Source: Isoetes taiwanensis (taxonomy: Eukaryota > Streptophyta > Lycopodiopsida > Isoetales > Isoetaceae). Taken from it: DNA of 64,000 nucleotides. Below, in pieces: positions 1 to 64,000 of the stretch (position 1 is the first letter of the stretch; every line of letters starts with the position of its first letter). The stretch lies in NCBI GenBank assembly GCA_021234155.1, contig JAJEKV010000035.1, forward strand, positions 10,788,407 to 10,852,406, given 5' to 3'. Position numbers and translations under genes: made by a program. The notes below the pieces were generated by a model. The model ran no database searches. It worked only from the letters and a program-made list of their open reading frames with translations, and was not told the DNA's origin.

Positions 1-824
1 ATAGAATATAGCGGTGTTAGACAGTTGGAGATAGCAATGTTCAATGAGGTTAAATAGTGTGAAATATGGATTCATGAAGGGTATGTAGCTTAAAATGTGG
101 ATGCAAAATAATTTAGTTTCAAATTCACGCATAGCATGGTCAATAATAGGAGCTACCAACCGCCAAATTTAAGCGTGATTTGTACTAATTTAGGTTTAAA
201 TGCAAATAGCGTGATCTCTTGTTAAAAAAGTACTCTAACAAGTGCTCATCTTCTTTTTCGCGATTGCTCAAGAGGAAGAAAACCCCTAATAATTGGGGTT
301 CTAATCACGCCAAGAAACCAAGGGCAGGCGACCCATCTGCATTGCCATATGATCTCACCTTAGATGATGAAGGGCGATTCTGATAGCAACCACACGACCG
401 ACCCTGCACATACGAAGAGGAAATGGGCGAGGGTGCGAGTGAATGCGTTGACCTTGCCAAGACAAATGGCAAGCTCGACTTAACTCTCTTCTCGAGGAAA
501 AAGGAAGCGGACAAGATGGCCAAACAAGGAATCCTAATCTCTTGTGAGGAAGAGGATGACACCAATGCAAATTGCTTTTGGAGATTACATGTAGCGAGAA
601 GAAAGATCTGCTTTCGGACTTACTCAATTTGTAGAGCTACGCATACAAGGATACGCTCATGAAGACGGATGTGAGCGGTGAGACATGTTTTAAGTATGGT
701 TGGCCAACCAATGTAGCGATTACGCCAATATCTATTTGCCAAGGGGTTACTGACTATGCGTAGAGGCATGTTCACTAAAACCGACACCAAGTCACTATTT
801 GCGACAAGCTAGGGAATTAGTGAC
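1..824. other. Left flank of locus 1, no firm gene
   Basis: No gene is recognised. The stretch holds single arms of the locus-1 palindrome (near 124, 170 and 303), so it probably belongs to the same element, which would extend beyond the left edge. An open frame at 423-662 (+) has no recognisable domain and may be decayed coding sequence from the N-terminal part of locus 1. Confidence 0.4.
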
Positions 825-1418
825 TTGAAAGCTTCTAGGAGGGTCCTAGATCTAGGGAAGCATGTTCAACCTGCGGTTGTTGTCCGAAGGCATGGAGGCT
901 TCGTTTTTGAGAATGAACAGGAGACGAGGGGTGGCGCAAATAGAGGCCATGAACAAAATTTGAATAAATATTACGACCATTATCCATTGGGTCTTAAGGA
1001 AACTTTTCAGATCCACGTGAAGTCCCTCATCCGTTCACCTAGCTCCATTTATGTTAGCGAAGATATGATCCAAAGACATGCCATGGAGATTGTTGAGCAT
1101 GATTAGTAATCGGGTCAAATGCCTATGCCGCCGGATGTGTTACCTTGGGATATGATCTCGACAGCGAGGCCGAAAGTGGACGAACTTCGAGGACGTAATG
1201 TCAAAGGATAGCATTAAATTCGTCATCATCGACGGCGATTCTGTTGAGGCCACGAAGGCCCTCATCGAGCAAAAGAGAACAAAGCAGGCCAAAAACGCGT
1301 TCTACAATCACTATCGTTATAGGAGGTGTCAGATCTTGGATGCCAATACTTCACCTGCAGATTTGGCTGAGATTAGTGCAACTTTGAATGAGATGGGGAA
1401 GACATTTCTATACAAAAG
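825..1418 (+). pseudogene. Locus 1, N-terminal exons of MTase-like/FCP1-like gene (decayed)
   Basis: Two open segments (825-1106 and 1198-1418) in different frames look like one decayed coding stretch. Seen: a HYPLG motif followed by MIQRHAMEI, then PPDVLPWDMI just after the first stop. Locus 2 has RYPLG and LIQRHMPEIL at about 33,812-33,930, and locus 3 has PADVVPFDPI at about 9,095-9,125, so three copies share this N-terminal region. The second segment ends at a plausible splice donor (AG/GTAACT at 1418/1419). The intron that follows holds the locus-1 palindrome cluster. The function of this region is unknown. The stops between segments suggest a pseudogene, although an intron cannot be excluded. 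Confidence 0.45.
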
Positions 1419-1451
1419 GTAACTAACTGTATTAGGTGTTAGCACTTTCAT

Positions 1452-1798
1452 ATTCACGCCAGGCGTTCATTCAAATGAAACCAATTCACGCCAGGCGTGA
1501 TTTCCTGTAATGAAACCAAATCACGCCAGCGTGCTTTCAAATCAAACCAATCCAGGCCAGTGAAATGTTAAAGCACGCGGCGCAGTATTGATTTGATTTG
1601 AAAGCACGCCGGCGCGTGATTTCAATTCATTTGAAATCACGCCTGGCGTGAATTCAACCGACTCGAAAGCACGCCTGGCGTGAATTCAAATTCATTCGAA
1701 AGCACGCCTGGTGTGAATTGCATTGGTGTTTAATTCATTTCACGCCAGGCGTGCCTTGAGGTTGATCTTTTCTATTGAAATCGCGCCCCGCGTGTTTC
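1452..1798. repeat. Palindrome family 1, main cluster
   Basis: About ten copies of a CpG-containing palindrome, consensus near AATCACGCCAGGCGTGATT, lie in the intron-like stretch after the splice donor at 1419. Clear copies are at 1452-1470, 1483-1503, 1518-1537, 1601-1622, 1633-1655, 1665-1687, 1698-1719, 1737-1754 and 1776-1798. Centres vary (CCAGG, CCTGG, CCGGC) while both arms are kept, which suggests selection or amplification of the arms. The same family recurs at 3881-4020 and as half-sites near 124, 170, 303 and 4995. I saw none in the other loci. Confidence 0.85.
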
Positions 1799-2420
1799 TT
1801 GTCTCGATCATCGATTCAATGCACAGTACTTTTGGCGGTCCATACGGGAGCAAACTGCGCCACGCCCGGCCAACAACGATGGGTGGAATATGGCTGCCCA
1901 TTACCCACCGCACGAGGCGGGTCAAAGTCCGAGGCTTTCAAAAAGGCTGCTGGAGCGGACTCTGTCGCAGATAATTATACAGGAGAAGAAGAAAACTGCA
2001 AGAAAATCAAAGAAAAAAGGTGGTGATGACATTGCAGATCCTTCTGAAAGCTCATCTAGCGTGTCAGGTCCAACAGACTTCGTATAAGATTGTGTTTTTT
2101 GTAAGGAGGCAAGATGGCAAAAGTGGAATGAATTCGGGGCGCTTTATGCACAAAGGAAGCCGCCGATACTATGGGTAGGGTGCCTCCTGTTGATGTAAGC
2201 ATCTTTGACTTGAATGTGTGACAGAGATGAGAAAGACTTCGGGGGCTAGACGACCCGAGACCATTTGGGTTTTAGATTAGTGCTTAAAGAAGGAAGTCTT
2301 ATACAAGAAGGGTGCTTTCACCAAGGATAGGATGTCCTTCGTTGAGTGCTTGCAGCCATGTGAAGGATGTGCATTAGAATGAAGTCACCGTAGGAGCTGA
2401 GTTACAAAGGCTATCGGGGG
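1799..2420. other. Decayed linker of locus 1
   Basis: No intact gene is visible. Short open frames (for example 1890-2087, lysine- and serine-rich near its end) may be remnants of the linker between the N-terminal and methyltransferase-like parts of locus 1, but no motif supports a firm call. Confidence 0.3.
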
Positions 2421-3112
2421 ATGTGGCATTATCCGAAATTGGATTCTTTGGACAAATACAAGGTCGAGAATGATGACATCAAGAAGTTTGTATTCTGGTC
2501 AAAGGACTTCCTAAAGAATTGGAAGGCTAAAAATACAAAACATAAGGAGACTCTACCCCTAAGGTCTTGGCCGAGAGTTGAGAAGAAAAGTGGCCCTTGT
2601 GAAGAAGATTCTTGGAGAAGACGACGCTGTCCAAATTCCGGTCTCCATTGGGTACAAAGGTCTCTTGCCGTAATCAGCGGCCTTAAAAATATATCACTCT
2701 TTGTGTTGGGCCCGCCAGGGGTGGGAGAGGAGATATGGGCATGAACCCGGAAGGACTACATCAACTTCTTTACCAGTATATAGGATTGACAACCGAGAGT
2801 TCCTTCACTATTGTCATCGTTTGTCCTTGGGTGAGTCACATCTGCATGCACTATCCGGCTGCTCATGATCCGAGTGCCTCAAAGTTATTAGGGAGGGATG
2901 CCTAATATATGATGTTAAGGATAATGAGTCTGCGAACATCACGGAAGATGGCACATGTGATCTTTATTATGATATCCATCTTTGTCGGGGCGAGGAATAT
3001 GATATTGCTAAGGCCAAGGGTGACAATAGCGGTGCATGGGAATGTTTTCTTCTAGATGATCCGGACTTAAGAACTATATTCTTTCATACGGATCGATCAT
3101 CGGTCGAATGAT
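2421..3112 (+). pseudogene. Locus 1, methyltransferase-like segment with motif IV position
   Basis: Open segment 2421-2744, continuing in other frames to about 3112. Seen: a hydrophobic strand running into LFVLGPPGVG and then a tryptophan (about 2697-2740). This sits where permuted N4/N6 amino-methyltransferases carry the DPPY catalytic motif (motif IV). The equivalent place in locus 3 reads LIFIDIRGIN...WD. Further downstream in another frame, CDLYYDIHLCRGEEYDIA is readable, so frameshifts interrupt the protein. Known: in beta-class enzymes motif IV precedes the SAM-binding motif I, which is the order seen here (motif I-like segment at 3153-3581). Inferred: a decayed, probably non-catalytic relative. 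The family assignment rests on motif pattern only. Confidence 0.4.
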
Positions 3113-3152
3113 GATGAGTCGAAAAAGGATGAGGATCGGGACCCCATCCTAA

Positions 3153-3581
3153 GTGGGGAAATCAAGTCACGAGCTACAAACTAAGGAGAAGGGCCCCTTA
3201 AATAAAAAATGGATTTCCCCGCCTATGGCTGCTTACCTCGTCGAGGCATTTGCTCCAATTGATACAACCCGCTTGGAGCTTCATGTTGGAGGTTATATTG
3301 CCCGAGAGGCTCTTATGGGTGCAAGAAGATGTCACTGCTTTGTGAGTGATGAGCAGGCCAAAGACTTTCTTGAACCATTCTTCATGCATGTGCTTGCCAA
3401 GTCTCCTAAAGGCCCTTATGGCAACCTGAAATCATCAGCAATCAAAAGTCTCGTAGACTTGTCCAATTCGAAAGTGGACGTTGCTTCTGGTGAGGAACCT
3501 AGTAATCTGCACGATAAGGAAAGCGAGAATGAACAAATAGTCGCTAAACCGGCTGCTCAAAGTACCGTGATGGCAAAATAA
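3153..3581 (+). pseudogene. Locus 1, SAM-motif-I-like segment
   Basis: A 142-codon open segment containing LELHVGGYIAREALMGARRC followed by FVSDEQAKDFL. This matches the pattern of the C-terminal motif I of permuted amino-methyltransferases (strand, F-x-G-x-G loop, helix with A-L, G-R/K-R, then an acidic strand end). The corresponding piece in locus 3 is closer to canonical (VLDFFSAGTASRVAL), and locus 2 is more divergent. Here the loop reads HVGGY, so SAM binding is doubtful. It lies upstream of the FCP1-like segment on the same strand, the same order as in locus 2. A family search with a profile of beta-class methyltransferases would be decisive. Confidence 0.42.
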
Positions 3582-3880
3582 CTTAGGGAATATTTTTGCC
3601 CACATTGCGGGTGATGCAAGCAACAACAGAGTAGATTCCGCGGGTTAACAATGAAGTAATTGACGGGAAACCAAAAATGAAGGCAATATAAGGCGGCTCT
3701 AGTGATTCCACAGTTTGCCAAATCAATAGTAAAATAATGTCGGATTGTGAAGGACCTTGGGAACTAATAGAAAATAACAATTCTAACAAATGGAAGAAGA
3801 CGAAGATTAAGGGTGGCGAAGGGAGAATGAGCCGATGACGCGCAAATAAACTCAAGATGATAGGTATGGCCTTGCCCACA

Positions 3881-4020
3881 AAATCGCGCCCACGCGTGAT
3901 TTAATTTGTATTACCTTTGAATTAAATCGCGCCAAGCGTGCTTTGATTATTTTTGTTGTCAAACTAAATCACGCAGAAGCCATTTGATTATGACTATTTC
4001 AAATCACGCTTGGCGTTTTG
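3881..4020. repeat. Palindrome family 1, second cluster
   Basis: Three palindrome copies (3881-3902, 3924-3944, 4001-4020) plus a half-site near 3966 lie between the methyltransferase-like and FCP1-like segments of locus 1, probably in an intron. Locus 2 has palindromes of its own family in the intron at the equivalent place (36,295-36,432). Confidence 0.8.
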
Positions 4021-4094
4021 TATTTTGTGTTATCGTATCTTGCTGACCCGGATACATGTTTGATGTTTCAAACTTCCATTGCGTTTCTAAGAAG

Positions 4095-4708
4095 GTTGTG
4101 GTGTTAGACCTAAACGAGTCCTTTGCAAGACTTTCCCGAAAAATAAAGTGGCTAGAGAACGGTTTCATCGGACACCAGTAGAATCAAACACCAAGTGGAT
4201 CTATCCGCGTCGCGACTTGAAGGAGATGCTAGATGAGGCATTCAGGTTATTTCGAGTTGGTATTTGGTCATCCATGGAACTAAGGAACATCAAGGATACT
4301 TTGGAGGCACTGGGGGAAATGCATAGACATTGGTTGACCTTTTGGGATCAGAACAAATGTGTGAAGTTCACTAATCCCAAGGATCTAACAGGCAAGCCTA
4401 TCTTCATCAAACACTTGAGTAACATGATGGACGAACTTGGTATCGAGAATAAGGAAGATATAATCATAGTGGATGATGATGCTCTCAAATGCTTCTACAA
4501 TCAAACACAGGCCCTGAATCCACCATCTTACGATCCAAAAAACTTTGCAACAGATGATTTTCTGGTGAAGTTTGTGTCTATTATGCATAATTTGGCTATG
4601 GGGATGACGGTGGGTGAAGTGTTAGATTCATACCCAGAACCGGATAGAACACCTGACATGGAACCACATCTTGTTAAACACGTGGAAAAACATGGATTGA
4701 TCCCTTAA
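4095..4708 (+). pseudogene. Locus 1, FCP1-like HAD phosphatase domain (one frameshift)
   Basis: The first strand reads VVVLDLNES (4095-4121) and is followed, after a one-base frame change near 4145, by an open segment to the stop at 4708. Seen in order: YPRRDLKEMLDEAF, VGIWSS, FWDQNKCV, the lysine of GKPIFIKHL, and IIIVDDDA, then a tail containing DSYPEPD. These are the HAD motifs of the FCP1/SCP (NIF) phosphatase family, which removes phosphate from proteins such as the RNA polymerase II tail. Motif I is D-x-N in place of the usual D-x-D, which may weaken catalysis. The tail resembles that of locus 2 (NYPSLTEPD). Family call is firm. Activity is doubtful because of the frame change and the Asn. 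Confidence 0.72.
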
Positions 4709-6576
4709 TGTTTTATTGGAATATATGATATTTTTGTATGATATTTGTGCCATGTATCGATAATTTCGAGTCTGGAATTGCCTCGCAAATAATGCAATCT
4801 GTTATTATCAAACCTAATATTATCATCTAAATGCTCTTCAATTTTGGTCCCATCTATGTTAGCAACTTGCTCTTCATTTTTGCATATTTCAATTCGCATA
4901 TGAAACGTCACACGTGAATCGCAACCTTATGTTACTTTTGAAGTCCAAAAAAAAAGATTAAAAAAAACAAAAACCCCCTAGAAGACAATAGCAGGTTGGC
5001 GTGATTTTGGAGTTGACATAATCCCAATTTAATTGGATGATGGTTCAAACCATTAAACCTCCAAGGCTTGCCTGTTTTCGAGCTATTTTTGTTTTTGAGC
5101 CTGGTTTGCAACGTGTTTTTGAGTTATTTTTGTCATATTTGCAAAATTTTACCTTCAAAGCTATTCCAAGGCCTTGTAACCTAAATGTCTTGATGCACGT
5201 GCAAATACCATAAGCAGAGATAAATGACAGAATGTTGAGTTAAAGACCACTTTGATTAAACATTCAAAATAAGATCTCTTGAGACCAACTTCTTATTGCT
5301 CATTATACTAAAATTATATAGTGAAACAATCGTTTTCGCAGACCATTATGCCAAACAAATACTATGGTCTATTCCTGAAAACCCTTCGGGGTGAGTTTTT
5401 TTAAGCTTGATAATAATTGAATTACTAACGGGTACTGGGCCAGTGCCGTTCTGCTGCTGTTGGAACACCAGCAAAATACCATTCGACATTTAACATAGGT
5501 CCCAAGATCGTACGAATTTGTTGCCACTGAGACATCCACATCATCGTGCCACATCACCAAATTGATGACATCATCATCCTAGTCATCAAAGATTCCACAT
5601 CACCTATATTTGGTCTAAGTTTCAAATTTCCAAGGTACCAGAACTGTGTGGCTCTACCACCACTAAGGGCCACCGTTCGGCATGCAAGATGTATTCTAGA
5701 GCAGTGGGTTGGACACCAAGATTGATACTAGGACCATTTAATTCAATTCAATTTAATGTACATTGAGTAATATTGAGCAAAAATCGAACTAGCTTTTAGA
5801 CCATGTCATAAGTCCTAGAGTTGTTTTGTCAAACCATACTAGTTTTAATGAATTACTACAGTACGCATGAAACAATCTCATAAACCATAACTAGTTTTAA
5901 CAAACCACTATCACATTTAAAACCAACATCCATAACTACCATCGATCCCAACAAACCACTGTGACATGTGGTTTTTTTCTATCAAATTAAATCATGCATG
6001 AAAAACCACATATATCATGGTTTTTAGATGATCTGACATTTGGTTTTTAGATGATCTGACATTAAAGCACGAATTCATTAATTAGAGAAATTTGGAATTC
6101 TCGTTTAGCATGAAATAGGTTAGCGGGTAGCCATATAGTGCAAAAACTACTACCAATTGAGTAAAAGTTGGCGTTTTTTTGCACAAATTCTGCAAATGCT
6201 TCAGTCTTATTCGGAAATATAGTTTTTACTGCTAATGCAAAGTTCACCGCGAGTATAACGTAGTAGGAGGGAGTGTGAAAACTTCTCGCAAGAAGCGCGA
6301 ACGCGATGTTTCGCAGCTGAAAGGAGACGAAAGAATGTGCCTTTTATTAAAACCATATGAGAGCATTGTGTTAAAAGAAGGTACCGAGGAGCAAGGATAT
6401 CACACAAAATTCAGTATTTAAAGCCATGTAATTGCTACAGAGGATCGCGGTCGCGATTATTTTTAGCATTAAACATATGGTAAAAGATATGGGTAAAGAC
6501 AAAACCAAAGTTTTCGAAACAAAAGTTTTCATTGAAGGAAGTAATATACAACATAATTACTGATTGAAGGAGATAA
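4709..6576. other. AT-rich intergenic stretch
   Basis: No gene recognised. The right end of the locus-1 element and the left end of a possible locus-3 element should fall here, but I could not find matching terminal repeats. A 22-bp direct duplication lies at 6019-6063, and one half-site of palindrome family 3 near 6297 marks the start of locus-3 territory. Confidence 0.4.
6019..6063. repeat. Short direct duplication
   Basis: Two adjacent copies of a 22-bp sequence beginning GGTTTTTAGATGATCTGACA, at 6019-6040 and 6042-6063. It could be replication slippage or an excision footprint. Confidence 0.8.
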
Positions 6577-7270
6577 TTATTCTGATTGTGTTTCAGATAC
6601 TTGATCAGGTATCACACCCATTTCATTGGCCATGCGATTGACATGCTCTCTACCCAATTCCATAGCTTGTGTTGTGCCCATCTCTGAATAACCTGTGACC
6701 TCTGGAATCTGAACACCCATGGCGTTTGCGATGCGCTGCAGATGTGAATCAGGCTCCCATTCTTCACTGTCCACTGCACTGCTCCCGCCTATAAGTTCGT
6801 TTTGCAGTAGCTCCGCAGCAGTAGCATTCTGATGTGGATGATAGAGCTTCTGCTTCTTGCTGTGTACCTGATGCTCCTGTGACCCAAGAACCTCATCTTG
6901 GTCAATGTCCATGTGCTGTTGGTCTGCTTCCATGTGCTTTGGGTCTGTTTCCATGTGTTCTCATACGTATTCAAACTTATGTTCGCCTGTCAAGAAAGGC
7001 ATGTACCCATCAAGCTTCTCATTAAGTGCATGCAATTTTTGGAAAGTGGGCTCCAGGGCTTCTATACCTTTTTCCGTCTCTTCAAGCAAGCGCTTTGTTT
7101 CTTGCATTCTCTCTTCGTAGGACTTAGCATCGAGGTTTTCCAAAATGGAATCCAACTTTGATAGATCTGTGTTTTGGGTGATACTGATGTCGGGTTGAGC
7201 TGGATCAGGGTCAACATTCTCTGCTTTCGGCTCTTCCTCAAACCCATCGGCACTTGGATTGGCCATCTTA
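6577..7270 (-). pseudogene. Locus 3, C-terminal tail
   Basis: Open segments 6961-7270 and 6577-6954 (separate frames) form the downstream end of locus 3 on the minus strand. Seen: an acidic, proline-containing stretch, then a Leu/Glu/Lys-rich region likely to form a coiled coil (around YEERMQETKRLLEE), then repeated M-E/D-x-D-x-x-H-M patterns and a final stop. There is no FCP1-like domain here, unlike loci 1 and 2. It follows the motif-I-like segment directly, so it is probably the same protein after a small frame lesion or intron. Function unknown. Confidence 0.45.
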
Positions 7271-8450
7271 TCAAAGCGTTTCAAAGAACGCCTCGGGGAA
7301 ACGACACACTTTACCTGAACTTTTGAAAGCCACGCTCTTTTTGCCTTGCATAAGAGCAACACGAGAAGCCGTCCCAGCCGAAAAGAAATCCAGAACACAA
7401 CCATCAGTCGGCACCAGCTGTTCAACAATATGGTAGGCATAGGAGGTTTTCAGCTGGCATTTCAATACAAGATCTCCTTCCATTGCCGCCCATTTGAATC
7501 TTGGTTTGCCTGTAAAAAGAGTCTGATATTTCTTTTTTATCTTCTCGTCGGCATCCTCATTACACCGCTAGCGGCATTGGAGGCAATGGTGTTGACTTAG
7601 AGCCTTGCCGTGTGGATATAGGTGAAGCTCCAACTCACGGTTGCATTGGTGCTACGAACATCACTCCTGTTAATAATGCACATATGACTAATAAAGTACT
7701 GATGTTCTTTCACCCTTCTTTTGCTCTCCCATCCCGTTTCTTCATAGGAACCTAAAGATAGGTAGCCACCGCCCTGAATTTGCTTCTGACTGAACAAGCA
7801 ATTGGGCAAATTCACTGAGCGCATGATAATGACCAAGTGATAAACTTTGGCATCCGTCATGGTAGCTATCCTTGTAAATAGATCTGTGTATTTCTTGCAA
7901 TCCCATACCTTGTTTATCCCTCGGATGTCAATAAATATCAGTGTCGCATTCTCTGACACTTGGGAGGAAGTAGGGATGCCATCCTTTGTCACTGCTATGA
8001 CAATATTTTTCTTTTCCTTTCTTTTTCTAGCCTCTTCTGGCTTTAGAATATTCCTGATTGGCTCCAAAAAGGCTACAGGTAGGTTACCTAGTGTATGATC
8101 CTTGTTATAGTTAGCCTTCACGTACTCTGTATCGGTATCTGATATATCCAGTATTCTCTGTTCAGTGAAATCAGGAAAAGCCTGAAGCAATTCCTCCCAG
8201 CTATCGAAATCCTTTTGCAGCAAATTTGAGGCATAAGACAAAATTTCGCGCCTCATAAAAGTGAGGGTTCTGATGTCAATTGCCCGTTGTCTGCAATCAA
8301 ATCTCCCGCTATAACCTGACTGCACCTTTAAATAGGTCTTGCCTTCTATAATCTCATCGAGCAGCTGTGACAACTCTGCATTCGACATACCTCGTAGCAA
8401 CCGGAGCCAGGTCTTGTTAAAGAAGTCTTTGGATGGCTTGTCTGGAAACT
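7271..8450 (-). pseudogene. Locus 3, permuted amino-methyltransferase-like core
   Basis: Minus-strand coding read from 8450 down to 7271. Seen: LIFIDIRGIN...WD at the motif IV position (canonical DPPY replaced), followed by a helix and KVYHLVIIM, then about 150 residues later GKPRFKWAAM and HIVEQLVPTDGCVLDFFSAG, which looks like SAM-binding motif I. The IV-before-I order is that of beta-class N4/N6 DNA methyltransferases (known family). Lesions: a one-base frame change near 8470 separates it from the upstream exon, an in-frame stop lies near 7597, and another shift lies near 7560. Two of these could be small introns. This is the best preserved of the three copies, and a nuclear, transposon-linked role is inferred. 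Catalytic activity is doubtful because DPPY is lost. Confidence 0.5.
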
Positions 8451-8471
8451 CACCATGATCGTCACTGAAGT

Positions 8472-9240
8472 TTACGACTCACCCACGCATACAACTTCCA
8501 TTAACTTCTTGAAAACCTTCTCATCCATAAAAATGAATTGCTTTTCATCCTTAAGCTCCTGCACTTTCAAGGTGGTCGTTGCAATTTCATGGAAATCCTG
8601 CAGAAGCAATTTCAAGGTCATCAAGATCGCGGCCGCGAACTTGGCGAGTAGAAAACTAATAAATACCTTCCAAGCTGAAGTTTTAGCTGTCCCTATAGGT
8701 CCTTGTGGAGGGCAACCATAAGCCTTGTGCTGATGACGAAGTTGTTGCAGTTTTTCAATCAGTGGCTCTCTGTACACGGTGTTTGCAATTACTTCGTTGC
8801 ATTGAATACTCAACTCTATATATTCCTTGTCTGTAAGATTTCCGTTCAGCACCCTCGATCTTCTTCTAGCATATACTTTGGCAAATTCTACGTTGCTTTG
8901 CTTTCGAACTTCGCCCGACGAATCGAACAAAGGAGTTGTGCAGCACAAATACTGTGGTTGCCAGAAATAATATAAAATTTCTTGCCCTTCAAATCTTCTG
9001 GATTGCTCCATGTCACCCTCCTCCTGAAAGATAGACAACCGTCAGGTCAAATCTACATAACGAGTGTCCAAAAGATAAAGAATTAGTTACCTGGTAATAG
9101 GGTCAAACGGAACGACGTCAGCAGGGGTGAGGACCTCTGTCGGGTATGTCTTGAAGCTTTTAACCGTGAGTTTGAACATGGTCATTTGACCGCGTTCTCG
9201 TGTGTCAAGTTTGCTGGTGCGGTTCACAATCAAAAATAGA
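8472..9240 (-). pseudogene. Locus 3, upstream exons with two clear introns
   Basis: Two exons precede the methyltransferase-like core. Exon about 9240-9091 encodes MTMFKLTVKSF and PADVVPFDPI and ends at a donor (AG/GTAACT). Intron 9090-9024 is 67 bp. Exon 9023-8667 continues with EEGDMEQSRRFEGQEILYYF, and intron 8666-8598 (69 bp, GTATTT...CTGCAG) contains a copy of palindrome family 3. The next exon runs to about 8472. Because 69 is a multiple of three, the intron can be misread as coding. The clean splice sites argue this was a spliced host-type gene until recently. The N-terminal similarity to loci 1 and 2 (P-D-V-x-P) ties the three together. Confidence 0.55.
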
Positions 9241-10161
9241 AATCTTTGTAAACCAATTAACCCCTAAGGGGTAGAACCTTTTGAACTGCTCAAGCTTACG
9301 AGTGGTTTGCTCGCCATCTTGCGTTCCTCTTCTGATTGAACTTCAACTTCGACTAGAATGGCGGTGCTTGGGGCCATGTCAATGCTAGTTTAGAGGAGGC
9401 ATTAAATGGCGAGGGGGTTTGAGAACCTATTGGGCTGGGGCTATCCTCACGAGGTGTCGATTCTTAAGGCTAATTTTGAAAGGAGGGAATTTTTTTGGAA
9501 TAAATCCACCAGGATGTATTGCTATCCGGGGCCTTCAATATAGCAATAGGAAGAGTAGGGTTAACAATATCTGGAGGGGTTTATCGTGGATTGTGGTTCT
9601 TGAGCAATTTCTTTTTGGTGCTGAGGTCTCTCCCAAAGTAGCAATAGGCTTCACACTCTTTTCTTGGCCACGGCTCTTAGCCAATTGGTGTCCATCCGCG
9701 GAGGGCATCTTCGTCCGAACCGCTTTCAAGGCACAGCTCGGGAGGCTTCTTGTGCGTAGACAAACCATTTTACGCATGTCGAGAACCCGGCAATATGTCT
9801 CTGTTCCCTTTATACGACAAAGAGAGAGATTCATAAGATGGCAACAACCAGCCATACCCTTAGCCGGCGTCGGGGCGTTTTCCCCGTGGGCTGGCTTGTT
9901 CATTTTGGTTGGATGTCATCAAAAGACGGGTCATAATTGCGCCATTTCAAAATGTACTCCGAAACGCAATGCTTGTGGGTCCTCAATGCTGCATATGATG
10001 GCATCTTGCACATTGTTCTTCGTGCCTTCCCACATTGCCACCACTATGCCAACTTGTTCAACGTCCTCGGCTTTTTTCGGTCCAGCGAAAGCGGGCACAT
10101 GTCCTTTTCTGCGATCACCCTTAATGTCTAGGTATAGCACTGTGCAATCTCGATACACCAT
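9241..10161 (-). pseudogene. Locus 3, possible N-terminal coding remnants
   Basis: An open segment at 9931-10,161 begins with Met and reads MVYRDCTVLYLDIKGDRRKG, and further short open stretches follow down to 9535 in other frames. No domain is recognised. Its position directly upstream of the locus-3 exons, on the same strand, suggests the N-terminal part of the same gene. An overlapping 290-codon frame on the plus strand (9419-10,291) is judged to be an antisense shadow. Confidence 0.35.
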
Positions 10162-10480
10162 TTCCTTTCATTGGAAGGGGTTATATCTGGTGGCTCGACA
10201 TCCGGTCCTCGGAAGAGAGCAAGTCTTTGTAAACAAAAGCAGTAGTGAGTGCCTGGTAGGCTGCATAATGTGGTGCAATAAAAAGGTTTAAACTATCAGA
10301 GAAACGCGACCGCGATCACTTGGCGGCTAAAATAGAACTCCACACAATCGGCGCGCGACTTTGTGTAGCACTTAAACACGGCAAGAAAACATCGCTGTCG
10401 CGAAACTAATGACCTACTACACTAGTCTTGATGAACATCGCAATAAAGAAAATCTATGCTCGGCCGCATCGCGGCCGCGA

Positions 10481-10640
10481 TCTTGATGAGCAGCTACACT
10501 ATGAAGACCGCTATCCGAAATTATAAAACCAATCAAGCAAGACCACGGTCACGGATCTTGATGAGCAACTACACTTATGAAGACCGCTATCTAGAAATTA
10601 TAAAACCTATCAAGCAAGACCGCGACCGCGATCTTGGCTG
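10481..10640. repeat. Tandem repeat of about 78 bp carrying a palindrome in each unit
   Basis: Two imperfect copies of a unit reading TCTTGATGAGCAGCTACACT, then AAGACCGCTATC and ATTATAAAACC, then a copy of palindrome family 3. A partial third unit follows to about 10,680. It shows how the palindrome may multiply: by local duplication of a larger unit. Confidence 0.75.
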
Positions 10641-10699
10641 AGCATCTATACTATGAAAACAATAGAAGTTCTAGTAGGCAAGATCGCGGCCGCGATCTT

Positions 10700-12146
10700 C
10701 TTTGAGCTGAAATGTAAGAAAATACCTTCTCCGAGGGAGTCCTTAGGTGCCATGGGATCGCGGGCCGGTTCAAGATCTGAAATATGGGTTTTTTTGGAGT
10801 GGGTCGGGAGCGCCGGAGGTCGATAGGCGCTTAGGCTGTGAATGAAATCGCGAGTAGAAATTAGGTTTTGAATGTTTTGAGTTTCAATTTATAGAACGCG
10901 TCATGAAAATTAAATGCCGCCCCTCATGATGGCGCTTTTGAAAAACGCGTGCAAACCATAATGGCGTCGTACGCCGGGCAAAATAATTACCGGCCGGCCG
11001 CCTGTATTTATTCCCCGACATTAATGCGGTCGTGCAGACTATACCCGTCCGGAAAGGCCAAGTAACCCGTCACGAAAGGTCTTTATCCACTTGGGCGTCC
11101 GCGTTCAATTTGGTCATAATTTTGGACGACACTTTATCGACCATAAATGCCTCCAAAATATCCGGTTTCTGACGGACGGACCGGCCGACAAAAAATTTGA
11201 ATTCGAGAACAAACCAATTCGAGAAAGCGGAAAAGCCAATTCAAATTTCATTGTTTTGCAAGATCTTCGGCCGGGCTGTCGCCTAAAATTGGGCCAAGTT
11301 TGGGCAAGGATTTGCTGCGAATTCGCATCCATTGAAGGCGCTGACGAGGGCTACGATAATCTGCTTGCAATCCGCCACTACACACCGAAATTCTGCAAAA
11401 CCGCATCGAATTCAGGGTTTCTGCCGAGGTAAAAGGCCTATTCTGATGCATATCCCTCACTGAAGTGAACTGAACGTATCAGTAATGCACTGAATTTCAA
11501 TTATAACTGCAACCTCCGAGTCTCTGCACTAACATTCACTATGTATTGCATGGATTGATAAGATACCTCCTGATACTTTGTTGCAACTATGTAAAAATAG
11601 ATGTTCTAAGCAAAACTGTGCACTCTGGTGTGTTTATTATACAATGTAAACGTGTTTCAAGTATATGCTTTCTTTCTCTATGTGGATGAAACTAAACACT
11701 GTTTTTATGACACTAAACACCGTATTCTGTGAGGTAGGAGTAATGCCTTATTCTGTAAGTCAATCGTTTAACTTTGGTGCTCCACGAGATCGGGCGGTCA
11801 TGATACCTTCAACCATCTACACTTGCTATTGACCAAAGAACTCCCGGATATCGATAACTTAGAGTTGAACCCACTAGCTAGCCTCGAAATTTGATTTGCC
11901 GCGGTTCTTATTGAAAACGGCTAGTGTGAATGCTTGCAACTAAGCGCGACCGCGTTCTTACCCATGCTCGATAAGATCGCGGTGGCGAAAGTCGGACCAT
12001 TTCTTATTTTTCGGTTCATATTTTTTGTAGTGGTTTATGATCCGCGGTGCTTTACGCTCACTAGGATCGCGGCCCGGCGCTATTCCACGACCTCTTGTTT
12101 GGGAGGATGGCTGATGTAATTCCGGCCAGATCTGGCCGGGAAAAAG
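10700..12146. other. Possible bidirectional promoter region between locus 3 and the DUF7869 gene
   Basis: No gene recognised. The region separates the minus-strand locus 3 from the plus-strand transposase-type gene and contains several family-3 palindromes at its right end. An open frame at 11,091-11,432 (+) has no recognisable domain and is not called. GC-rich stretches (10,900-11,400) alternate with AT-rich ones (11,450-11,750). Confidence 0.35.
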
Positions 12147-13450
12147 GTGGCGAAGGAAGAGTCCACAATTTGGCGCCATCACAATTCGACCGTCCCGGAG
12201 GGTATGGTTGTCGTTTCAATTGTGAATGTTCTGGATGGACAGTTACCGCTACCAATTCCCGAATTGGAAATAGAAAAAATGGGTGAAGCTGTGGGGACTT
12301 TTGTGTTGTGGTACAAGAAGGACATTGTTGCTCCACTAGATAGACATGAGGAAGCTTGCACCCCACCAGGTCAGATAAAAAGGATAGACCGGCGGGGATG
12401 GAGGGAATGAGGGGTTAGCCACTAATGAGACGAATCATGTGCAAGGGCTTTCTAGAGATGAATTAGTTGAGAAGGCGTGCACACTCATGCATGAATCTTT
12501 GCTACATGGCTTATGCCTATGGTGTTATCGTTTTGCCGATCCAAACCATCCGTGGTGTCGACGTGAAGTTAGGGGAAGGCCTCGATAGTCGCTACTATCA
12601 TGAACATTTTTCCAATGCCTGAAAAGATCTCTATGCGCTGCCAGGCCTGTGCAGAAATGCCCCAACTGCATGACCTTGTGAGATGGCCCATAGCCCTCGT
12701 GCTCGTTGATAACATTCCAGTTTCTACTCTTGTGGTTGCGGTGAAGGAGAAGGATGTGGAGAATGAACCTTACTCCATTAGACCCGAAATTGGCATCACC
12801 AAAAAAGAGACCTTACAAGATGGTCAATCGGAGACCCGAACACGCCCGGACCGAGACTAAATGTGAAAAAAACTAGTCTTTGAGGCTATTCTAGACTTCA
12901 GGTCATCAACATCTTTGCATGAAACGATCTTTGTGCAAATTTTACATCCCGGAGATAGCTTGCATGAGAACCTTTTACTTTGGAACATGAAGTCCTCGAG
13001 CGCACAACTTTTGCATATAACATGCTAGATCTTTGCTCTGGAAAATGGTGTAGTCCGGTAAACCGATGTTGAATAACAAACGGTGTCGCGTGAAAGCATG
13101 GCATAAAGCCTATGGCATTCCCATTTCCACTTTTACAAGTGGAAGAAGCTCTTCAATGACGGCCACCACAATTGCCGAGCACGCGGAAATACCGGGTCTA
13201 AGAAGCCAAGGTCTCATACTTTGGCGGGCAATCTTGTGCTATCCATGTTCATAGATGAAAACGCGAGAGACGATGCCACCGCTCGAAAATTACGGCGAGG
13301 GTAGCGAACAAAATGTTAAGAGGCTACCTTCAGTCTTGACTAAGAAGGATATACACCAAGAAGTAGATATTTCCGTTCTGAGAGATGACAGGCAAGCATA
13401 TTTCTCCTTCGTCATTTAAATGCGCTTGGAAAGAGAATCATTCGTGAGGT
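12147..13450 (+). pseudogene. N-terminal part of the DUF7869 gene, DUF8039-like, decayed
   Basis: The segment 12,147-12,410 reads PEGMVVVSIVNVLDGQLPLP, then GEAVGTFVLWYKKDIVAP, a pattern I associate with DUF8039, a domain found next to plant transposase genes. Downstream remnants include GVIVLPIQTIRGVD (about 12,520), RVKAWHKAYGIPISTF (about 13,090), similar to the region before the catalytic domain in such proteins, and RLPSVLTKKDIHQEV (about 13,325). Frames change between them, so this half is decayed or holds unannotated introns. It leads directly into the intact open exon at 13,755. Function: probably DNA binding or a structural part of the transposase, by inference. Confidence 0.5.
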
Positions 13451-13754
13451 AGCAATAGCTAAGAGGATAGCATTTTCCAAGTGTAACACCCTATTGTCAT
13501 AAAGGAAAAGCTTGCTAAGACCGTAGATCCAAACGGAAAGAAGGGTACTTGCAATAGAGAGAAAAATCACATATGACGGCCCAGATTTCATGCGGAGCCT
13601 TTACCGGTCTGGAGAGCTTTGTCGCATAGATCTCCGAGCACGCTTTTAACCATTATACATGATAAGATGGATCAAATAAGACCATGGTCCCTCGTCTAGA
13701 GAAGCTAGCAAAGTCCAGTATGGAGGGGTGAACGACTGAAGGTCAGTGTTACAG

Positions 13755-15235
13755 GTGCTCTCATGCACGGCCATGGTATAGGTGCCTTGGGCCACTTCTC
13801 ACTGGACCTCTGGCCTGATGATTCTAATTTTCATGTGGGATCCTTGAATCATACCTTGAAGACACTGGAGAATAAATCTGAGGATAATTGGGGCCATTTG
13901 AGAGATACTGATCGTCCTGAAAGCAGCTGGGGTGCAGCAATTTTAAACACAGATAACCTTAGGACAAAAATGATGAATGGCAGTAGAAATGATTTTATGC
14001 CTCCTATCAAAGGCCCCATGGTAGCAAACAAGTTGCCTAGGAGGCTTTACTTGCAGCTAGATAATTGCTCAAGTCAGAATAAGAATAGATATCTTTTCTC
14101 TTACTTGTCATACTTGGTTTGGTTAGGTGTATTTGATCAAGTGCAGCTGGGATTCATGATGGTTGGACACACCCACGATGACATAGATGCCCTATTTGGA
14201 AACTACTCTACTCTAATGAGAAGATCAGATGCATTGACTATTCCGGAGCTTATGCAACTCTTCAGGCAGTGTAGTTCAAAGGCTCCTTCACCTTACCTTG
14301 TGACAGAGGTTCCTGATTGGAAGGAATTCGTGAAAGGATTTATCCCTGATAAGAAGGACCGTTTATGTGGTCACTTGGAACCTCTACTCTTCAAGTTTTG
14401 CATGAAGGATGGATGGCCACTAATGTTCTACAAGATGAGGCCAGGGCATAGGGAGTGGCTCCCTGAAAAGGGAATCAGAATGTGGAAGGAGGATGCCCAA
14501 GGTTTACCTATGATTCCGAGAGGGTCACCTAAGGTCCTCCAGCCATATGGGAGCTTGAAAGATATAGGTGCATTAAGAGCTTCTATTGCCAAGTACATGA
14601 TGCACTGGGCAGCTATTTCTAGAGCTGGCGATAAGTCATGGTCCAACACATATATGAATGAAGTTATTGACTACTGGTCCACCTTGCTGCGAGTGCTTGG
14701 TGACGTGCAGCCCGGTAGAGCTGTCATTCAGGATTTCTGGCCCAGCACCAGGCAAAGTGCATTGGAAGAACCCGAAAGAGTGTTTGTGGATGAGCACATT
14801 GAAGCATCTCATTACGTAGGGCCTTTCTCGGGTAGACCCAAGAACCCAGTTGAAATATTCGACCCCTACCAAGATGTCAAGAAGGGAATGCTCTTGCTAA
14901 TCAGACCACATGATAACTGCCCGACATGGATGGCTTTTGCCGAAGAGGACCCAGTAGAGGACCCTAATCTCCCACATTATGAAGAGGTGTTTGTCTCTTG
15001 GTTTGAACCTGTTGCCAGAAAGGGAACCTCATATGCAATGCAGTATAGGGATTGTTGGAGCAAGAATTGGAGACCCAATCCTAATGACCCGCCACGCTAC
15101 CAACCTTTGAAAACAATAGACTATGGTTGGGCCGTAGAGACCAGGCCATTGTCAGTGGTGATCCCCAGTAGTGTTCGGGCTCAGTTGCAAGAATTAGTGG
15201 CTAAAGAAGCTAAGGACGATGATGAGAACTCTTGA
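13755..15235 (+). CDS. DUF7869-type transposase-like protein, long C-terminal exon
   Basis: A 490-codon open exon. The first in-frame Met is at 13,763, but the exon probably starts at an acceptor (TTACAG) at 13,754, since homologous proteins read G-x-L-x-HG-x-G here. Seen: GHFSLDLWPDDSNFH, then LYLQLDNCSSQNKNRYLFSY, then GFMMVGHTHDDIDALFG. These spaced acidic residues (D..NC..QNKNR and GHTHxDID) mark the DUF7869 family, which I regard as an RNase-H-like transposase. The C-terminal half has an NWRP region and ends with a charged tail. The exon is uninterrupted while its N-terminal half is decayed, so this copy is probably inactive or recently dead. It is divergent from locus 3, the same arrangement as inside the 12.6-kb element. 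Confidence 0.7.
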
Positions 15236-15375
15236 GGTATGCAATGCTCTTTTACATAATTACTATATCATTCATAACATGAAAGTTACAATAGACTAGT
15301 TATTATTTGTTACGCCTGCGTTTCCATCTCAACACAAGAGCTCTTACACTATACAATGCTAAACATGTGATTCAT

Positions 15376-15612
15376 TCATCTTCGAGGATCTGTAGTAGTG
15401 ATCCCCGATATCTCATAGCTCATTCGGCCGAAGCCAAATCGATGGATCATTACACGAATTGACGCTAGTGAACAACGAATCTCAAAAAAAGCTTTTCTTC
15501 GCAGGTAGGGATCAAGAAGAAGATGCCTGTCTAGGCAACCAACAAGATCAGAGTGGCTCATTGAGCACTTGATCGCCTCGATGTGGTGAATTGATGAAGG
15601 CAAATAATCCAT
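15376..15612 (-). CDS. Small gene A of a tandem pair, unknown function
   Basis: A 78-residue protein starting MDYLPSSIHHIEAIKCSMSH. I do not recognise the family. It aligns throughout with the neighbouring 80-residue product at 15,991-16,233: shared features are H-I-x-x-x-K-C, D-L-x-x-C, LDP, a basic middle and E-x-x-GIT near the end. The match continues upstream into the promoter (TATA box at 15,648-15,656, about 36 bases before the ATG), so the duplication included control sequence. No signal peptide or membrane segment is seen. It lies 140 bp beyond the DUF7869 gene, tail to tail, and could be an accessory gene of that element. Keeping both reading frames open after divergence suggests real coding. 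Confidence 0.6.
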   Translation of the reverse strand: MDYLPSSIHHIEAIKCSMSHSDLVGCLDRHLLLDPYLRRKAFFEIRCSLASIRVMIHRFGFGRMSYEISGITTTDPRR

Positions 15613-15647
15613 GTGAGAGGAATGAACTTTAGCCCCGAAGTGAGAAG

Positions 15648-15656
15648 CTTTTATAG
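15648..15656 (-). promoter_or_regulatory. TATA box of small gene A
   Basis: CTATAAAAG on the minus strand, about 36 bases before the ATG of small gene A. The paralogue has CTATAAAAA at nearly the same spacing. Confidence 0.6.
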
Positions 15657-15990
15657 TGAGGTAGAATTATTGAGGTGAATTATTGGGGTAGACTTCGGCG
15701 CCATTATTGCTCGTGTATAAGACCGTTGTATAAATACAAGTATAATACATCTTTCGTATGGATATATGTATGCGTACTAATATGCGTATGTTTCAAAACA
15801 TGTTTGCTTGACGAATTTAGCTATGATTGAATTCAATGACAGCTTGCAGAATAAGTGGAGGTGGGATAGCACATCGTTACAATATACTCAGTTAAGGTAC
15901 GTGATATTACATCCTTAATCAGAATGCTATTACATCCTTACTTAGTTATTAGGTACCCATGTCATTATTACATTATTAGCAGGTGCAGAT

Positions 15991-16233
15991 TCACTCGTCA
16001 TCAACATCAAAGCTCGTGATGCCATTCAGCTCATAGATCTCCTGATCAGGAAGCCAGTAAATATGGACTTTAACGCGAGTGAGCTTCCTGCAAGCACTAG
16101 CAGGTCCATCAGCTTTAGATAAGAGCCATGGATCAAGCTTAACGCTATTTCTAGCGCATTCGCCCAGATCGTTGTAGCTCAAGTAACACTTGAAAGAGCG
16201 GATGTGCTCTGGACGAGGCATCGAGGAAGCCAT
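15991..16233 (-). CDS. Small gene B of a tandem pair, unknown function
   Basis: An 80-residue protein starting MASSMPRPEHIRSFKCYLSY and ending with an acidic tail (SFDVDDE). It is the paralogue of gene A, 380 bp away and on the same strand. The pair differs at many residues but keeps length, the cysteine pattern, LDP and the E-L/I-x-GIT end, which is what purifying selection on a protein would give. Upstream sequences are also alike (TATA box, and a conserved block with CCATTATTG). Family not recognised. Possibilities are an element accessory protein or a small host gene. Confidence 0.6.
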   Translation of the reverse strand: MASSMPRPEHIRSFKCYLSYNDLGECARNSVKLDPWLLSKADGPASACRKLTRVKVHIYWLPDQEIYELNGITSFDVDDE

Positions 16234-16268
16234 GGAAGATGAATGGCCTCTACCCCCTCGTGAAGCCG

Positions 16269-16277
16269 TTTTTATAG
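16269..16277 (-). promoter_or_regulatory. TATA box of small gene B
   Basis: CTATAAAAA on the minus strand, about 36 bases before the ATG of small gene B, conserved with gene A. The implied leader is very short. Confidence 0.6.
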
Positions 16278-16499
16278 TGAAGTAAAATTATTGATGTGAA
16301 TGATTGGCGTACAATGTAGGGCCATTATTGAGCTTATACGAGTGTCATGTACACGTACAAGTATAACACAAAATTTGTATGTATATGTGTATGTTAATTA
16401 CCTCATGTTTGTTGGGGTCGAGTACTAGGTGAAAGTATTCGTGCTTGAGCAAATAAGGTGTGCTCAAAATTCTCAAAATTGCGTTATTTTATCCAATTA

Positions 16500-17998
16500 A
16501 TGAAATCATGCTTATTAGTTAAATATAATAGTTTCGTTTTGGGCTCCTTGTGAATGACATGGCAGCACCTGGCTCACAGCCAGCAAGTAGATCCCAATCC
16601 TTCATAGTTTTACCCTTAAAAACATAGACATAAGGTATCTTGCAACCAGAAGCATTTATGCACACTAGAACAGTGATCCATTGTCTATTTTTTGGGACAT
16701 TTTGAAATACTTCTTGCTGCCCTCTTCTAGCAAGAATTCTCACACCTTTTTTTTCTCTAGCCATGATGCCAGTTTCATCACAATTCCAGATTCTATCAGG
16801 GGTCAGTTGTAGCTCTTCAATAAGGTTCCTTAAGTTGGTATAGAAGGCAAGCAAGTTATCTGTATTCAATGTCTTTACTCTTTGGGTGTCAATAGTCTCA
16901 GGACTCCTCAAAGCTACACTAGGATGCCTCCTTTTGAAGCCCCTCCACCATGATCTTCCAGGTATACCATCCTTCCAAAGGGTAATCCTACCTGCAGCAA
17001 GTTCACTTGCCTTCTTGCAAAGGCCATCAATGGTTACTCCTCTTCCCTCATTTGCTCGGGAATGGATCCAAGCAACAAGCTCGTCCTCCTCTTCTAAATT
17101 AAGGCATTTAGGCCTAGGTCCAAGTTTATGTCTGCTTCTTCCATAAAGCCAGTTCCTCAAAGTCCTAGCAGAAATACCAAAGTGTCCAGCAGCACCTCTG
17201 ATGCTCATGCTTCCATCATCAAATGCATCTTGTGCATTCTCCATTTGTTGCATTGTCCACTGGCCCCTCTTTTGGCATCTTATTCTCTTATTGCCAACAA
17301 GATTGGGATTATGTGCACCATCCTCCTCAAGTTCCAGCAGCACAGGTTCATTGGTTGTCCTCTTCTTCTTAGTCTTTAGAGGAGGAGCAGGCTCCTCAAC
17401 CCTGCCTACAACTTGTCCTCTCCTTAATTCCATGAACTAGCAGACAATGCAATGCCTAGAATGCAATACAGACAAGAAAGAGCATGAACAGACAAGGAAG
17501 AGCAAGGACCAACCCTTCCAAAAATCAATTAAATAGATTAAGTGAGGAGGGAACGTATCTGGATCTTGGCTGAATAGGAGTTCAAATCTCCCTCTAAAAT
17601 CTGCATGCAAACTTGAAACACATATCTCACGGTGGGAGATGTGTCCAACTCAGTGATCTGGAGCATGTGAGGGCCAGATTGATTCTGAGCATGACCTGCA
17701 TGCAATATTTGAGGCGCCAAACTGTAGAAATAAGGCGCCAAAGGATTTCCTGGCTCAAAATCTCCAGCATGATGCAGGGAGCCATGAAGGAGCCGCATGC
17801 AATTAAGGAAGGGATTAGGGCGCGCCATCTTAAAGGTGTAGAAAAGCAAAGTACATACCTGCGCCTACAATCTCTTGTGGTGAACCATCGGCCAAAAATA
17901 GGGCTCCAACTCGAGTTCTGGTTGAACCCTAAAAGAGACCACACTGGTCCATAAAGGTGCGCCAAAACTGGCCCGTGCACCAATATTCGGCACCCCCC
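16500..17998 (-). mobile_element. pogo-like (Tc1/mariner) transposon, 3'-truncated
   Basis: It comprises the transposase gene at 16,519-17,433, an upstream leader and a terminal sequence at 17,979-17,998 (minus strand GGGGGGTGCCGAATATTGGT). The end abuts TTATATG, which matches the DXS intron at about 43,815-43,826, consistent with insertion at a TA. The other end of the transposon, with the second half of the transposase, is missing. The left boundary given is approximate. Confidence 0.6.
16519..17433 (-). pseudogene. pogo/Tigger-type transposase, truncated
   Basis: A 304-codon frame. Domains in order: a basic N-terminus; a helix-turn-helix (about residues 58-95, SIRGAAGHFGISARTLRNWL); a CENP-B-type DNA-binding domain (about 100-175, with LVAWIHSRANEGRG and WWRGFKRRHP); and the start of the DDE domain with its first catalytic Asp (RIWNCDETGI, about 225) and IPYVYVFKGK. 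The frame stops soon after, so the second and third catalytic acids are absent. Full-length relatives are usually 450-550 residues. This copy cannot be catalytically active but could still bind DNA. Family call is firm. Confidence 0.85.
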
Positions 17999-18000
17999 TT

Positions 18001-21000
18001 ATATGATTTTGAAATGTTGATTTATACTACCACATAATTTAGTGTTGTTTAAAATACCGCATGCCAATCTAATTCTTTTGCAAGTCCAAACATCTTCTAG
18101 CAAGAAAGAGAGGATCTTCTCAGCAAGTTGTAACCAACGCATTTCACTCCTACGTATGTGATGTAACAATAGGAAAGCCAAAACACGCCACCATCTAATA
18201 TAGGCATGATAGAAAATTGAAGCTCTGACAGCTAAGGGCTTCATTTCTGAATACTATAGGACCATGTTAGGTAGTTGCGTCTTTGGGATAGGCCCATGTC
18301 TTTAATTCAATTGTATTTCATTTACAATTGTCCTCCGTCTTTCATTCGAATGTCTTTCATTTCCAATTGTCCTCTGTCTTTGTCTATTTTTCTTCCTTTG
18401 TTCTTTGAACTTTTATAGCATTATAAAAATTCATCTCTGTGTATTTAGAATGATGGTTGTAATAACCACATCCTGGTCTCTCAACGTATCAGGTCCAGTT
18501 GAGGGACCCCAAGGCCAAGCGCTATTCAAGATGTGACCTTGACATCTCAAGTTGTCATTCCTGTTCACCCTTTAGCCAGAGGCGGGTTAGCCTACCAAGA
18601 TTCTTCGTACACACAGTTTTATCAACTGTATCAGGTCCAGTTGAGGGACCCCACTGCCAAGCTCAATTACTTTCAATACCAAACTCAATTAGATCCTGAA
18701 TTGTGAAGCTATGTATTTCTTGATAAACAATTGTCCCAGTGCATGATTGCTGTTTTCTGTTTTGTCAATCTCTCATATCATTCTTGATAAGCTCATTCTT
18801 GACATTCTGTTTTGCCCATGTCTTTTATGCTTTACAGACCTATCCCCATAAGATTCTCACAGGAAGACGCGGAAAGCTGCACACTATACGATGCATTTGG
18901 CGCAGGCCATAGCTCAACCAGCATCTCTGCAGCTCTTGGTTAGACTCTGCTCTTCTCTATATCTTAAGAAATATTTTAGTTCAAGACTTTGCTACCCTAT
19001 TTATCTCTAGATCTTAAGGAAAGTGTAGTAAACTGTATGCTTACTAAGAAATAATATAACAGGCATGGCGGTAGCACACGAGATTTGAAGGGAGAGGACA
19101 ACAATGTGATTGCAGTGATAGGAGATGGAGCAATGACAGCAGGACAGGCATATGAGGCAATGAACAATGCAGGATATTTGGATACCAATATGATCATTAT
19201 ACTCAATGATAACAAGCAGGTCTCCTTGCCTACTGCAACTTTAGATGGTCTCGCTCCACCTGTAGGTGCTCTTAGTGGCGCACTTGCTAAACTGCAATCA
19301 AATCGAAGCCTTCGCAAAATTCGAGAAGTTGCAAAGGTTGCTTAACTAATATCAACAAACAACAAAGGACTAACTTTTGGTTAAAGAACTAAATTCAGAT
19401 TCCTTTTGCAGGAAATCACAAAGGGCATAGGCAGCACCACACATGAAATTGCTTCCAAGGTAGATGAATATGCTCGGGGCATGTTTAGTGGCACTGGATC
19501 ATCATTATTCGAGGAACTCGGGGTGTACTATATTGGTCCTGTGGATGGTCATAATATTGAAGATCTAATCACGCTTTTGAAGAATGTAAAGAATGCTCCA
19601 CTCCGTGCCTAGTGATAATACATGTTATGACGTAAAAAGGGCAAAGGATATCCATATGCCGAAAGGGCACCGACAAATACCATGGTACCTGGAAATGTTG
19701 GATTTTTATCGTAAATAGTCGACAATAATGTCAGAAAAGAATTCCACTAAACCAGCCGACAATTGACTAACTTAGTATCACCTGACCTTGTGTATGTGTC
19801 AATTAGGTGTTGCCAAGTTCGATCCAACAACCGGGAAGCAAAAAAAACTAAATCTAATGCTAAATCATACACTCAAATCTTTATGGAAGCACCGATTGTC
19901 GGGCGCAATCAGACAAAAGAATTGTTGGGATACATGTCGCAATGGGAGGTGGAACAGGCCTTAACTACTTCCAAAAAATACCCCGAAAGCACGCAAATAC
20001 CTTCGCCGCTATGGCACCAAGGACTCAAGCCATTCTCAGGTAATATATTCCTCCTTCCTTCAGCATGGATACGACCAGGTGAAGCATTTTTTTTTCCAAC
20101 CTCTCCAAAACAATTTTTTCCTTCCAAAAGGTCCAGTTCTAGAATGTTTTTTCTTTTCGAGGTGGCCCATGACGTGGACTTGCAAAAGCTTCCAGTTAGG
20201 TTCGCTATAGATAGAGCAGGCCTTGTGGGGGCTGGCAGACCAACCCATTGTGGTGCATTTGATGTTACATACATGGCTGCCTTTACCAAATATGGTCGTC
20301 ATGGCACCCTCCTCGACGAGGAGGAGTTGATGCACATGTTCGCCACAGCGGCTACCATCAATGACCGACTATGCTGCTTCAGATTTCCTCGAGGAGATGG
20401 CACTGGGCGTGTCCTTCCCTCCAACCTCAAAGGAACCCCCTAGAGGTTTTTCCCCTTCCCTTTCACTTCCACTTAACTCTTCTTTATTCTTATCTTCTTT
20501 CGGTTTTCCGGATTGGCAAAGGTAGAATATTATGTGAAGGAGATGCAATCGCCCTTATTGGCTATGGCCCTATGGTACAACATTGCCTCATGGCCCGGAG
20601 TCTTCTTGAGGAATACAATATCAAAACCACAGTGATTGATGCTAGATTCTGCAAGCCACTGGATCAAGAGCTACTAAAACTGGTCGCCAAAGAGCACAAA
20701 ATTATGATGACTGTGGAAGAAGGCTCAATTGGAGGATTTGGAGCACATGTTTCTCATTTTCTAGCAGTTGAAGGTCTACTTGATTCTGAACTTAAGGTAA
20801 AGTCTAAGAGAGATTATATTTGCATTACTCTGTACCTTTAATACTATTGCATTTTCTGTTTGTACAGTGGAGGAAAATGGTTTTGCCCGATAGATATATT
20901 GACCATGGATCACAAAAGGAGCAAATAGAAGAAGCTGGTCTATCTGAAAAGCTTCTTGATAAAGCAAAGGAAGCATTCAATTTGACGAATGACTCATATA

Positions 21001-21011
21001 TAAAATCATGA
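18001..21011 (+). pseudogene. DXS: DXS pseudogene (5'-truncated copy)
   Basis: A degenerate second copy of 1-deoxy-D-xylulose-5-phosphate synthase, closely similar to the gene at 43,186-46,871 in exons and introns. It begins inside the intron after the third exon, so transit peptide and N-terminal exons are absent. Lesions seen: a deletion of about 50 bp in the TYPHK exon (near 18,880), a two-base insertion after the next exon start (near 19,075), frame-destroying changes near 19,605-19,680, loss of a large part of the exon with the EQHAVTFA region (near 20,000) and one C missing in the run near 20,440. The final exon lacks part of the AFQIAATI region. It cannot make an enzyme. The 5' break coincides with the pogo element end. 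Confidence 0.9.
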
Positions 21012-22579
21012 GACAGAGATTAAATATGAATCAATTTTTGGAATATACTGAAGGCCATTGTTGTGAGGCGGCTAAATCATAGTGCTTGATGCGCTAGATT
21101 TCGTTGCAAGGATTTGGAAAGAGCATAGCCATGCCATGGTAGGCAAATAAATTGGTGGAAATTATGGAAACTTATATTTTTCAAAAGCACATGCGCCACC
21201 TTTAGCATGGATTTAATATTGTCAGTATGAAGCCCATGTAAACATTGTACATACGTAAAATGCTCACATCATAACTCTAATGGTCGATTTCAGTGTCGTG
21301 GATCCAACTTGTGTCATGGATTAATTCAAGGATGTTGGATGCTTTCCAAATCTAATATACTTATCTAGTTATTTTCTCTTTGGTGGATGAGCACAGTTCT
21401 CATAACCCAGTGAGACCTTGAAATTCCTGCAAATCACTTTGTTGGTTTACTTACAAGAACCGTGTTTGTGTTGTTTCAAATGGCTATGTCTAATCCTTTG
21501 ACGGAATTTCAGGCCCCCCGGATCACATATTGTAGCCTCCTCAGTGTCGGAGGTCACATGTGGGTAACTTCACATACGGCAATACTATTTGCTACTAACA
21601 TTGCTCATGGCAATGCCTGTAGGCTTACCACGAGGACCTCCACCCTGGACGTTAATATGCACATGAGAGTTAGATCTGTTTGAGACTGTAGAGAAGCATT
21701 ACTATCTCTTGCATGTACGATGCAATAATATTTAACAAAGACAAAGGTTATGCATCGGACTATATAACTTCATCCAAGGGAAACTTCACACGTATGCTTG
21801 TTCCTCCCCTTGGCAAAAACAGTTATGCATTTCGACATGATAGCACAACTCTGAGCCTAGTTTGTTTGCCATATACCAAATTGTGTTGTTGAATTCGAAC
21901 CACTTTTGAAGAGTCGCACGCTACTTTTTTACAAGCTTGGAGGTGGTTTTTTGTAGTTTCTCCATTGTGCCCTTTGGGATCTCAATTCCTTAGTTAATCT
22001 TACCCCATGAAATTTCTAACTGCATGTGGAAACCCTATCTATTTTCCTCCTTGTGCGGAAACCCTTCCTATTTTCCTCCTCTTGTGGAAATCCTTCCTAA
22101 TTTCCATTATGCAAGGAAATCAGGAAGGGTTTCCACTTGAAATTTGAATTGGGGTGACGTGTACTTGATGGACGTGCCGCCTTAATGTCAGGCGTCCGTG
22201 TCGATAAGCGTGAGTCATAAAGGCTCACGTCAGCAGATATTCTAAAAAATATATAATTTCGTGGACATCCTTCCTGTTTTCCCTGGAAACCCTTCCGAAT
22301 TTCCAATATGGAAACCCTTCCGGATTTCCATAGAAACCCTTCCGGATTTTCATGGAAACCCTTCCTGATTTCAAAAATTGGAAAATCGGAATGGTTTCCA
22401 CGGGAGAGCAACCCAAATCGAGCGTACATAAAACCATCGGAAAAAATAGGAAAAAAAAAGGTTCAAACAAGAATTCGGCTCAAACAAAAAATTGTATATG
22501 CATTATATATGTTGTGAAAAAAGTCCATTACTTTTCTAGACATATATAAAGCAGTTTCTAATTTTTCATTGTTTTTATT
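21012..22579. other. 3' flank of DXS pseudogene, no gene
   Basis: Non-coding, shared with the 3' flank of the main DXS gene. An open frame at 21,462-21,683 is conserved in the other copy only because the DNA is duplicated. Confidence 0.5.
22023..22400. repeat. GGAAACCCTTCC minisatellite with inverted arm, copy 1
   Basis: Roughly eight imperfect units of about 20-25 bp around GTGGAAACCCTTCC(T/G)ATTT, with inverted copies (AGGAAGGGTTTCCA) near 22,120 and 22,390. Also present at 47,885-48,250 as part of the duplication. Confidence 0.75.
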
Positions 22580-24507
22580 CCCTTCCGAATTCCGCGCCGC
22601 AATCTAATCATGCATTTACCTGCCACGTTTTCATTTCTCCTCGCAGAAGTTGACGCCTAGCTGTGGGCGATGGCAAGAACGATGGATAGAAGCCCTGCAC
22701 TTTGAAAGGGCTGAATGATTTGCTTACTTGCCCCTTTATCCCGCATTCTGCAACACAATCGGGTAGCCAGTCCCATTTTGAATGAGAAGCCGATCCGGTT
22801 GTGAAAACATGCCGATTCTCGCATGATCGTAAATAAGCAAGGCATGGGAATTTTTTGGTTGGGTGTCGGATTCTGAACTCGGATTAGTCTCAGAGGAGCT
22901 GCAAGAACCAGAGTTCTCAAAATCGGGTGTGAAAACGGGGGAAGTGGAATGAAATTTTGAGAAGAAGGGTTTTTATTTTGGGTCTGGAAATGCGAAACGG
23001 CTTAGAGTTTTGGATCTATGGGCTTTTTTGTACAAGTCAGGGGTAGAATTGGAGCTTTCGAAGAAGCAATCTAAGAAGGAGATACGGAGAAGGATTGGTA
23101 GCCTTTTTGGGAGCAAAAGCTTCGGGTTTGGGCTGCCCAGGAGCAAGGTCCCATTTGAATGGCACAGCGGCACAGGCCGGGAACGGAGATTCGACATCCT
23201 CTGCCGAGTTGATCTGCAGCAAAAATTTTGCCCCCTGTGAACCCATTAAATCGAAAGAAATTTCTGAAACCTGAGACACTTCTCTCGAATGCATCTGCCT
23301 GCTCAACCCGCAGTTGGCTATGGCAGAGTAGAGCAGTTGGTTATGGCGAAAGCGAGTTGGTGAGCGAGAGCGTAGCGCAGAAAGTAGCCGCTTAAAACCA
23401 TACTAGGCGATTTAGCTCAGGGAGATTATAAAACCCTTTTGTTTCTTTCTTTTGTTCTGCGAGTTGAGCCGAATGGGACCAGAAGACATAGCTTAGACTT
23501 GAATAGGTTTTCCTCTCTTAGTTTTTGGCACACGCAATCGGATCCAGCCAATAACTTAGCTCCACGCAAAGTATTCTTCAGGGCAGCGCCGGAATGGTCC
23601 ATAATGCGGATCAAGGAGATAGAAACATGGGATCTGCTTGCAACCGGTATATCCGCAGCAAAGGACCTCGAGATTTCTCCGCACACGACATTGTGGTGCA
23701 GGGGAAGGCTTGAATGAAGAAGTAAAGGCGGGTTAAAAGACAGGGAGTGTGCCGTTATCTTACCAGGCTCTGAATTTATTGGCATAGTGGGTGCGTGTTG
23801 GCCGAAAAAAAATATGCAAAGGTTATTGTTTGGGCAGTTGTTGGTTTCCTAGAAGTCTAGGGTTCTTAGCTTATTACACGGCTTTAGGACTCAACCCTAG
23901 CTGTCTCCTTGAAATCCCATTTTTTTTGTTTCCTTGGTCTTATTTTCATCCAACAAGTTCGACTATAAATCCCCCATCCGGAGATGTCTACCCAAAAACC
24001 AGGTACGTATGGTATTAGTGATGGGTAAGGTCCTGCCAGTTGATTTGTGGCCGATCTGAAGAAAAAAAGATGCGGTTTTGCTCTAAAATCCTCCCCCCAA
24101 ATGGGGAATCTTCTTCTTCTTCTCCAGAAGCCTTTGCCTGCTGCATCAACCCACCAACACCAATATGCCCCTGCCCCTCTGTTATTCCTCCGTTTTCCTT
24201 GCTGCCGGTACCCCAATTGGACTCCTCTCCTTCCCAATTGGACCGTATTTCAATTAAGTTAAATAGATTTCAATGTTGAGCCATGCGTTAAACATTGCCA
24301 TTTAAAGTTATTGGATGTGCCTAGAAAATAAAAAGTCAATTTGTTTTTCAACTCTGAATGCATTTATATTTTGCAAAGATACTAGGCTATAAGTTAATGT
24401 ATGGTTAGCATTACTAGGTCCAATCCTTTACTGTTAATCACAAAATTTGAACCTCATTTTGAGAGCCTTGAAATAACATTATTATCTTCAATAATTGTTT
24501 TTGTCCC
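22580..24507. repeat. Tandem unit 1 of 3 (DUF688-like unit)
   Basis: First of three direct units of about 1.9-2.0 kb, each starting near TACCTGCCACGTTTTC and ending with a common AT-rich spacer (GAGCCTTGAAATAACATTAT). Unit 2 is 24,508-25,944 plus 38,575-39,546, split by the 12.6-kb element. Unit 3 is 39,547-41,590. This unit gives the undisturbed target sequence at 23,526-23,545. Confidence 0.85.
22657..23306 (-). pseudogene. DUF688-like gene relic, unit 1
   Basis: Minus-strand coding with Met at 23,306 that reads through MSRQMHSREVSQVSEISFDL, then VPFKWDLAPGQPKPEAF, a basic leucine-rich stretch, a Ser-rich stretch (SCSSSETN) and a C-terminal part near FSPFKVQGFYPSFL-like sequence in unit 2. 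The VPF-W-x-x-x-P-G-x-P pattern is what I know from the plant DUF688 family, of unknown function. Frames change near 22,980 and 22,740, so it is broken. The three copies share most sequence but each has different lesions. Confidence 0.5.
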
Positions 24508-24519
24508 TACCTGCCACGT

Positions 24520-25181
24520 TTTCATTTCTCCTCGCAGAAGTCGACGCCTGGCTGTGGGTGATGGCAAGAACGACGGATAGAAGCCCTGCACTTTGAAAGG
24601 GCTGAATGATTTGCTTACGTCATCCTTTATCCCGCATTCTTGCACAATCGGCGTAGCCAGGCCCGATTTTGAATGAGAAGCCCATCTAGGTTGTGAAAAA
24701 CATGTCGATTCTGCATCAGAAATAAGCAAGGCATGGGAATTTTTTGGTTGGGTGTCGGATTCTGAACTCGTATTAGTCTCAGAGGAGCTGCAAGAAAGAA
24801 CCAGAGTTCTCAAAATCGGGTGTGAAAATGGGGGAAGTGGAATGAAATTTTGAGAAGAAGGGTTTTTATTTTGGGTCTGGAAGTGCGAAAACGCTTAGAG
24901 TTTTGATCTCAAGGGCTTTTTGTACAAGTCAGGGGTAGAATTGGAGCTTTCAAAGAAGCAATCTAAGAAGGAGCTACGGAGAAGGATTGGTGGCCTTTTT
25001 GGGAGCAAAAGCTTCGGGTTTGGGCTGCCCGGGAGCAAGTTCCCATTTGAATGGGCACAGTGGCACAGGCCCGGAACAGAGATTCGGCATTCTTTGCCGA
25101 GTTGATCTGCAGCAAAAAATTTGCCCCCTGTGAACCCATTAAATCGAAAGAAATTTCGAACCCGAACACTTCTCTCATCAT
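24520..25181 (-). pseudogene. DUF688-like gene relic, unit 2
   Basis: Minus-strand copy of the same gene. 24,454-24,813 keeps an open C-terminal part (FSPFKVQGFYPSFLPSPTAR, then RLLRGEMKTW), and 24,963-25,181 keeps the N-terminal part with FEISFDLMGSQGANFLLQ and AAQTRSF in a shifted frame. The PFKW motif is frameshifted. Not functional. Confidence 0.5.
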
Positions 25182-25246
25182 GTATCGCCTCTCAACCCGC
25201 AGCTTGGCTATGGGCGTAGCAGAGCGATTAGCTATGGCGAAAGTTC

Positions 25247-25765
25247 GGGATTTTTGAGATCATAAAGGGCCTTCTAAGAATTGCCGATAAGCTATATGAA
25301 CTAAATCCCGGATTTATCAACCAGCAATTATAACTAACTCACTGGATCACATATTCTAGCATAAGTGTTGATAGAAAAGTCCAAATGAGCTCTTGTTTGG
25401 TGCAATAGATAGATCTCATTGAGTCTTTCCAACCTTAGGTGGTTTGCATATCTTTTAGCCCCGTAGGATAGTAAAAAATAGTAAAAACTATATTTTTTGG
25501 AGTTTTGACAATCATAAGTGGTTAAAATATGTGCAAAGCACCTAAGGTTGGAAAGATCTCAATGAGATCTATCTATTGCACTAAATGAGAGCTCATTTGG
25601 ACTTTTCTATCAATAGTTATAATGAAAAAATGTGATCCAAAGGAGTTAGTTATACCGCTTTGGCCGGACCGACCGACCCGCTATTTCTTCGATTGGTAGT
25701 TCATTTATTTTTATTTGGCTTAGTTGGCATGTTTTGAAGGCCCTTTTTTAATCTCAAAAAAACCC
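25247..25765. mobile_element. Short inverted-repeat element (MITE-like), outer
   Basis: About 520 bp absent from units 1 and 3, bounded by imperfect inverted repeats: GGGATTTTTGAGATCATAAA then GGGCCTTC on the left, and the complement of GGGTTTTTTTGAGATTAAAA then GGGCCTTC on the right. Non-coding. It contains the inner element. Confidence 0.65.
25329..25654. mobile_element. Foldback MITE nested in the outer one
   Basis: 326 bp with arms of about 130 bp that pair (TATAACTAACTC...GAGTTAGTTATA; GATAGAAAAGTCCAAATGAG on both arms). If the outermost TA on each side is the target duplication, the element is Stowaway-like (Tc1/mariner type). No coding capacity. Confidence 0.8.
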
Positions 25766-25944
25766 TAATGTGAGCAGAGCAGAGCAGAGCAGAGCTGTTT
25801 GAAAACCATACTAGGCGATTTATCTCAGGGAGATTATAAAACTTCTTTTTTTTGTTCTGCTTGTGGCGACAGAGTTGAGCCGAATGGGACCAGAAGATAT
25901 AGCTTAGACTTGGATAAGTTTTTCTCTCTTAGTTTTTGGCACAC

Positions 25945-25969
25945 AAGTCGTATTTAATTAAAGTGGGAC
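25945..25969 (+). repeat. Left terminal inverted repeat
   Basis: 25 bp, perfect inverted match to 38,550-38,574. GGGACT motifs repeat just inside (25,987 and 26,003). Confidence 0.95.
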
Positions 25970-26169
25970 AAATCTTGAATTTTGGGACTCGGACTGAAAA
26001 TGGGACTCACACACCATAAAAGAAATTTCTGAATTGATTGCTTGAATAGAATTACACATGACACACATAGAATTGGGTTACTTGTTTTCCTCATAAATTT
26101 TACAAACCACTAGTTGAGAAAGTTTTCAAACTTCTCAATATTATGTACCCTCATACAATAATATAGCAT

Positions 26170-28501
26170 GGAGGTTGCTCATGGCCTTGTCCATCTCCCT
26201 TCTTGGGATCTTGTGTGTGTTGTCTTTTGCAATGTGAGAACTTGGATATGACCATACCACACACTCCACCAATTCCCTCCTTTGAGGGTCAAGATAATTT
26301 GCCCTCCACTTCTTCTCCCAGCCAGCTGTATTGCTCCTTCAAGTTGCCCTTCTTGGTTCCCCAATGGGCTCCCAATATTGAATTTGAATCCAGACGCAAC
26401 TCCTCTCCATCGTGCATAGTGGTGGTTACATCAGAGAGTGCCACCCCTAACCATATTGGACAGTCCTTATCATCGCCCTTACTAGCACAAAGTATCCTTC
26501 CTTGATGTCCTCAAAGGGATCCCACTCGTGAAGATCAAACCACTTCGCTTTGAGGCCTTACTTTCCCACAAACCACTTGGAACCCTTTTGTTGGGACCCA
26601 AGTGAGCATTCTTAGACATGCTTGCACCTTGAGAACCCTCCCATCTTGACTCGGGTAAGAACCCGCCTCTTAGCTCCCCTCCCACATGGCCGCCTCAGTT
26701 TCTAAGCATGTCACAACTTTCTCCCCAAGATTTGATTAGGGAGTCCATTTGATTTTTCTTAAGAGTGGAGGTGTGCTTTCCATTTTAACATCATCCCAAA
26801 GCTATGTAATCCTTGATGCCCTTCACTAGTTGGCTAGAGTCTTTGACTGCCTTGAAGGGAGGTAGTGGTTTTGGGTGCCCTTTAGGAATGAGAACTTCAC
26901 CAGCCAGCACCCCCTTTGCCACAACTCGATACCTTGTACAGCATCCACAACTTGTCACCTGGTCTCCACTTATATTGCATGATTGGTATTCCATCCCTAA
27001 CCCAAAACTTGAACTGAAGTGGCTTTGTGTGTCCTCATCAACCGGTCCTTACCATCTAGCAAGTATCCTTCTACAAATGATTTCCAATCTGCAACCTCAT
27101 CCATCAAGAAAGCCATTGGGTTGGGGTCAATGCAGCTCTCAAACACATCCATTAGTTCAGTGGAGAGTGGTCACGCTTTCTCTTGAGCTTGGTGGAGAAA
27201 GTTCCAAAGAATCCATCTATATCATCATGCGATGCCCAACCATCATGAATCCCACTTTCACAACTTTGAATACTCCCACTGGCCGCCAAGTATGACATTG
27301 CCCCAAACATCCATCTATTCTTGTTTTTTTCCAACAGCTTGTCCAACTCAACACATAGCTCCTCGTGCAAGTGATTTCTCAAGTAAGGGGAAATCATCCC
27401 AAGTCCTCCTTGATTCACTAGACACCTTGATGTGAGCTTTTTATCCGCCTTTGGTAACAAAGCGGTTGATCATCCATCAAAGCCTCAAAATGGGTGCTTT
27501 GAAGGGAATACCTCCTCCCTTCTATCGATCCTTTCTCTAGTGTTCTCGTGCACTTGAAAATAGAGCTCACATTGGAAGTTTGGATCATCTCTCCATAGAT
27601 CAAGCACAAAATGACCATATGTTCCAGCCCATGACCATGTGTTAATACACCCGCTGCACTTACTTTCATCATCCGAAAAGCCGCTTTTGACAATGCTTGG
27701 GTAAAGGATCTAGCTTTGGCAAGAAAGTCTTGTGTTGGTCCATCTTATCATGAATTATACACAAAACTTTGTCCCACCAAAGATCTCGTAAAATGTTCTC
27801 CACCGCCAATACAACTATCTACATGATATTTGGTCCCTTTGGTGATCTCAAAAATTGTCTGAATTGCCATTCTTTCTTTCTATTGCAGTTGATGCAAGTG
27901 TATCCTTGAGTTGAATGCAAGTGTTGCACTTTGAGAATGGCATGTGTTGTAGGACACTCACGCCCGAGAAGTGAGTGCTCCATAACTTGCTGAAATGTGA
28001 TTGAGAAAGAGGCCTACCTCCAAAGAGGTTTCCAGGATGGAGTTGACCTCCTTAAGGCACTCCTTTTGGATATAGTGTTGTGGCAACACTTGCACCACTC
28101 GCACAATCGCTCGCTCACCTTCTCGACTTGTGGGGCATAGATTGAGACATGTATCTCACAAAGCTCTCAAGACCTGCAATGGCCTTGAGAGTATTTGCTC
28201 TAGGTTTCAAAGTGAGTGCATTACCATGTTGGAACAAACTGTGGCCTTTTCTAACCTCGCCCCCAAAGATCTGTAAAATGAAGACTTGCTCACCCCAAGA
28301 ATCCATCTCAATGCTCTCATACATACCTTCATGCCCCTCAATTGATATAGTAGCCGGCCCCGTTTTCATCATAGCCGAATTCCTACACAAGGAGTAAATG
28401 AAATTAATCCTATCTTTTTGAAGCTGTCCAATGTATTGGGACCTTATCCGCACGAGGTCATCCACATTGTAATCGCGACCAGGCAATCTAGGTTGCAACA
28501 C
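26170..28501 (-). pseudogene. DUF7869-type transposase relic inside the 12.6-kb element
   Basis: Minus-strand fragments in the order of the better preserved gene at 13,755-15,235. 28,115-28,501: N-terminal part with DYNVDDLVRIRSQYIGQLQK. About 27,650: AAGVLTHGHGLEH, matching GALMHGHG. About 27,190-27,235: SHDDIDGFFGTFSTKLKRKR, matching THDDIDALFG. About 26,870-26,930: VLIPKGHPKPLPPF, matching MIPRGSPKVLQPY. About 26,340: WEKKWRANYLDPQRRE, matching WSKNWRPNPNDPPR. Frames shift repeatedly, and the LDNC...QNKNR part is not readable. A dead transposase, presumably the source of mobility for this element or its relatives. Confidence 0.7.
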
Positions 28502-29087
28502 TCTTGTCCCCTAATTGCCTCCGTGTTTTCTCCGGTTGGTGCCATACTTTCCATCCTTTCTAAATATTTCACTTCTAGGCCTCTTGGGCACCCTTGGTGG
28601 TCACCTTTTATGAAAGACATAGCGCCTCTTCCTTGTGATCAAAGGATGCTCATCGACCACCAAATCTTCCACATGGCCTTGGGTGGGCCTTGGGGTGTGT
28701 AGTTCAAGAGGGCATTCTAGAGTATCACCATTCTTGTGTGTAATATATCTAATTGGCCATCTCAACCGAAAGCTTGGGACTCCAGCAGCCCCGAAAGCAC
28801 ACAATGCAATCACTAGAGCTTCCTTTGGGACATGATTGTATCAACTTCGATAAGAAGCTTCACAATGCCAACCCAAGATGTTCATCTCCCAAATTTCTCA
28901 TCATTCACACTATCAAATGGATCAACCGCAGCTATTATGCCCTCTCAAGAATACCGCCCTGCTGCAAGGGTGCAACAAAAGGCAACCCATCTTCCTCCAT
29001 TGGAGCCTAGGGCAATGGCCTCTGCTGGACTTCCTTGGCTCCATTTTACTCATCTCACATGCTCCCTGAATGAAAAAGCTCACATTA

Positions 29088-29300
29088 AAACCATATAGCC
29101 CCAAACACCACAAATATGACCATATGAACCATATAAAACCATACAAACATATTAAATATAACCATATTAAATCATACAACCATATTAACTAAAATCATAT
29201 AACCATATTAAACCATACTAAACCATATGTAAACATTGTAACCATATATAACCATTGAAACTATTCAACCATTGAAACCATATTAAATATATAAGATAAC
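29088..29300. repeat. AT-rich ACCATATTAAA minisatellite
   Basis: More than ten irregular repeats of (A)ACCATATTAAA/ACCATACAA with 10-20 bp spacing in the centre of the 12.6-kb element. Confidence 0.75.
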
Positions 29301-29340
29301 ATATATAAACATATAACCCAACCTTTCATATCTTGTCATG

Positions 29341-29426
29341 GCCACGTGGCGCCTCCTCAGAGGCTGAAAGCGTGGCCATGTCAGCAATCCGCACTGCCAC
29401 ATCATGGAGGGCATGGCCCACACGTG
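29341..29426. promoter_or_regulatory. Two G-boxes in a probable divergent promoter
   Basis: GCCACGTGGC at 29,341-29,350 (perfect palindrome) and CACGTG at 29,421-29,426, between the divergent transposase relic and the candidate first exon at 29,868. G-boxes bind bZIP and bHLH factors in plants. Use here is inferred. Confidence 0.4.
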
Positions 29427-29867
29427 ACAGAAGGGCATTATTGCACTTTTACGAGGTTCGGGAGGGTGCGCCTTAATTAATCGCACCCTCTTCCTCTCCC
29501 CCACCATTCTTCCTCCCCTCGCTTTCTCCTCGATCACTCTTCGAGCTCTGTATTTTCCTTAAGCGCCCGCTTTTCCGATCAGGCGATCGATCGAACCGAG
29601 CCATTCCAAGGCCATCTTATGACAGCAGCTTGGTCGACGGATCAGACGCCTTCCACCGGGTTCTCGCCAAGCAGATTGAGTGTTCGAGCCAAGCATCGCC
29701 TCGAGAAGAAAGTGAGGCCCTTTTTTAGTGTCGCTTAGTTTTCTCAGAAGTCCTCAGACTGCATTTTTACTTATGTTCTCATTGTTAGAGGCTCTTATTA
29801 ATCCCTCGATACAATTTATACAAAATTCGACAAATCCTTATTCAAGGCTTTAACGAATTATACCCAC

Positions 29868-29914
29868 ATGGAATCGAACACGGAAGCCTCCTCCTCAACC
29901 AACAAATCTTCCAG
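29868..29914 (+). CDS. Candidate first exon of the locus-2 gene
   Basis: ATG at 29,868 opens MESNTEASSSTNKSS and ends at a consensus donor AG/GTATGT (29,914/29,915), followed by a pyrimidine-rich intron-like stretch. It lies between the G-box region and the rest of the plus-strand cargo gene. Short, so only a candidate. Confidence 0.4.
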
Positions 29915-30639
29915 GTATGTTTTTGTAATATCATACCCTTTTTTAATCTCATTTCTCTGTACTGTTCTCTGTTTTCTCATTAATCTCATTTGTCTCCAGT
30001 GTTCTCTGTTTTCTCATTAATCTCACTAATCTCTCTGTTATCTGTTTTCCTTTTGTATTGTTTTCTGTTTTTGTTATCTTTTTCTTGCTTGTGGTTGAAT
30101 TGAATACATTGTACGTGCACAAGTAGAATAGTGGTTATAGTAGTAGCAAGCAACCGAGATGTCACTCATCGAGAGAGACAGGTGTTAGAAGTAAGATATT
30201 GCGAGCATTAACGTAAGAGATTCACAAAAGATATAGCTAAACTGCCTAAGAATGTTTCATATAAGAACATAACTAGGAATGTTTTTTCCCCAAGAATAAC
30301 TAAGAATAGGAATTGCTTCACGGACCGTGATTTCTAACTCACAAAGATATCCTCCACTCGCAGAGACATGCAGGAGTGGCGAAGAAGAATATTTGCTTGC
30401 AACAAATCCAGAAAGTTTCTTCTTCGAATCAAGCGAAGTCGAGAACTTCTCGACTGGGCAGGCGGCGAAGAGGGAGTGTACACTCGGACTGCTGGCCCGG
30501 TGAGGGATTCTCGACTCGCGATCCGATTGCACACGCCTACCCAATGTCTTCACATTCTTTTTAAGCTCTTTGCTGACCTTCTCTCACCGTAAGTCGAGAA
30601 TGTCATACCCATCAATGGCCCTTTTGTGTAAGAAGTGCC

Positions 30640-32100
30640 TCCACCCACCCCGAGTCACTCTCCTTCAACCATGCTCATGAATATTGCGGCGAGGACCGGC
30701 TCCTCGACCGGGTGGGAGGCCTCCCGCGACTAACCACGAGGTGTTTCACGCCGACTGCGTGGAGTCGAAAAAACGCAGGCTCTAGTGCACTTGTAGCGCT
30801 GGCCCGTGACAGCCTAACCACTCTCCTTCTATCTTCCCTGGACATTATGAAGGAAGTGGTTTTGACTGCCTCAAGCAGGCCAACCTTAGCAACCCAATTC
30901 TCCCCGTGTGTGGTCGCAAAGTGGCCTCTACCCAATCAAAGACCGCCTCCTTCAACCATCTTCGCCTAATATTGCGGGGATGGGCTCGACAGGGAGGAAG
31001 GCGACTAACCACGAGGTGCCAGCCGCCGACTAGTCGAAAAACGGTGCACTCTAGTGCACTCTAGAGTCGGGCTCAGCAGACAGCCTTTTAACAACTCTCC
31101 TTCTATCTTCCCTGACATGCGCGGGAAGTTGTTTTGACTTGTCCCGCAGGCCAACTCCCAGCAACCCAATTCTCCTATTTGTGGTCGCAGCGGGCCTCTA
31201 CCCAATCAAAGACCGCCTCCTTCGAACCATCTTCATCGAATATTGCAGAAGGGATGGGCTCTGATTGGGTGGAAGCCTTTACAACTAACCACGGGAAACC
31301 ACAGCTTCTTTCAGATGCATTCTCGGCCAAGGAGTGGGGAATGCCTTACCCAACCGCACTCCATGTGTACCATCCGAAGTTCTCGATGGCATAAGGCATT
31401 CTCGACTTTGCGAGTCGAGAATGTAGAGAGGAAGCCAACGATGATTCTCACTTCGCTAGTCGAGAATCCTCTAGCCACCAATTCTCCCGTAGGTTGTCGC
31501 AAATTTCTCTACCCGCCGAGCCACTCTCCTTCAACCATCTTCGACGAATATCGCTAAGGGAGGGGCTCTCCGACCGGATGGAGGCCTCTACACCAACCAC
31601 GAAAACCACAGAGCTTCGTCCCCGCATTCTCGCCATGAGTCGGGAATGCTCTTAACCAACCGCACACCATGTGTACTAACCGGTTCTCGATGGTTAAGGC
31701 ATTCTCGACTTGCGAAGTCGAGAATGTAGACAGAAGCCAAGCATTCTCGACTGCAAGTCGAGAATCCTTTAGCCAGCCCAATTCTCCCAGAACGGTAGCA
31801 AGGGCCTCGACCCAGCCGAGTCACTCTCCTTCAACCATCTTCGCCGAATATTGCGAAGGGAGGGGCTCTGACCGGGTGGAGGCCTCTACAACTAACCACA
31901 GGGGAAACCACAAAGAGGAAGCCAAGGCTTGCATTCTCTACAACTATCGTGACTTTCTATTCTCCCTGCTTTTAGTCCCAAGTGCCTCTAGCCTGCTCCT
32001 CGAGCCACTCTCCTTCAACCATCTTCCCTCGAATATTGCGAAGAGGAGTGGTTCCGACCGGGTGGAGGTCCCTCCGACTAACTACAAGAGGATGCATTTG
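30640..32100. repeat. Six-unit degenerate tandem array
   Basis: Units of about 190-310 bp, each with a core reading CTCTCCTTCAACCATCTTCG, then GAATATTGCG, GGGTGGAGGCCTCT and ACTAACCACG. Cores start near 30,655, 30,948, 31,215, 31,522, 31,822 and 32,008. The third to fifth units also carry palindrome family 2. No convincing coding. Confidence 0.8.
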
Positions 32101-33071
32101 AAACGATCTCATGGGCCTTAGACCTAGCCTCGATCTATGTACAACATTCCAAGAAAATACCCATGAAAAAAATACACCTAAAACGAATCGTTTTTACCCC
32201 CATCCATTGTTTCCTTGCCGAGCATCTCTCAACCCGTAGAGTAAATCATCTCTAAGCTGAAAAATGCCGGATAAGGAAATGATGAACTGGCCGAGCTTAT
32301 CGCCAGCTCTATTATTTAAACACGTACCGCATGTTCTACAAGCTTAAATAACATAGGCATCTCTCAAACTCACCTCTTCACGCAAGCAATTCCTTGGGCC
32401 ATCAGATCACGGATCCCGCAGGAGTCTTTGCTTTTCCTCGCGGTCTCTTCAAGAGTGTATTCGATCTAATACTTGTATCATCGCGATTCTCGCTGGGCAG
32501 ATCCCCGCTCCATGGCGCAAAGAATGTAGAGTTCCCGTTCCGCAGCTCCTCTCCGCTTCCTACCTTAGCTCTCGCGGCTCATCGATCAAATCAACTGCTT
32601 GCAATAGGACGCTACGGTCGAAAAAACACACATATGCAAGGCGCCAGTAGCTTATCACACAAGGGCGCCATTCCGGCAAGCATACGATGTCACGCCCAAC
32701 TCAAGGTCACCAATGCCGCAGTTGAAGATAAACACGCCCGCCACTTAGTCCCTTTGATGTGATTAAATTTCGAAATAGTGTTTGGGCGGGCTAAAGGCGA
32801 CCGTGGCTGCACTTTTAGCCCGCTTTTTTCATAAATGATTGCATGTCCTTAAATTCAAACTAAAGAACACGCCCGATCTTTTTTACATGCAGTCCTAAAA
32901 CTCACAACGCCCGGAGGAAACTTAATTTACAGAGGGGTCCGATCAGGAAGAAGATGAGGGGGCATACAGACATGGCGACTCCGGCCCAAGAAGCTTAGGC
33001 GCGGAGGGGATGCTTCTTCCAAGCAAGAAGAAGAAGAAGACAAACACCCCGTGTGAGCTCGAGGTTTTTCT

Positions 33072-34230
33072 TTGTCGGAATACCTTAACCGATCCATCCT
33101 TTCTTCTTGCAAAGATTCACCTCCTGACTCACCGGTGATCACCGGGTCAACTCCATTCTTCGCCATCGAGGGATCGGAGATAGAGCTTCTTGACACAAAG
33201 AAGCAGATTCTTGGTGGTATGTCGAGGTATCAACAAGTGGGAAGGAGAAAGATCTGCTTCTCCACCAAAGGGACAAGAAGAGCTCCTGAGACAAGTACAA
33301 GAAAATCGGTGTTGCGCCTCCGCCTCTCGCTGATTCAAGCATTTAACACTACATGTCGAGGACCCCGTAAGAGTAAGTTCTATCACACCAAAAAATTAGC
33401 AGCTTCAAATTATTCTCACTCTTCCATGAGCAAGGCGAAGGGCACCAAAAAAAGGCGGCGCTTTTAAATTGTCGAACCTTGGGTGGAAGGATCTGGAAGG
33501 GATGAAGGAGGCCGAAACCCTAACATCCAGGGAGCTTGGTATGGAGATTTCCAGAGTCAGGGAAAACCTGTTCAATACGGGGAGCTTCACTTCTACTGTG
33601 CTGAAGACTCTACAACACTCTGCAGTGGGGAGTGAAGTTGTGGTTCATACGAAAAAGTCCGCCAAAGACCAAAGATGGAGAAGATGGCACCACACCGAGG
33701 AATCGATGATGACGAAGGAGACGAAGATATGGTCGACTCCCCAATAATGGATCCGCATGATCGTGATCAGATTTGACAGAGAGGGGCACGTAAAATGGAG
33801 CTGGCCGGCTCAAGATATCCGCTGGGGAATATCACACAAGCCGCCGCTGACATTAGACGGTGAAGGTTTGCACGGAAATGCCGCCTTGTTCAACCATTGA
33901 ATTTAATCCAAAGACACATGCCGGAGATTCTCAACCCCGATGGTGTGACATCATGTTGCGCATCCAATGCCCGCGGATGTCATACCTTTTAGCGATCGAC
34001 CGGTGAGTTGTTCACCGGAAGTCCGAGGAAGCGTCCGGTTCGGGTTGTAGACGGCCAAGATTCGAGGGCTGGCGCTAAGTATCCAAAGTGAGGGCGGCGA
34101 GAAGGAGGTGCCGCAGCGATCAAGGATAGATATGCTGCGAGAGTGCAGAAGTTCTTCAAATGAGACGCCAAAGAACCTAACCAGCCGATTAGCCAACGCC
34201 GTAATACAATAGCAACGAAAGTGCCGCCAC
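33072..34230 (+). pseudogene. Locus 2, N-terminal coding remnants
   Basis: Open segment 33,072-33,467 (EYLNRSILSSCKDSPPDSPV and a basic Lys/Arg-rich end) is followed by pieces similar to locus 1: RYPLG at about 33,812, LIQRHMPEILNPDGV at about 33,903, and RVVDGQDSRAGAKYP at about 34,038. Stops and frame changes interrupt the reading. The function of this region is unknown. Its conservation in loci 1 and 2 shows both derive from one gene type. Confidence 0.45.
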
Positions 34231-34847
34231 GTAAGGTAAATAACTCTCTGATTCTTTCCATTCGCTGAAGTCGAGAAAGCCCTACCATCCTAACATTTCC
34301 CGATATCACCGGGTTTCTCGACCGCCGCCGTCGGTGCCGGGTAAATACGTAAAAATCAAAGGATGCGAGCTTTCGACTTTCGAGTCGAAAAACCCGAGAA
34401 GTAAAAGAAAATTCGACATTCAGGGATTTCGGGGCGAAGTCGAAAGCCCTACCATCCTAACATTTTCCGATTATCATCGGGGTTTCACTCGTGAGTCGAG
34501 AAAGCCGTGTATACGTAAAATCAAAGGATGTAGGGGCTTTCTCGACTCGAAGTCGAGAAAACCCGAGAAGTAAAAGAAAAATAGACATTCAAGGGACTTT
34601 CTCGACTCATGAAGTCGAAAACCCGGGCTACTATTTATCGCTTATTCCGCGGTGTTTGTAGATACTTTCATGCTCGACATTGGTACATTGACCAATGCAG
34701 CCTTTATCCCGACCTCGTGATCATACACGCCAGGGCAACAAAGGGAAAGCATTGGGTTGTCCTCGGCCCTAAAGGAAACAGGGCTCCCTGGATAAGTGGA
34801 AGACCTTTGAGAAACTATGCATATATGTTCTCACCGAGGGCCGGAAG

Positions 34848-36294
34848 ATGATGAGGGAGAGGAAGAAGAGGAGAAGAAGAAGAGAACACCAAGGAAAGGC
34901 AGGGAGTCTCTCTCGCACCAATATGACCTCATTCTTAGCACCGAGGCGGTCCGGGGAGAAATGGACCGAGATATGGGCTCAATGGACACGAGGCAAGCCG
35001 GGGACAAAGAATGGAGAATTTCCATCCGTGCCGGACCCCAAGTTGTTTGACAAGCAGTTCATGAAGAGGATACAGGGCCTCACGGACAAAGAAACGCTTT
35101 GACCTACAAGGCGTAATCTTGGATGGAACAATTCTCGCTAAGGAAGATGAGGAGTTCTAAAATGCAGACGCAAAAAGGATTATGCCACGTCCCGGCTTAC
35201 GGCAAGCGTTAGAAGAAGGCATCACGCGAAGTTCTCGCAACGCTGCATCTAATGAATATCATGATTTTGATTATTACAAGGAAAAGGCTGCCCTTGATGA
35301 GGAAGACATGAAGGAATTGAACCGCCTATGTCAACCCTACATCAACACCAAGCTGAAGCGCAACGCCAAAACCCTTCCTTTCCCCTCGAACGTGCTATGG
35401 CAATTCTCAAGAGGAAGCTTGGATTCGGGGTGGTCCCATTTAAGGCAGACGATAGCTCCCCCCCATTTCTGGTAACTTTGGGACACAAGGGATTTGGTGG
35501 TCTGGAACTGGCACCTGGACCCGTGGCACTATTTGCCATCAATATGATCGAAGACCCCACCCTTTTTTATGACAAAGCTGACATAGAGCAGTGGTACAAG
35601 ACGGTTCCGACATGACCGACTGGATACTTTCGCCTTGTCTTTTGCATGCCGGGCAATCGACAACCGCTGTCTCCCAATGGGCAGCTGATATTAACTTCAC
35701 CAACAAGATCGTGCACTCCATATACGAACTTGATCATGAGTGCAGACTTGGCTTGCCGAAGGCACCAAGCTTTGCCAACATAGTTTTGGTTTTGATTTCA
35801 AGATCGGCGGTAGACCTGGATAAGTGGTGGTCTAGCGAACATCATTATCTCGACAAGTTCATGATCTCTCAAGAGCAGATGGAACCCTGGAAGGGGGGCA
35901 GATTTATGGAGGATGTTCCATCGATGGACAAGGTCAGCAAAGATGGTGCGACAGGTCCTATACATAGAATTCCTATCCGGCCAAGAGTTATCAAGTACTT
36001 CATAACCAGCTTGGTCGAGGAAGATCAAATTGTATGCGAGTGGTACATGAATGGCCTGTTCTCTCAGGGGGCTATGCTGTATGGCATGAAACCTATATCC
36101 GTGGTTGGAAATAAGGACATGGTTGAAACCATTCGGTCATACCTGGATCTGCTTCATGAGCATTTCAAGGGGAGGAAGACAAATGGAAGCAGTAAAGACG
36201 ACGAGGACGAGGGAGACAAAGCTGACGGAGATGAGAATGTCGAAGGTTTAGACCAGAATGTTGCCGAACACATTCTTGAAAACCTGAGATTGAG
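34848..36294 (+). pseudogene. Locus 2, methyltransferase-like region
   Basis: Plus-strand segments 34,848-35,102, 35,182-35,475, 35,328-35,615 and 35,591-36,294 overlap in different frames and look like one coding sequence with indels. Seen: EDMKELNRLCQPYINTKLKR, KLGFGVVPFKADDSSPPFL, VALFAINMIEDP...W (position of motif IV), and near the end RVIKYFITSLVEEDQ then CEWYMNGLFSQGAMLYGM (position of SAM motif I, strongly diverged). An acidic Asp/Glu/Lys linker leads to a donor AG/GTGAGT at 36,294/36,295. The assignment as MTase-like depends on alignment with locus 3. On its own this copy would not be recognised. Catalytic residues are not conserved. Confidence 0.4.
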
Positions 36295-36432
36295 GTGAGT
36301 TTACTTTGCTCTATCGGTGTTTCTCGACTCGCGAGTCGAGAAAACTCGTTTCCTTTCAATACCTTTTCTTTTCATTCTCGACTCGCGAGTCGAGAAAACT
36401 CGTTTCCTTTCTGACAGATGTCATCATTTCAG

Positions 36433-37285
36433 GGACTTCCATGTCAACGACTCCGGATCATTGTCATTGGATAGCAGCGGTTCACGTCGCGAGGAGGAGA
36501 ATGCACTCCACAAAGACAATCCAGAGCAAGACACTGCTCACAGCCAGAAAGGACTTGAGAAGATAATGATCCCACATTTGGATCCCGATGAACCGGAAAT
36601 ATGGTCAGAGCCAAACTCCAACTGGGATCCAGCTGGTCCCACCAAGCTTGTAATATTTGACGTCAATGGAGTATTAGCTGCAGTATACCACGATAAAGAC
36701 GTCCCCGAGATTAACACCTCGCAGATCCCAACCAAAACAGAGCATAAAATAGTGTATCCGAGGCCTAGAGCTAAGGAAATTGTTGAATGGTGCCTGGAAC
36801 GGGGATTCGAAGTGGGCATATGGTCTTGTATGGCAAAGAAAAATATTGTCAATGTTCTTGGTGTTCTCGGCATTTCGGTTTTGAAGTTCAAGTTCGTTTG
36901 GGGAAGCAAAAGGGTCGAGCATGTGTCGGACCTCGATCCAGCCATCACAAAGGGGAAGCCTATAATGGTGAAAAGGTCGGACAGGGTTTATGAGCAATTC
37001 CGTGGACTATGGCAAACACAACACGCCATCATAGATGACTCCGCCCACGAAGTGCTATCATAACGCCAAGAAAAATACAATCATTGCTAAGCCATATCGA
37101 CCAAGAATATGAGACGGATAGGTGGTTGTCCTTCTGACCGTGTCCTTGCCTTGGCGGAATCCCTCTTTGCCATTCTTGTCGCCGATGTGATTAGTAACTA
37201 TCCGAGCCTCACGGAACCCGATCCAGAGAGCAAGGCAATCATGAAAGCTATGGACGACAAATATTTTGGTGAACAAGAAGAGTGA
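36433..37285 (+). pseudogene. Locus 2, FCP1-like HAD phosphatase domain
   Basis: The exon begins at an acceptor (ATTTCAG, 36,432). After an acidic, Ser-rich linker it reads LVIFDVNGVL (motif I, about 36,647-36,676), YPRPRAKEIVEWCLERGFEV, VGIWSC, KFVWGSKR, a lysine in GKPIMVKR and HAIIDDSAH (about 37,024). A frame change near 37,060 gives a stop, but coding continues as YHNAKKNTII and then, after another shift, ILVADVISNYPSLTEPD, ending at 37,285. This is the FCP1/SCP (NIF) family of Asp-based protein phosphatases. Motif I is D-x-N as in locus 1. Joined to the MTase-like exon by a 138-bp intron with two palindromes. Probably a recently decayed gene. Confidence 0.75.
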
Positions 37286-37786
37286 CCTCTTTTTGATAGT
37301 CAAATTGTGTGAATATTGTAAACAAACGTGAACACATGTATTGAACATTTTGTAATGAATATACTTGTATATTGAGTTTTCGATGCCTTTCTCGACTCAC
37401 GAGTCGAGAAAGGCATGCTTGTCCTGTTGATGAGACAATTTGTATGTTTGATTGTGTGACTGGATGCAGCCACAATCTATTATGATAATGCTTCTACGCT
37501 ATTTTGGGCCTTTCTCGACTCGCGAGTCGAAAGGCATGCCGGTTGTCTCGCTGACGAAAAGCATTTGTATGCTTCCGTGTGATTGGATGCAACCATATTC
37601 TAATGAGAATGGTTGTACTTTGATTTTATGGGCCTTTCTCTCTTCAAGAAGTCGAAAGACACTACTTCCCACGCCATTGATGCGGTTGTATGGAATGAAT
37701 GTTCTCCATTGTAATTTGATTTCAACATTCTTTTCTTCGCTTTGACTAATGGCACCGTGAATTGTTAATCATACTCTCCTTGCTCC

Positions 37787-38282
37787 GTGGTTCAGGCACA
37801 CCGATCCGACACCAAGACAGCATCCCGGCCAGGCATCACACGTAGACCGCCCCAGCGGCACGGATCCCGCCAAGGCGGAGGAAATACCGCTCGCACGCGC
37901 ATCCCCGGTCACGCCACACTCTTGCCCGCCTTTGGGATAAGGTTGCTCGCGCGAATTCGAGGTTGCTCTACACCCCGGGATAAAGAACAAAAGGAAGAAC
38001 AAAGAGAAAGTCCAGGAAGCTCAAAGCATCTTGCAAGCATTGCATAACATCCACGGAGGTTGGGGAAGGAGCATATTCGATGAAAGGCTGCGGGAGGCGA
38101 GTGGAGAAGTCGGGTGGACAGGTCGGCTGGTAGCTCCAGAGGCACCTCCACGTGAGGCATTCCACACTCTTCAGGTTGCCCCCAAGGCTTACAGTCGGCG
38201 TGAAGAAGCGCCGCTAGTTAATCCCCTAAGGTGGACCACCTACCAAGATGATGTAACTGTAGTGACAGCAAGACCACCATAA
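37787..38282 (+). pseudogene. Locus 2, possible terminal exon with poly(A) signal
   Basis: Open segment whose last part reads LHNIHGGWGRSIFDERLREA and ends with WTTYQDDVTVVTARPP. A consensus AATAAA follows at 38,327-38,332, 45 bp after the stop. No domain recognised. The position suggests the 3' end of the cargo gene, about 300 bp before the right terminal repeat. Confidence 0.4.
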
Positions 38283-38549
38283 TCTCTGCGTCCGATGTAA
38301 AATACATTGTATCTGTTCAATTTATTAATAAAAATTCTTTTTCAACTAGATCTTTAGTTTCAAACTTTAATGAATTTCCTTTGTTTCAGTTGCATTGTTC
38401 TTGTTCTCGACTCGCGAACCAGGAAAAACTGCAGCAAAGCTTGGATTCAGAGTTTTATTCAAAAATTCGAATTAAGGATAGTTTTCGGGTCGGGGTGCTA
38501 CTTTTTATGTAAATTAACCGGGTTCCGAAAAAAAATGGGAATGGAATGA

Positions 38550-38574
38550 GTCCCACTTTAATTAAATACGACTT
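38550..38574 (-). repeat. Right terminal inverted repeat
   Basis: 25 bp, inverted match of the left end. GGGACTC just inside recalls the GGGACTC near the left end. Confidence 0.95.
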
Positions 38575-39546
38575 ACACGCAACCGGATCCAGCCAATAAC
38601 TTAGCTCCACGCAGTATTCTTCAGTGCAGCGCCGGAATGGTCCATAATGCGGATCAAGGAGGCAGAAACAGGGGATTTGTTTGCAACCGAAGTATATCTG
38701 CAGAGCAAAGGACCTGAGACGCCTCTCTGCACACGATTGTGGTGCAGGGGAAGGCTTGAATGAAGAAGTAAAGGCGGCTTAAAAGATAGGGAGTGTGCCG
38801 TTATCTTACCAGGCTCTGAATTTATTGGCATAGTGGGTGCGTGTTGGCCGAAAAAAAAATGCAAAGGTTATTGTTTGGGCGGTTGTTGGTTTCCTAGAAG
38901 TCTAGGGTGCTTAGCTTATTACACGACTTTGGGACTCAACCCTAGCTGTCTCCTTGAAATCCCATTTTTTTTGTTTCCTTGGTCTTATTTTCATCCAACA
39001 AGTCCGACTATAAATCCCCCATCTGGAGATTTCTATCCAAAAACCAGGTACGTATGGTATTAGTGATGGGTAAGGGCCTGCCAGGTGATCTGTGGCCGAT
39101 CTGAAGAAAAAAAGAGCGGTTTTGCTCTAAAATCCTCCCCCCAAACGGGGAATCTTCTTCTTCTTCTCCAGAAGCCTTTGCCTGCTGCATCAACCCACCA
39201 ACACTAATATGCCACTGCCCCTCTGTTATTCCTCTGTTTTCCTTGCTGCCTGGTACCCCAATTGGACTAGAACAACTAAGTTAAATAGATTTCAATTAAG
39301 TTAAATAGATTTCAATGTTGAGCCATGCATTAAGCATTGCCATTTAAAGTTATTGGATGTGCCTAGAAAATAAAAAGTCAATTTGTTTTTCAACTCTGAA
39401 TGCATTTATATTTTGCGAAGATACTAGGCTATAAGTTAATGTATGGTTAGCATTACTAGGTCCAATCCTTAACTGTTAATCACAAAATTTGAACCTCATT
39501 TTGAGAGCCTTGAAATAACATTATTATCTTCAATAATTGTTTTTTG
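38575..39546. repeat. Tandem unit 2, right part
   Basis: Continues the unit interrupted at 25,944, starting with the second ACAC. It matches unit 1 from 23,533 and unit 3 from 40,498. Open frames seen here are parts of the non-coding upstream region of the DUF688-like relic. Confidence 0.9.
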
Positions 39547-41590
39547 TCCCCTTCCGAATTTTTTCGCGCCGTAATCTAATCGTGCATTTACCTGCCACGT
39601 TTTCATTTCTCCTCGCAGAAGTCGATGCCTGGCTGTGGGCGATGGCAAGAACGACGGATAGAAGCCCTGCACTTTGAAAGGGCTGAATGATTTGCTTACG
39701 GCATCATTTATCCCGGATTCTTGCACAATCGGCGTAGTCAGGCCCGATTTTGAATGAGAAGCCGATCTGGATGGTGAAAAACATGCCGATTCTGCATCAG
39801 AAATAATGGGAATTTTTTGGTTGGGTGTCAGATTCTAAACTCGGATTAGTCTCAGAGGAGCTGCAAGAACCAGAGTTCTCAAAATCGGGTGTGAAAACGG
39901 GGGAAGTGGAATGAAATTTTGAGAAGAAGGGTTTTTATTTTGGGTCTGGAAGTGCGAAACGGCTTAGAGTTTTGGATCTGCGGGCTTTTTTGTGCAAATC
40001 AGGGATAGAATTGGAGCTTTCGAAGAAGCAATCTAAGAAGGAGCTGCAGAGAAGGATTGATGGCCTTTTTGGGAGCAAAAGCTTCGGGTTTGGGCTACCC
40101 GGGAGCAAGTTCCCATTTGAATGGCACAGCGGCACACGCCCGGAACAGAGCGGAATCCTTTGCCGAGTTGATCTGCAGCAAAAATTTTGCCCCCTGTGAA
40201 CCCATTAAATCGAAAGAAATTTCTGAAACCTGAGACACTTCTCTCGAATGCATCTGCCTGCTCAACCCGCAGTGGGCTATGGCAGAGCAGAGCAGTTGGC
40301 TATGGCGAGCAGAGTTGATGAGCAGAGCAGAGCAGAGCAGAGCTGTTTGAAAACCATACTAGGTGATTTAGCTCAGGGAGATTATAAAACCCTTTTGTTT
40401 CTTTTTTTTTGTTCTGCTTGTGGCGACAGAGTTGAGCTGAATGGGACCAGAAGACATAGCTTAGACTTGGATAAATTTTCCTCTCTTAGTTTTTGGCACA
40501 CGCAATTGGATCCAGCCAATAACTTAGCTCCGCGCAGCCGGAATGGTCCATAATGCGGATCAAGGAGGCAGAAACAGGGGATTTGTTTGCAACCGAAGTA
40601 TATCTGCAGAGCAAAGGACCTGAGACGCCTCTCTGCACACGATTGTGGTGCAGGGGAAGGCTTGAATGAAGAAGTAAAGGCGGCTTAAAAGATAGGGAGT
40701 GTGCCGTTATCTTACCAGGCTCTGAATTTATTGGCATAGTGGGTGCGTGTTGGCCGAAAAAAAAATGCAAAAGGTATTGTTTGGGCGGTTGTTGGTTTCC
40801 TAGAAGTCTAGGGTTCTTAGCTTATTACACGGCTTTGGGACTCAACCCTAGCTGTCTCCTTGAAATCCCATTTTTTTTGTTTCCTTGGTCTTATTTTCAT
40901 CCAACAAGTTCGACTATAAATCCCCCATCCGGAGATGTCTACCCAAAAACCAGGTACGTATGGTATTAGTGATGGGTAAGGGCCTGCCAGTTGATTTGTG
41001 GCCGATCTGAAGAAAAAAAGATGTGGTTTTGCTCTAAAATCCTCCCCCCAAATGGGGAATCTTCTTCTTCTTCTCCAGAAGCCTTTGCCTGCTGCATCAA
41101 CCCACCAACACCAATATGCCCCTGCCCCTCTGTTATTCCTCTGTTTTCCTTGCTGCCGGTACCCCAATTGGACTCCTCTCCTTCCCAATTGGACCTGAGT
41201 TGAGTCATGTATAAAAGTTGTCTGAAGTGGCCCACTTAAAATAATATTCCAAGTGGCCTTTAGACATAGAACAACTAAGTTAAATAGATTTCAATTAAGT
41301 TAAATAGATTTCAATGTTGAGTCATGCGTTAAGTTGAATAGAACAACTAAGTTAAATAGATTTCAATTAAGTTAAATAGATTTCAATGTTGCCATTTGAA
41401 GTTATTGGATGTGCCTAGAAAATAAAAAGTCAATTTGTTTTTCAACTCTGAATGCATTTATATTTTGCGAAGATACTAGGCTATAAGTTAATGTATGGTT
41501 AGCATTACTAGGTCCAATACTTAACTGTTAATCACAAAATTTGAACCTCATTTTGAGAGCCTTGAAATAACATTATTATCTTCAATATGA
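39547..41590. repeat. Tandem unit 3
   Basis: Third DUF688-like unit. It holds a GAGCA microsatellite (40,320-40,344) and the intact empty site near 40,496-40,515. Its 3' spacer contains extra short duplications of AACTAAGTTAAATAGATTTC (41,270-41,390). Confidence 0.85.
39600..40240 (-). pseudogene. DUF688-like gene relic, unit 3
   Basis: Minus-strand copy. 39,935-40,135 reads NLLPGSPNPKLLLPKRPSIL in a shifted frame, and 39,496-39,726 keeps the C-terminal FSPFKVQGFYPSFLPSPTAR stretch. The PFKW part is in another frame. Not functional. Confidence 0.45.
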
Positions 41591-43060
41591 GAGCAAAGCA
41601 TCATGGCTTGAGATATGCTTGAAGATATGTTTTCACGTTGGTTCCAAGTTGACACAAATCCCCTCTAATGGATTTGGAAGAAGAGAAATGTAATTTCTTG
41701 TAATTATAACAAGTTTTGTGCCCTTTGAACTAGAGATTTTGAAAAATGAAGTTTTGGACTAGTATACAATATATGGGTGAATCCATTGGTCATGAAATTT
41801 GTCGAGATCATAAGTAATCAAGTGGAATAAAAAAATGGTGGAAAATTGTAAAATAGAAATTTCTCTCTCTAGATATACTGTTTAAGTGACAAGGTGACCA
41901 TCTAGTCCATGGACCACAAATGGTCCAGTTGATAACTCTAGTTAAAATTAGCTAGCATTGGAAAGTCGTCCTTCAAAATGGGCAAATGTCCAACATTGAC
42001 AAGCAATACACAAATGTGCAACCATGATGTAGATATGCTAGGTTGCTAATGAGACGTCATAAGGTTCCCAAAAGATTTTTCTATGGTTTTTTTAAGGATT
42101 GGGTAACGTTTTAATGGTTTGGATTTGGTTTTTTTTTCCTTTTTAGTGATTATTTTAGAAAGTAGAGTTCTTCTTTTTTTGGTCGTGGCCCTCAGGGCCT
42201 GAGATTCCTGCATCCACACAACCACGAACTGCGATTCATGCTTTCTTGAACATGTTTTTTTGAACAACAGTGGCTACGGCTTGCTTGAGCAGGACTTTCT
42301 TGAACAGGTTTTCCTAAGCAGCAGTGGCTAGGGCTTGCAATGTTGAACGATCCAGGCTTGAAGCTCTGGTCTGGCATCCGGACTCTGTTCTGGCAGTGTG
42401 CTTTCCGAAGAATCAAATCGTACGTTTACAAATACAATTGTATGAAGCTCTAGTCTGGCATCCCGAGTCTGGTCTGGCAGGAGGTTTCGGTGCTGCAAAA
42501 TCCATTGTTTGCTAATACAATTGTATGAAACTCTGGTCTGGCATCCCGACTCTGGTCTGGCAGGAGGTTTCGGTGCTGCAAAATTCAGTGTGGGCAGCAT
42601 GCATTGCAAATACACAGTGATTTTATGGATTTTGTGTATCTGTTGTGTTTCAATGGTTTTAATGACATGTATTTTATTTTTTTCAATGGTCAACTAATAA
42701 AAAACAAACATAAGGTTACACTTGACATAAAGGTTACACTTAGTCATAGTGGATAGGATAAGAAACATCTTATTGACTAAAAAAAGGCAAAATAAGTCTT
42801 GGGTAAAACTTTACTTGGTAATGGTAAGCATTGAAAAAGTCATCCACAGTTTTAGTCATGGCAAAAACTATCTAGCCTCGGCGCGTAAAAATGGCAGGAC
42901 TTGAAAGCATTGAGGTATGTGACTAGAATTTGGTTGACGCCATAAAACTTACGGCAACTGTGGCACACGAATAGAGATGACTAACATCCATAAACTAATG
43001 TTTCAATTCAAACGTTCTATTCTGTTGAAAATATGGACAAGATTGAGGAAAAGCCAGTAA
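41591..43060. other. Upstream flank of DXS, no gene
   Basis: AT-rich, no coding recognised apart from a tandem repeat at 42,355-42,590. It may hold upstream regulatory sequence of DXS. Confidence 0.5.
42355..42590. repeat. 83-bp tandem repeat, about 2.7 units
   Basis: Units contain TGGTCTGGCATCCCGACTCT, TCTGGCAGGAGGTTTCGG, TGCTGCAAAA and AATACAATTGTATGAA. The period is 83 bp between 42,441 and 42,524. A related pair of shorter repeats (TTTCTTGAACA...CAGTGGCTA) precedes it at 42,240-42,335. Confidence 0.8.
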
Positions 43061-43069
43061 CGAGAAATG

Positions 43070-43128
43070 CACGTGATTTCGGGCCATCAACGTGAAGAAT
43101 AAAAAATTGGTTTCCCTGTGTATAAAAG
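43070..43128 (+). promoter_or_regulatory. DXS core promoter: G-box and TATA box
   Basis: CACGTG at 43,070-43,075 and TATAAAAG at 43,121-43,128, 58 bases before the ATG at 43,186, which leaves a leader of about 30 nt. G-boxes are common in light-regulated plastid genes. Confidence 0.65.
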
Positions 43129-43185
43129 CACAGATGCTGGGACGTTCTTTTTACTCACAATTCCATCTCAGTCCAGAAAACTCCG

Positions 43186-46100
43186 ATGGCTACTTCTCTG
43201 TTCATCAACAATTCAAGCCCCGCATCGAAGCTACAGCTTGGAGCTCATGGGCAGTTTTTCCCATTACACAGTTCAGAGACTAAAGTGGCACTTCCGCGCA
43301 AGAAATTGGTGAATTTCTCTGCTACAAATTATATTCAAACAACTACACAGTCAGATCCATTGTTTTATTTATGTATATTATTTGATTACTTTCCTGCAGC
43401 TTGTTATTAAAGCGGACATATCACCAAAGGACAACAAAATCAGCAAAACAGGCCAACCAGCGCCTCTGTATCACTCCCAAAAACCACCTACTCCTTTGTT
43501 AGATACTGTGAATTATCCAGTTCATTTGAAAAATCTGAATAACCAGGTAAGATTTAACCCAGATGCACATTTTCTTGCAGACTCGTAAATTCGAGCTAAT
43601 TCCTATCATGGTATGTTACATTGATTGCAGGAACTGAAGCAACTGGCAGAGGAGCTTCGGACTGATATGGTGTTCTCAGTTTCAGAAACTGGGGGGCATC
43701 TTGGTGCAGGGCTTGGTGTAGTGGAGCTAACTGTTGCATTGCACCATGTTTTCAATACTCCAGAAGACAAGATCATTTGGGACGTGGGACACCAGGTAAT
43801 AAGATATTACATCTTATTATATATGATTTTGAAATGTTGATTTATACTAACCACATAATTTAGTGTTGTTTAAAATACCGCATGCCAATCTAATTCTTTT
43901 GCAAGTCCAAACATCTTCTAGCAAGGAAGAGAGGATCTTCTCAGCAAGTTGTAACCAATGCATTTCACTCCTACGTGAGCCTTTATAATGTGATGTAACA
44001 ATAGGAAAGCCAAAACACGCCACCATCTAATATAGGCATGATAGAAAATTGAAGCTCTGACAGCTAAGGGCTTGGTTTCTAAATACTATAGGACCATGTT
44101 AGGTAGTTGCGTCTCTGGGATATGCCCATGTCTTTAATTCAATTGTATTTCATTTACAATTGTCCTCTGTCTTTGATTAGAATGTCTTTCATTTCCAATT
44201 GTCCTCTGTCTTTGTCTATTTTTCTTCCTTTGTTCTTTGAACTTTTATAGCATTATAAAAATTCATCTCTGTAGATTTAGAATGATGGTTGTAATAACCA
44301 CATCCTGGTCCGTCTCTCAACGTATCAGGTCCAGTTGAGGGACCCCACGGCCAAGCGCTATTCAAGATGTGACCTTGACATCTTAAGTAGCACTGTGTAG
44401 ATTACTTTCAATACCAAACTCAATTAGATCCTGAATTGTGAAGCTATGTATTTCTTGATAACAATTGTCCCAGTGCATGATTGCTGTTTTCTGTTTTGTC
44501 AATCTCTCATATCTTGACAAGCTCATTCTTGACATTCTGTTTTGCCCATGTCTTTTATGCTTTACAGACCTATCCCCATAAGATTCTCACAGGAAGACGC
44601 GGAAAGCTGCACACTATAAGACAAACTTCAGGGCTCTCAGGTTTTACAAAAAGAAGCGAGAGCAAGTACGATGCATTTGGCGCAGGCCATAGCTCAACCA
44701 GCATCTCTGCAGCTCTTGGTTAGACTCTGCTCTTCTCTATATCTTAAGAAATATTTTAGTTCAAGACTTTGCTACCCTATTTATCTCTAAATCTTAAGGA
44801 AAGTGTAGTAAACTGTATGCTTACTAAGAAATAATATAACAGGCATGGCGGTAGCACGAGATTTGAAGGGAGAGGACAACAATGTGATTGCAGTGATTGG
44901 AGATGGAGCAATGACAGCAGGACAGGCATATGAGGCAATGAACAATGCAGGATATTTGGATACCAATATGATCATTATACTCAACGATAACAAACAGGTC
45001 TCCTTGCCTACTGCAACTTTAGATGGTCCAGCGCCACCTGTAGGTGCTCTAAGTGGCGCACTTGCTAAACTGCAATCAAATCGAAGCCTTCGCAAAATTC
45101 GAGAAGTTGCAAAGGTTACATAGTGTGCTTAACTAATATCAACAAACAACAAAGGACTAACTTTTGGTTAAGAACTAAATTCAGATTCCTTTTGCAGGAA
45201 ATCACAAAGGGCATTGGCAGCACCACACATGAAATTGCTTCCAAGGTAGGTGAAGATGCTCGGGGCATGTTTAGTGGCACTGGATCATCATTATTCGAGG
45301 AACTGGGGGTGTACTATATTGGTCCTGTGGATGGTCATAATATTGAAGATCTAATCACAGTTTTGAAGAATGTAAAGAATGCTCCAGCTCCAGGCCCAGT
45401 GATAATACATGTTATTACAGAAAAGGGCAAAGGATATCCATATGCTGAAAGGGCAGCTGACAAATACCATGGTAAGGAAAAGTTGGATTTTTTTATAGTA
45501 AATGGCTGACAATAATGCTGTATGGAATTCCACCAAAGCAGTTGACAAATTGACTAACTTAGTATGACGGACATTGTGTATGTCAATTAGGTGTTGCCAA
45601 GTTCGATCCAACAACTGGGAAGCAGCAAAAAACTAAATCTAATGCGAAATCATACACTCAAATCTTTGCGAAAGCACTGATTGCCGAAGCAGAACAGGAC
45701 AAAAGAATTGTTGGGGTACATGCTGCAATGGGAGGTGGAACAGGCCTTAATTACTTCCAAAAAAAATACCCGGAGCGATGCTTCGATGTGGGCATTGCAG
45801 AGCAGCATGCAGTCACATTCGCCGCTGCTATGGCCGCCGAAGGACTCAAGCCATTCTGTGCAATATATTCGTCCTTCCTTCAGCGTGGATACGACCAGGT
45901 GAAGCATTTTTTTTTTCCAACCTAAAACGTAGAAATGTTCCCTCCAAAAACAATTTTTTCCTTCCAAAAGGTCCGGTTCTAAAATGTTTTTTCTTTTCCA
46001 GGTGGCCCATGACGTGGATTTGCAGAAGCTTCCAGTTAGATTCGCTATAGATAGAGCAGGCCTTGTGGGGGCTGACGGACCAACCCATTGTGGTGCATTT

Positions 46101-46871
46101 GATGTTACATACATGGCTGCCTTACCAAATATGGTCGTCATGGCACCCTCTGATGAGGAGGAGCTGATGCACATGGTCGCCACAAATGGCTACCATCGAT
46201 GACCAGACCATGCTTTGCCGTGATTTCTCGAGGAGATGGCACTGGGTCCTTCCCTCCAACCTCAAAGGAACCCCCCTAGAGGTTCTTCCCCTTCCCTTTC
46301 ACTTCCACTTAACTCTCCTTTATTCTTATCTTCTTTCGGTTTTCCAGATTGGCAAAGGTAGAATATTATGTGAAGGAGATGCAGTCGCCCTTATTGGCTA
46401 TGGCACTATGGTACAACATTGCCTCATGGCCCGGAGTCTTCTTGAGGAATACAATATCAAAACCACAGTGGTTGATGCTAGATTCTGCAAGCCACTGGAT
46501 CAAGAGCTACTAAAACTGGTCGCCAAAGAGCACAAAATTATGATGACTGTGGAAGAAGGCTCAATTGGAGGATTTGGAGCACATGTTTCTCATTTTCTAG
46601 CAGTTGAAGGTCTACTTGATTCTGGACTTAAGGTAAAGTCTAAGAGAGATTATATTTGCATTACTATGTACCTTTAATACTATTGCATTTTCTGTTTGTA
46701 CAGTGGAGGCCAATGGTTTTGCCCGATAGATATATTGACCATGGATCACAAAAGGAGCAAATAGAAGAAGCTGGTCTATCTGCATTTCAAATTGCTGCAA
46801 CAATCTTAAAGCTTCTTGGTAAAGCAAAGGAAGCATTCAATTTGACGAACGACTCATATATAAAATCATGA
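43186..46871 (+). CDS. DXS: 1-deoxy-D-xylulose-5-phosphate synthase, plastid (exon 8 damaged)
   Basis: First enzyme of the plastid MEP pathway: it joins pyruvate and glyceraldehyde 3-phosphate with thiamine diphosphate (ThDP). Ten exons: 43,186-about 43,309, 43,400-43,546, 43,631-43,795, 44,568-44,718, 44,843-45,114, 45,198-45,471, 45,591-45,898, 46,002-about 46,284, about 46,348-46,632 and about 46,703-46,871. Start chosen at [11 protein letters not shown], a Ser-rich transit peptide. Seen: RPPTP-like [29 protein letters not shown], the ThDP/Mg site [47 protein letters not shown] with the catalytic Glu, [12 protein letters not shown], and ARFCKPLD. Exons 1-7, 9 and 10 keep frame and splice sites. 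The end of exon 8 (46,184-46,262) has an extra base and other small indels, giving a stop at 46,200. Real lesion or assembly error cannot be decided here. Confidence 0.9.
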
Positions 46872-48390
46872 GACAGAGACTAAATATGAATCAATTTTTG
46901 GAATATACTAAAGGCCATCGTTGTGAGGCGGCTAAATCATAGTGCTTGATGCGCTAGATTCCGTTGCAAGGATTTGGAAAGAGCATAGCCATGCCATGAT
47001 AGGCAAATAAAGTGGTGGAAATGATGGAAACTTATATTTTTCAAAAGCACATGCGCCACCTTTAGCATGGATTTAATATTGTCAGTATGAAGCCCATGTA
47101 AACATTGTACATACGTAAAATGCTCGCATCATAACTCTAATGGTCGATTTCAGTGTCGTGGATCCCACTTGTGTCATGGATTAATTCAAGGATGTTGGAT
47201 GCTTTCCAAATCTAATATACTTAATCATAGTTATTTTCTCTTTGGTGGATGAGCACAGTTCTTGTAACCCACTGGGACCTTGAAATTCCTGCAAATGACT
47301 TTGTTGGTTTACTTACAAGAACCTTGTTTGTGTTGTTTCAAATGGCTATATCTAATCCTTTGACGGAATTTCAGGCCCCCCGGATCACATATTGTAGCCT
47401 CCTCGGTGTCGGAGGTCACATGTGGGTAACTTCATATACGGCAATACTATTTGCTGCTAACATTGCTCATGGCAATGCCTGTAGGCTTCCCACGAGGACC
47501 TCCACCCTGGACGTTAATATGCACATGAGAGTTAGATCTGTTTGAGACTGTAGAGAAGCATTACTATCTCTTGCATGTACGATGCAATAATATTTAACAA
47601 AGACAAAGGTTATGCATCGGACTATATAACTTCATCCAAGGGAAACTTCACACGTATGCTTGTTCCTCCCCTTGGCAAAAACTATGCATTTCTACATGAT
47701 ATCTCAACTCTGAGCCTAGTTTGTTTGCCATATACCAAATTGTGTTGTTGAATCCGAACAACTTTTGAAGTGTCGCAGGCTACTTTTTTACAAGCTTGGA
47801 GGTGGTTTTTTGTAGTTTCTCCATTGTGCCCTTTGGGGTCTCAATTCCTTAGTTAATCTTACTCCATGAAATTTCTAACTGCATGTGGAAACCCTATCTA
47901 TTTTCCTCCTTGTGCGGAAACCCTTCCTATTTTCCTCCTCCTGTGGAAACCCTTCCTAATTTCCATCAGGCAAAGAAATCAGGAAGGGTTTTGAAATTTG
48001 AATTTTGGGGTGATGTGTACTTGATGGACGTGCCGCCTTAATGTTGGGCGCCCGTGTCGATAAGCGTGAGCCATAAAGGCTCACGTCAGTAAATATTCTA
48101 AAAAAAAAAAATTTGTGGAAACCCTTCCTATTTTCCCTGGAAACCCTTCCAAATTTCCAATATGGAAACCCTTCCGAATTTCCATGGAAACCCTTCCGGA
48201 TTTTCATGGAAATCCTTCCTGATTTCAAAAATTGGAAAATCGGAAGGGTTTATATGGGAGAGCAACCCAAATCGGGCGTACATAAAACCATCGGAAAAAA
48301 TAGGTTCAAACAAGAATTCGGCTCAAACAAAAAATTGTATATGCATTATATATGTTGTGATAAAAGTCAATTACTTTTCTAGACATATAT
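43821..48390. repeat. Segmental duplication, copy 2
   Basis: Partner of 18,001-22,545, same orientation. This copy keeps the 5' exons and promoter, so it is the source or the less damaged version. Confidence 0.9.
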
Positions 48391-48747
48391 AATCCAGAGT
48401 ATAGTTTTTTATTTCTGTTCGAATTCATGGAATTTTTCTGGGCCGCAATCTAATCTCATATTTACATGACACGGGGTGAGGCACGCTGTGGTGTTCCAAT
48501 TCGGCTGTCCCCCCTGTCCCCCCAAAATGTGGCATTGCATCCACCACTTTTGTGGTATGAAAGTATAATTATGGCACCGCTCAGCTGCCGGTATTTAAGA
48601 ATAGAGTCCCGCTCAGCTGTGGGGGAAATTCTAATTTCAAAAACTAAAATTCAAATTCAAATTCCTATTCTTTGGCCCCTTCCTGTTCTTTGCCTACGTC
48701 CTGTTCTTTGGCTCCCTCCCTGCTGCGAGCTCCAATCCATTGTGGAT
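46872..48747. other. DXS 3' flank and spacer, no gene
   Basis: Non-coding. A frame at 47,249-47,545 has no recognisable motif. The end of the duplication is near 48,390, then unique sequence leads to the next transposase-type gene. Confidence 0.5.
47885..48250. repeat. GGAAACCCTTCC minisatellite, copy 2
   Basis: Same array as at 22,023-22,400, with somewhat different unit spacing. An inverted arm (GGAAGGGTTT) lies near 47,980 and 48,242. Confidence 0.75.
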
Positions 48748-49488
48748 ATGGATGTTAATGAGGTAATCTGTACACAAACCGGCATTTCGGGGGTGGGAAA
48801 ACGAAGAAGAACCAAGGAACAAGAAATGTTGAAGAAAAGACGCCCGAGGAAAAGAAGAAGAGAAGAAAAATTGGAGCTTGCGAGAATTGGCGTAAGGATC
48901 CGGTTCATCAAGAAGTGCAAGCGATGAAACGCCGTATTGTCCTTAGTTTGCTAACGTCTTTCCATAAAACGTACCAAAAAGATGGAGGATGGCACGAAGA
49001 AAGAAATTTTACTTGATTTTTTGAGGGATAAAACATTGGAAAAATTCATAGGTGAAGAATTAAAGGATTTGGAAGCCAAGAGCATCGTTATAAGGAGCCT
49101 CTGGGACTCCATGCGGTATCAAACTCTCTACCAAAGAATGACCCTAGCAGACCAAGAATAGCTGCCTTGCAATGTCACGTACCACGCCGTGTAGATTCTG
49201 AAACAAGTGACAAAATCAGCCAGCGAGATCTTGGAAAGGTATTAGGTGTTCACCCAAGAAACCTGCAAAAGGCAAAGAAAAAGAGGGAAGAGATCGATTA
49301 CAATGGTGGAAAATGGGTTTCTTACAAGAGGGCTAAAAGATTCGATGCAATTTCAGATGAACATATAGAAAAGATTCAAAAATTTTGGATTGAGAACACC
49401 ATAGAACTAGAAGATTGGAGAGAAATGTAAGAGAAGAACATGCTGCCCACTATCTGGAGGAATCACAGGTTAGTTTATTTCTTTTAAT
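48748..49488 (+). pseudogene. SDG/NHGKG-type transposase gene, N-terminal exons
   Basis: Three coding pieces on one strand. 48,748-48,927: a very basic segment with RRPRKRRREEKLE, a likely nuclear signal. 48,982-49,158: MEDGTKKEILLDFLRDKTLE, and SLWDSMRYQTLY. 49,167-about 49,488: RDLGKVLGVHPRNLQKAKKK, AISDEHIEKIQKFWIE and, after a one-base shift, EEHAAHYLEESQ, then a donor CAG/GTTAGT. This layout (recognition helix region, then K-x-x-R, then H..HYLEESQ) precedes the catalytic part in a widespread family of uncharacterised transposon proteins that I know mostly from animals and algae. The part normally following (His/Cys-rich) is absent. Confidence 0.45.
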
Positions 49489-50455
49489 CATGTTTTCTTA
49501 GTTATGGTGCTTAGTATGGTGGTGCATGTGGTGGTTATTGTGTTGTACAGTGATTGTGGTGTACTGTATGCAGCATGTGAATTGTGTGTAGCTATAACTA
49601 ACTGATCCTGAGATACAAATTTTTGTTGAATAAAGACAACTGTTGGAAAGTATGATATATTAAAAAAAGGATCTTACAAAATTTGGCTTTACAAAATTTG
49701 GCTTTCCATTGAAAGCTCTCGGTATTGCAGAAACTAAATTTACATGCATGATTTCCTAAGCAACAGAAATCTTTGGTATGACCGCTCGAGAACTGGTGCA
49801 TCCAAAATTATTGTTTTCTCGCACTAAAGCATCTAAGCTTTATGCGGTCATCCCAAATTTAACGGGATGAGGTTTGCGGTGCTTCCTGCATCCCCCGGTG
49901 GTAAGCAATTTTCTACCAAGAAAATCTGGCCAATTCAGCAGTCGAGCGGACAAGTGACGAGAGAACAAATATACCCAATTTGCCCTTGCAAAGAAATGTA
50001 ACATAAGCTCATGAACTCGTCTAAGAGCTCTCTTCCCATCAATCGACTCCAAGCATAGCCATTGAAGGCCCAAAGATCCGATCTGTTGTATGCCTTTAGG
50101 TTGGATCTGAAATCAAGAAAGAAGGTGGATTTAGGCATATCCACCTTCGTGAGATTTATCACGAGCCCTGTTTAACATGTCTTTGAATGCCCTCCTCGCT
50201 CACCCTACAATAGCCGTGGTGATCTCTCGAACATCCCTCCTACCATGTTGCGGAATGAACTTCTTCGATTTGGCTTGAATTGGGAATGAAACGCCAAAAA
50301 TCAGGCGTAGGAAACGGATTTAGGACCCAGATCCTTTTCTAATGATTAGAAGAGGAATGTAATTATTATCGGGGGTGTCACAATTTGAAGTGTTTATGAG
50401 AGCGAGGCTAGGCAGATTTTTATGTCGAGGGCGAAATAGGATAAAAGTGATGTGA

Positions 50456-51140
50456 TGTGATGTGTGGTGTCGTGATGGTGTGGTGTGGTGTGGTGTGGTG
50501 TGGTGTGGTGTGGTGTGGTTTGTGGTGTGGTGTGGTGTGGGTTGCGTTATGTCCATGGTGTCATGTGGGTGTGTGCATGTTAATGTATGATCCGGAGAAT
50601 CTCCCCCTCACCCCACCACACCCCCCATCTATCCCACCACCATAGACTACCACCACATCTTTGCGACCACCACATTACCACCACATGCACACACATCCCA
50701 CCACATCCCACGCCACACCCCTCCACCACCACCACCACCACCACACTCCACCACCACCACATCACACCACAATCCACAACACCACACCACCACCACCACA
50801 CCCCCCCCACCACACTCCACCACCACCACACTCCACCACACACCACCACGACCACCACACCCCCCACCACCACACTCCACCACACCCACATCATAGCACC
50901 ACACACCACTACACACACCACCACCACCACCCCCACCACCACACCACACACCACACCACCACCACCCCCCCACCACCACACCACACACCCCCCCCTACCA
51001 CCACGCCCCACCACCACACCACACACCACTCCACCACCACACCCCACCACCACCACACACCACTCCACCACCCCCCACCACCACAATCCACCACCACCAC
51101 ACTCCACCACCACCACACTCCACCACCACTCCACACTCCA
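50456..51140. repeat. GTGGT / CCACCA simple-sequence tract inside the transposase intron
   Basis: A run of GTGGT units (50,456-50,545) is followed by CCACCACCACA-type repeats (50,600-51,140), so the G-rich strand switches from plus to minus. It sits between a donor at about 49,488 and an acceptor (CATGCAG) at 51,320. Long open frames across it are artefacts of low complexity. Confidence 0.9.
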
Positions 51141-51320
51141 CCATTTGGTGTATGGTGTGCGATGAATGGTATGGTGTGTGGTGGGGTGAGGTGTGGTGTG
51201 TGGTAATGTACACAGTACTAAGGTGCTCGTTCTGGTGAATATGATGAGTGTGGGGCATGGTATGGTGCATGGTTTGGTGTGGTATACACATCCTAACAGT
51301 TTAGTGTTCATTTCATGCAG

Positions 51321-52332
51321 ATGCTATTGTTGTTTTCAGATGGTGCACCATCTCAATTCAAGGCTTCTAGACCATTTTACTTTGTGGCTAGGTACACAAA
51401 CGACACTGATGTCTATATGATGTGGAATTTTTTTGGTTCTAACCACGGGAAAGGTGAACACGATGGCAAAGCTGCTGAGTTGAAGAGATGGTTAAGACAA
51501 CTGCAATTAAAATACAGCAGCATAAAATTGGGTAATGCTCATGAAGTGGTAGAAGTTGCCGAAGAGATGTTTACTTGTGGAACATCCGAGTGGATGAACA
51601 CATCTGAAACCAGTAAGAGGAAGAATATAAAAAGGTTCTTTTGGGAAGTCAAGGTGGAGGATATAGATAGAAAGAAAGCTTGGGGTGCAGAAAAGATTTT
51701 GGACACTAGGCAGATCCATTGTGTACATGCATTCAATCCTCAATCTCCATTGCGGTTGCACAGGGGAACTTTCATGCTTCGCAACTCTTTTGCTTGGATG
51801 GCATGTGGGACAGCGGTTGTGTGAACAAGCACTACGTTGATGATTGGAAACTTCAAGTTATTGTACCATCCTCCAATGTGCATCTTTGACATTGAGGACC
51901 GTAAATCAAAGCAGTCCTTGTTCTCCTCCAATCCCGATGTTAGCAGAGGCACTTAGAGTTGGTGATAATTTTGCTTTTGTTGCTCCGAAAGGGAATGATG
52001 AGGGTTCTGAATTTTGGATTCTGATGTGCACAAAACCAAAATGGATAGTGGAGAAAGACTTCCAACTCAATGGAACATGGTACCTCGTCGGTGATAGTGT
52101 CATAGAAGGTATGTATTACAAGAAGGGCGCAAGATCAACCGTCAGCTATGATCTTTGCAGTAAAGACGCCTTAGGCATAGTATTCACAACACAGATCTGT
52201 GCAATCAGACTTCACATGCCACCAACTAAACGTCAAAACAGGACTGTATATAGGCTGGATCCTTTAGATGAGGAGAAAATTTTACAAAATTTACCCGAAG
52301 TTCTTTCTGATGATGATAAAACCATTCTGTAG
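51321..52332 (+). pseudogene. SDG/NHGKG-type transposase gene, catalytic exon
   Basis: The exon starts after an acceptor and reads MLLLFSDGAPSQFKASRPFY, then WNFFGSNHGKGEHDGKAAEL, a basic region, and HRGTFMLRN at 51,824. After a short frame break it continues 51,905-52,332 with VGDNFAFVAPKGNDEGSEFW, EGMYYKKG and the end YRLDPLDEEKIL. The spaced acidic and basic residues (SDG..SQFK and NHGKG.HDG) look like an RNase-H-like transposase core, distantly comparable to the LDNC..QNKNR/GHTHDDID core of DUF7869. I have no family name for it. At least one stop (51,824) and the missing middle part suggest it is inactive. Confidence 0.5.
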
Positions 52333-52335
52333 TTT

Positions 52336-52949
52336 TCAGAACTCATGTGAAGTTTTGTGCTTCAAATTGAAAATGAGTTTGTCTTGATTTCTTTTGAAGA
52401 TTTGAATTCTTACAAAACACTTGATTCCTTTGTTTGTGAGATGAATTGAATATGAATTTTCATTGAAATGAATCGAGGTTACAATAACAATTATGTACAT
52501 AAGAAAGATATCTGATGATTTAAGTACGAGGTGACTCATGCACCTACATACTTCCCAATACATATGTTCCTCTCGGTTCCAAATTTTTGTTGCTTCTAAT
52601 CTTAAAACTTCAAGCATGAACACTCTAACATCAACTAGATCCTCGTCCGAAATGTCCACGACTGCAGTTAACCACACTTTGTCAATAACGAGTTTGGTTT
52701 GTCTCGCTGCATTTAAGTTGACTTACTAGATCGGGCAACAATATATTCACTCCTTTTAAGTACCCCCTCACAAATTTGTGCATAAACGAACATACTGGCA
52801 GGAAATACATGAATGACCATCGGTTTGAAGAGGCGTTCGAAATTTTCACAACATCCGAGGGTTGTAAAGCTGAAATTACCGTGTCCAAGCAATTCCGGGA
52901 ACCCGCACTCAAAGTTTGTTGTCATTGTGCCACAACAAAGAAAATGCAA
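52336..52949 (-). pseudogene. Unrecognised minus-strand coding remnant
   Basis: Minus-strand pieces: 52,713-52,949 (ENFERLFKPMVIHVFPASMF, VYAQICEGVL) and 52,500-52,677 (VVDISDEDLVDVRVFMLEVL, KIWNREEHMYWEVCRCMSHL). The first has a loose resemblance to the motif-I-like piece of locus 1 (hydrophobic strand, A/G-S loop, then A-x-x-x-G). It lies downstream of the FCP1-like relic on the same strand, the reverse of the order in loci 1 and 2, so the link is weak. Confidence 0.25.
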
Positions 52950-53599
52950 TGAGCAAGCACTAACCTCTCAATATGTCCGCATACATGCAAGCCCGAAGCT
53001 ATCAAAGTGATATATCCCCGGTTTATATCTCTCAGGCGAGACACGCGTAACGGGCTTACAATCGAAAAGCGGTCTAGTGATGTCCATCACAAGCGAGGCA
53101 AAAACATGTCTTGGCACTTATCCGTTCACATGTTTCCTTATTGTTTTGTAACTATTTGTGTCCTTGGACAATGTCGAGTGAAAAAGAGGGTCAAAGAAAT
53201 GAAAGGGGTGGCTCATTCCTTGGAGAATCAAGTAGTATTCCATGTATCTGCAAACATATGCATATCATCTGGCACAATCCCGATGATCACAAATCAGATG
53301 AAAGTATCACCTTGAGAAGAGGAGGATCAATTGATCATTGAACCACTTTGCGTATCGGCTTCCAAAATTTTGATGTCGATGGAGTTAATCACGGCAGTTT
53401 TCAGTTCCACTCGGCACCACTTCGGATGTGTATTTGGCTTTAGATAGTCGAGGACTCACAAGCTCTATCATCTCTAGTTCTAAACACACACGAGAACATT
53501 TGCTCACAATCCATTCAAATATTTTAAATTGAAAAGTACAACACATATCATAGAAATTCTTTTACTTATATTGACTTTCAAAGAGTTTTACAAGATTCA

Positions 53600-54314
53600 T
53601 TTATGAAAACACTTGTCGAGCATTTTCATGCAGTTGCGCGACTCTTCAGAATCCCACATGTTCCACATTTGATGTTCCTTCACATAAGGTGGCACACTTT
53701 ACGCGGCGAGTCCCTCCACCATGGTTTGAGTTGCTCCAAAAGGAAATTGGAATCCAACACAGCCGGGAGCAAAACTATTTGGACATATCATTGTGTTCTA
53801 CCGGGTTGGCGTAACCCTTATATCTGCTGTCATCTATCAACAATGTGTGTCACCTGGTATCTCCAAAATTTTTGGTACACTTTGGGCAGATCCTTAAGGA
53901 AAACGGCTTATTAACCACTTTTAATTTTGTGTTGGTGCGTCATCCTCGATTCCAAATAAAAAAAGAAATCGTCCTTATATTCCTACAAAGAACTTTCTCG
54001 TCAACAAGTCAACATTACTCTTAGCCATGCTTGGACCACAATGCAATCTCAAATTTTGAAAAACACCATTCTAAGAACTCCTGAAATCCGGGCCCGAAAG
54101 CTGCGCACTTTTGATGGTTCAATTTACGGATGGTCACTGCTCGGCCGCAGGGGATCCTCTCTTTCAAGTCATAAAACTTGCCTAAAACCCCATTAAAATC
54201 CGAACAAGGAGAATTTCGGTTAACCTCTTGGTTTTGTTGGTTGAGGTTGTATTGGACTCGTTGAAGCGATCTGCATCTTGTCCGGGATCCGGGTTTCTTT
54301 GTCAACTTCATCAC
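53600..54314 (-). pseudogene. Locus 4, FCP1-like HAD domain relic
   Basis: Read from 54,314 downward: SDFNGVLGKFYDL (motif I, 54,200-54,165), a long insert, FGPGFQEFLEWCFSKFEIAL then WSKHG, and after a gap with stops HTLLIDDSRYKGYANPVE (about 53,795-53,850), the terminal HAD motif. Family: FCP1/SCP (NIF) phosphatases. Motif I is again D-x-N. The gene is broken by stops. The DDS-x-YK-x-x-x-NP ending is closer to the plant consensus than in loci 1 and 2, so this is an independent relative. Confidence 0.6.
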
Positions 54315-55740
54315 CGCATCCGCATTTGGCTTATATTCAGCACCAAAACTTTTTTCCGGTGAAGGACCCGTCTGAGAATGAATCTCAAGGGAATTAATTT
54401 TCCCCTAAATCGGATGCACTAGGAATCTCTTCGTCATGGCTTCCAGCATTAGCATTTATCTCTGCAACATAATTGAAATGAGGAAGACCACGCGAGAAAA
54501 AATACAAAAAATAAATCATGTATGTGGCATCGGTACTTACTTGATAATGATCAGTATTCGATTGACTATCAAATTTCGTTTTGGAGTCTCCATGCCGTCG
54601 GCAGCTGGGATTGACTTCGGATTATCAAATGGGGTGAATTCTAGGTACAACCGGGAGGTATCTTGCAGTCTCATAACTGATCGAGGCGTGGATAATTGTT
54701 GGATATCCTTGGTCTCAAATTTCGCAATTCTGCAAACACTAAGTCATAGACACAGGACAACATCGGTAAACATTAGTTAAGGCACTTGTTTTGCGCCGAA
54801 TCTATATTGTTTGCAAAAGAGACAAGCAAAAGAGACTAAGCCAGCCAGGATGGAAGAGACTAAGCCAGGATCAAAGAGACCTGAGTACAAGCATCGAGAC
54901 TTCCCAAACCTTGCTTTCACCCCTCTTTGGACTTACTTGTGTCTATTGGTTCTTGTGGTACCACTTTCGAACACCAAAAGCCAAAAGCCATGTCTCGATC
55001 ATAATGTGGCCACAACGGGGCTGCAGCAGTTCTAGAGTGTCTCGCAAAACAAATTCAAAATCAATAGAGTATTTAGACGAGGGTTAGAGATGATAATATT
55101 TACCTCAAATGGTGTGATAGACATGGAATGTGATATTGGTGGATTTGCATTACCCCGCTATCTGGCCCGGCAACATTTTACCCTCCCATTTCGGACAAAC
55201 GTCCACAAAATGGACAACCTTCATCACCCTCTTCTTACGCCTCGGGAAGCATTGGAAGTGCGGGGATCTAAAGGAGTGTCATGACCACTACGCCGTCGGA
55301 AAAAAAATCTCAAATCTTTGCATTCGAGGTAGCGACTCCAAAGATAAGTCTTCACATGCCTTTAGCTCAATTTCAGTTTACGGTAATTCCTTATTTAATC
55401 GTTTCAGCCCGGGCAACACCGTACCATTTAGCTCTTCATCCTTTGGTTAAACACAACCCGAACACCCTCTGCTGCTTTGGTTTTTGTCATGATTGATTGC
55501 CATCCGTACAAATCAGCTCTAATTTCGATGTTTTATGCTCCATCAACTCAATCTTTCTTTTGATATCATTTTTCCTATCCTCGTTTTGCTTGCAATCGTT
55601 GCTTGCATCTATCAAACCTAACTGATGTTGCAGCCAACCATTCCTTCACAAATCTCCGCCATAGTGCAAAAACAAAACACTACGTATATGTCGACCTCCT
55701 AACATAGTAAGCCCGCGTCTTGATGGAAAACCACAATCAC
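54315..55740. other. Decayed region, no firm gene
   Basis: Several short minus-strand open stretches (for example RRKKRVMKVVHFVDVCPKWE near 55,210) may be upstream exons of the locus-4 gene. Nothing is recognisable as a domain. Confidence 0.3.
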
Positions 55741-55808
55741 ACACCACACAACACAAGGTAGTCTCTACACACCACCACATACCACACACACACAACATAT
55801 ACCAAGAC

Positions 55809-56330
55809 ACACCACACAACACGGTGGTGGTGGTGGTGGTGGTGTGGTGGTGGTGGTGGTGGTGGTGGTGGTGGTGGTGGTGGTGGTGGTGGTGGTGGTG
55901 TGGTGTGGTGGTGGTGTGTGTGGTGGTGGTGAGGTGTGGTGGTGGTGGTGGTGGGGGGTGTGTGGTGGTGGTGGAGTGTGGTGTGGGACATGGTGGAGTG
56001 TGGTGATGGGGTGTGGTGGTGGGGGTGTGGTGTGGTGGTGGTGAGGTGTGGTGGTGGTGGTGGTGGTGGGGGGTGTGTGGTGGTGGTGGAGTGTGGTGTG
56101 GGACATGGTGGAGTCTGGTGGTGTGGTGTGGTGGTGGTGGAGTGTGGTGGTGGTGGTAGAGGAGTGTGGTGGTGGTGGTGGAGTGTGGTGGTGGTGGTGG
56201 TGTGTGTGTGGTGGTGGTGGTGGAGGAGTGGTGGTGGAGTGTGGTGTGGGAGTGTGGCGGTGGGAGATGGTAGAGTGTAGTGGTGGGAGATCGTGGGGTG
56301 TGGTGTGGGACATGGTGGATGCCAACAACT
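55809..56330. repeat. GGTGGT simple-sequence tract
   Basis: About 520 bp of GGT/GTGGTG repeats, G-rich on the plus strand, interspersed with GGAGTGTGGTG and GGGACATGGTGGA units. It is inverted relative to the CCACCA tract at 50,600-51,140. Apparent long His/Thr/Pro or Val/Trp/Gly frames are artefacts. Confidence 0.9.
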
Positions 56331-56677
56331 CACCACCACCACACATACCTCATCTATTGTTCGGCATCCATTGCAATGAAAATGCCCCACGATGGCATCA
56401 TAGAGACACAACATGACAATACAGACCAACATGATGCAAAATGGTAGTAGACATACCGATTCTTGAAGTGGATTTGATGTTACCTTTTCTGTGTTGATAG
56501 AAACAATCTAGATCAAGCTTGAGATTTTTTTCTGTTGTAAGACAACTAATAATTGAACATACCTGCAATGGCATGTTTTGGTCTCGAGAACATTGCTCGC
56601 TTTTTTTTTTTGATTGTGAGTTCAGATTGAATGTGTGGTCTAGAGGAACCTGATTTGGTTATTTCCTATCATCTTCA
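56331..56677. other. Spacer, no gene seen
   Basis: About 350 bp with no recognisable feature apart from a T-run near 56,602. Confidence 0.4.
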
Positions 56678-57116
56678 TCATCCCTCATTACTTTTACTAT
56701 TTTCCTCCTCGTCAGGTTGGATTTGCCTATGCTTTCTCTTGGGTCTAGAAGAACTGGCCTCGGCTTTCTCATCGGGAGTTTTATAATAATCCGAGAAGCT
56801 CTTCCAATTAACAGCCTCCCCCTTTATATGCAGATAATAAGCCACTGCCCAGGTTCCAGGAGCCATTCCACCCCATGTATGTGGCTTCCCTGTAATTCTT
56901 TTGTAAATTTGCATGAACTCTTTGTATTGTTCATTGCTCAGATTCTTCAACCTGTACAAGAAAACATATGCCTTAATTTTTCAGTTTGAACAAAACATTT
57001 GGGGGAAAATACCTGTAGCCAGATTTATTTGGAACTCTGTCACCCCAAAGCTTCTTTAGATCTTCGTGGGGCACAATCAATAACAAATTCGGATTATGCC
57101 TAGTAATGACGGATGC
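56678..57116 (-). CDS. Last two exons of an unrecognised gene
   Basis: Exon 57,116-57,013 (acceptor CTAGCAG, donor AG/GTATTT) encodes ASVITRHNPNLLLIVPHEDL then KKLWGDRVPN. A 61-bp intron (57,012-56,952) follows. The final exon 56,951-56,678 encodes LKNLSNEQYKEFMQIYKRIT, GKPHTWGGMAPGTWAVAYYL, then a basic and acidic tail rich in Ser, Lys and Glu. The splice phase joins exactly. Family not recognised. Short introns match those of locus 3. Upstream exons are not found, so the gene is either truncated or has a long intron. It might be part of a mobile element next to the GGT tract. Confidence 0.45.
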
Positions 57117-60100
57117 CTGCTAGTCTAGTTTAAGAACACACATGATTTGAACCTATGCTATTTGCCTTGCGTGCTGGTGCCTATTAGACCAGAGAGGTTC
57201 ACTTCATAGCAATAATAGCATTCTGATTATTGACTGTCCTATAATAGTTCAACGAAAAACAGGTTGAGATCCAAAGTTTTGTCTTTTGTAACAAATTTGG
57301 AAAATCTCCAATTTTCTGAAAAAATAATTTCATACGTACAGAACCTATCCCTGTTTCCAACAATTATACCTTGTGTTTTGCTGGAGATGTGAAGGGCAAT
57401 CTTCTTTATTTTGCTACGATGATGGAATGGCGTTGCAAGGATTGATTCTTATAAAGGACTGTGAGAAGGTGTATTTTTCATATTGGATCTGCGAACAGGG
57501 TTGTGTAAGGAGCCGGATCTGCTATATGTTTCGTGCAGGATTGTGTAGTGCTTGTTTGCCTTATACTTGTTCATGCCTTTATTGTAGCTATTTCTTTATG
57601 CTTGTGCTATGGTGTTGGAGGCATACAGAGTAGGCAAACAGGGTACATGTAGGTTGTTTGTATAAAGTTTCAAATTTGTAAGAGCAAGCAGACAGTTGTT
57701 TGCATAAAGTTTCAAATCTGTAAAATCTATAAATAATATTTGACTTGTATCTTGACTTCCTCCAATGGTGGGGATATCATATGCTGAGGTGGAAAATCCA
57801 ATTTTACCCCATCATGTTTTTAGCGCACAGTGGAGAATGCAAGAGGGGGAATATATGTGGGAATATTATGCAAATCAATGGCCATAATTTTATAAGAAAA
57901 CAAGTGATATGATAGGCTCCTTTCAAAACTTTGATCTCCCTATTTGAAGCATTATGAAGGTTATTACTGCCGTGAATATCTGCATACAGGGTATATCAAC
58001 AGCCACACCAAGATTGAAAAAATGTCAAAGCACTATGAAGGTTACTATTGGCATGAATATCTACATACAGGGTATATCAATAGCCATACGAAGATTGAAA
58101 AAATGTCAAAGCATTGTATCCAAGAACACCAAGAGTGTTAGCACTATAGAACTTTGATATACAAGGAACAAATTGGTTTTTATAAGTAACTAGTTATGGG
58201 CCGGGCTTTACTACAATTTGAAAGGATGGTGGTTTCATTATTGGCTAGAAGAAAGAATGTGGCAATTTTTGTATTTGACATGATTCTAAAGCAGAAGGAA
58301 GGTGTGAATGTGATTGTGCGTGTGAGGGGCATTATTGCATGTTGTTTGTTAATTTGGTGTGTAATAGAAATGCCCAAAAAAGATGCCTCTAGCTACATGG
58401 CGAAATGCATTATAACCCAAAAGACATGCTTAAGCCCCCTACATTTGTCTTATATTTTATAGGTCAAAATCTTCTCCCTGTATTTTATAGGCAAGAAAGA
58501 TAGATTTAATATCTAAGCAGAATTATACTTGAAATGAGAATGCATGAACATGTAGCACAAAGAGCATATCTAATTTGTGATCAGTGTCAATCCTAAGTGT
58601 TTCTCTAGCATCGGCACACATACATTGGCTCGTGAGTCTTTTTAGTTGAATTATATAGTGGTTCATCATGGCCAGTTGCTAGGGGAATTTCATGTACCAC
58701 AATAAGATGTATAGAGCTTTCACACAACGATGGCATACATATAGCTAGTAAGGGTTCCATTAAGTTGTTTGGACATTTGATAGGATAATTCACATGTAGT
58801 GACGACTGCAATGATGCTTGTAGTGGTGTTTGGAATGATGTTTGTTGTGGAAGAAGTTAGAATGCACCAGAATAGGACAAAGTCCACAACATGCTAATGA
58901 ATTTGTATTTGTCCCTGAAGTGTTTTTATAAACCCACTTATATTCCTTACAATTTTCCATGCACATTAAGAAATGAGCTTGCCAAGTGCGTGATTAGTAG
59001 TATGAGTTGAGTATTTGCATTTAGAGGTTAAAAGGTGACGTCAAAACTCGTCAAACCATTCTAAAGCATTTTGAAATTTGTGTCCCACCTTAGTATGTGC
59101 TTTGCAATATGATCTTTAGGGAAGGAAGATCTAGTTCCCAAAGTGATAAAGAAATAGAGGGGTGATTTCCACTTGGGCAAATGTATAACTACACCTTTGA
59201 AACTCCTCCTAGCCAAACATTTTAACAAATTGCCACTAAATCTTGGATATGTTCTTTTCACCTTGGAGGTGTTTCTGTGGCTCTAAGACCAACTCATTCC
59301 TTTCCATTTGCCTTGAAGTGGAGAAATGTGTGGTACCATGACACTGTACAACATATACTTAATCAATGAAACTCCTGCTAGCCAACTATGGAGACGTATA
59401 TATTGAAATTGCCACAAAACCATAAATGCATTTTTGTGGCTTTAAGACCAACCCAGATGTTGAAGGTTTTATATTCAATTTAGAAGGTGCAATGAGAATT
59501 TATGCATTGCCGACTTGAAATGATATCTCATTGTTTTTTAAGGCATCTCACCCAAAACAACTCCATAAAAAATGGAAATGAGAATATCTATATAAAGAGT
59601 TAATCTATTGAAACTCCTTTGAATAATGAGGTCCAACTCAACAATTACAAAGTTTCAAAAACTTGAAACTCACAGTTTCTAAGGCAGTATCTCTAAGAAG
59701 CAACATATCCAAAAGAAAGAGATGATGTCGAAGGCATGAATCATGGCAGCTAGAACGACATCCAAGCCCATTTAAATGGAGGGGCATAAAGCCATATCTT
59801 CACTGCCAGTCGATTAAATGCACATGGCTGATGCCGATAGATGCACCATTTGAACTACTAAGTGCTGCATGTATCTAAGGTTGAAACACCAAATAAAATT
59901 CAATAGTAGATTTTGCTATTACCTTTTAAATCGACAGGTAGCTACTAATCTGCGAATGCAACATTCTGATGTAAAGTTTATTGAACGACTTTCTTATGCA
60001 CTACAAATGATCTTAATCAAGGTTTCTTCCTCCTCCATGCCTGTCAACTACCTACGGCATGCTTCTTGACCTACCAAGAAAGCTTAAAAGAGGAATATAA

Positions 60101-61516
60101 AAAGAACCTTTAGAAATCCAAAGCCGTTGCTATAACCATTTCGCCTTTTCTCCCCAACATGGCTTTCCTCCTACGAAAGAGAGGACTGTAATATGTAATT
60201 ACTGGAATACGTGAACTAGCAGGGGCACTGTCAAAGAGAGAGCTATGATTGTGAATCATAATGGATAGTTTTAACCACATGAAAAGTGCCTCGTCCATAG
60301 TACCACAAATTATAGTGTTTACTGCAGTTTGACTATTTATGATAGATATCAAAAGAATCATTTTTAGAATAATAGCATGCAAATACAAATACAAAGGGCA
60401 TATCTTTACATATTCAGTTGCTTTTGCTCCGTAGTATGAAGCTATGAACCCAACTTTGTGTTCCTATACCTTGTGTAAAGCATAACAGAGCGCGTACATC
60501 TGCAGAAAAATTTCACGTTAGAGTTCTATTGTATGTGGCTTGCTTTTGCTCCATTATAGATAATGGACTTTGCAGATTGTCATGTTGTGCTAGCGTTATC
60601 ATTTCAGAAGGCATTCAAAATTTGGATGTAGGAAATATAGGGAATTAAATATAAGTTATGCCTCTGAAAGCAGGACCAAGATCAATAGTATGTAAAGATA
60701 AATACAAAAGCAAGGAATGAATGTTGGTAATTATAGAGTTTAGTAACAGAAAAACAAAATTTCACCTTCTCAGAATTACGTTAAGACATGGTTCTTCTGG
60801 AAAATCTAATGATGTCACGGGACAAACCCATTGTAGTGTTCTCTATGAATCAAACCAAAAAGCTTTACCACCAGGCCACGAAAACCAAATGTAATATGTA
60901 AGATTCACAGTGACTCAAGCTAATAATCCTGTTAGGTCGTTTTTGGAACCTGCAACTATAATTAGTGCCCTACGACAGTATATGCAACAGCAAAAGATGG
61001 AGCAAAAGAGTTGTTAAAAAGATCCAGGCCCTTACTCGGATTGGTCTCCGTGGACGTTAAAAAAACTATTCTATTCTATCCTATTCTTACATTTCGTAAC
61101 TATGAAACATATAGAATAAATGAGAGGCCAAACAATACTGCACTGCTCCAGTGTTTCCTGCTGCAAAGATATGCCACTCAAACCTGCTTTTCTAGAAAGG
61201 CCACTCAGCCCTGCTTCAAAATATCACCTATCCAATAATGATAGCCATATAATAACGAAATGTATAATATACTATCTTGAAAAGTTATCTCAAGCTTTTA
61301 AAACTACCTTTGAGTACATGGGTGGTTCAAGGGCGTCATTGTCATCAGATCTATTAATTTAGATCCAAAGAAGTCTTGAGTTCAGATCTTATTGTGGACA
61401 CATAACTATGCAAATGAACCAATAACACTTAGAAGTACTTGCTTGCTTGCCAAATCGGTAAAATGAAACAGTTCTTTCAGTCCATATATCTTATTCCAGC
61501 TGTATTGAAGATCCTC
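57117..61516. other. Long AT-rich stretch without recognisable genes
   Basis: No coding exon with both splice sites and a recognisable domain was found. It contains the 81-bp tandem repeat at 57,956-58,117. Open frames of 65-95 codons on both strands show no motif. It is intergenic sequence downstream of the LIFEGUARD gene on the minus strand. Confidence 0.45.
57956..58117. repeat. 81-bp tandem duplication
   Basis: Two copies of an 81-bp unit (GAAGGTTA..., ACAGGGTATATCAA, AAGATTGAAAAAATGTCAAA), differing at a few bases. 81 is a multiple of three, so a frame stays open across both, but no protein family is evident. Confidence 0.85.
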
Positions 61517-61949
61517 TCAATTTGAATCCATTCCTCTGAGGAGTTGCAGAAGCGTTAAGAAGAGGTTCAAGATGTCAAGATAAAGAGATATAGAGGCCCA
61601 TATGTAATCATCATAGGAGAAACACTTGATAAGATTGTCCGTCTCACAAACAATATATGCACTGAAGATAATGGCCCCAAATCCAGAATATATGCTGACT
61701 GCAAGTGATACAATTGGAAAGAATGACTGCAGATCACATGCAAGATATTAGATAATATAATTGTAGTAGGATGAGATATCAAGATAGAAATACCTGAACA
61801 AAACTCCATACTATGAATACTATCAGTGATACAAAAAGCATTGGTCCCAAGAAGCTGAAAGCATATCCTTTTTTCGAAGCCCAATAAATAAGCCCAAAAG
61901 AAGAAGGTTGATTGGATGATTCTGTGTGTAACAGTATAATGGCGTAGTA
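61517..61949 (-). CDS. LFG: LIFEGUARD / Bax-inhibitor-1 family protein, last two exons
   Basis: Exon 61,949-61,794 (acceptor TTGCAG, donor CAG/GTATTT) encodes YWASKKGYAFSFLGPMLFVS and a membrane segment. The final exon 61,726-61,517 encodes SIYSGFGAIIFSAYIVCETD, NLIKCFSYDDYIWASISLYL and DILNLFLTLLQLLR, then a stop. This is the C-terminal half of the BI-1/LIFEGUARD family, multi-pass proteins of ER, Golgi or tonoplast that restrain cell death and conduct calcium. The D-T-D-N-L-I-type motif is kept as ETDNLI. The part before YWASKKG (HTESSNQPSSF) is more polar than the membrane helix expected there. N-terminal exons should lie at higher coordinates but were not found before the window ends, so the gene is partial or has a long intron. 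Confidence 0.82.
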
Positions 61950-62487
61950 CTGCAATATAATAAAAGAAATTAGAAAATGATAACATCATAGAGCAAAAAC
62001 AAAGCCTTAACCTTGACCTTAAGGAGCTAATAAAACATTACAGAACCCATAACCTTAAGTTCCCTAATACACAATTCCCATTACCTCTGAGTACATGCTA
62101 TCAATCAGGACAGTGTGGCATTAGAAAAAGAGTTCTTAAAAGTTCGTAATATGGCATTTTAATCCTAGACGAATTCTATTTAATGCCACTTCTTTTTCAG
62201 TTCGGTGGCTTTTTGTAAGATCATATACATGCAGGTTCTTTTTGTCCCCACAATCTTAGCAGATATCCAAATACAATAGTGAGGTAAGCTCAAAGACATC
62301 CATGCATGAGCAGTAGCATCAGCAAGAAGAGGGGACATCAGAACATGGCGCATCAGCATCTAATAGTCCATATTGTTCATGTAAATATTATATTATTCAA
62401 ACCAAATGCTATAATACGGATGATAATATGGGTGCTCTACTCTATGAAGCTAATGCAAATAATTGTGATCTACTCATACAACATGCT
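61950..62487. other. Probable intron of the LIFEGUARD gene
   Basis: No other feature seen. If the gene is intact, the sequence upstream on the minus strand is intron up to an exon not located. Confidence 0.4.
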
Positions 62488-62935
62488 ACCAACACATAAC
62501 TACCATTGACATTAATAAATATAACCATTGGATCCAACACATTTAAATTAAAATCCCCCTTAAACCCCCTTTGGTTTGGGTGCATATTCACACGGGGGGT
62601 GACTCCGGGCATCGAGAGCTGTCGGATTGGCATATTCGCCCCTTATTCCTTAATCTACACCGTACGTAAAGTTCCTCGTTTGTGGGGTATGCAAGTACAA
62701 GATTTGCTATACAGTATAACAAGATTCGCAAAATACTATAAGATTTCAACCGGAATACTATATGGTGTTGATTTAAAATGCGTGCAAAATACAATTATGA
62801 GGGCTCTCGCCGCCCCTCACGCCACCCCCGTGTGAATATGCACCCAAACCAAAGGGGGTTTAAGGGGGATTTTAATTTAAATGTGTTGGATCCAATGGTT
62901 ATATTTATTAATGTCAATGGTAGTTATGTGTTGGT
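62488..62935. mobile_element. Foldback element with 111-bp inverted arms
   Basis: Left arm 62,488-62,598 and right arm 62,825-62,935 are near-perfect inverted copies (ends ACCAACACATAACTACCATT). The arms contain a C/G-rich block (CCCCCTTAAACCCCCTTTGG). Spacer of 226 bp. No clear target duplication was found. Confidence 0.85.
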
Positions 62936-62950
62936 TATTATACTAAAAAA

Positions 62951-63072
62951 ATTTTTTGGCCCTTCGGGCCATAAAAAAAAAAACAGACGTGAGAATATAA
63001 AAGACATCTAAAACATGTAGCAATATGTGTTATGTTATAGGTTAAAAAATTTTTTTGCCCCTTCGGGGCTAA
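62951..63072. repeat. Two GGCCCTTCGGGCC hairpins with A/T tracts
   Basis: GGCCCTTCGGGCC at 62,958-62,970 and GCCCCTTCGGGGC at 63,057-63,069, each preceded by an A-run/T-run (AAAAAATTTTTT). The stem sequences differ but both pair, and the loop TTC is kept. Confidence 0.75.
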
Positions 63073-63256
63073 GAACAAACAACGTGACTTCACACTTGGA
63101 TGAGTTGATGTTATATTTTGTAAATAATAATATGTCGGATGTAAAACATATATCTAATTATGTAGCAATATAAAAAAAAAAAACAAATAATAATATGAAG
63201 TATAACAATTATTATGATATATAATGGTTATGTAAAGGCTGAAGGCCTCCTTGAAT

Positions 63257-63376
63257 TGAACCTGGGTTACTCCAAGGCCCATTAAAGAAATATGCATGCC
63301 TACAGCATGTTGCCTCGAACCGGGGTTACTCTAAAGGGCCATTAAAGAAGTATGCATGCCTATGGTGCATGTTGCC
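63257..63376. repeat. 60-bp tandem duplication
   Basis: Two units with GAACC(T/G)GGGTTACTC, CCATTAAAGAA.TATGCATGCC and GCATGTTGCC. Non-coding. Confidence 0.8.
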
Positions 63377-64000
63377 TCTAGCGTGCCTATAATAATATTA
63401 TCCAGCAATACACAAACATGTAATGATAGATATATATAAATGAGTTTTTTTGTCACATTATCTTATCTGTGAACAATAAATAGCCTGCATGTTTAAACGT
63501 TATGAACCAGAAGGACTACTCAGAAGGACGTAGTCGTACAAGACCAATGGAGCACACATCAAAGCTCAAATAGTAATGGCAATGACGAAAACCAAATAAC
63601 CCGAAGTTGCTCAAACTCCTTGTAAGAAACTCACCATACAAATGCTCTTATGAGGGAAACCAAACTTGAGTACGCAAAGCTTGTAGCCGAGTTATCATGG
63701 GTCTTGAAGGTGTGAATTCATAACAAATCGAAAAGGATATCGAGTTCATGGGTCTTCAAGGAAGGCTAATGACAAAGCTTTGAATTTGGAAAGCTATAAG
63801 CTCCAAAGAGAAATCACTCTCTCAGATTTTTTCATGAAAGCAAATGTTATTGAAACAGACTTGAAGCGGTCGACTAAATAACTGGCGTGGTCGGGTTACC
63901 ACCTTGACGATACTCCCCATTCCCTCCATCTTGAACGCATTCCCCTGTTCATAACAACAACAAAAAAAAAACTCGAGAATAATACCTTCAATCTTCCGAA
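63377..64000. other. Right end, no feature recognised
   Basis: AT-rich, no gene or repeat supported. Confidence 0.4.

Follow-up and report, generated by a model that had tools for sequence, protein, structure and literature searches.

The window, the whole 64,000-nucleotide stretch of Isoetes taiwanensis DNA analysed here, contains three loci, each with its own family of palindromes, F1, F2 and F3 (Table 1). Locus 2 is a transposon, E2, and two of its empty sites were found in neighbouring repeats. A second member of this group, E3, probably makes up locus 3; its ends are those of the best TIR with an exact TSD, and their score was reached by 0 of 92 shuffles. Locus 1 covers the right part of another element, E1, and weak F1 dyads are also present 7.5-7.9 kb upstream of the window (L032). 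In both E2 and E3 a DUF7869 gene is paired with a divergent accessory gene.

Table 1. Positions of the elements, genes and palindromic dyads in the window.
Feature	Position	Strand	Details
E1 (locus 1), right part	1..5010	+	accessory gene and F1 dyads; ends undefined
E1 accessory gene, broken	813..4708	+	frames; methylase-like stretch 3153-3581; NIF 4091-4708, Pfam NIF E 5e-10
F1 array, 10 dyads	1451..1798		inferred accessory-gene intron; GT donor context 1419; splice sites inferred
F1 cluster, 4 dyads	3881..4021		inferred intron upstream of E1 NIF exon
F1 dyad, weak (5 mismatches)	4988..5007		3' of E1 gene
E3 (locus 3), probable element	6065..16513		10,449 bp; TIR 17/19; TSD ATTA
F3 dyad	6441..6460		3' of E3 accessory gene; 376 bp from E3 left end
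E3 accessory gene, broken	6580..9390	-	methylase-like stretch 7274-7567
F3 dyad	8623..8642		within 69-base GT-AG stretch, also open frame; intron or coding
F3 cluster, 4 dyads	10465..10699		upstream side of E3 accessory gene; perhaps intron 1
F3 dyads, two	11973..12084		upstream of E3 DUF7869 gene
E3 DUF7869 frame, putative transposase	13709..15235	+	Pfam PF25273, E 2e-44; 25 homologues
E2 (locus 2), element	25945..38574		12,630 bp; perfect 25-bp TIRs AAGTCGTATTTAATTAAAGTGGGAC; TSD ACAC
E2 decayed DUF7869 homologue	26933..27625	-	30% identity to E3 frame, E 5e-16; stops present
F2 cluster, 7 dyads	30420..31765		between divergent E2 genes; perhaps accessory-gene intron 1; exon 1 inferred
E2 accessory gene, broken	33748..37282	+	frames; methylase-like stretch 35582-36298; NIF 36433-37060
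F2 cluster, 5 dyads	34253..34622		inferred accessory-gene intron
F2 dyads, two	36320..36397		intron upstream of E2 NIF exon; aligned in 7 copies
F2 dyads, 4	37388..38426		3' of E2 accessory gene

At E <= 0.1 in Pfam the E3 frame matched DUF7869 alone. A search of IMG/VR with the DUF7869 alignment gave 28 pattern matches, none of which was confirmed, and a literature search on DUF7869 gave no papers. The accessory product bears a weak resemblance to a decayed DNA methylase. A methylase-like motif I was noted, and for the accessory protein of a fourth lineage Pfam gave a similarity to N6/N4 DNA methylases that stayed below the cut-off (E 1.1e-4). M.RsrI provided the only PDB matches of the accessory protein, which were weak (E 0.26), and its hhalign probability against N6/N4 methylases was 2.9%. 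No Pfam methylase match was found in the accessory pieces of E1-E3. The methylase-like stretch of E3 matched that of E1 at E 1e-4 with small fragment sets, and the comparison of E1 with E2 gave E 8.4. The NIF part of E2 (Pfam E 0.004, under the cut-off) is related to that of E1. No homologues of the accessory protein were found with an E3 composite (E <= 10) or a three-row alignment (E <= 1). A ParB N-terminal domain was considered on by-eye resemblance only and was rejected, as it had no Pfam or PDB match; nothing relevant was found among the papers listed on ParB, methylase or FCP1 combined with transposons.

The motif I likeness and the M.RsrI matches could speak for an active element-encoded methylase that marks its own element, with 6mA or 4mC, at the palindromes. 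However, the similarity is weak, and although a DPPY-type motif is expected in catalytic N6/N4 DNA methylases, none was spotted by eye in the broken E1-E3 frames. We consider such self-marking highly improbable.

The three consensus palindromes were found where the first-pass annotation had placed them. For scoring, a dyad consisted of two arms of 10 bases each, separated by a spacer of any length; the arms were derived from the same data. At up to 4 mismatches in the 20 arm bases, there were 11 F1, 13 F2 and 6 F3 dyads, against means of 0.02, 0.03 and 0.00 in own-locus shuffles. All of these window matches lay in their own locus (11/11, 13/13 and 6/6), and at up to 5 mismatches this was true of 15/16, 18/21 and 8/8. 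Confinement of each family to its own locus, as had been claimed, was thus borne out in the window at the stricter threshold, and also in 20 F2-lineage places, none of which contained an F1 or F3 dyad at up to 4 mismatches. The proposed 12-20 copies per family held for F1 (15) and F2 (18) at up to 5 mismatches but not for F3, which had 8, or 13 at up to 6 mismatches with 0.9 expected by chance. A motif-free search of the window for repeated dyads retrieved F1, F2 and F3, and no family of at least 3 was present in any of 5 shuffled windows. The same search also gave two small CpG-less families, ATGGAAACCC and GATTTCAATT, of 4 copies each. No Rfam match was obtained at gathering cut-offs, and nothing relevant was found among 3 papers listed on palindromic motifs with DNA transposons.

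None of the 41 dyads overlapped the coding pieces assigned by eye, in agreement with the intronic or non-coding placement described earlier, the F3 copy at 8623 being counted as intronic although it may be coding. By the gene models, the dyads would lie in introns and intergenic parts of the elements.

Genome-wide, the F2 core, from the one family of the three counted in this way, is present in 3,851 copies (reversed control, 0) and is clustered: of the 50 copies listed, 33 lie no more than 10 kb from a second one in the list. The even dispersal that would have counted against the first-pass annotation is therefore not seen for this family. The 20 F2-lineage places were taken from the first listed contigs and each was chosen for an exact F2 core. 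The exact E2 TIR was found in 10 of them, and a motif-free search recovered the F2 family in 19, as the top family in 18. A further locus, L012, has a 4-bp TSD. The only 8-kb region fetched without selection for the F2 core, L036, had no dyad family.

The clusters found close to inferred promoters and inside introns would also be expected of host transcription factor or insulator sites acquired by each lineage for these parts. The motif, however, differs between lineages, and the clustering of the F2 core and the E2 TIR in half of the places fetched likewise tell against host sites, which we regard as an unlikely explanation.

Of 6 relatives compared, 4 have conserved the palindromes better than the other intron sequence, and in L016, L022 and L031 the intron drifts while the palindromes are retained; in the other two, L024 and L028, they were not better conserved than the remaining intron. 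Two gene-less copies retain 7 F2 dyads each. E1, E2, E3 and the fourth lineage have comparable anatomy and different sequence, the fourth lineage carrying a different palindrome, with no CpG in its arms, at similar positions. In L030, which has an E1-like gene of 61-64% identity, no F1 dyad was found at up to 4 mismatches, nor any array beside the gene. The C18 sister element contains a second, different array.

Arm changes were mostly limited to one arm, in 44/46, 41/47 and 20/22 of the changed position pairs of the three families, while compensated changes numbered 1/46, 6/47 and 0/22. An RNA or DNA hairpin is disfavoured by so little compensation. Spacers are 3-5 in strong F2 copies, mostly 0-2 in F1 and mostly 0 in F3, so that the reported variation of spacers applies to F2 and F1 but hardly to F3. 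Because changes affect one arm and F2 spacers vary, we prefer the reading of single half-sites over a rigid dimer site, and the dimeric protein proposed by the first-pass annotation, if rigid, fits less well. Single half-sites also occur. Tandem duplication could have multiplied passive palindromic repeats or hairpins that no protein reads, and 19 of the 41 dyads are indeed in tandem arrays. But 22 are outside arrays, arm changes are uncompensated, half-sites occur singly, and palindromes persist amid the intron drift described above; there is little likelihood, in our view, that this process explains them.

In the own-element half-sites, intact and CpG-decayed sites stood at 25:1, 14:0 and 6:0. 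CpG o/e was 0.85 near the dyads vs 0.42 far from them in E2, and 0.83 vs 0.62 in E3, with gene content confounding both contrasts; in E1 there was no such contrast. The palindromes had been described as CpG-rich, which is true of F1-F3 but is not a general feature, because the arms in the fourth lineage have no CpG.

VANDALs (MuDR/MULE) have a TSD of about 9 bp, and a MULE-type transposase (VANA) and a VANC with DUF1985 would mark membership. The TSDs of E2, E3 and L012 are 4 bp, the E3 frame matches DUF7869 only, and no DUF1985 or MULE domain was found in the pieces scanned, the accessory genes being broken and scanned in part. The likeness to VANDAL and VANC drawn earlier holds closely for repeated non-coding motifs, specific to each lineage, within mobile elements; by their transposase and their TSD the present elements fall outside the VANDALs. 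VANC targets are found in introns and in intergenic and terminal non-coding regions, have spread by tandem repeats, and differ between related TEs (PMC5735166). Both systems have related elements with differing short non-coding motifs, partly tandem, and an accessory gene beside the transposase (PMC5735166; PMC10398659). E2 and E3 differ in their DUF7869 gene, their TSD length, their palindromic motifs and their methylase-like accessory protein. For VANC, binding and demethylation are proven (PMC5735166; PMC10398659), whereas for F1-F3 they are predictions, on which the CpG o/e pattern bears indirectly.

CACTA (En/Spm) elements also have repeated motifs of their own, which differ from family to family and can pair as palindromes, and a diverging DNA-binding protein, TnpA (PMC2613891), whose activity accompanies demethylation (PMC10398659). 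Their motifs are subterminal, with a 3-bp TSD and CACTA ends (PMC2613891), whereas the motifs here are mostly internal. E2 and E3 were not assigned to CACTA, as their ends are AAGTC.. and AAGCA.. with 4-bp TSDs and bilateral subterminal repeats are lacking: only 1/18 E2 and 1/8 E3 dyads lie within 500 bp of an end, at one end each. Cis sites required for transposition, like the TnpA-bound subterminal repeats of CACTA, would agree with the palindrome-capable repeats of that group and with the F2 sites kept by gene-less copies. Yet given this scarcity near the ends, and 0 dyads at the DUF7869-side ends, this role is rather doubtful.

Sola is a superfamily with a 4-bp TSD. Sola resembles the present elements in TSD length and in its presence in land plants; Sola1 of Physcomitrella is named in PMC9033089. 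Fungal TET/JBP dioxygenase transposons likewise carry an epigenetic accessory protein, but the protein and the superfamilies are different, and the passages covered of PMC12730594 mention no private motifs.

We put at about even chances the reading that the palindromes are pairs of half-sites for a putative element protein of the same lineage, with a VANDAL/VANC-like anti-silencing role in elements that are not VANDALs. The reader would most likely be the fast-diverging, N6/N4 DNA-methylase-like accessory protein, probably non-catalytic; in E1 and E2 it includes a NIF/FCP1-type part. With many sites across the accessory-gene introns and between the divergent genes, its binding may mark the whole element and could keep it expressed and less methylated, in its own lineage only. 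Gene-less copies that retain sites could then benefit in trans. In favour of this reading are the lineage specificity, the clustering of the F2 core, the comparable anatomy of four lineages, the one-arm changes, the surplus of intact half-sites, the CpG contrasts of E2 and E3, and the sites retained by decayed and gene-less copies and by 4 of the 6 relatives. L024, L028 and L030, the missing contrast in E1, the confounding by gene content, the derivation of the arms from the data, the weak methylase link and the second array of the C18 sister element count against it.

VANC provides a proven case of a transposon that identifies itself through a rapidly changing motif of its own and reverses its silencing. 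It is possible, and we suggest tentatively, that a second anti-silencing system of this kind arose independently in unrelated DUF7869 transposons with 4-bp TSDs, its reader descended from a DNA methylase that came to bind specific sequences, and its palindrome swapped per lineage in matching introns. If so, the same layout with another transposon group and another protein would indicate repeated evolution of this strategy. Natural protein-motif pairs for studying specificity change would also become available, possibly along with sequence-specific tools for editing the epigenome, and the DUF7869 genes and their divergent partner would gain a likely function.

Exact and near copies of all three palindromes reported by the first-pass annotation were found in the window (C1040:10788407-10852406). 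We read the surrounding genome as plant-like from its DXS gene fragments and introns. We scored each dyad by mismatches over the 20 bases of its two arms (10 bases each), leaving the spacer length free. At ≤4 mismatches, the window scan gave 11 matches to F1 (AAATCACGCC/GGCGTGATTT), 13 to F2 (TTTCTCGACT/AGTCGAGAAA) and 6 to F3 (AAGATCGCGG/CCGCGATCTT), the families of the transposon-type elements E1, E2 and E3 at loci 1, 2 and 3. As had been claimed, every match lay inside its own locus (11/11, 13/13 and 6/6); shuffled own loci gave means of 0.02, 0.03 and 0.00 at this threshold. At ≤5 mismatches the own-locus share in the window was 15/16, 18/21 and 8/8. A motif-free dyad search of the window (59 seeds) recovered F1, F2 and F3 together with two further small families without CpG, and no family of at least three was found in five shuffled windows.

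The empty site of E2 was visible in two adjoining copies of the surrounding repeat, both without the insert, and the terminal score of E3 was equalled by none of 92 shuffles. E1 begins left of the window: weak F1 dyads of 4-6 mismatches, five in all, lie in the 10 kb upstream (L032), four at a distance of 7.5-7.9 kb, and no DUF7869 match was found in that stretch. E3 has an open DUF7869 frame with 25 homologues; the homologous E2 gene, on the opposite strand, is decayed (30% identity, E 5e-16). In both elements, the accessory gene, a broken partner gene, points away from DUF7869. Since the elements with terminal inverted repeats and target site duplications share DUF7869 as their conserved gene, and its D, N and H residues are conserved, we infer that it is a putative transposase.

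Our comparison of the accessory proteins found E1 and E2 to be related in their NIF parts (28% over 125 aa, E 3e-11). The methylase-like stretch matched between E1 and E3 (E 1e-4) and not between E1 and E2 by BLASTP (E 8.4). The sole PDB matches of a three-element profile were two entries of M.RsrI (E 0.26), and it aligned with N6/N4 methylases at motif I (P 0.016, probability 2.9%). The equivalent ORF of a fourth lineage hit N6_N4_Mtase at E 1.1e-4, below the curated cut-off. With modest confidence, these alignments suggest a methylase-like protein, probably without catalysis. No homologues were found in the protein collection. A ParB identity was rejected, as nothing beyond resemblance was found; the ParB-like stretch of E1 and E3 matched at E 0.004, not above some unrelated fragment pairs in the same comparison.

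Placement in introns or non-coding DNA was borne out: none of the 41 dyads (≤5 mismatches) touched coding pieces as assigned, with exons predicted from frames and GT/AG context and the copy at 8623 doubtful. Tandem arrays held 19 of the 41. The nearest rival model is that of the CACTA repeats, which are subterminal as described in PMC2613891; the palindromes here are placed differently, with only 1/18 dyads in E2 and 1/8 in E3 within 500 bp of an element end.

Positions of elements, dyads and other features (window positions unless a fetched stretch, L, is named)
Feature	Position	Details
E2	25945-38574	perfect 25-bp terminal inverted repeats; duplication ACAC
E3	6065-16513	probable element; 17/19 inverted repeat; exact duplication ATTA
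Dyads between divergent genes or in predicted intron 1	E2 30420-31765; E3 10465-10699, 11973-12084	
Dyads in intron, accessory gene first half	E1 1451-1798; E2 34253-34622; perhaps E3 8623	
Dyads in intron upstream of NIF	E1 3881-4021; E2 36320-36397	
Dyads 3' of accessory gene	E1 4988; E2 37388-38426; E3 6441	
Gene-less F2 copy	L012 2126-6125	4,000 bp; ACAG at either side; 7 dyads kept
Gene-less F2 copy	L013 1526-6098	4,573 bp; flanks match 3/4; 7 dyads kept
Repeated block, ~2-3 kb	22568-25944; 38575-41587	several copies, 90-95% identical; two give E2 empty site
Tc5/pogo-like transposase frame	16519-17436 (-)	adjoins right end of E3; Pfam HTH_Tnp_Tc5, HTH_psq
DXS (1-deoxyxylulose-5-phosphate synthase)-like gene fragments	18000-22627; 43820-48473	named by eye; copies 90-95% identical
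Long CCA/GGT-type minisatellites	50447-51143; 55823-56316	
Frame with NFFGSNHGKGEHDGKAAELKRW	51297-51824 (+)	transposase-like by eye; no Pfam match below E 0.05

The F2 core CTCGACTCGCGAGTCGAG had 3,851 copies in the genome (1,658,258,908 bases, 1,110 contigs), with ~0.02 expected for an 18-mer and 0 found for its reversed control. Even dispersal, which the first-pass annotation had named as speaking against its reading, was not what we saw with F2: among the core matches listed, 33 of 50 lay no more than 10 kb from a further listed copy, where a scattered distribution would give 4.5%. Twenty places (L012-L031), mostly on the first listed contigs and all picked for holding the core, contained 1-17 F2 dyads each, and F1 and F3 in 0/20 (all at ≤4 mismatches). 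An F2-type family came out of motif-free discovery at 19/20 places and was the largest family at 18/20. The E2 terminal repeat was exact over 20 bases at 10/20 places, and E2-like accessory genes were found at 6/20. Two complete copies were gene-less: none of the six gene pieces used as queries matched them. Identity to E2 within the intron upstream of NIF (gaps counted as differences) was higher in palindromes than in the remaining intron at L016 (0.96 vs 0.55), L031 (1.00 vs 0.54), L022 (0.90 vs 0.44) and L025 (0.98 vs 0.87). The trend was opposite at L028 (0.98 vs 1.00) and L024 (0.58 vs 0.66, second palindrome lost).

In the fourth lineage, on contig C1 (L037, L012 and L034), the accessory gene and the DUF7869 gene are divergent; the latter shares 25-32% identity with its E3 counterpart. 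The palindrome of this lineage, AAGTGTATTCYRGAATACACTT, has arms that lack CpG and occurs in ten copies at ≤4 mismatches: five lie between the ParB-like ORF and the methylase ORF, one overlaps the ParB-like ORF end and four are upstream of DUF7869. These groups are separated by a nested, gene-less F2 element. A relative on C18 (DUF7869 pieces 45-85% identical, the longer ones 57-69%) had two AAGTGTATTCYRGAATACACTT-type dyads, of which one, upstream of DUF7869, is perfect; beside its accessory gene lies a different array of 7 dyads around AAATGGTTCCATGGCACCATTT (L017:9419-9944). Counting against the pattern of private palindromes, L030 carries an E1-like accessory gene (L030:254-1616; best pieces 61-64% identical, another 44%) and yet is free of F1 dyads at ≤4 mismatches, and motif-free discovery there and in 8 kb upstream found an F2-type family alone. 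Another E1-like gene, at L029:6915-7175 (best piece 36%), also lacked F1 dyads at ≤4 mismatches. Both are perhaps further lineages, or copies that have lost their sites.

Changed position pairs were altered on one arm alone in 44/46 (F1), 41/47 (F2) and 20/22 (F3), as for half-sites that would be read singly, selection by few mismatches somewhat favouring such changes. Half-sites in the own element were CpG-intact rather than CpG-decayed (F1 25 vs 1, F2 14 vs 0, F3 6 vs 0). With dyads masked, CpG o/e in E2 was 0.85 within 1 kb of dyads and 0.42 farther (GpC 0.94 and 0.95; contrast equalled by 0/30 circular shifts), and in E3 0.83 vs 0.62 (2/25 shifts equally strong). E1 showed no contrast (0.77 near vs 0.80 far, the latter a single window). 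Outside the elements, four of five stretches gave 0.44-0.55 and the remaining one 0.73. This pattern, confounded with gene content, fits lower methylation around the arrays.

For VANC21 and VANC6, PMC5735166 describes a matching layout with proven binding and demethylation. By this analogy, the palindrome system may work like VANDAL/VANC, through a putative reader protein with a putative effect; membership in VANDAL was rejected. Because the sites are private, lie in matching places with different sequence, and are kept in decayed and gene-less copies, they would be best explained by a lineage-made protein: each lineage would make its own, reading its private palindromes.

Follow-up and report, generated by a model that had tools for sequence, protein, structure and literature searches.

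Target duplications of plant transposons with terminal inverted repeats (TIRs) have characteristic lengths, namely 3 bp in CACTA, 3 bp in PIF-Harbinger and 8 bp in hAT elements. For Mutator a duplication of 7-12 bp and for Tc1-mariner a duplication of TA are given in the available portion of PMC10741241. A further plant TIR superfamily, Sola, has been reported from moss and pepper; it is characterized by a DDD transposase and 4-bp duplications, and its elements are mostly 2-9 kb long, some exceeding 15 kb, with TIRs of 11-1124 bp (available portions of PMC10741241 and PMC9033089). Large elements combining a transposase with further coding sequence are described among CACTA, PIF/Harbinger and MuDR (PMC9033089, same portion). 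Non-autonomous TIR elements that are flanked by target duplications and carry pieces of host genes are collectively treated as Pack-TYPE elements (Pack-MULE, Pack-CACTA, Pack-hAT, Pack-PIF and Pack-Mariner) in PMC8903248, in whose main text the word "Sola" has 0 occurrences.

Here we describe, from a window of 64,000 bp of the Isoetes taiwanensis genome (contig JAJEKV010000035.1), one copy of an abundant family which, taken as a whole, we consider with good confidence to consist of TIR transposons of about 12 kb with a DUF7869 transposase, a 4-bp stagger, a NIF-like accessory gene and small relatives of the Pack type. The element in the window spans 12,630 bp (25945-38574) and is bounded by TIRs at 25945-25969 (plus strand) and 38550-38574 (minus strand), which match perfectly in inverted orientation over 25 bp and are followed by two mismatches and two matches. 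These ends do not start with CACTA, and the next-best match to the 25-mer within the window, the two ends excluded, has 8 mismatches. The sequence ACAC stands on either side (25941-25944 and 38575-38578), and when the flanks are joined, the sequence spanning the junction aligns without gaps to the sister tandem units at 40319-40684 and 23360-23731, in both of which the empty target is a single ACAC at 40498-40501 and 23530-23533, respectively; this gap-free alignment fixes the duplication of the element at 4 bp. The alignments bear out the preliminary description, which had given perfect 25-bp inverted ends, ACAC on both sides, a length of 12,630 bp and two empty sites. Both genes that it had recognized were also recovered. 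The first is a relic of a DUF7869 gene interrupted by stops and frameshifts (26182-28360, minus strand), detected by Pfam, in which one open piece matches PF25273 (E 2.9e-7), and by tblastn with the L011 and L062 proteins. The second, described at that time as a non-transposase gene, is a homologue of NIF/FCP1-like phosphatases (36614-37282, plus strand), broken by stops and a shifted part and 77% identical to the open copy in element L011; upstream of it, on the same strand, lie open frames in which no Pfam family scored above cut-off (35161-36298). We conclude that the window holds the decayed remains of a TIR DNA transposon of the cut-and-paste kind, about 12 kb long and unable to mobilise itself because its DUF7869 gene is broken.

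Genome-wide, the 25-bp end has 2,217 exact matches, of which 1102 are forward and 1115 reverse; its reversed pattern, used as a control, has none in either direction. Among the first 100 listed of these 2,217 places, ends were paired when they were facing neighbours no more than 27 kb apart, farther neighbours and orphan ends being excluded. Target duplications flank 29 of the 31 pairs so obtained, with a length of exactly 4 bp in 27, 5 bp in one and 6 bp in one, and cross-pairing of the flanks as a control gave a 4-bp match in 5 of 930 combinations. Paired ends lie 3.5-14.8 kb apart, in some cases 23-27 kb, and four elements (C16, C22, C60 and C118) are colinear with that of the window, to which they are 76-92% identical over blocks of at least 3 kb. 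The 4-bp duplication deduced from a single locus therefore holds in the genome search with tabulated flanks that had been proposed as a check, and duplications of other lengths, named beforehand as evidence against it, nowhere dominate in the pairs examined. The family points to a transposon component of considerable size in a lycophyte-like genome, a description of which was not found in the available part of the paper on the Isoetes genome.

A second DUF7869 family, with ends of its own and no DNA match to window-type elements, also generates 4-bp duplications (AATG, TTAT, TTAA and AATT, in all four elements with both ends found) and also has a second gene with the opposite reading direction. 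A likeness between the ends of the two families was considered and found not to be significant (1556 and 739 of 20000 shuffles). Separately, the pair 4022/16374 was rejected as the ends of the second DUF7869 element in the window because every one of the 40 scored matches to 15800-16500 continues across that point.

With 4 bp in both DUF7869 families, the duplication lengths of CACTA, PIF-Harbinger, hAT, Mutator and Tc1-mariner are not those found here. The earlier suggestion that such a duplication fits no common plant TIR superfamily is nevertheless not supported in that form, as 4-bp duplications are made by Sola (PMC10741241 and PMC9033089, in the portions available). It is an even chance that we are dealing with ordinary Sola members, in which case DUF7869 would be no more than the Pfam name of a Sola transposase, and novelty would be limited to the accessory gene and the capture of host genes. 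The structural features that we measured fit Sola as it is described in these portions: the duplications (27 of 31 pairs, and four of four in the second family), a size of 3.5-14.8 kb with some elements of 23-27 kb, a 25-bp TIR within the reported range, an occurrence in seed-free plants and, judged from sequence motifs of DUF7869, a putative DDD-like pattern. Against this, duplication length and a D-D-D-like pattern are by themselves insufficient to prove membership, and the same portions mention no NIF/FCP1-like accessory gene and no Pack-type relatives for Sola. Like the two-gene CACTA, PIF/Harbinger and MuDR elements of the available part of PMC9033089, the family has large members holding further coding sequence beside a transposase, but it differs from them in its DUF7869 transposase candidate, its NIF/FCP1-like second gene and its 4-bp duplication.

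For gene counts we used the 19 pairs longer than 10 kb, including that of the window, from which C10, whose two ends are identical and which is probably mispaired, and C128a, which shares its flanks with C128b, were dropped to leave 17. Of these 17 elements 16 carry DUF7869, always at the same end, as against one of 12 small elements under 6 kb, so that the predicted co-occurrence of paired ends with DUF7869 genes is upheld in the large elements; C128b has ends and duplication and neither DUF7869 nor the NIF-like gene. A rough first look gave 9,907 DUF7869 candidates in the genome, and plain co-occurrence is weakened by this abundance, an objection partly answered by the fixed end and by the contrast with the small elements. 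The protein could conceivably be a passenger or frequent neighbour, with the true transposase for these ends encoded elsewhere and unrecognised. Beyond the extreme abundance of DUF7869 genes, this improbable reading can draw on the broken state of the window copy and on an unconfirmed fold, since AlphaFold returned a mean pLDDT of 32.4 for part of L062 alone and of 33.1 for L062 together with the second DUF7869 frame of the window; a sequence search of the PDB with L062 gave no match up to E 1. It is opposed by the linkage to one end in 16 of 17 large elements, by the 4-bp duplications of the second family, which has its own ends and no DNA match to the first, by the D-D-D-like motifs, and by the Pfam scan of nine frames (seven from the window element and two from L011, the long central parts being incompletely covered), in which no other transposase was present. 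Other transposase types within the same ends, which the preliminary description had named as counter-evidence, thus did not appear in these nine frames.

The motifs conserved in the DUF7869 alignment are IDGMDxKK, LDN...ENKN and GHTHDxID. Of the three aspartates, the third is invariant across all 9 rows, the second occurs in 8 of the 9 and the first in each of the 8 rows that cover it. The exception is the L011 row, which does not extend to the first motif and has T at the second aspartate because the L011 frame is shifted there; LDK / LDN is read at this motif in another L011 frame and in copy L083. A codon-position test on broken DUF7869 copies gave a weak third-position excess. Taken together, the same-end linkage, the second family with 4-bp duplications and the D-D-D-like pattern indicate that DUF7869 is very probably the transposase of the family, with the conserved motifs as its putative catalytic residues. 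The enzyme would cut target DNA with a 4-base stagger, and repair of such a cut would therefore leave 4-bp duplications. This provides a very probable functional assignment for a Pfam domain of unknown function, which is named in no paper of the literature searched. No DUF7869 relatives were found among viral contigs. Prokaryote genome contigs yielded a single locus, on a contig of 4.3 kb assigned to a cyanobacterial bin; the open DUF7869 protein there is 947 aa long, and we suspect a eukaryotic contaminant.

Full-size members carry two genes, each transcribed outward to its own element end, with the probable DUF7869 transposase near one end and the homologue of NIF/FCP1-like HAD phosphatases about 1.3 kb from the other. 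The latter is present in 15 of the 17 tested elements above 10 kb and in one of 12 under 6 kb, and is absent from the stretch checked in C22a. The L011 copy scores 41.8 bits against PF03031 (E 1.2e-10; gathering score 21.8), and the broken window frame scores 17.2 bits (E 0.0042), below cut-off. Of eight open copies sampled, six have a family end, identical at 21-25 of its 25 bases, at a distance of 1.0-1.3 kb. We deem it rather unlikely that the gene is a neutral, hitchhiking capture from the host with no working role in the transposon, although PF03031, to which its sequence is assigned, is a protein family of host type, two small relatives clearly carry captured host-gene pieces, it is missing from the stretch checked in 2 of 12 further elements, no family end lies close to two of the eight open copies, and broken copies show no third-position excess in the codon-position test. 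What speaks against neutrality is that many of the 150 copies scored are stop-free, with frames of up to about 330 aa and stop-free identity down to 74%, and that the median dN/dS is 0.366 (153 pairs of 18 copies picked for open frames, a choice that biases against stops and not directly against amino-acid changes). The dN/dS of these open copies speaks for selection, by which the gene would have been kept, probably for an accessory role. The canonical phosphatase catalytic motif is DxDx(T/V). All 18 copies have instead the invariant motif FD.NGVL, that is D-x-N-G, suggesting that phosphatase activity may be altered or lost. A phosphatase-like gene retained inside a transposon is unusual and offers a testable accessory function. 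More speculatively, and doubtful in our view, DUF7869 may define a TIR superfamily of its own apart from Sola, one abundant family of which, in this plant, would have made a host FCP1/NIF-type HAD protein (D-x-N-G) a permanent part of itself, a protein that would act on the transcription or silencing machinery of the host to the benefit of the element, while the same ends would drive Pack-type gene shuffling.

The same ends also bound small elements of 3.5-6 kb, 11 of 12 of which lack a transposase and would be mobilised in trans. Among 29 frames from 11 small elements, three, from only two elements, had Pfam matches above cut-off, and host-gene capture is therefore claimed for these two and not for all; their pieces are 96-98% identical to genes outside the elements. 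Such relatives resemble Pack-TYPE elements, being non-autonomous TIR elements with target duplications and host-gene pieces, but unlike the MULE, CACTA, hAT, PIF and Mariner types covered by the available text of PMC8903248 they share the ends of a 4-bp, DUF7869-associated family, which thereby joins the TIR transposons that have relatives with host-gene pieces. One of the two, L005, has the full set of Pack-TYPE features: it is flanked by TTAT and contains a 298-bp aspartyl protease piece 98% identical to a protease frame that has no family TIR within 3.4 kb. The other, L010, has an imperfect duplication (TTAA/GTAA) and contains GT47 pieces 96-98% identical to a GT47 frame of 473 aa.

The window element is bounded by 25-bp terminal inverted repeats at 25945-25969 and 38550-38574 that match each other perfectly and have ACAC immediately outside, and its joined flanks align to two sister tandem units with no gap at the junction, in agreement with the preliminary description. 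The duplication is exactly 4 bases: within the element, ACAC is followed by A at the left end and preceded by T at the right end, whereas at the empty site G follows it and C precedes it.

Across the genome (1,110 sequences; 1,658,258,908 bases), the exact 25-mer occurs 1115 times in reverse and 1102 times in forward orientation, against 0 and 0 for a control pattern. Pairs were defined as facing plus/minus neighbours at most 27 kb apart among the first 100 places listed, excluding orphans and farther neighbours, which yielded 30. Tabulating these matches together with the window element bore out the 4-bp duplication in 27 of 31 pairs; one pair has 5 bp, one has 6 bp within a run of A, and two have none. 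One of the latter, the small element L010, is flanked by TTAA and GTAA, a 3/4 match scored as no duplication. The pair on contig C10 was probably mispaired, since its two ends are identical throughout the 60 bp compared. As the two pairs on contig C128, C128a and C128b, have identical flanks, there are 30 independent sites rather than 31, with a duplication in 28 (among the matches listed plus the window). Flanks cross-paired between different elements agree over 4 bp in only 5 of 930 cases. The C128 elements (91575-106371 and 130592-141805) represent a segmental or assembly duplication.

The window element contains a DUF7869 relic on the minus strand (26182-28360). When paired ends were compared with DUF7869 genes (tblastn, E <=1e-3), the two co-occurred in 16 of 17 elements above 10 kb (5/5 whole 12-kb elements and 11/12 further pairs, C10 and C128a being left out), always at the same end, and in 1 of 12 small elements, L011; C128b was the sole miss among the larger ones. 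The link between DUF7869 and this TIR family is well supported. A PF25273 profile search of the genome gave 9,907 first-look candidates, and all 150 scored were above the cut-off. The window also holds a second, better preserved DUF7869 gene at 13565-15235 (+), whose open frame at 13709-15235 encodes 508 aa (PF25273, E 2.1e-44); element ends were sought around this gene and not found.

Alignment of nine DUF7869 proteins revealed the conserved motifs IDGMDxKK (8 rows; the L011 row stops short of it), LDN..RENKN (8/9) and GHTHDxID (9/9), which by analogy with DDE/D transposases may constitute a D-D-D triad. The second D is replaced by T in the L011 row, whose frame is shifted there; this motif reads QLDK in another L011 frame, ELDK in the window relic and RLDN in copy L083.

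Eight fetched loci with long open DUF7869 frames, five of them extended with upstream DNA, showed no DNA match (>=60 bp, E <=1e-5) to the 17 elements of the window family. Element borders are visible as sharp alignment breaks. With ends set at AACA and duplications read from the printed flanks, the four loci with both ends found share the form AACARGRTTGC..ATTAAACG.GAG and have 4-bp duplications in 4/4 cases (AATG, TTAT, TTAA, AATT); the count leaves aside L049, L053 and L054, as well as L055, in which the far end was sought and did not turn up. Loci sharing these ends also carry a second gene in the opposite reading direction, three frames of which matched no Pfam family above the cut-off. 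A 947-aa open DUF7869 protein also occurs at L062 (CADCWO010000071.1); the contig was assigned to the bin of an uncultured cyanobacterium and may be eukaryotic contamination there.

The proposal of a superfamily unlike any known in plants is weakened, because Sola, as characterized in the portions of PMC10741241 and PMC9033089 used for comparison, fits the structural features tested; the likeness considered is structural. In the literature collection searched, no paper named DUF7869 and none combined Isoetes, Sola and transposon; the one paper listed for NIF with a transposase was unrelated. Pack-TYPE elements are reported in MULE, CACTA, hAT, PIF and Mariner in the consulted part of PMC8903248, and the word 'Sola' has 0 occurrences in the available text of that paper and of PMC13317346. 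What is newest here is the accessory gene, together with the Pack-type relatives.

The accessory gene of L011 matches PF03031 (NIF/FCP1-like phosphatase, E 1.2e-10). By tblastn it was detected in 5/5 whole 12-kb elements and 10/12 further pairs, where it lies at the other end of the element from DUF7869. A genome search gave 6,862 first-look candidates; many of the 150 scored are stop-free, with open frames reaching about 330 aa and more. Six of eight stop-free copies sampled have a family end (21-25/25 bases) 1.0-1.3 kb downstream, and the other two have none there. Among L011 and 17 copies picked for being stop-free, the median pairwise dN/dS of 0.366 (quartiles 0.295-0.46; median dS 0.21; 153 pairs) suggests purifying selection on this gene, within a set thus preselected. 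The phosphatase family usually carries the motif D-x-D; at this position, 18/18 copies have D-x-N-G. Another NIF/FCP1-like open frame lies at window 4091-4708 (+) (PF03031, E 5.1e-10) and shares about 28% identity with the transposon copy.

Elements of the ~12-kb class (window, C16, C22, C60, C118) are colinear, with blocks of at least 3 kb 76-92% identical to the window element; a central 2.1-kb block of C22 is just 69% identical. L011 is a shortened 12-kb element. The other 3.5-6 kb elements resemble the window element (blastn, >=150 bp) over only 169-239 bp at one end, and when L001 and L010 served as queries the remaining small elements matched mainly across ~1 kb at the same end.

Host-gene matches were obtained from 2 of 11 small elements (29 frames scanned with Pfam). 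L010 contains two exostosin GT47 pieces on one strand and in order (E 1.2e-15 and 1.1e-10), which share 96% (375 bp) and 98% (105 bp) identity with an open frame of 473 aa at L063 that covers nearly the whole GT47 profile (E 3e-75); within 6 kb around it, the best family-end match was only 15/25. L064 is a second copy of the L010-type element with both ends present (25/25 and 24/25). L005 carries an aspartyl-protease piece (TAXi_N, E 3.4e-17), and a second piece scoring below the cut-off; 298 bp of the first have 98% identity to a protease frame of 244 aa at L114 (E 3.1e-27), which is probably incomplete and whose 3.4-kb surroundings lack a family end (best 15/25). The captured GT47 piece of L010 is split by a ~385-bp repeat (~1313-1697) that is missing at the corresponding point of L064 and the L063 frame, is 96-100% identical at no fewer than 10 other genomic places among the matches listed, and resembles a short mobile element of recent origin.

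Elsewhere in the window lies a recently amplified element: a transposase frame at 16519-17436 (minus strand), which carries a Tc5-type DNA-binding domain (HTH_Tnp_Tc5, E 1.9e-6), adjoins a repeat at 15800-16500. A first look gave 1,436 candidates for this repeat, and the 40 that were scored are 96-100% identical. Long low-complexity tandem tracts at 50580-51323 and 55646-56507 read as His/Thr/Pro-rich open frames.
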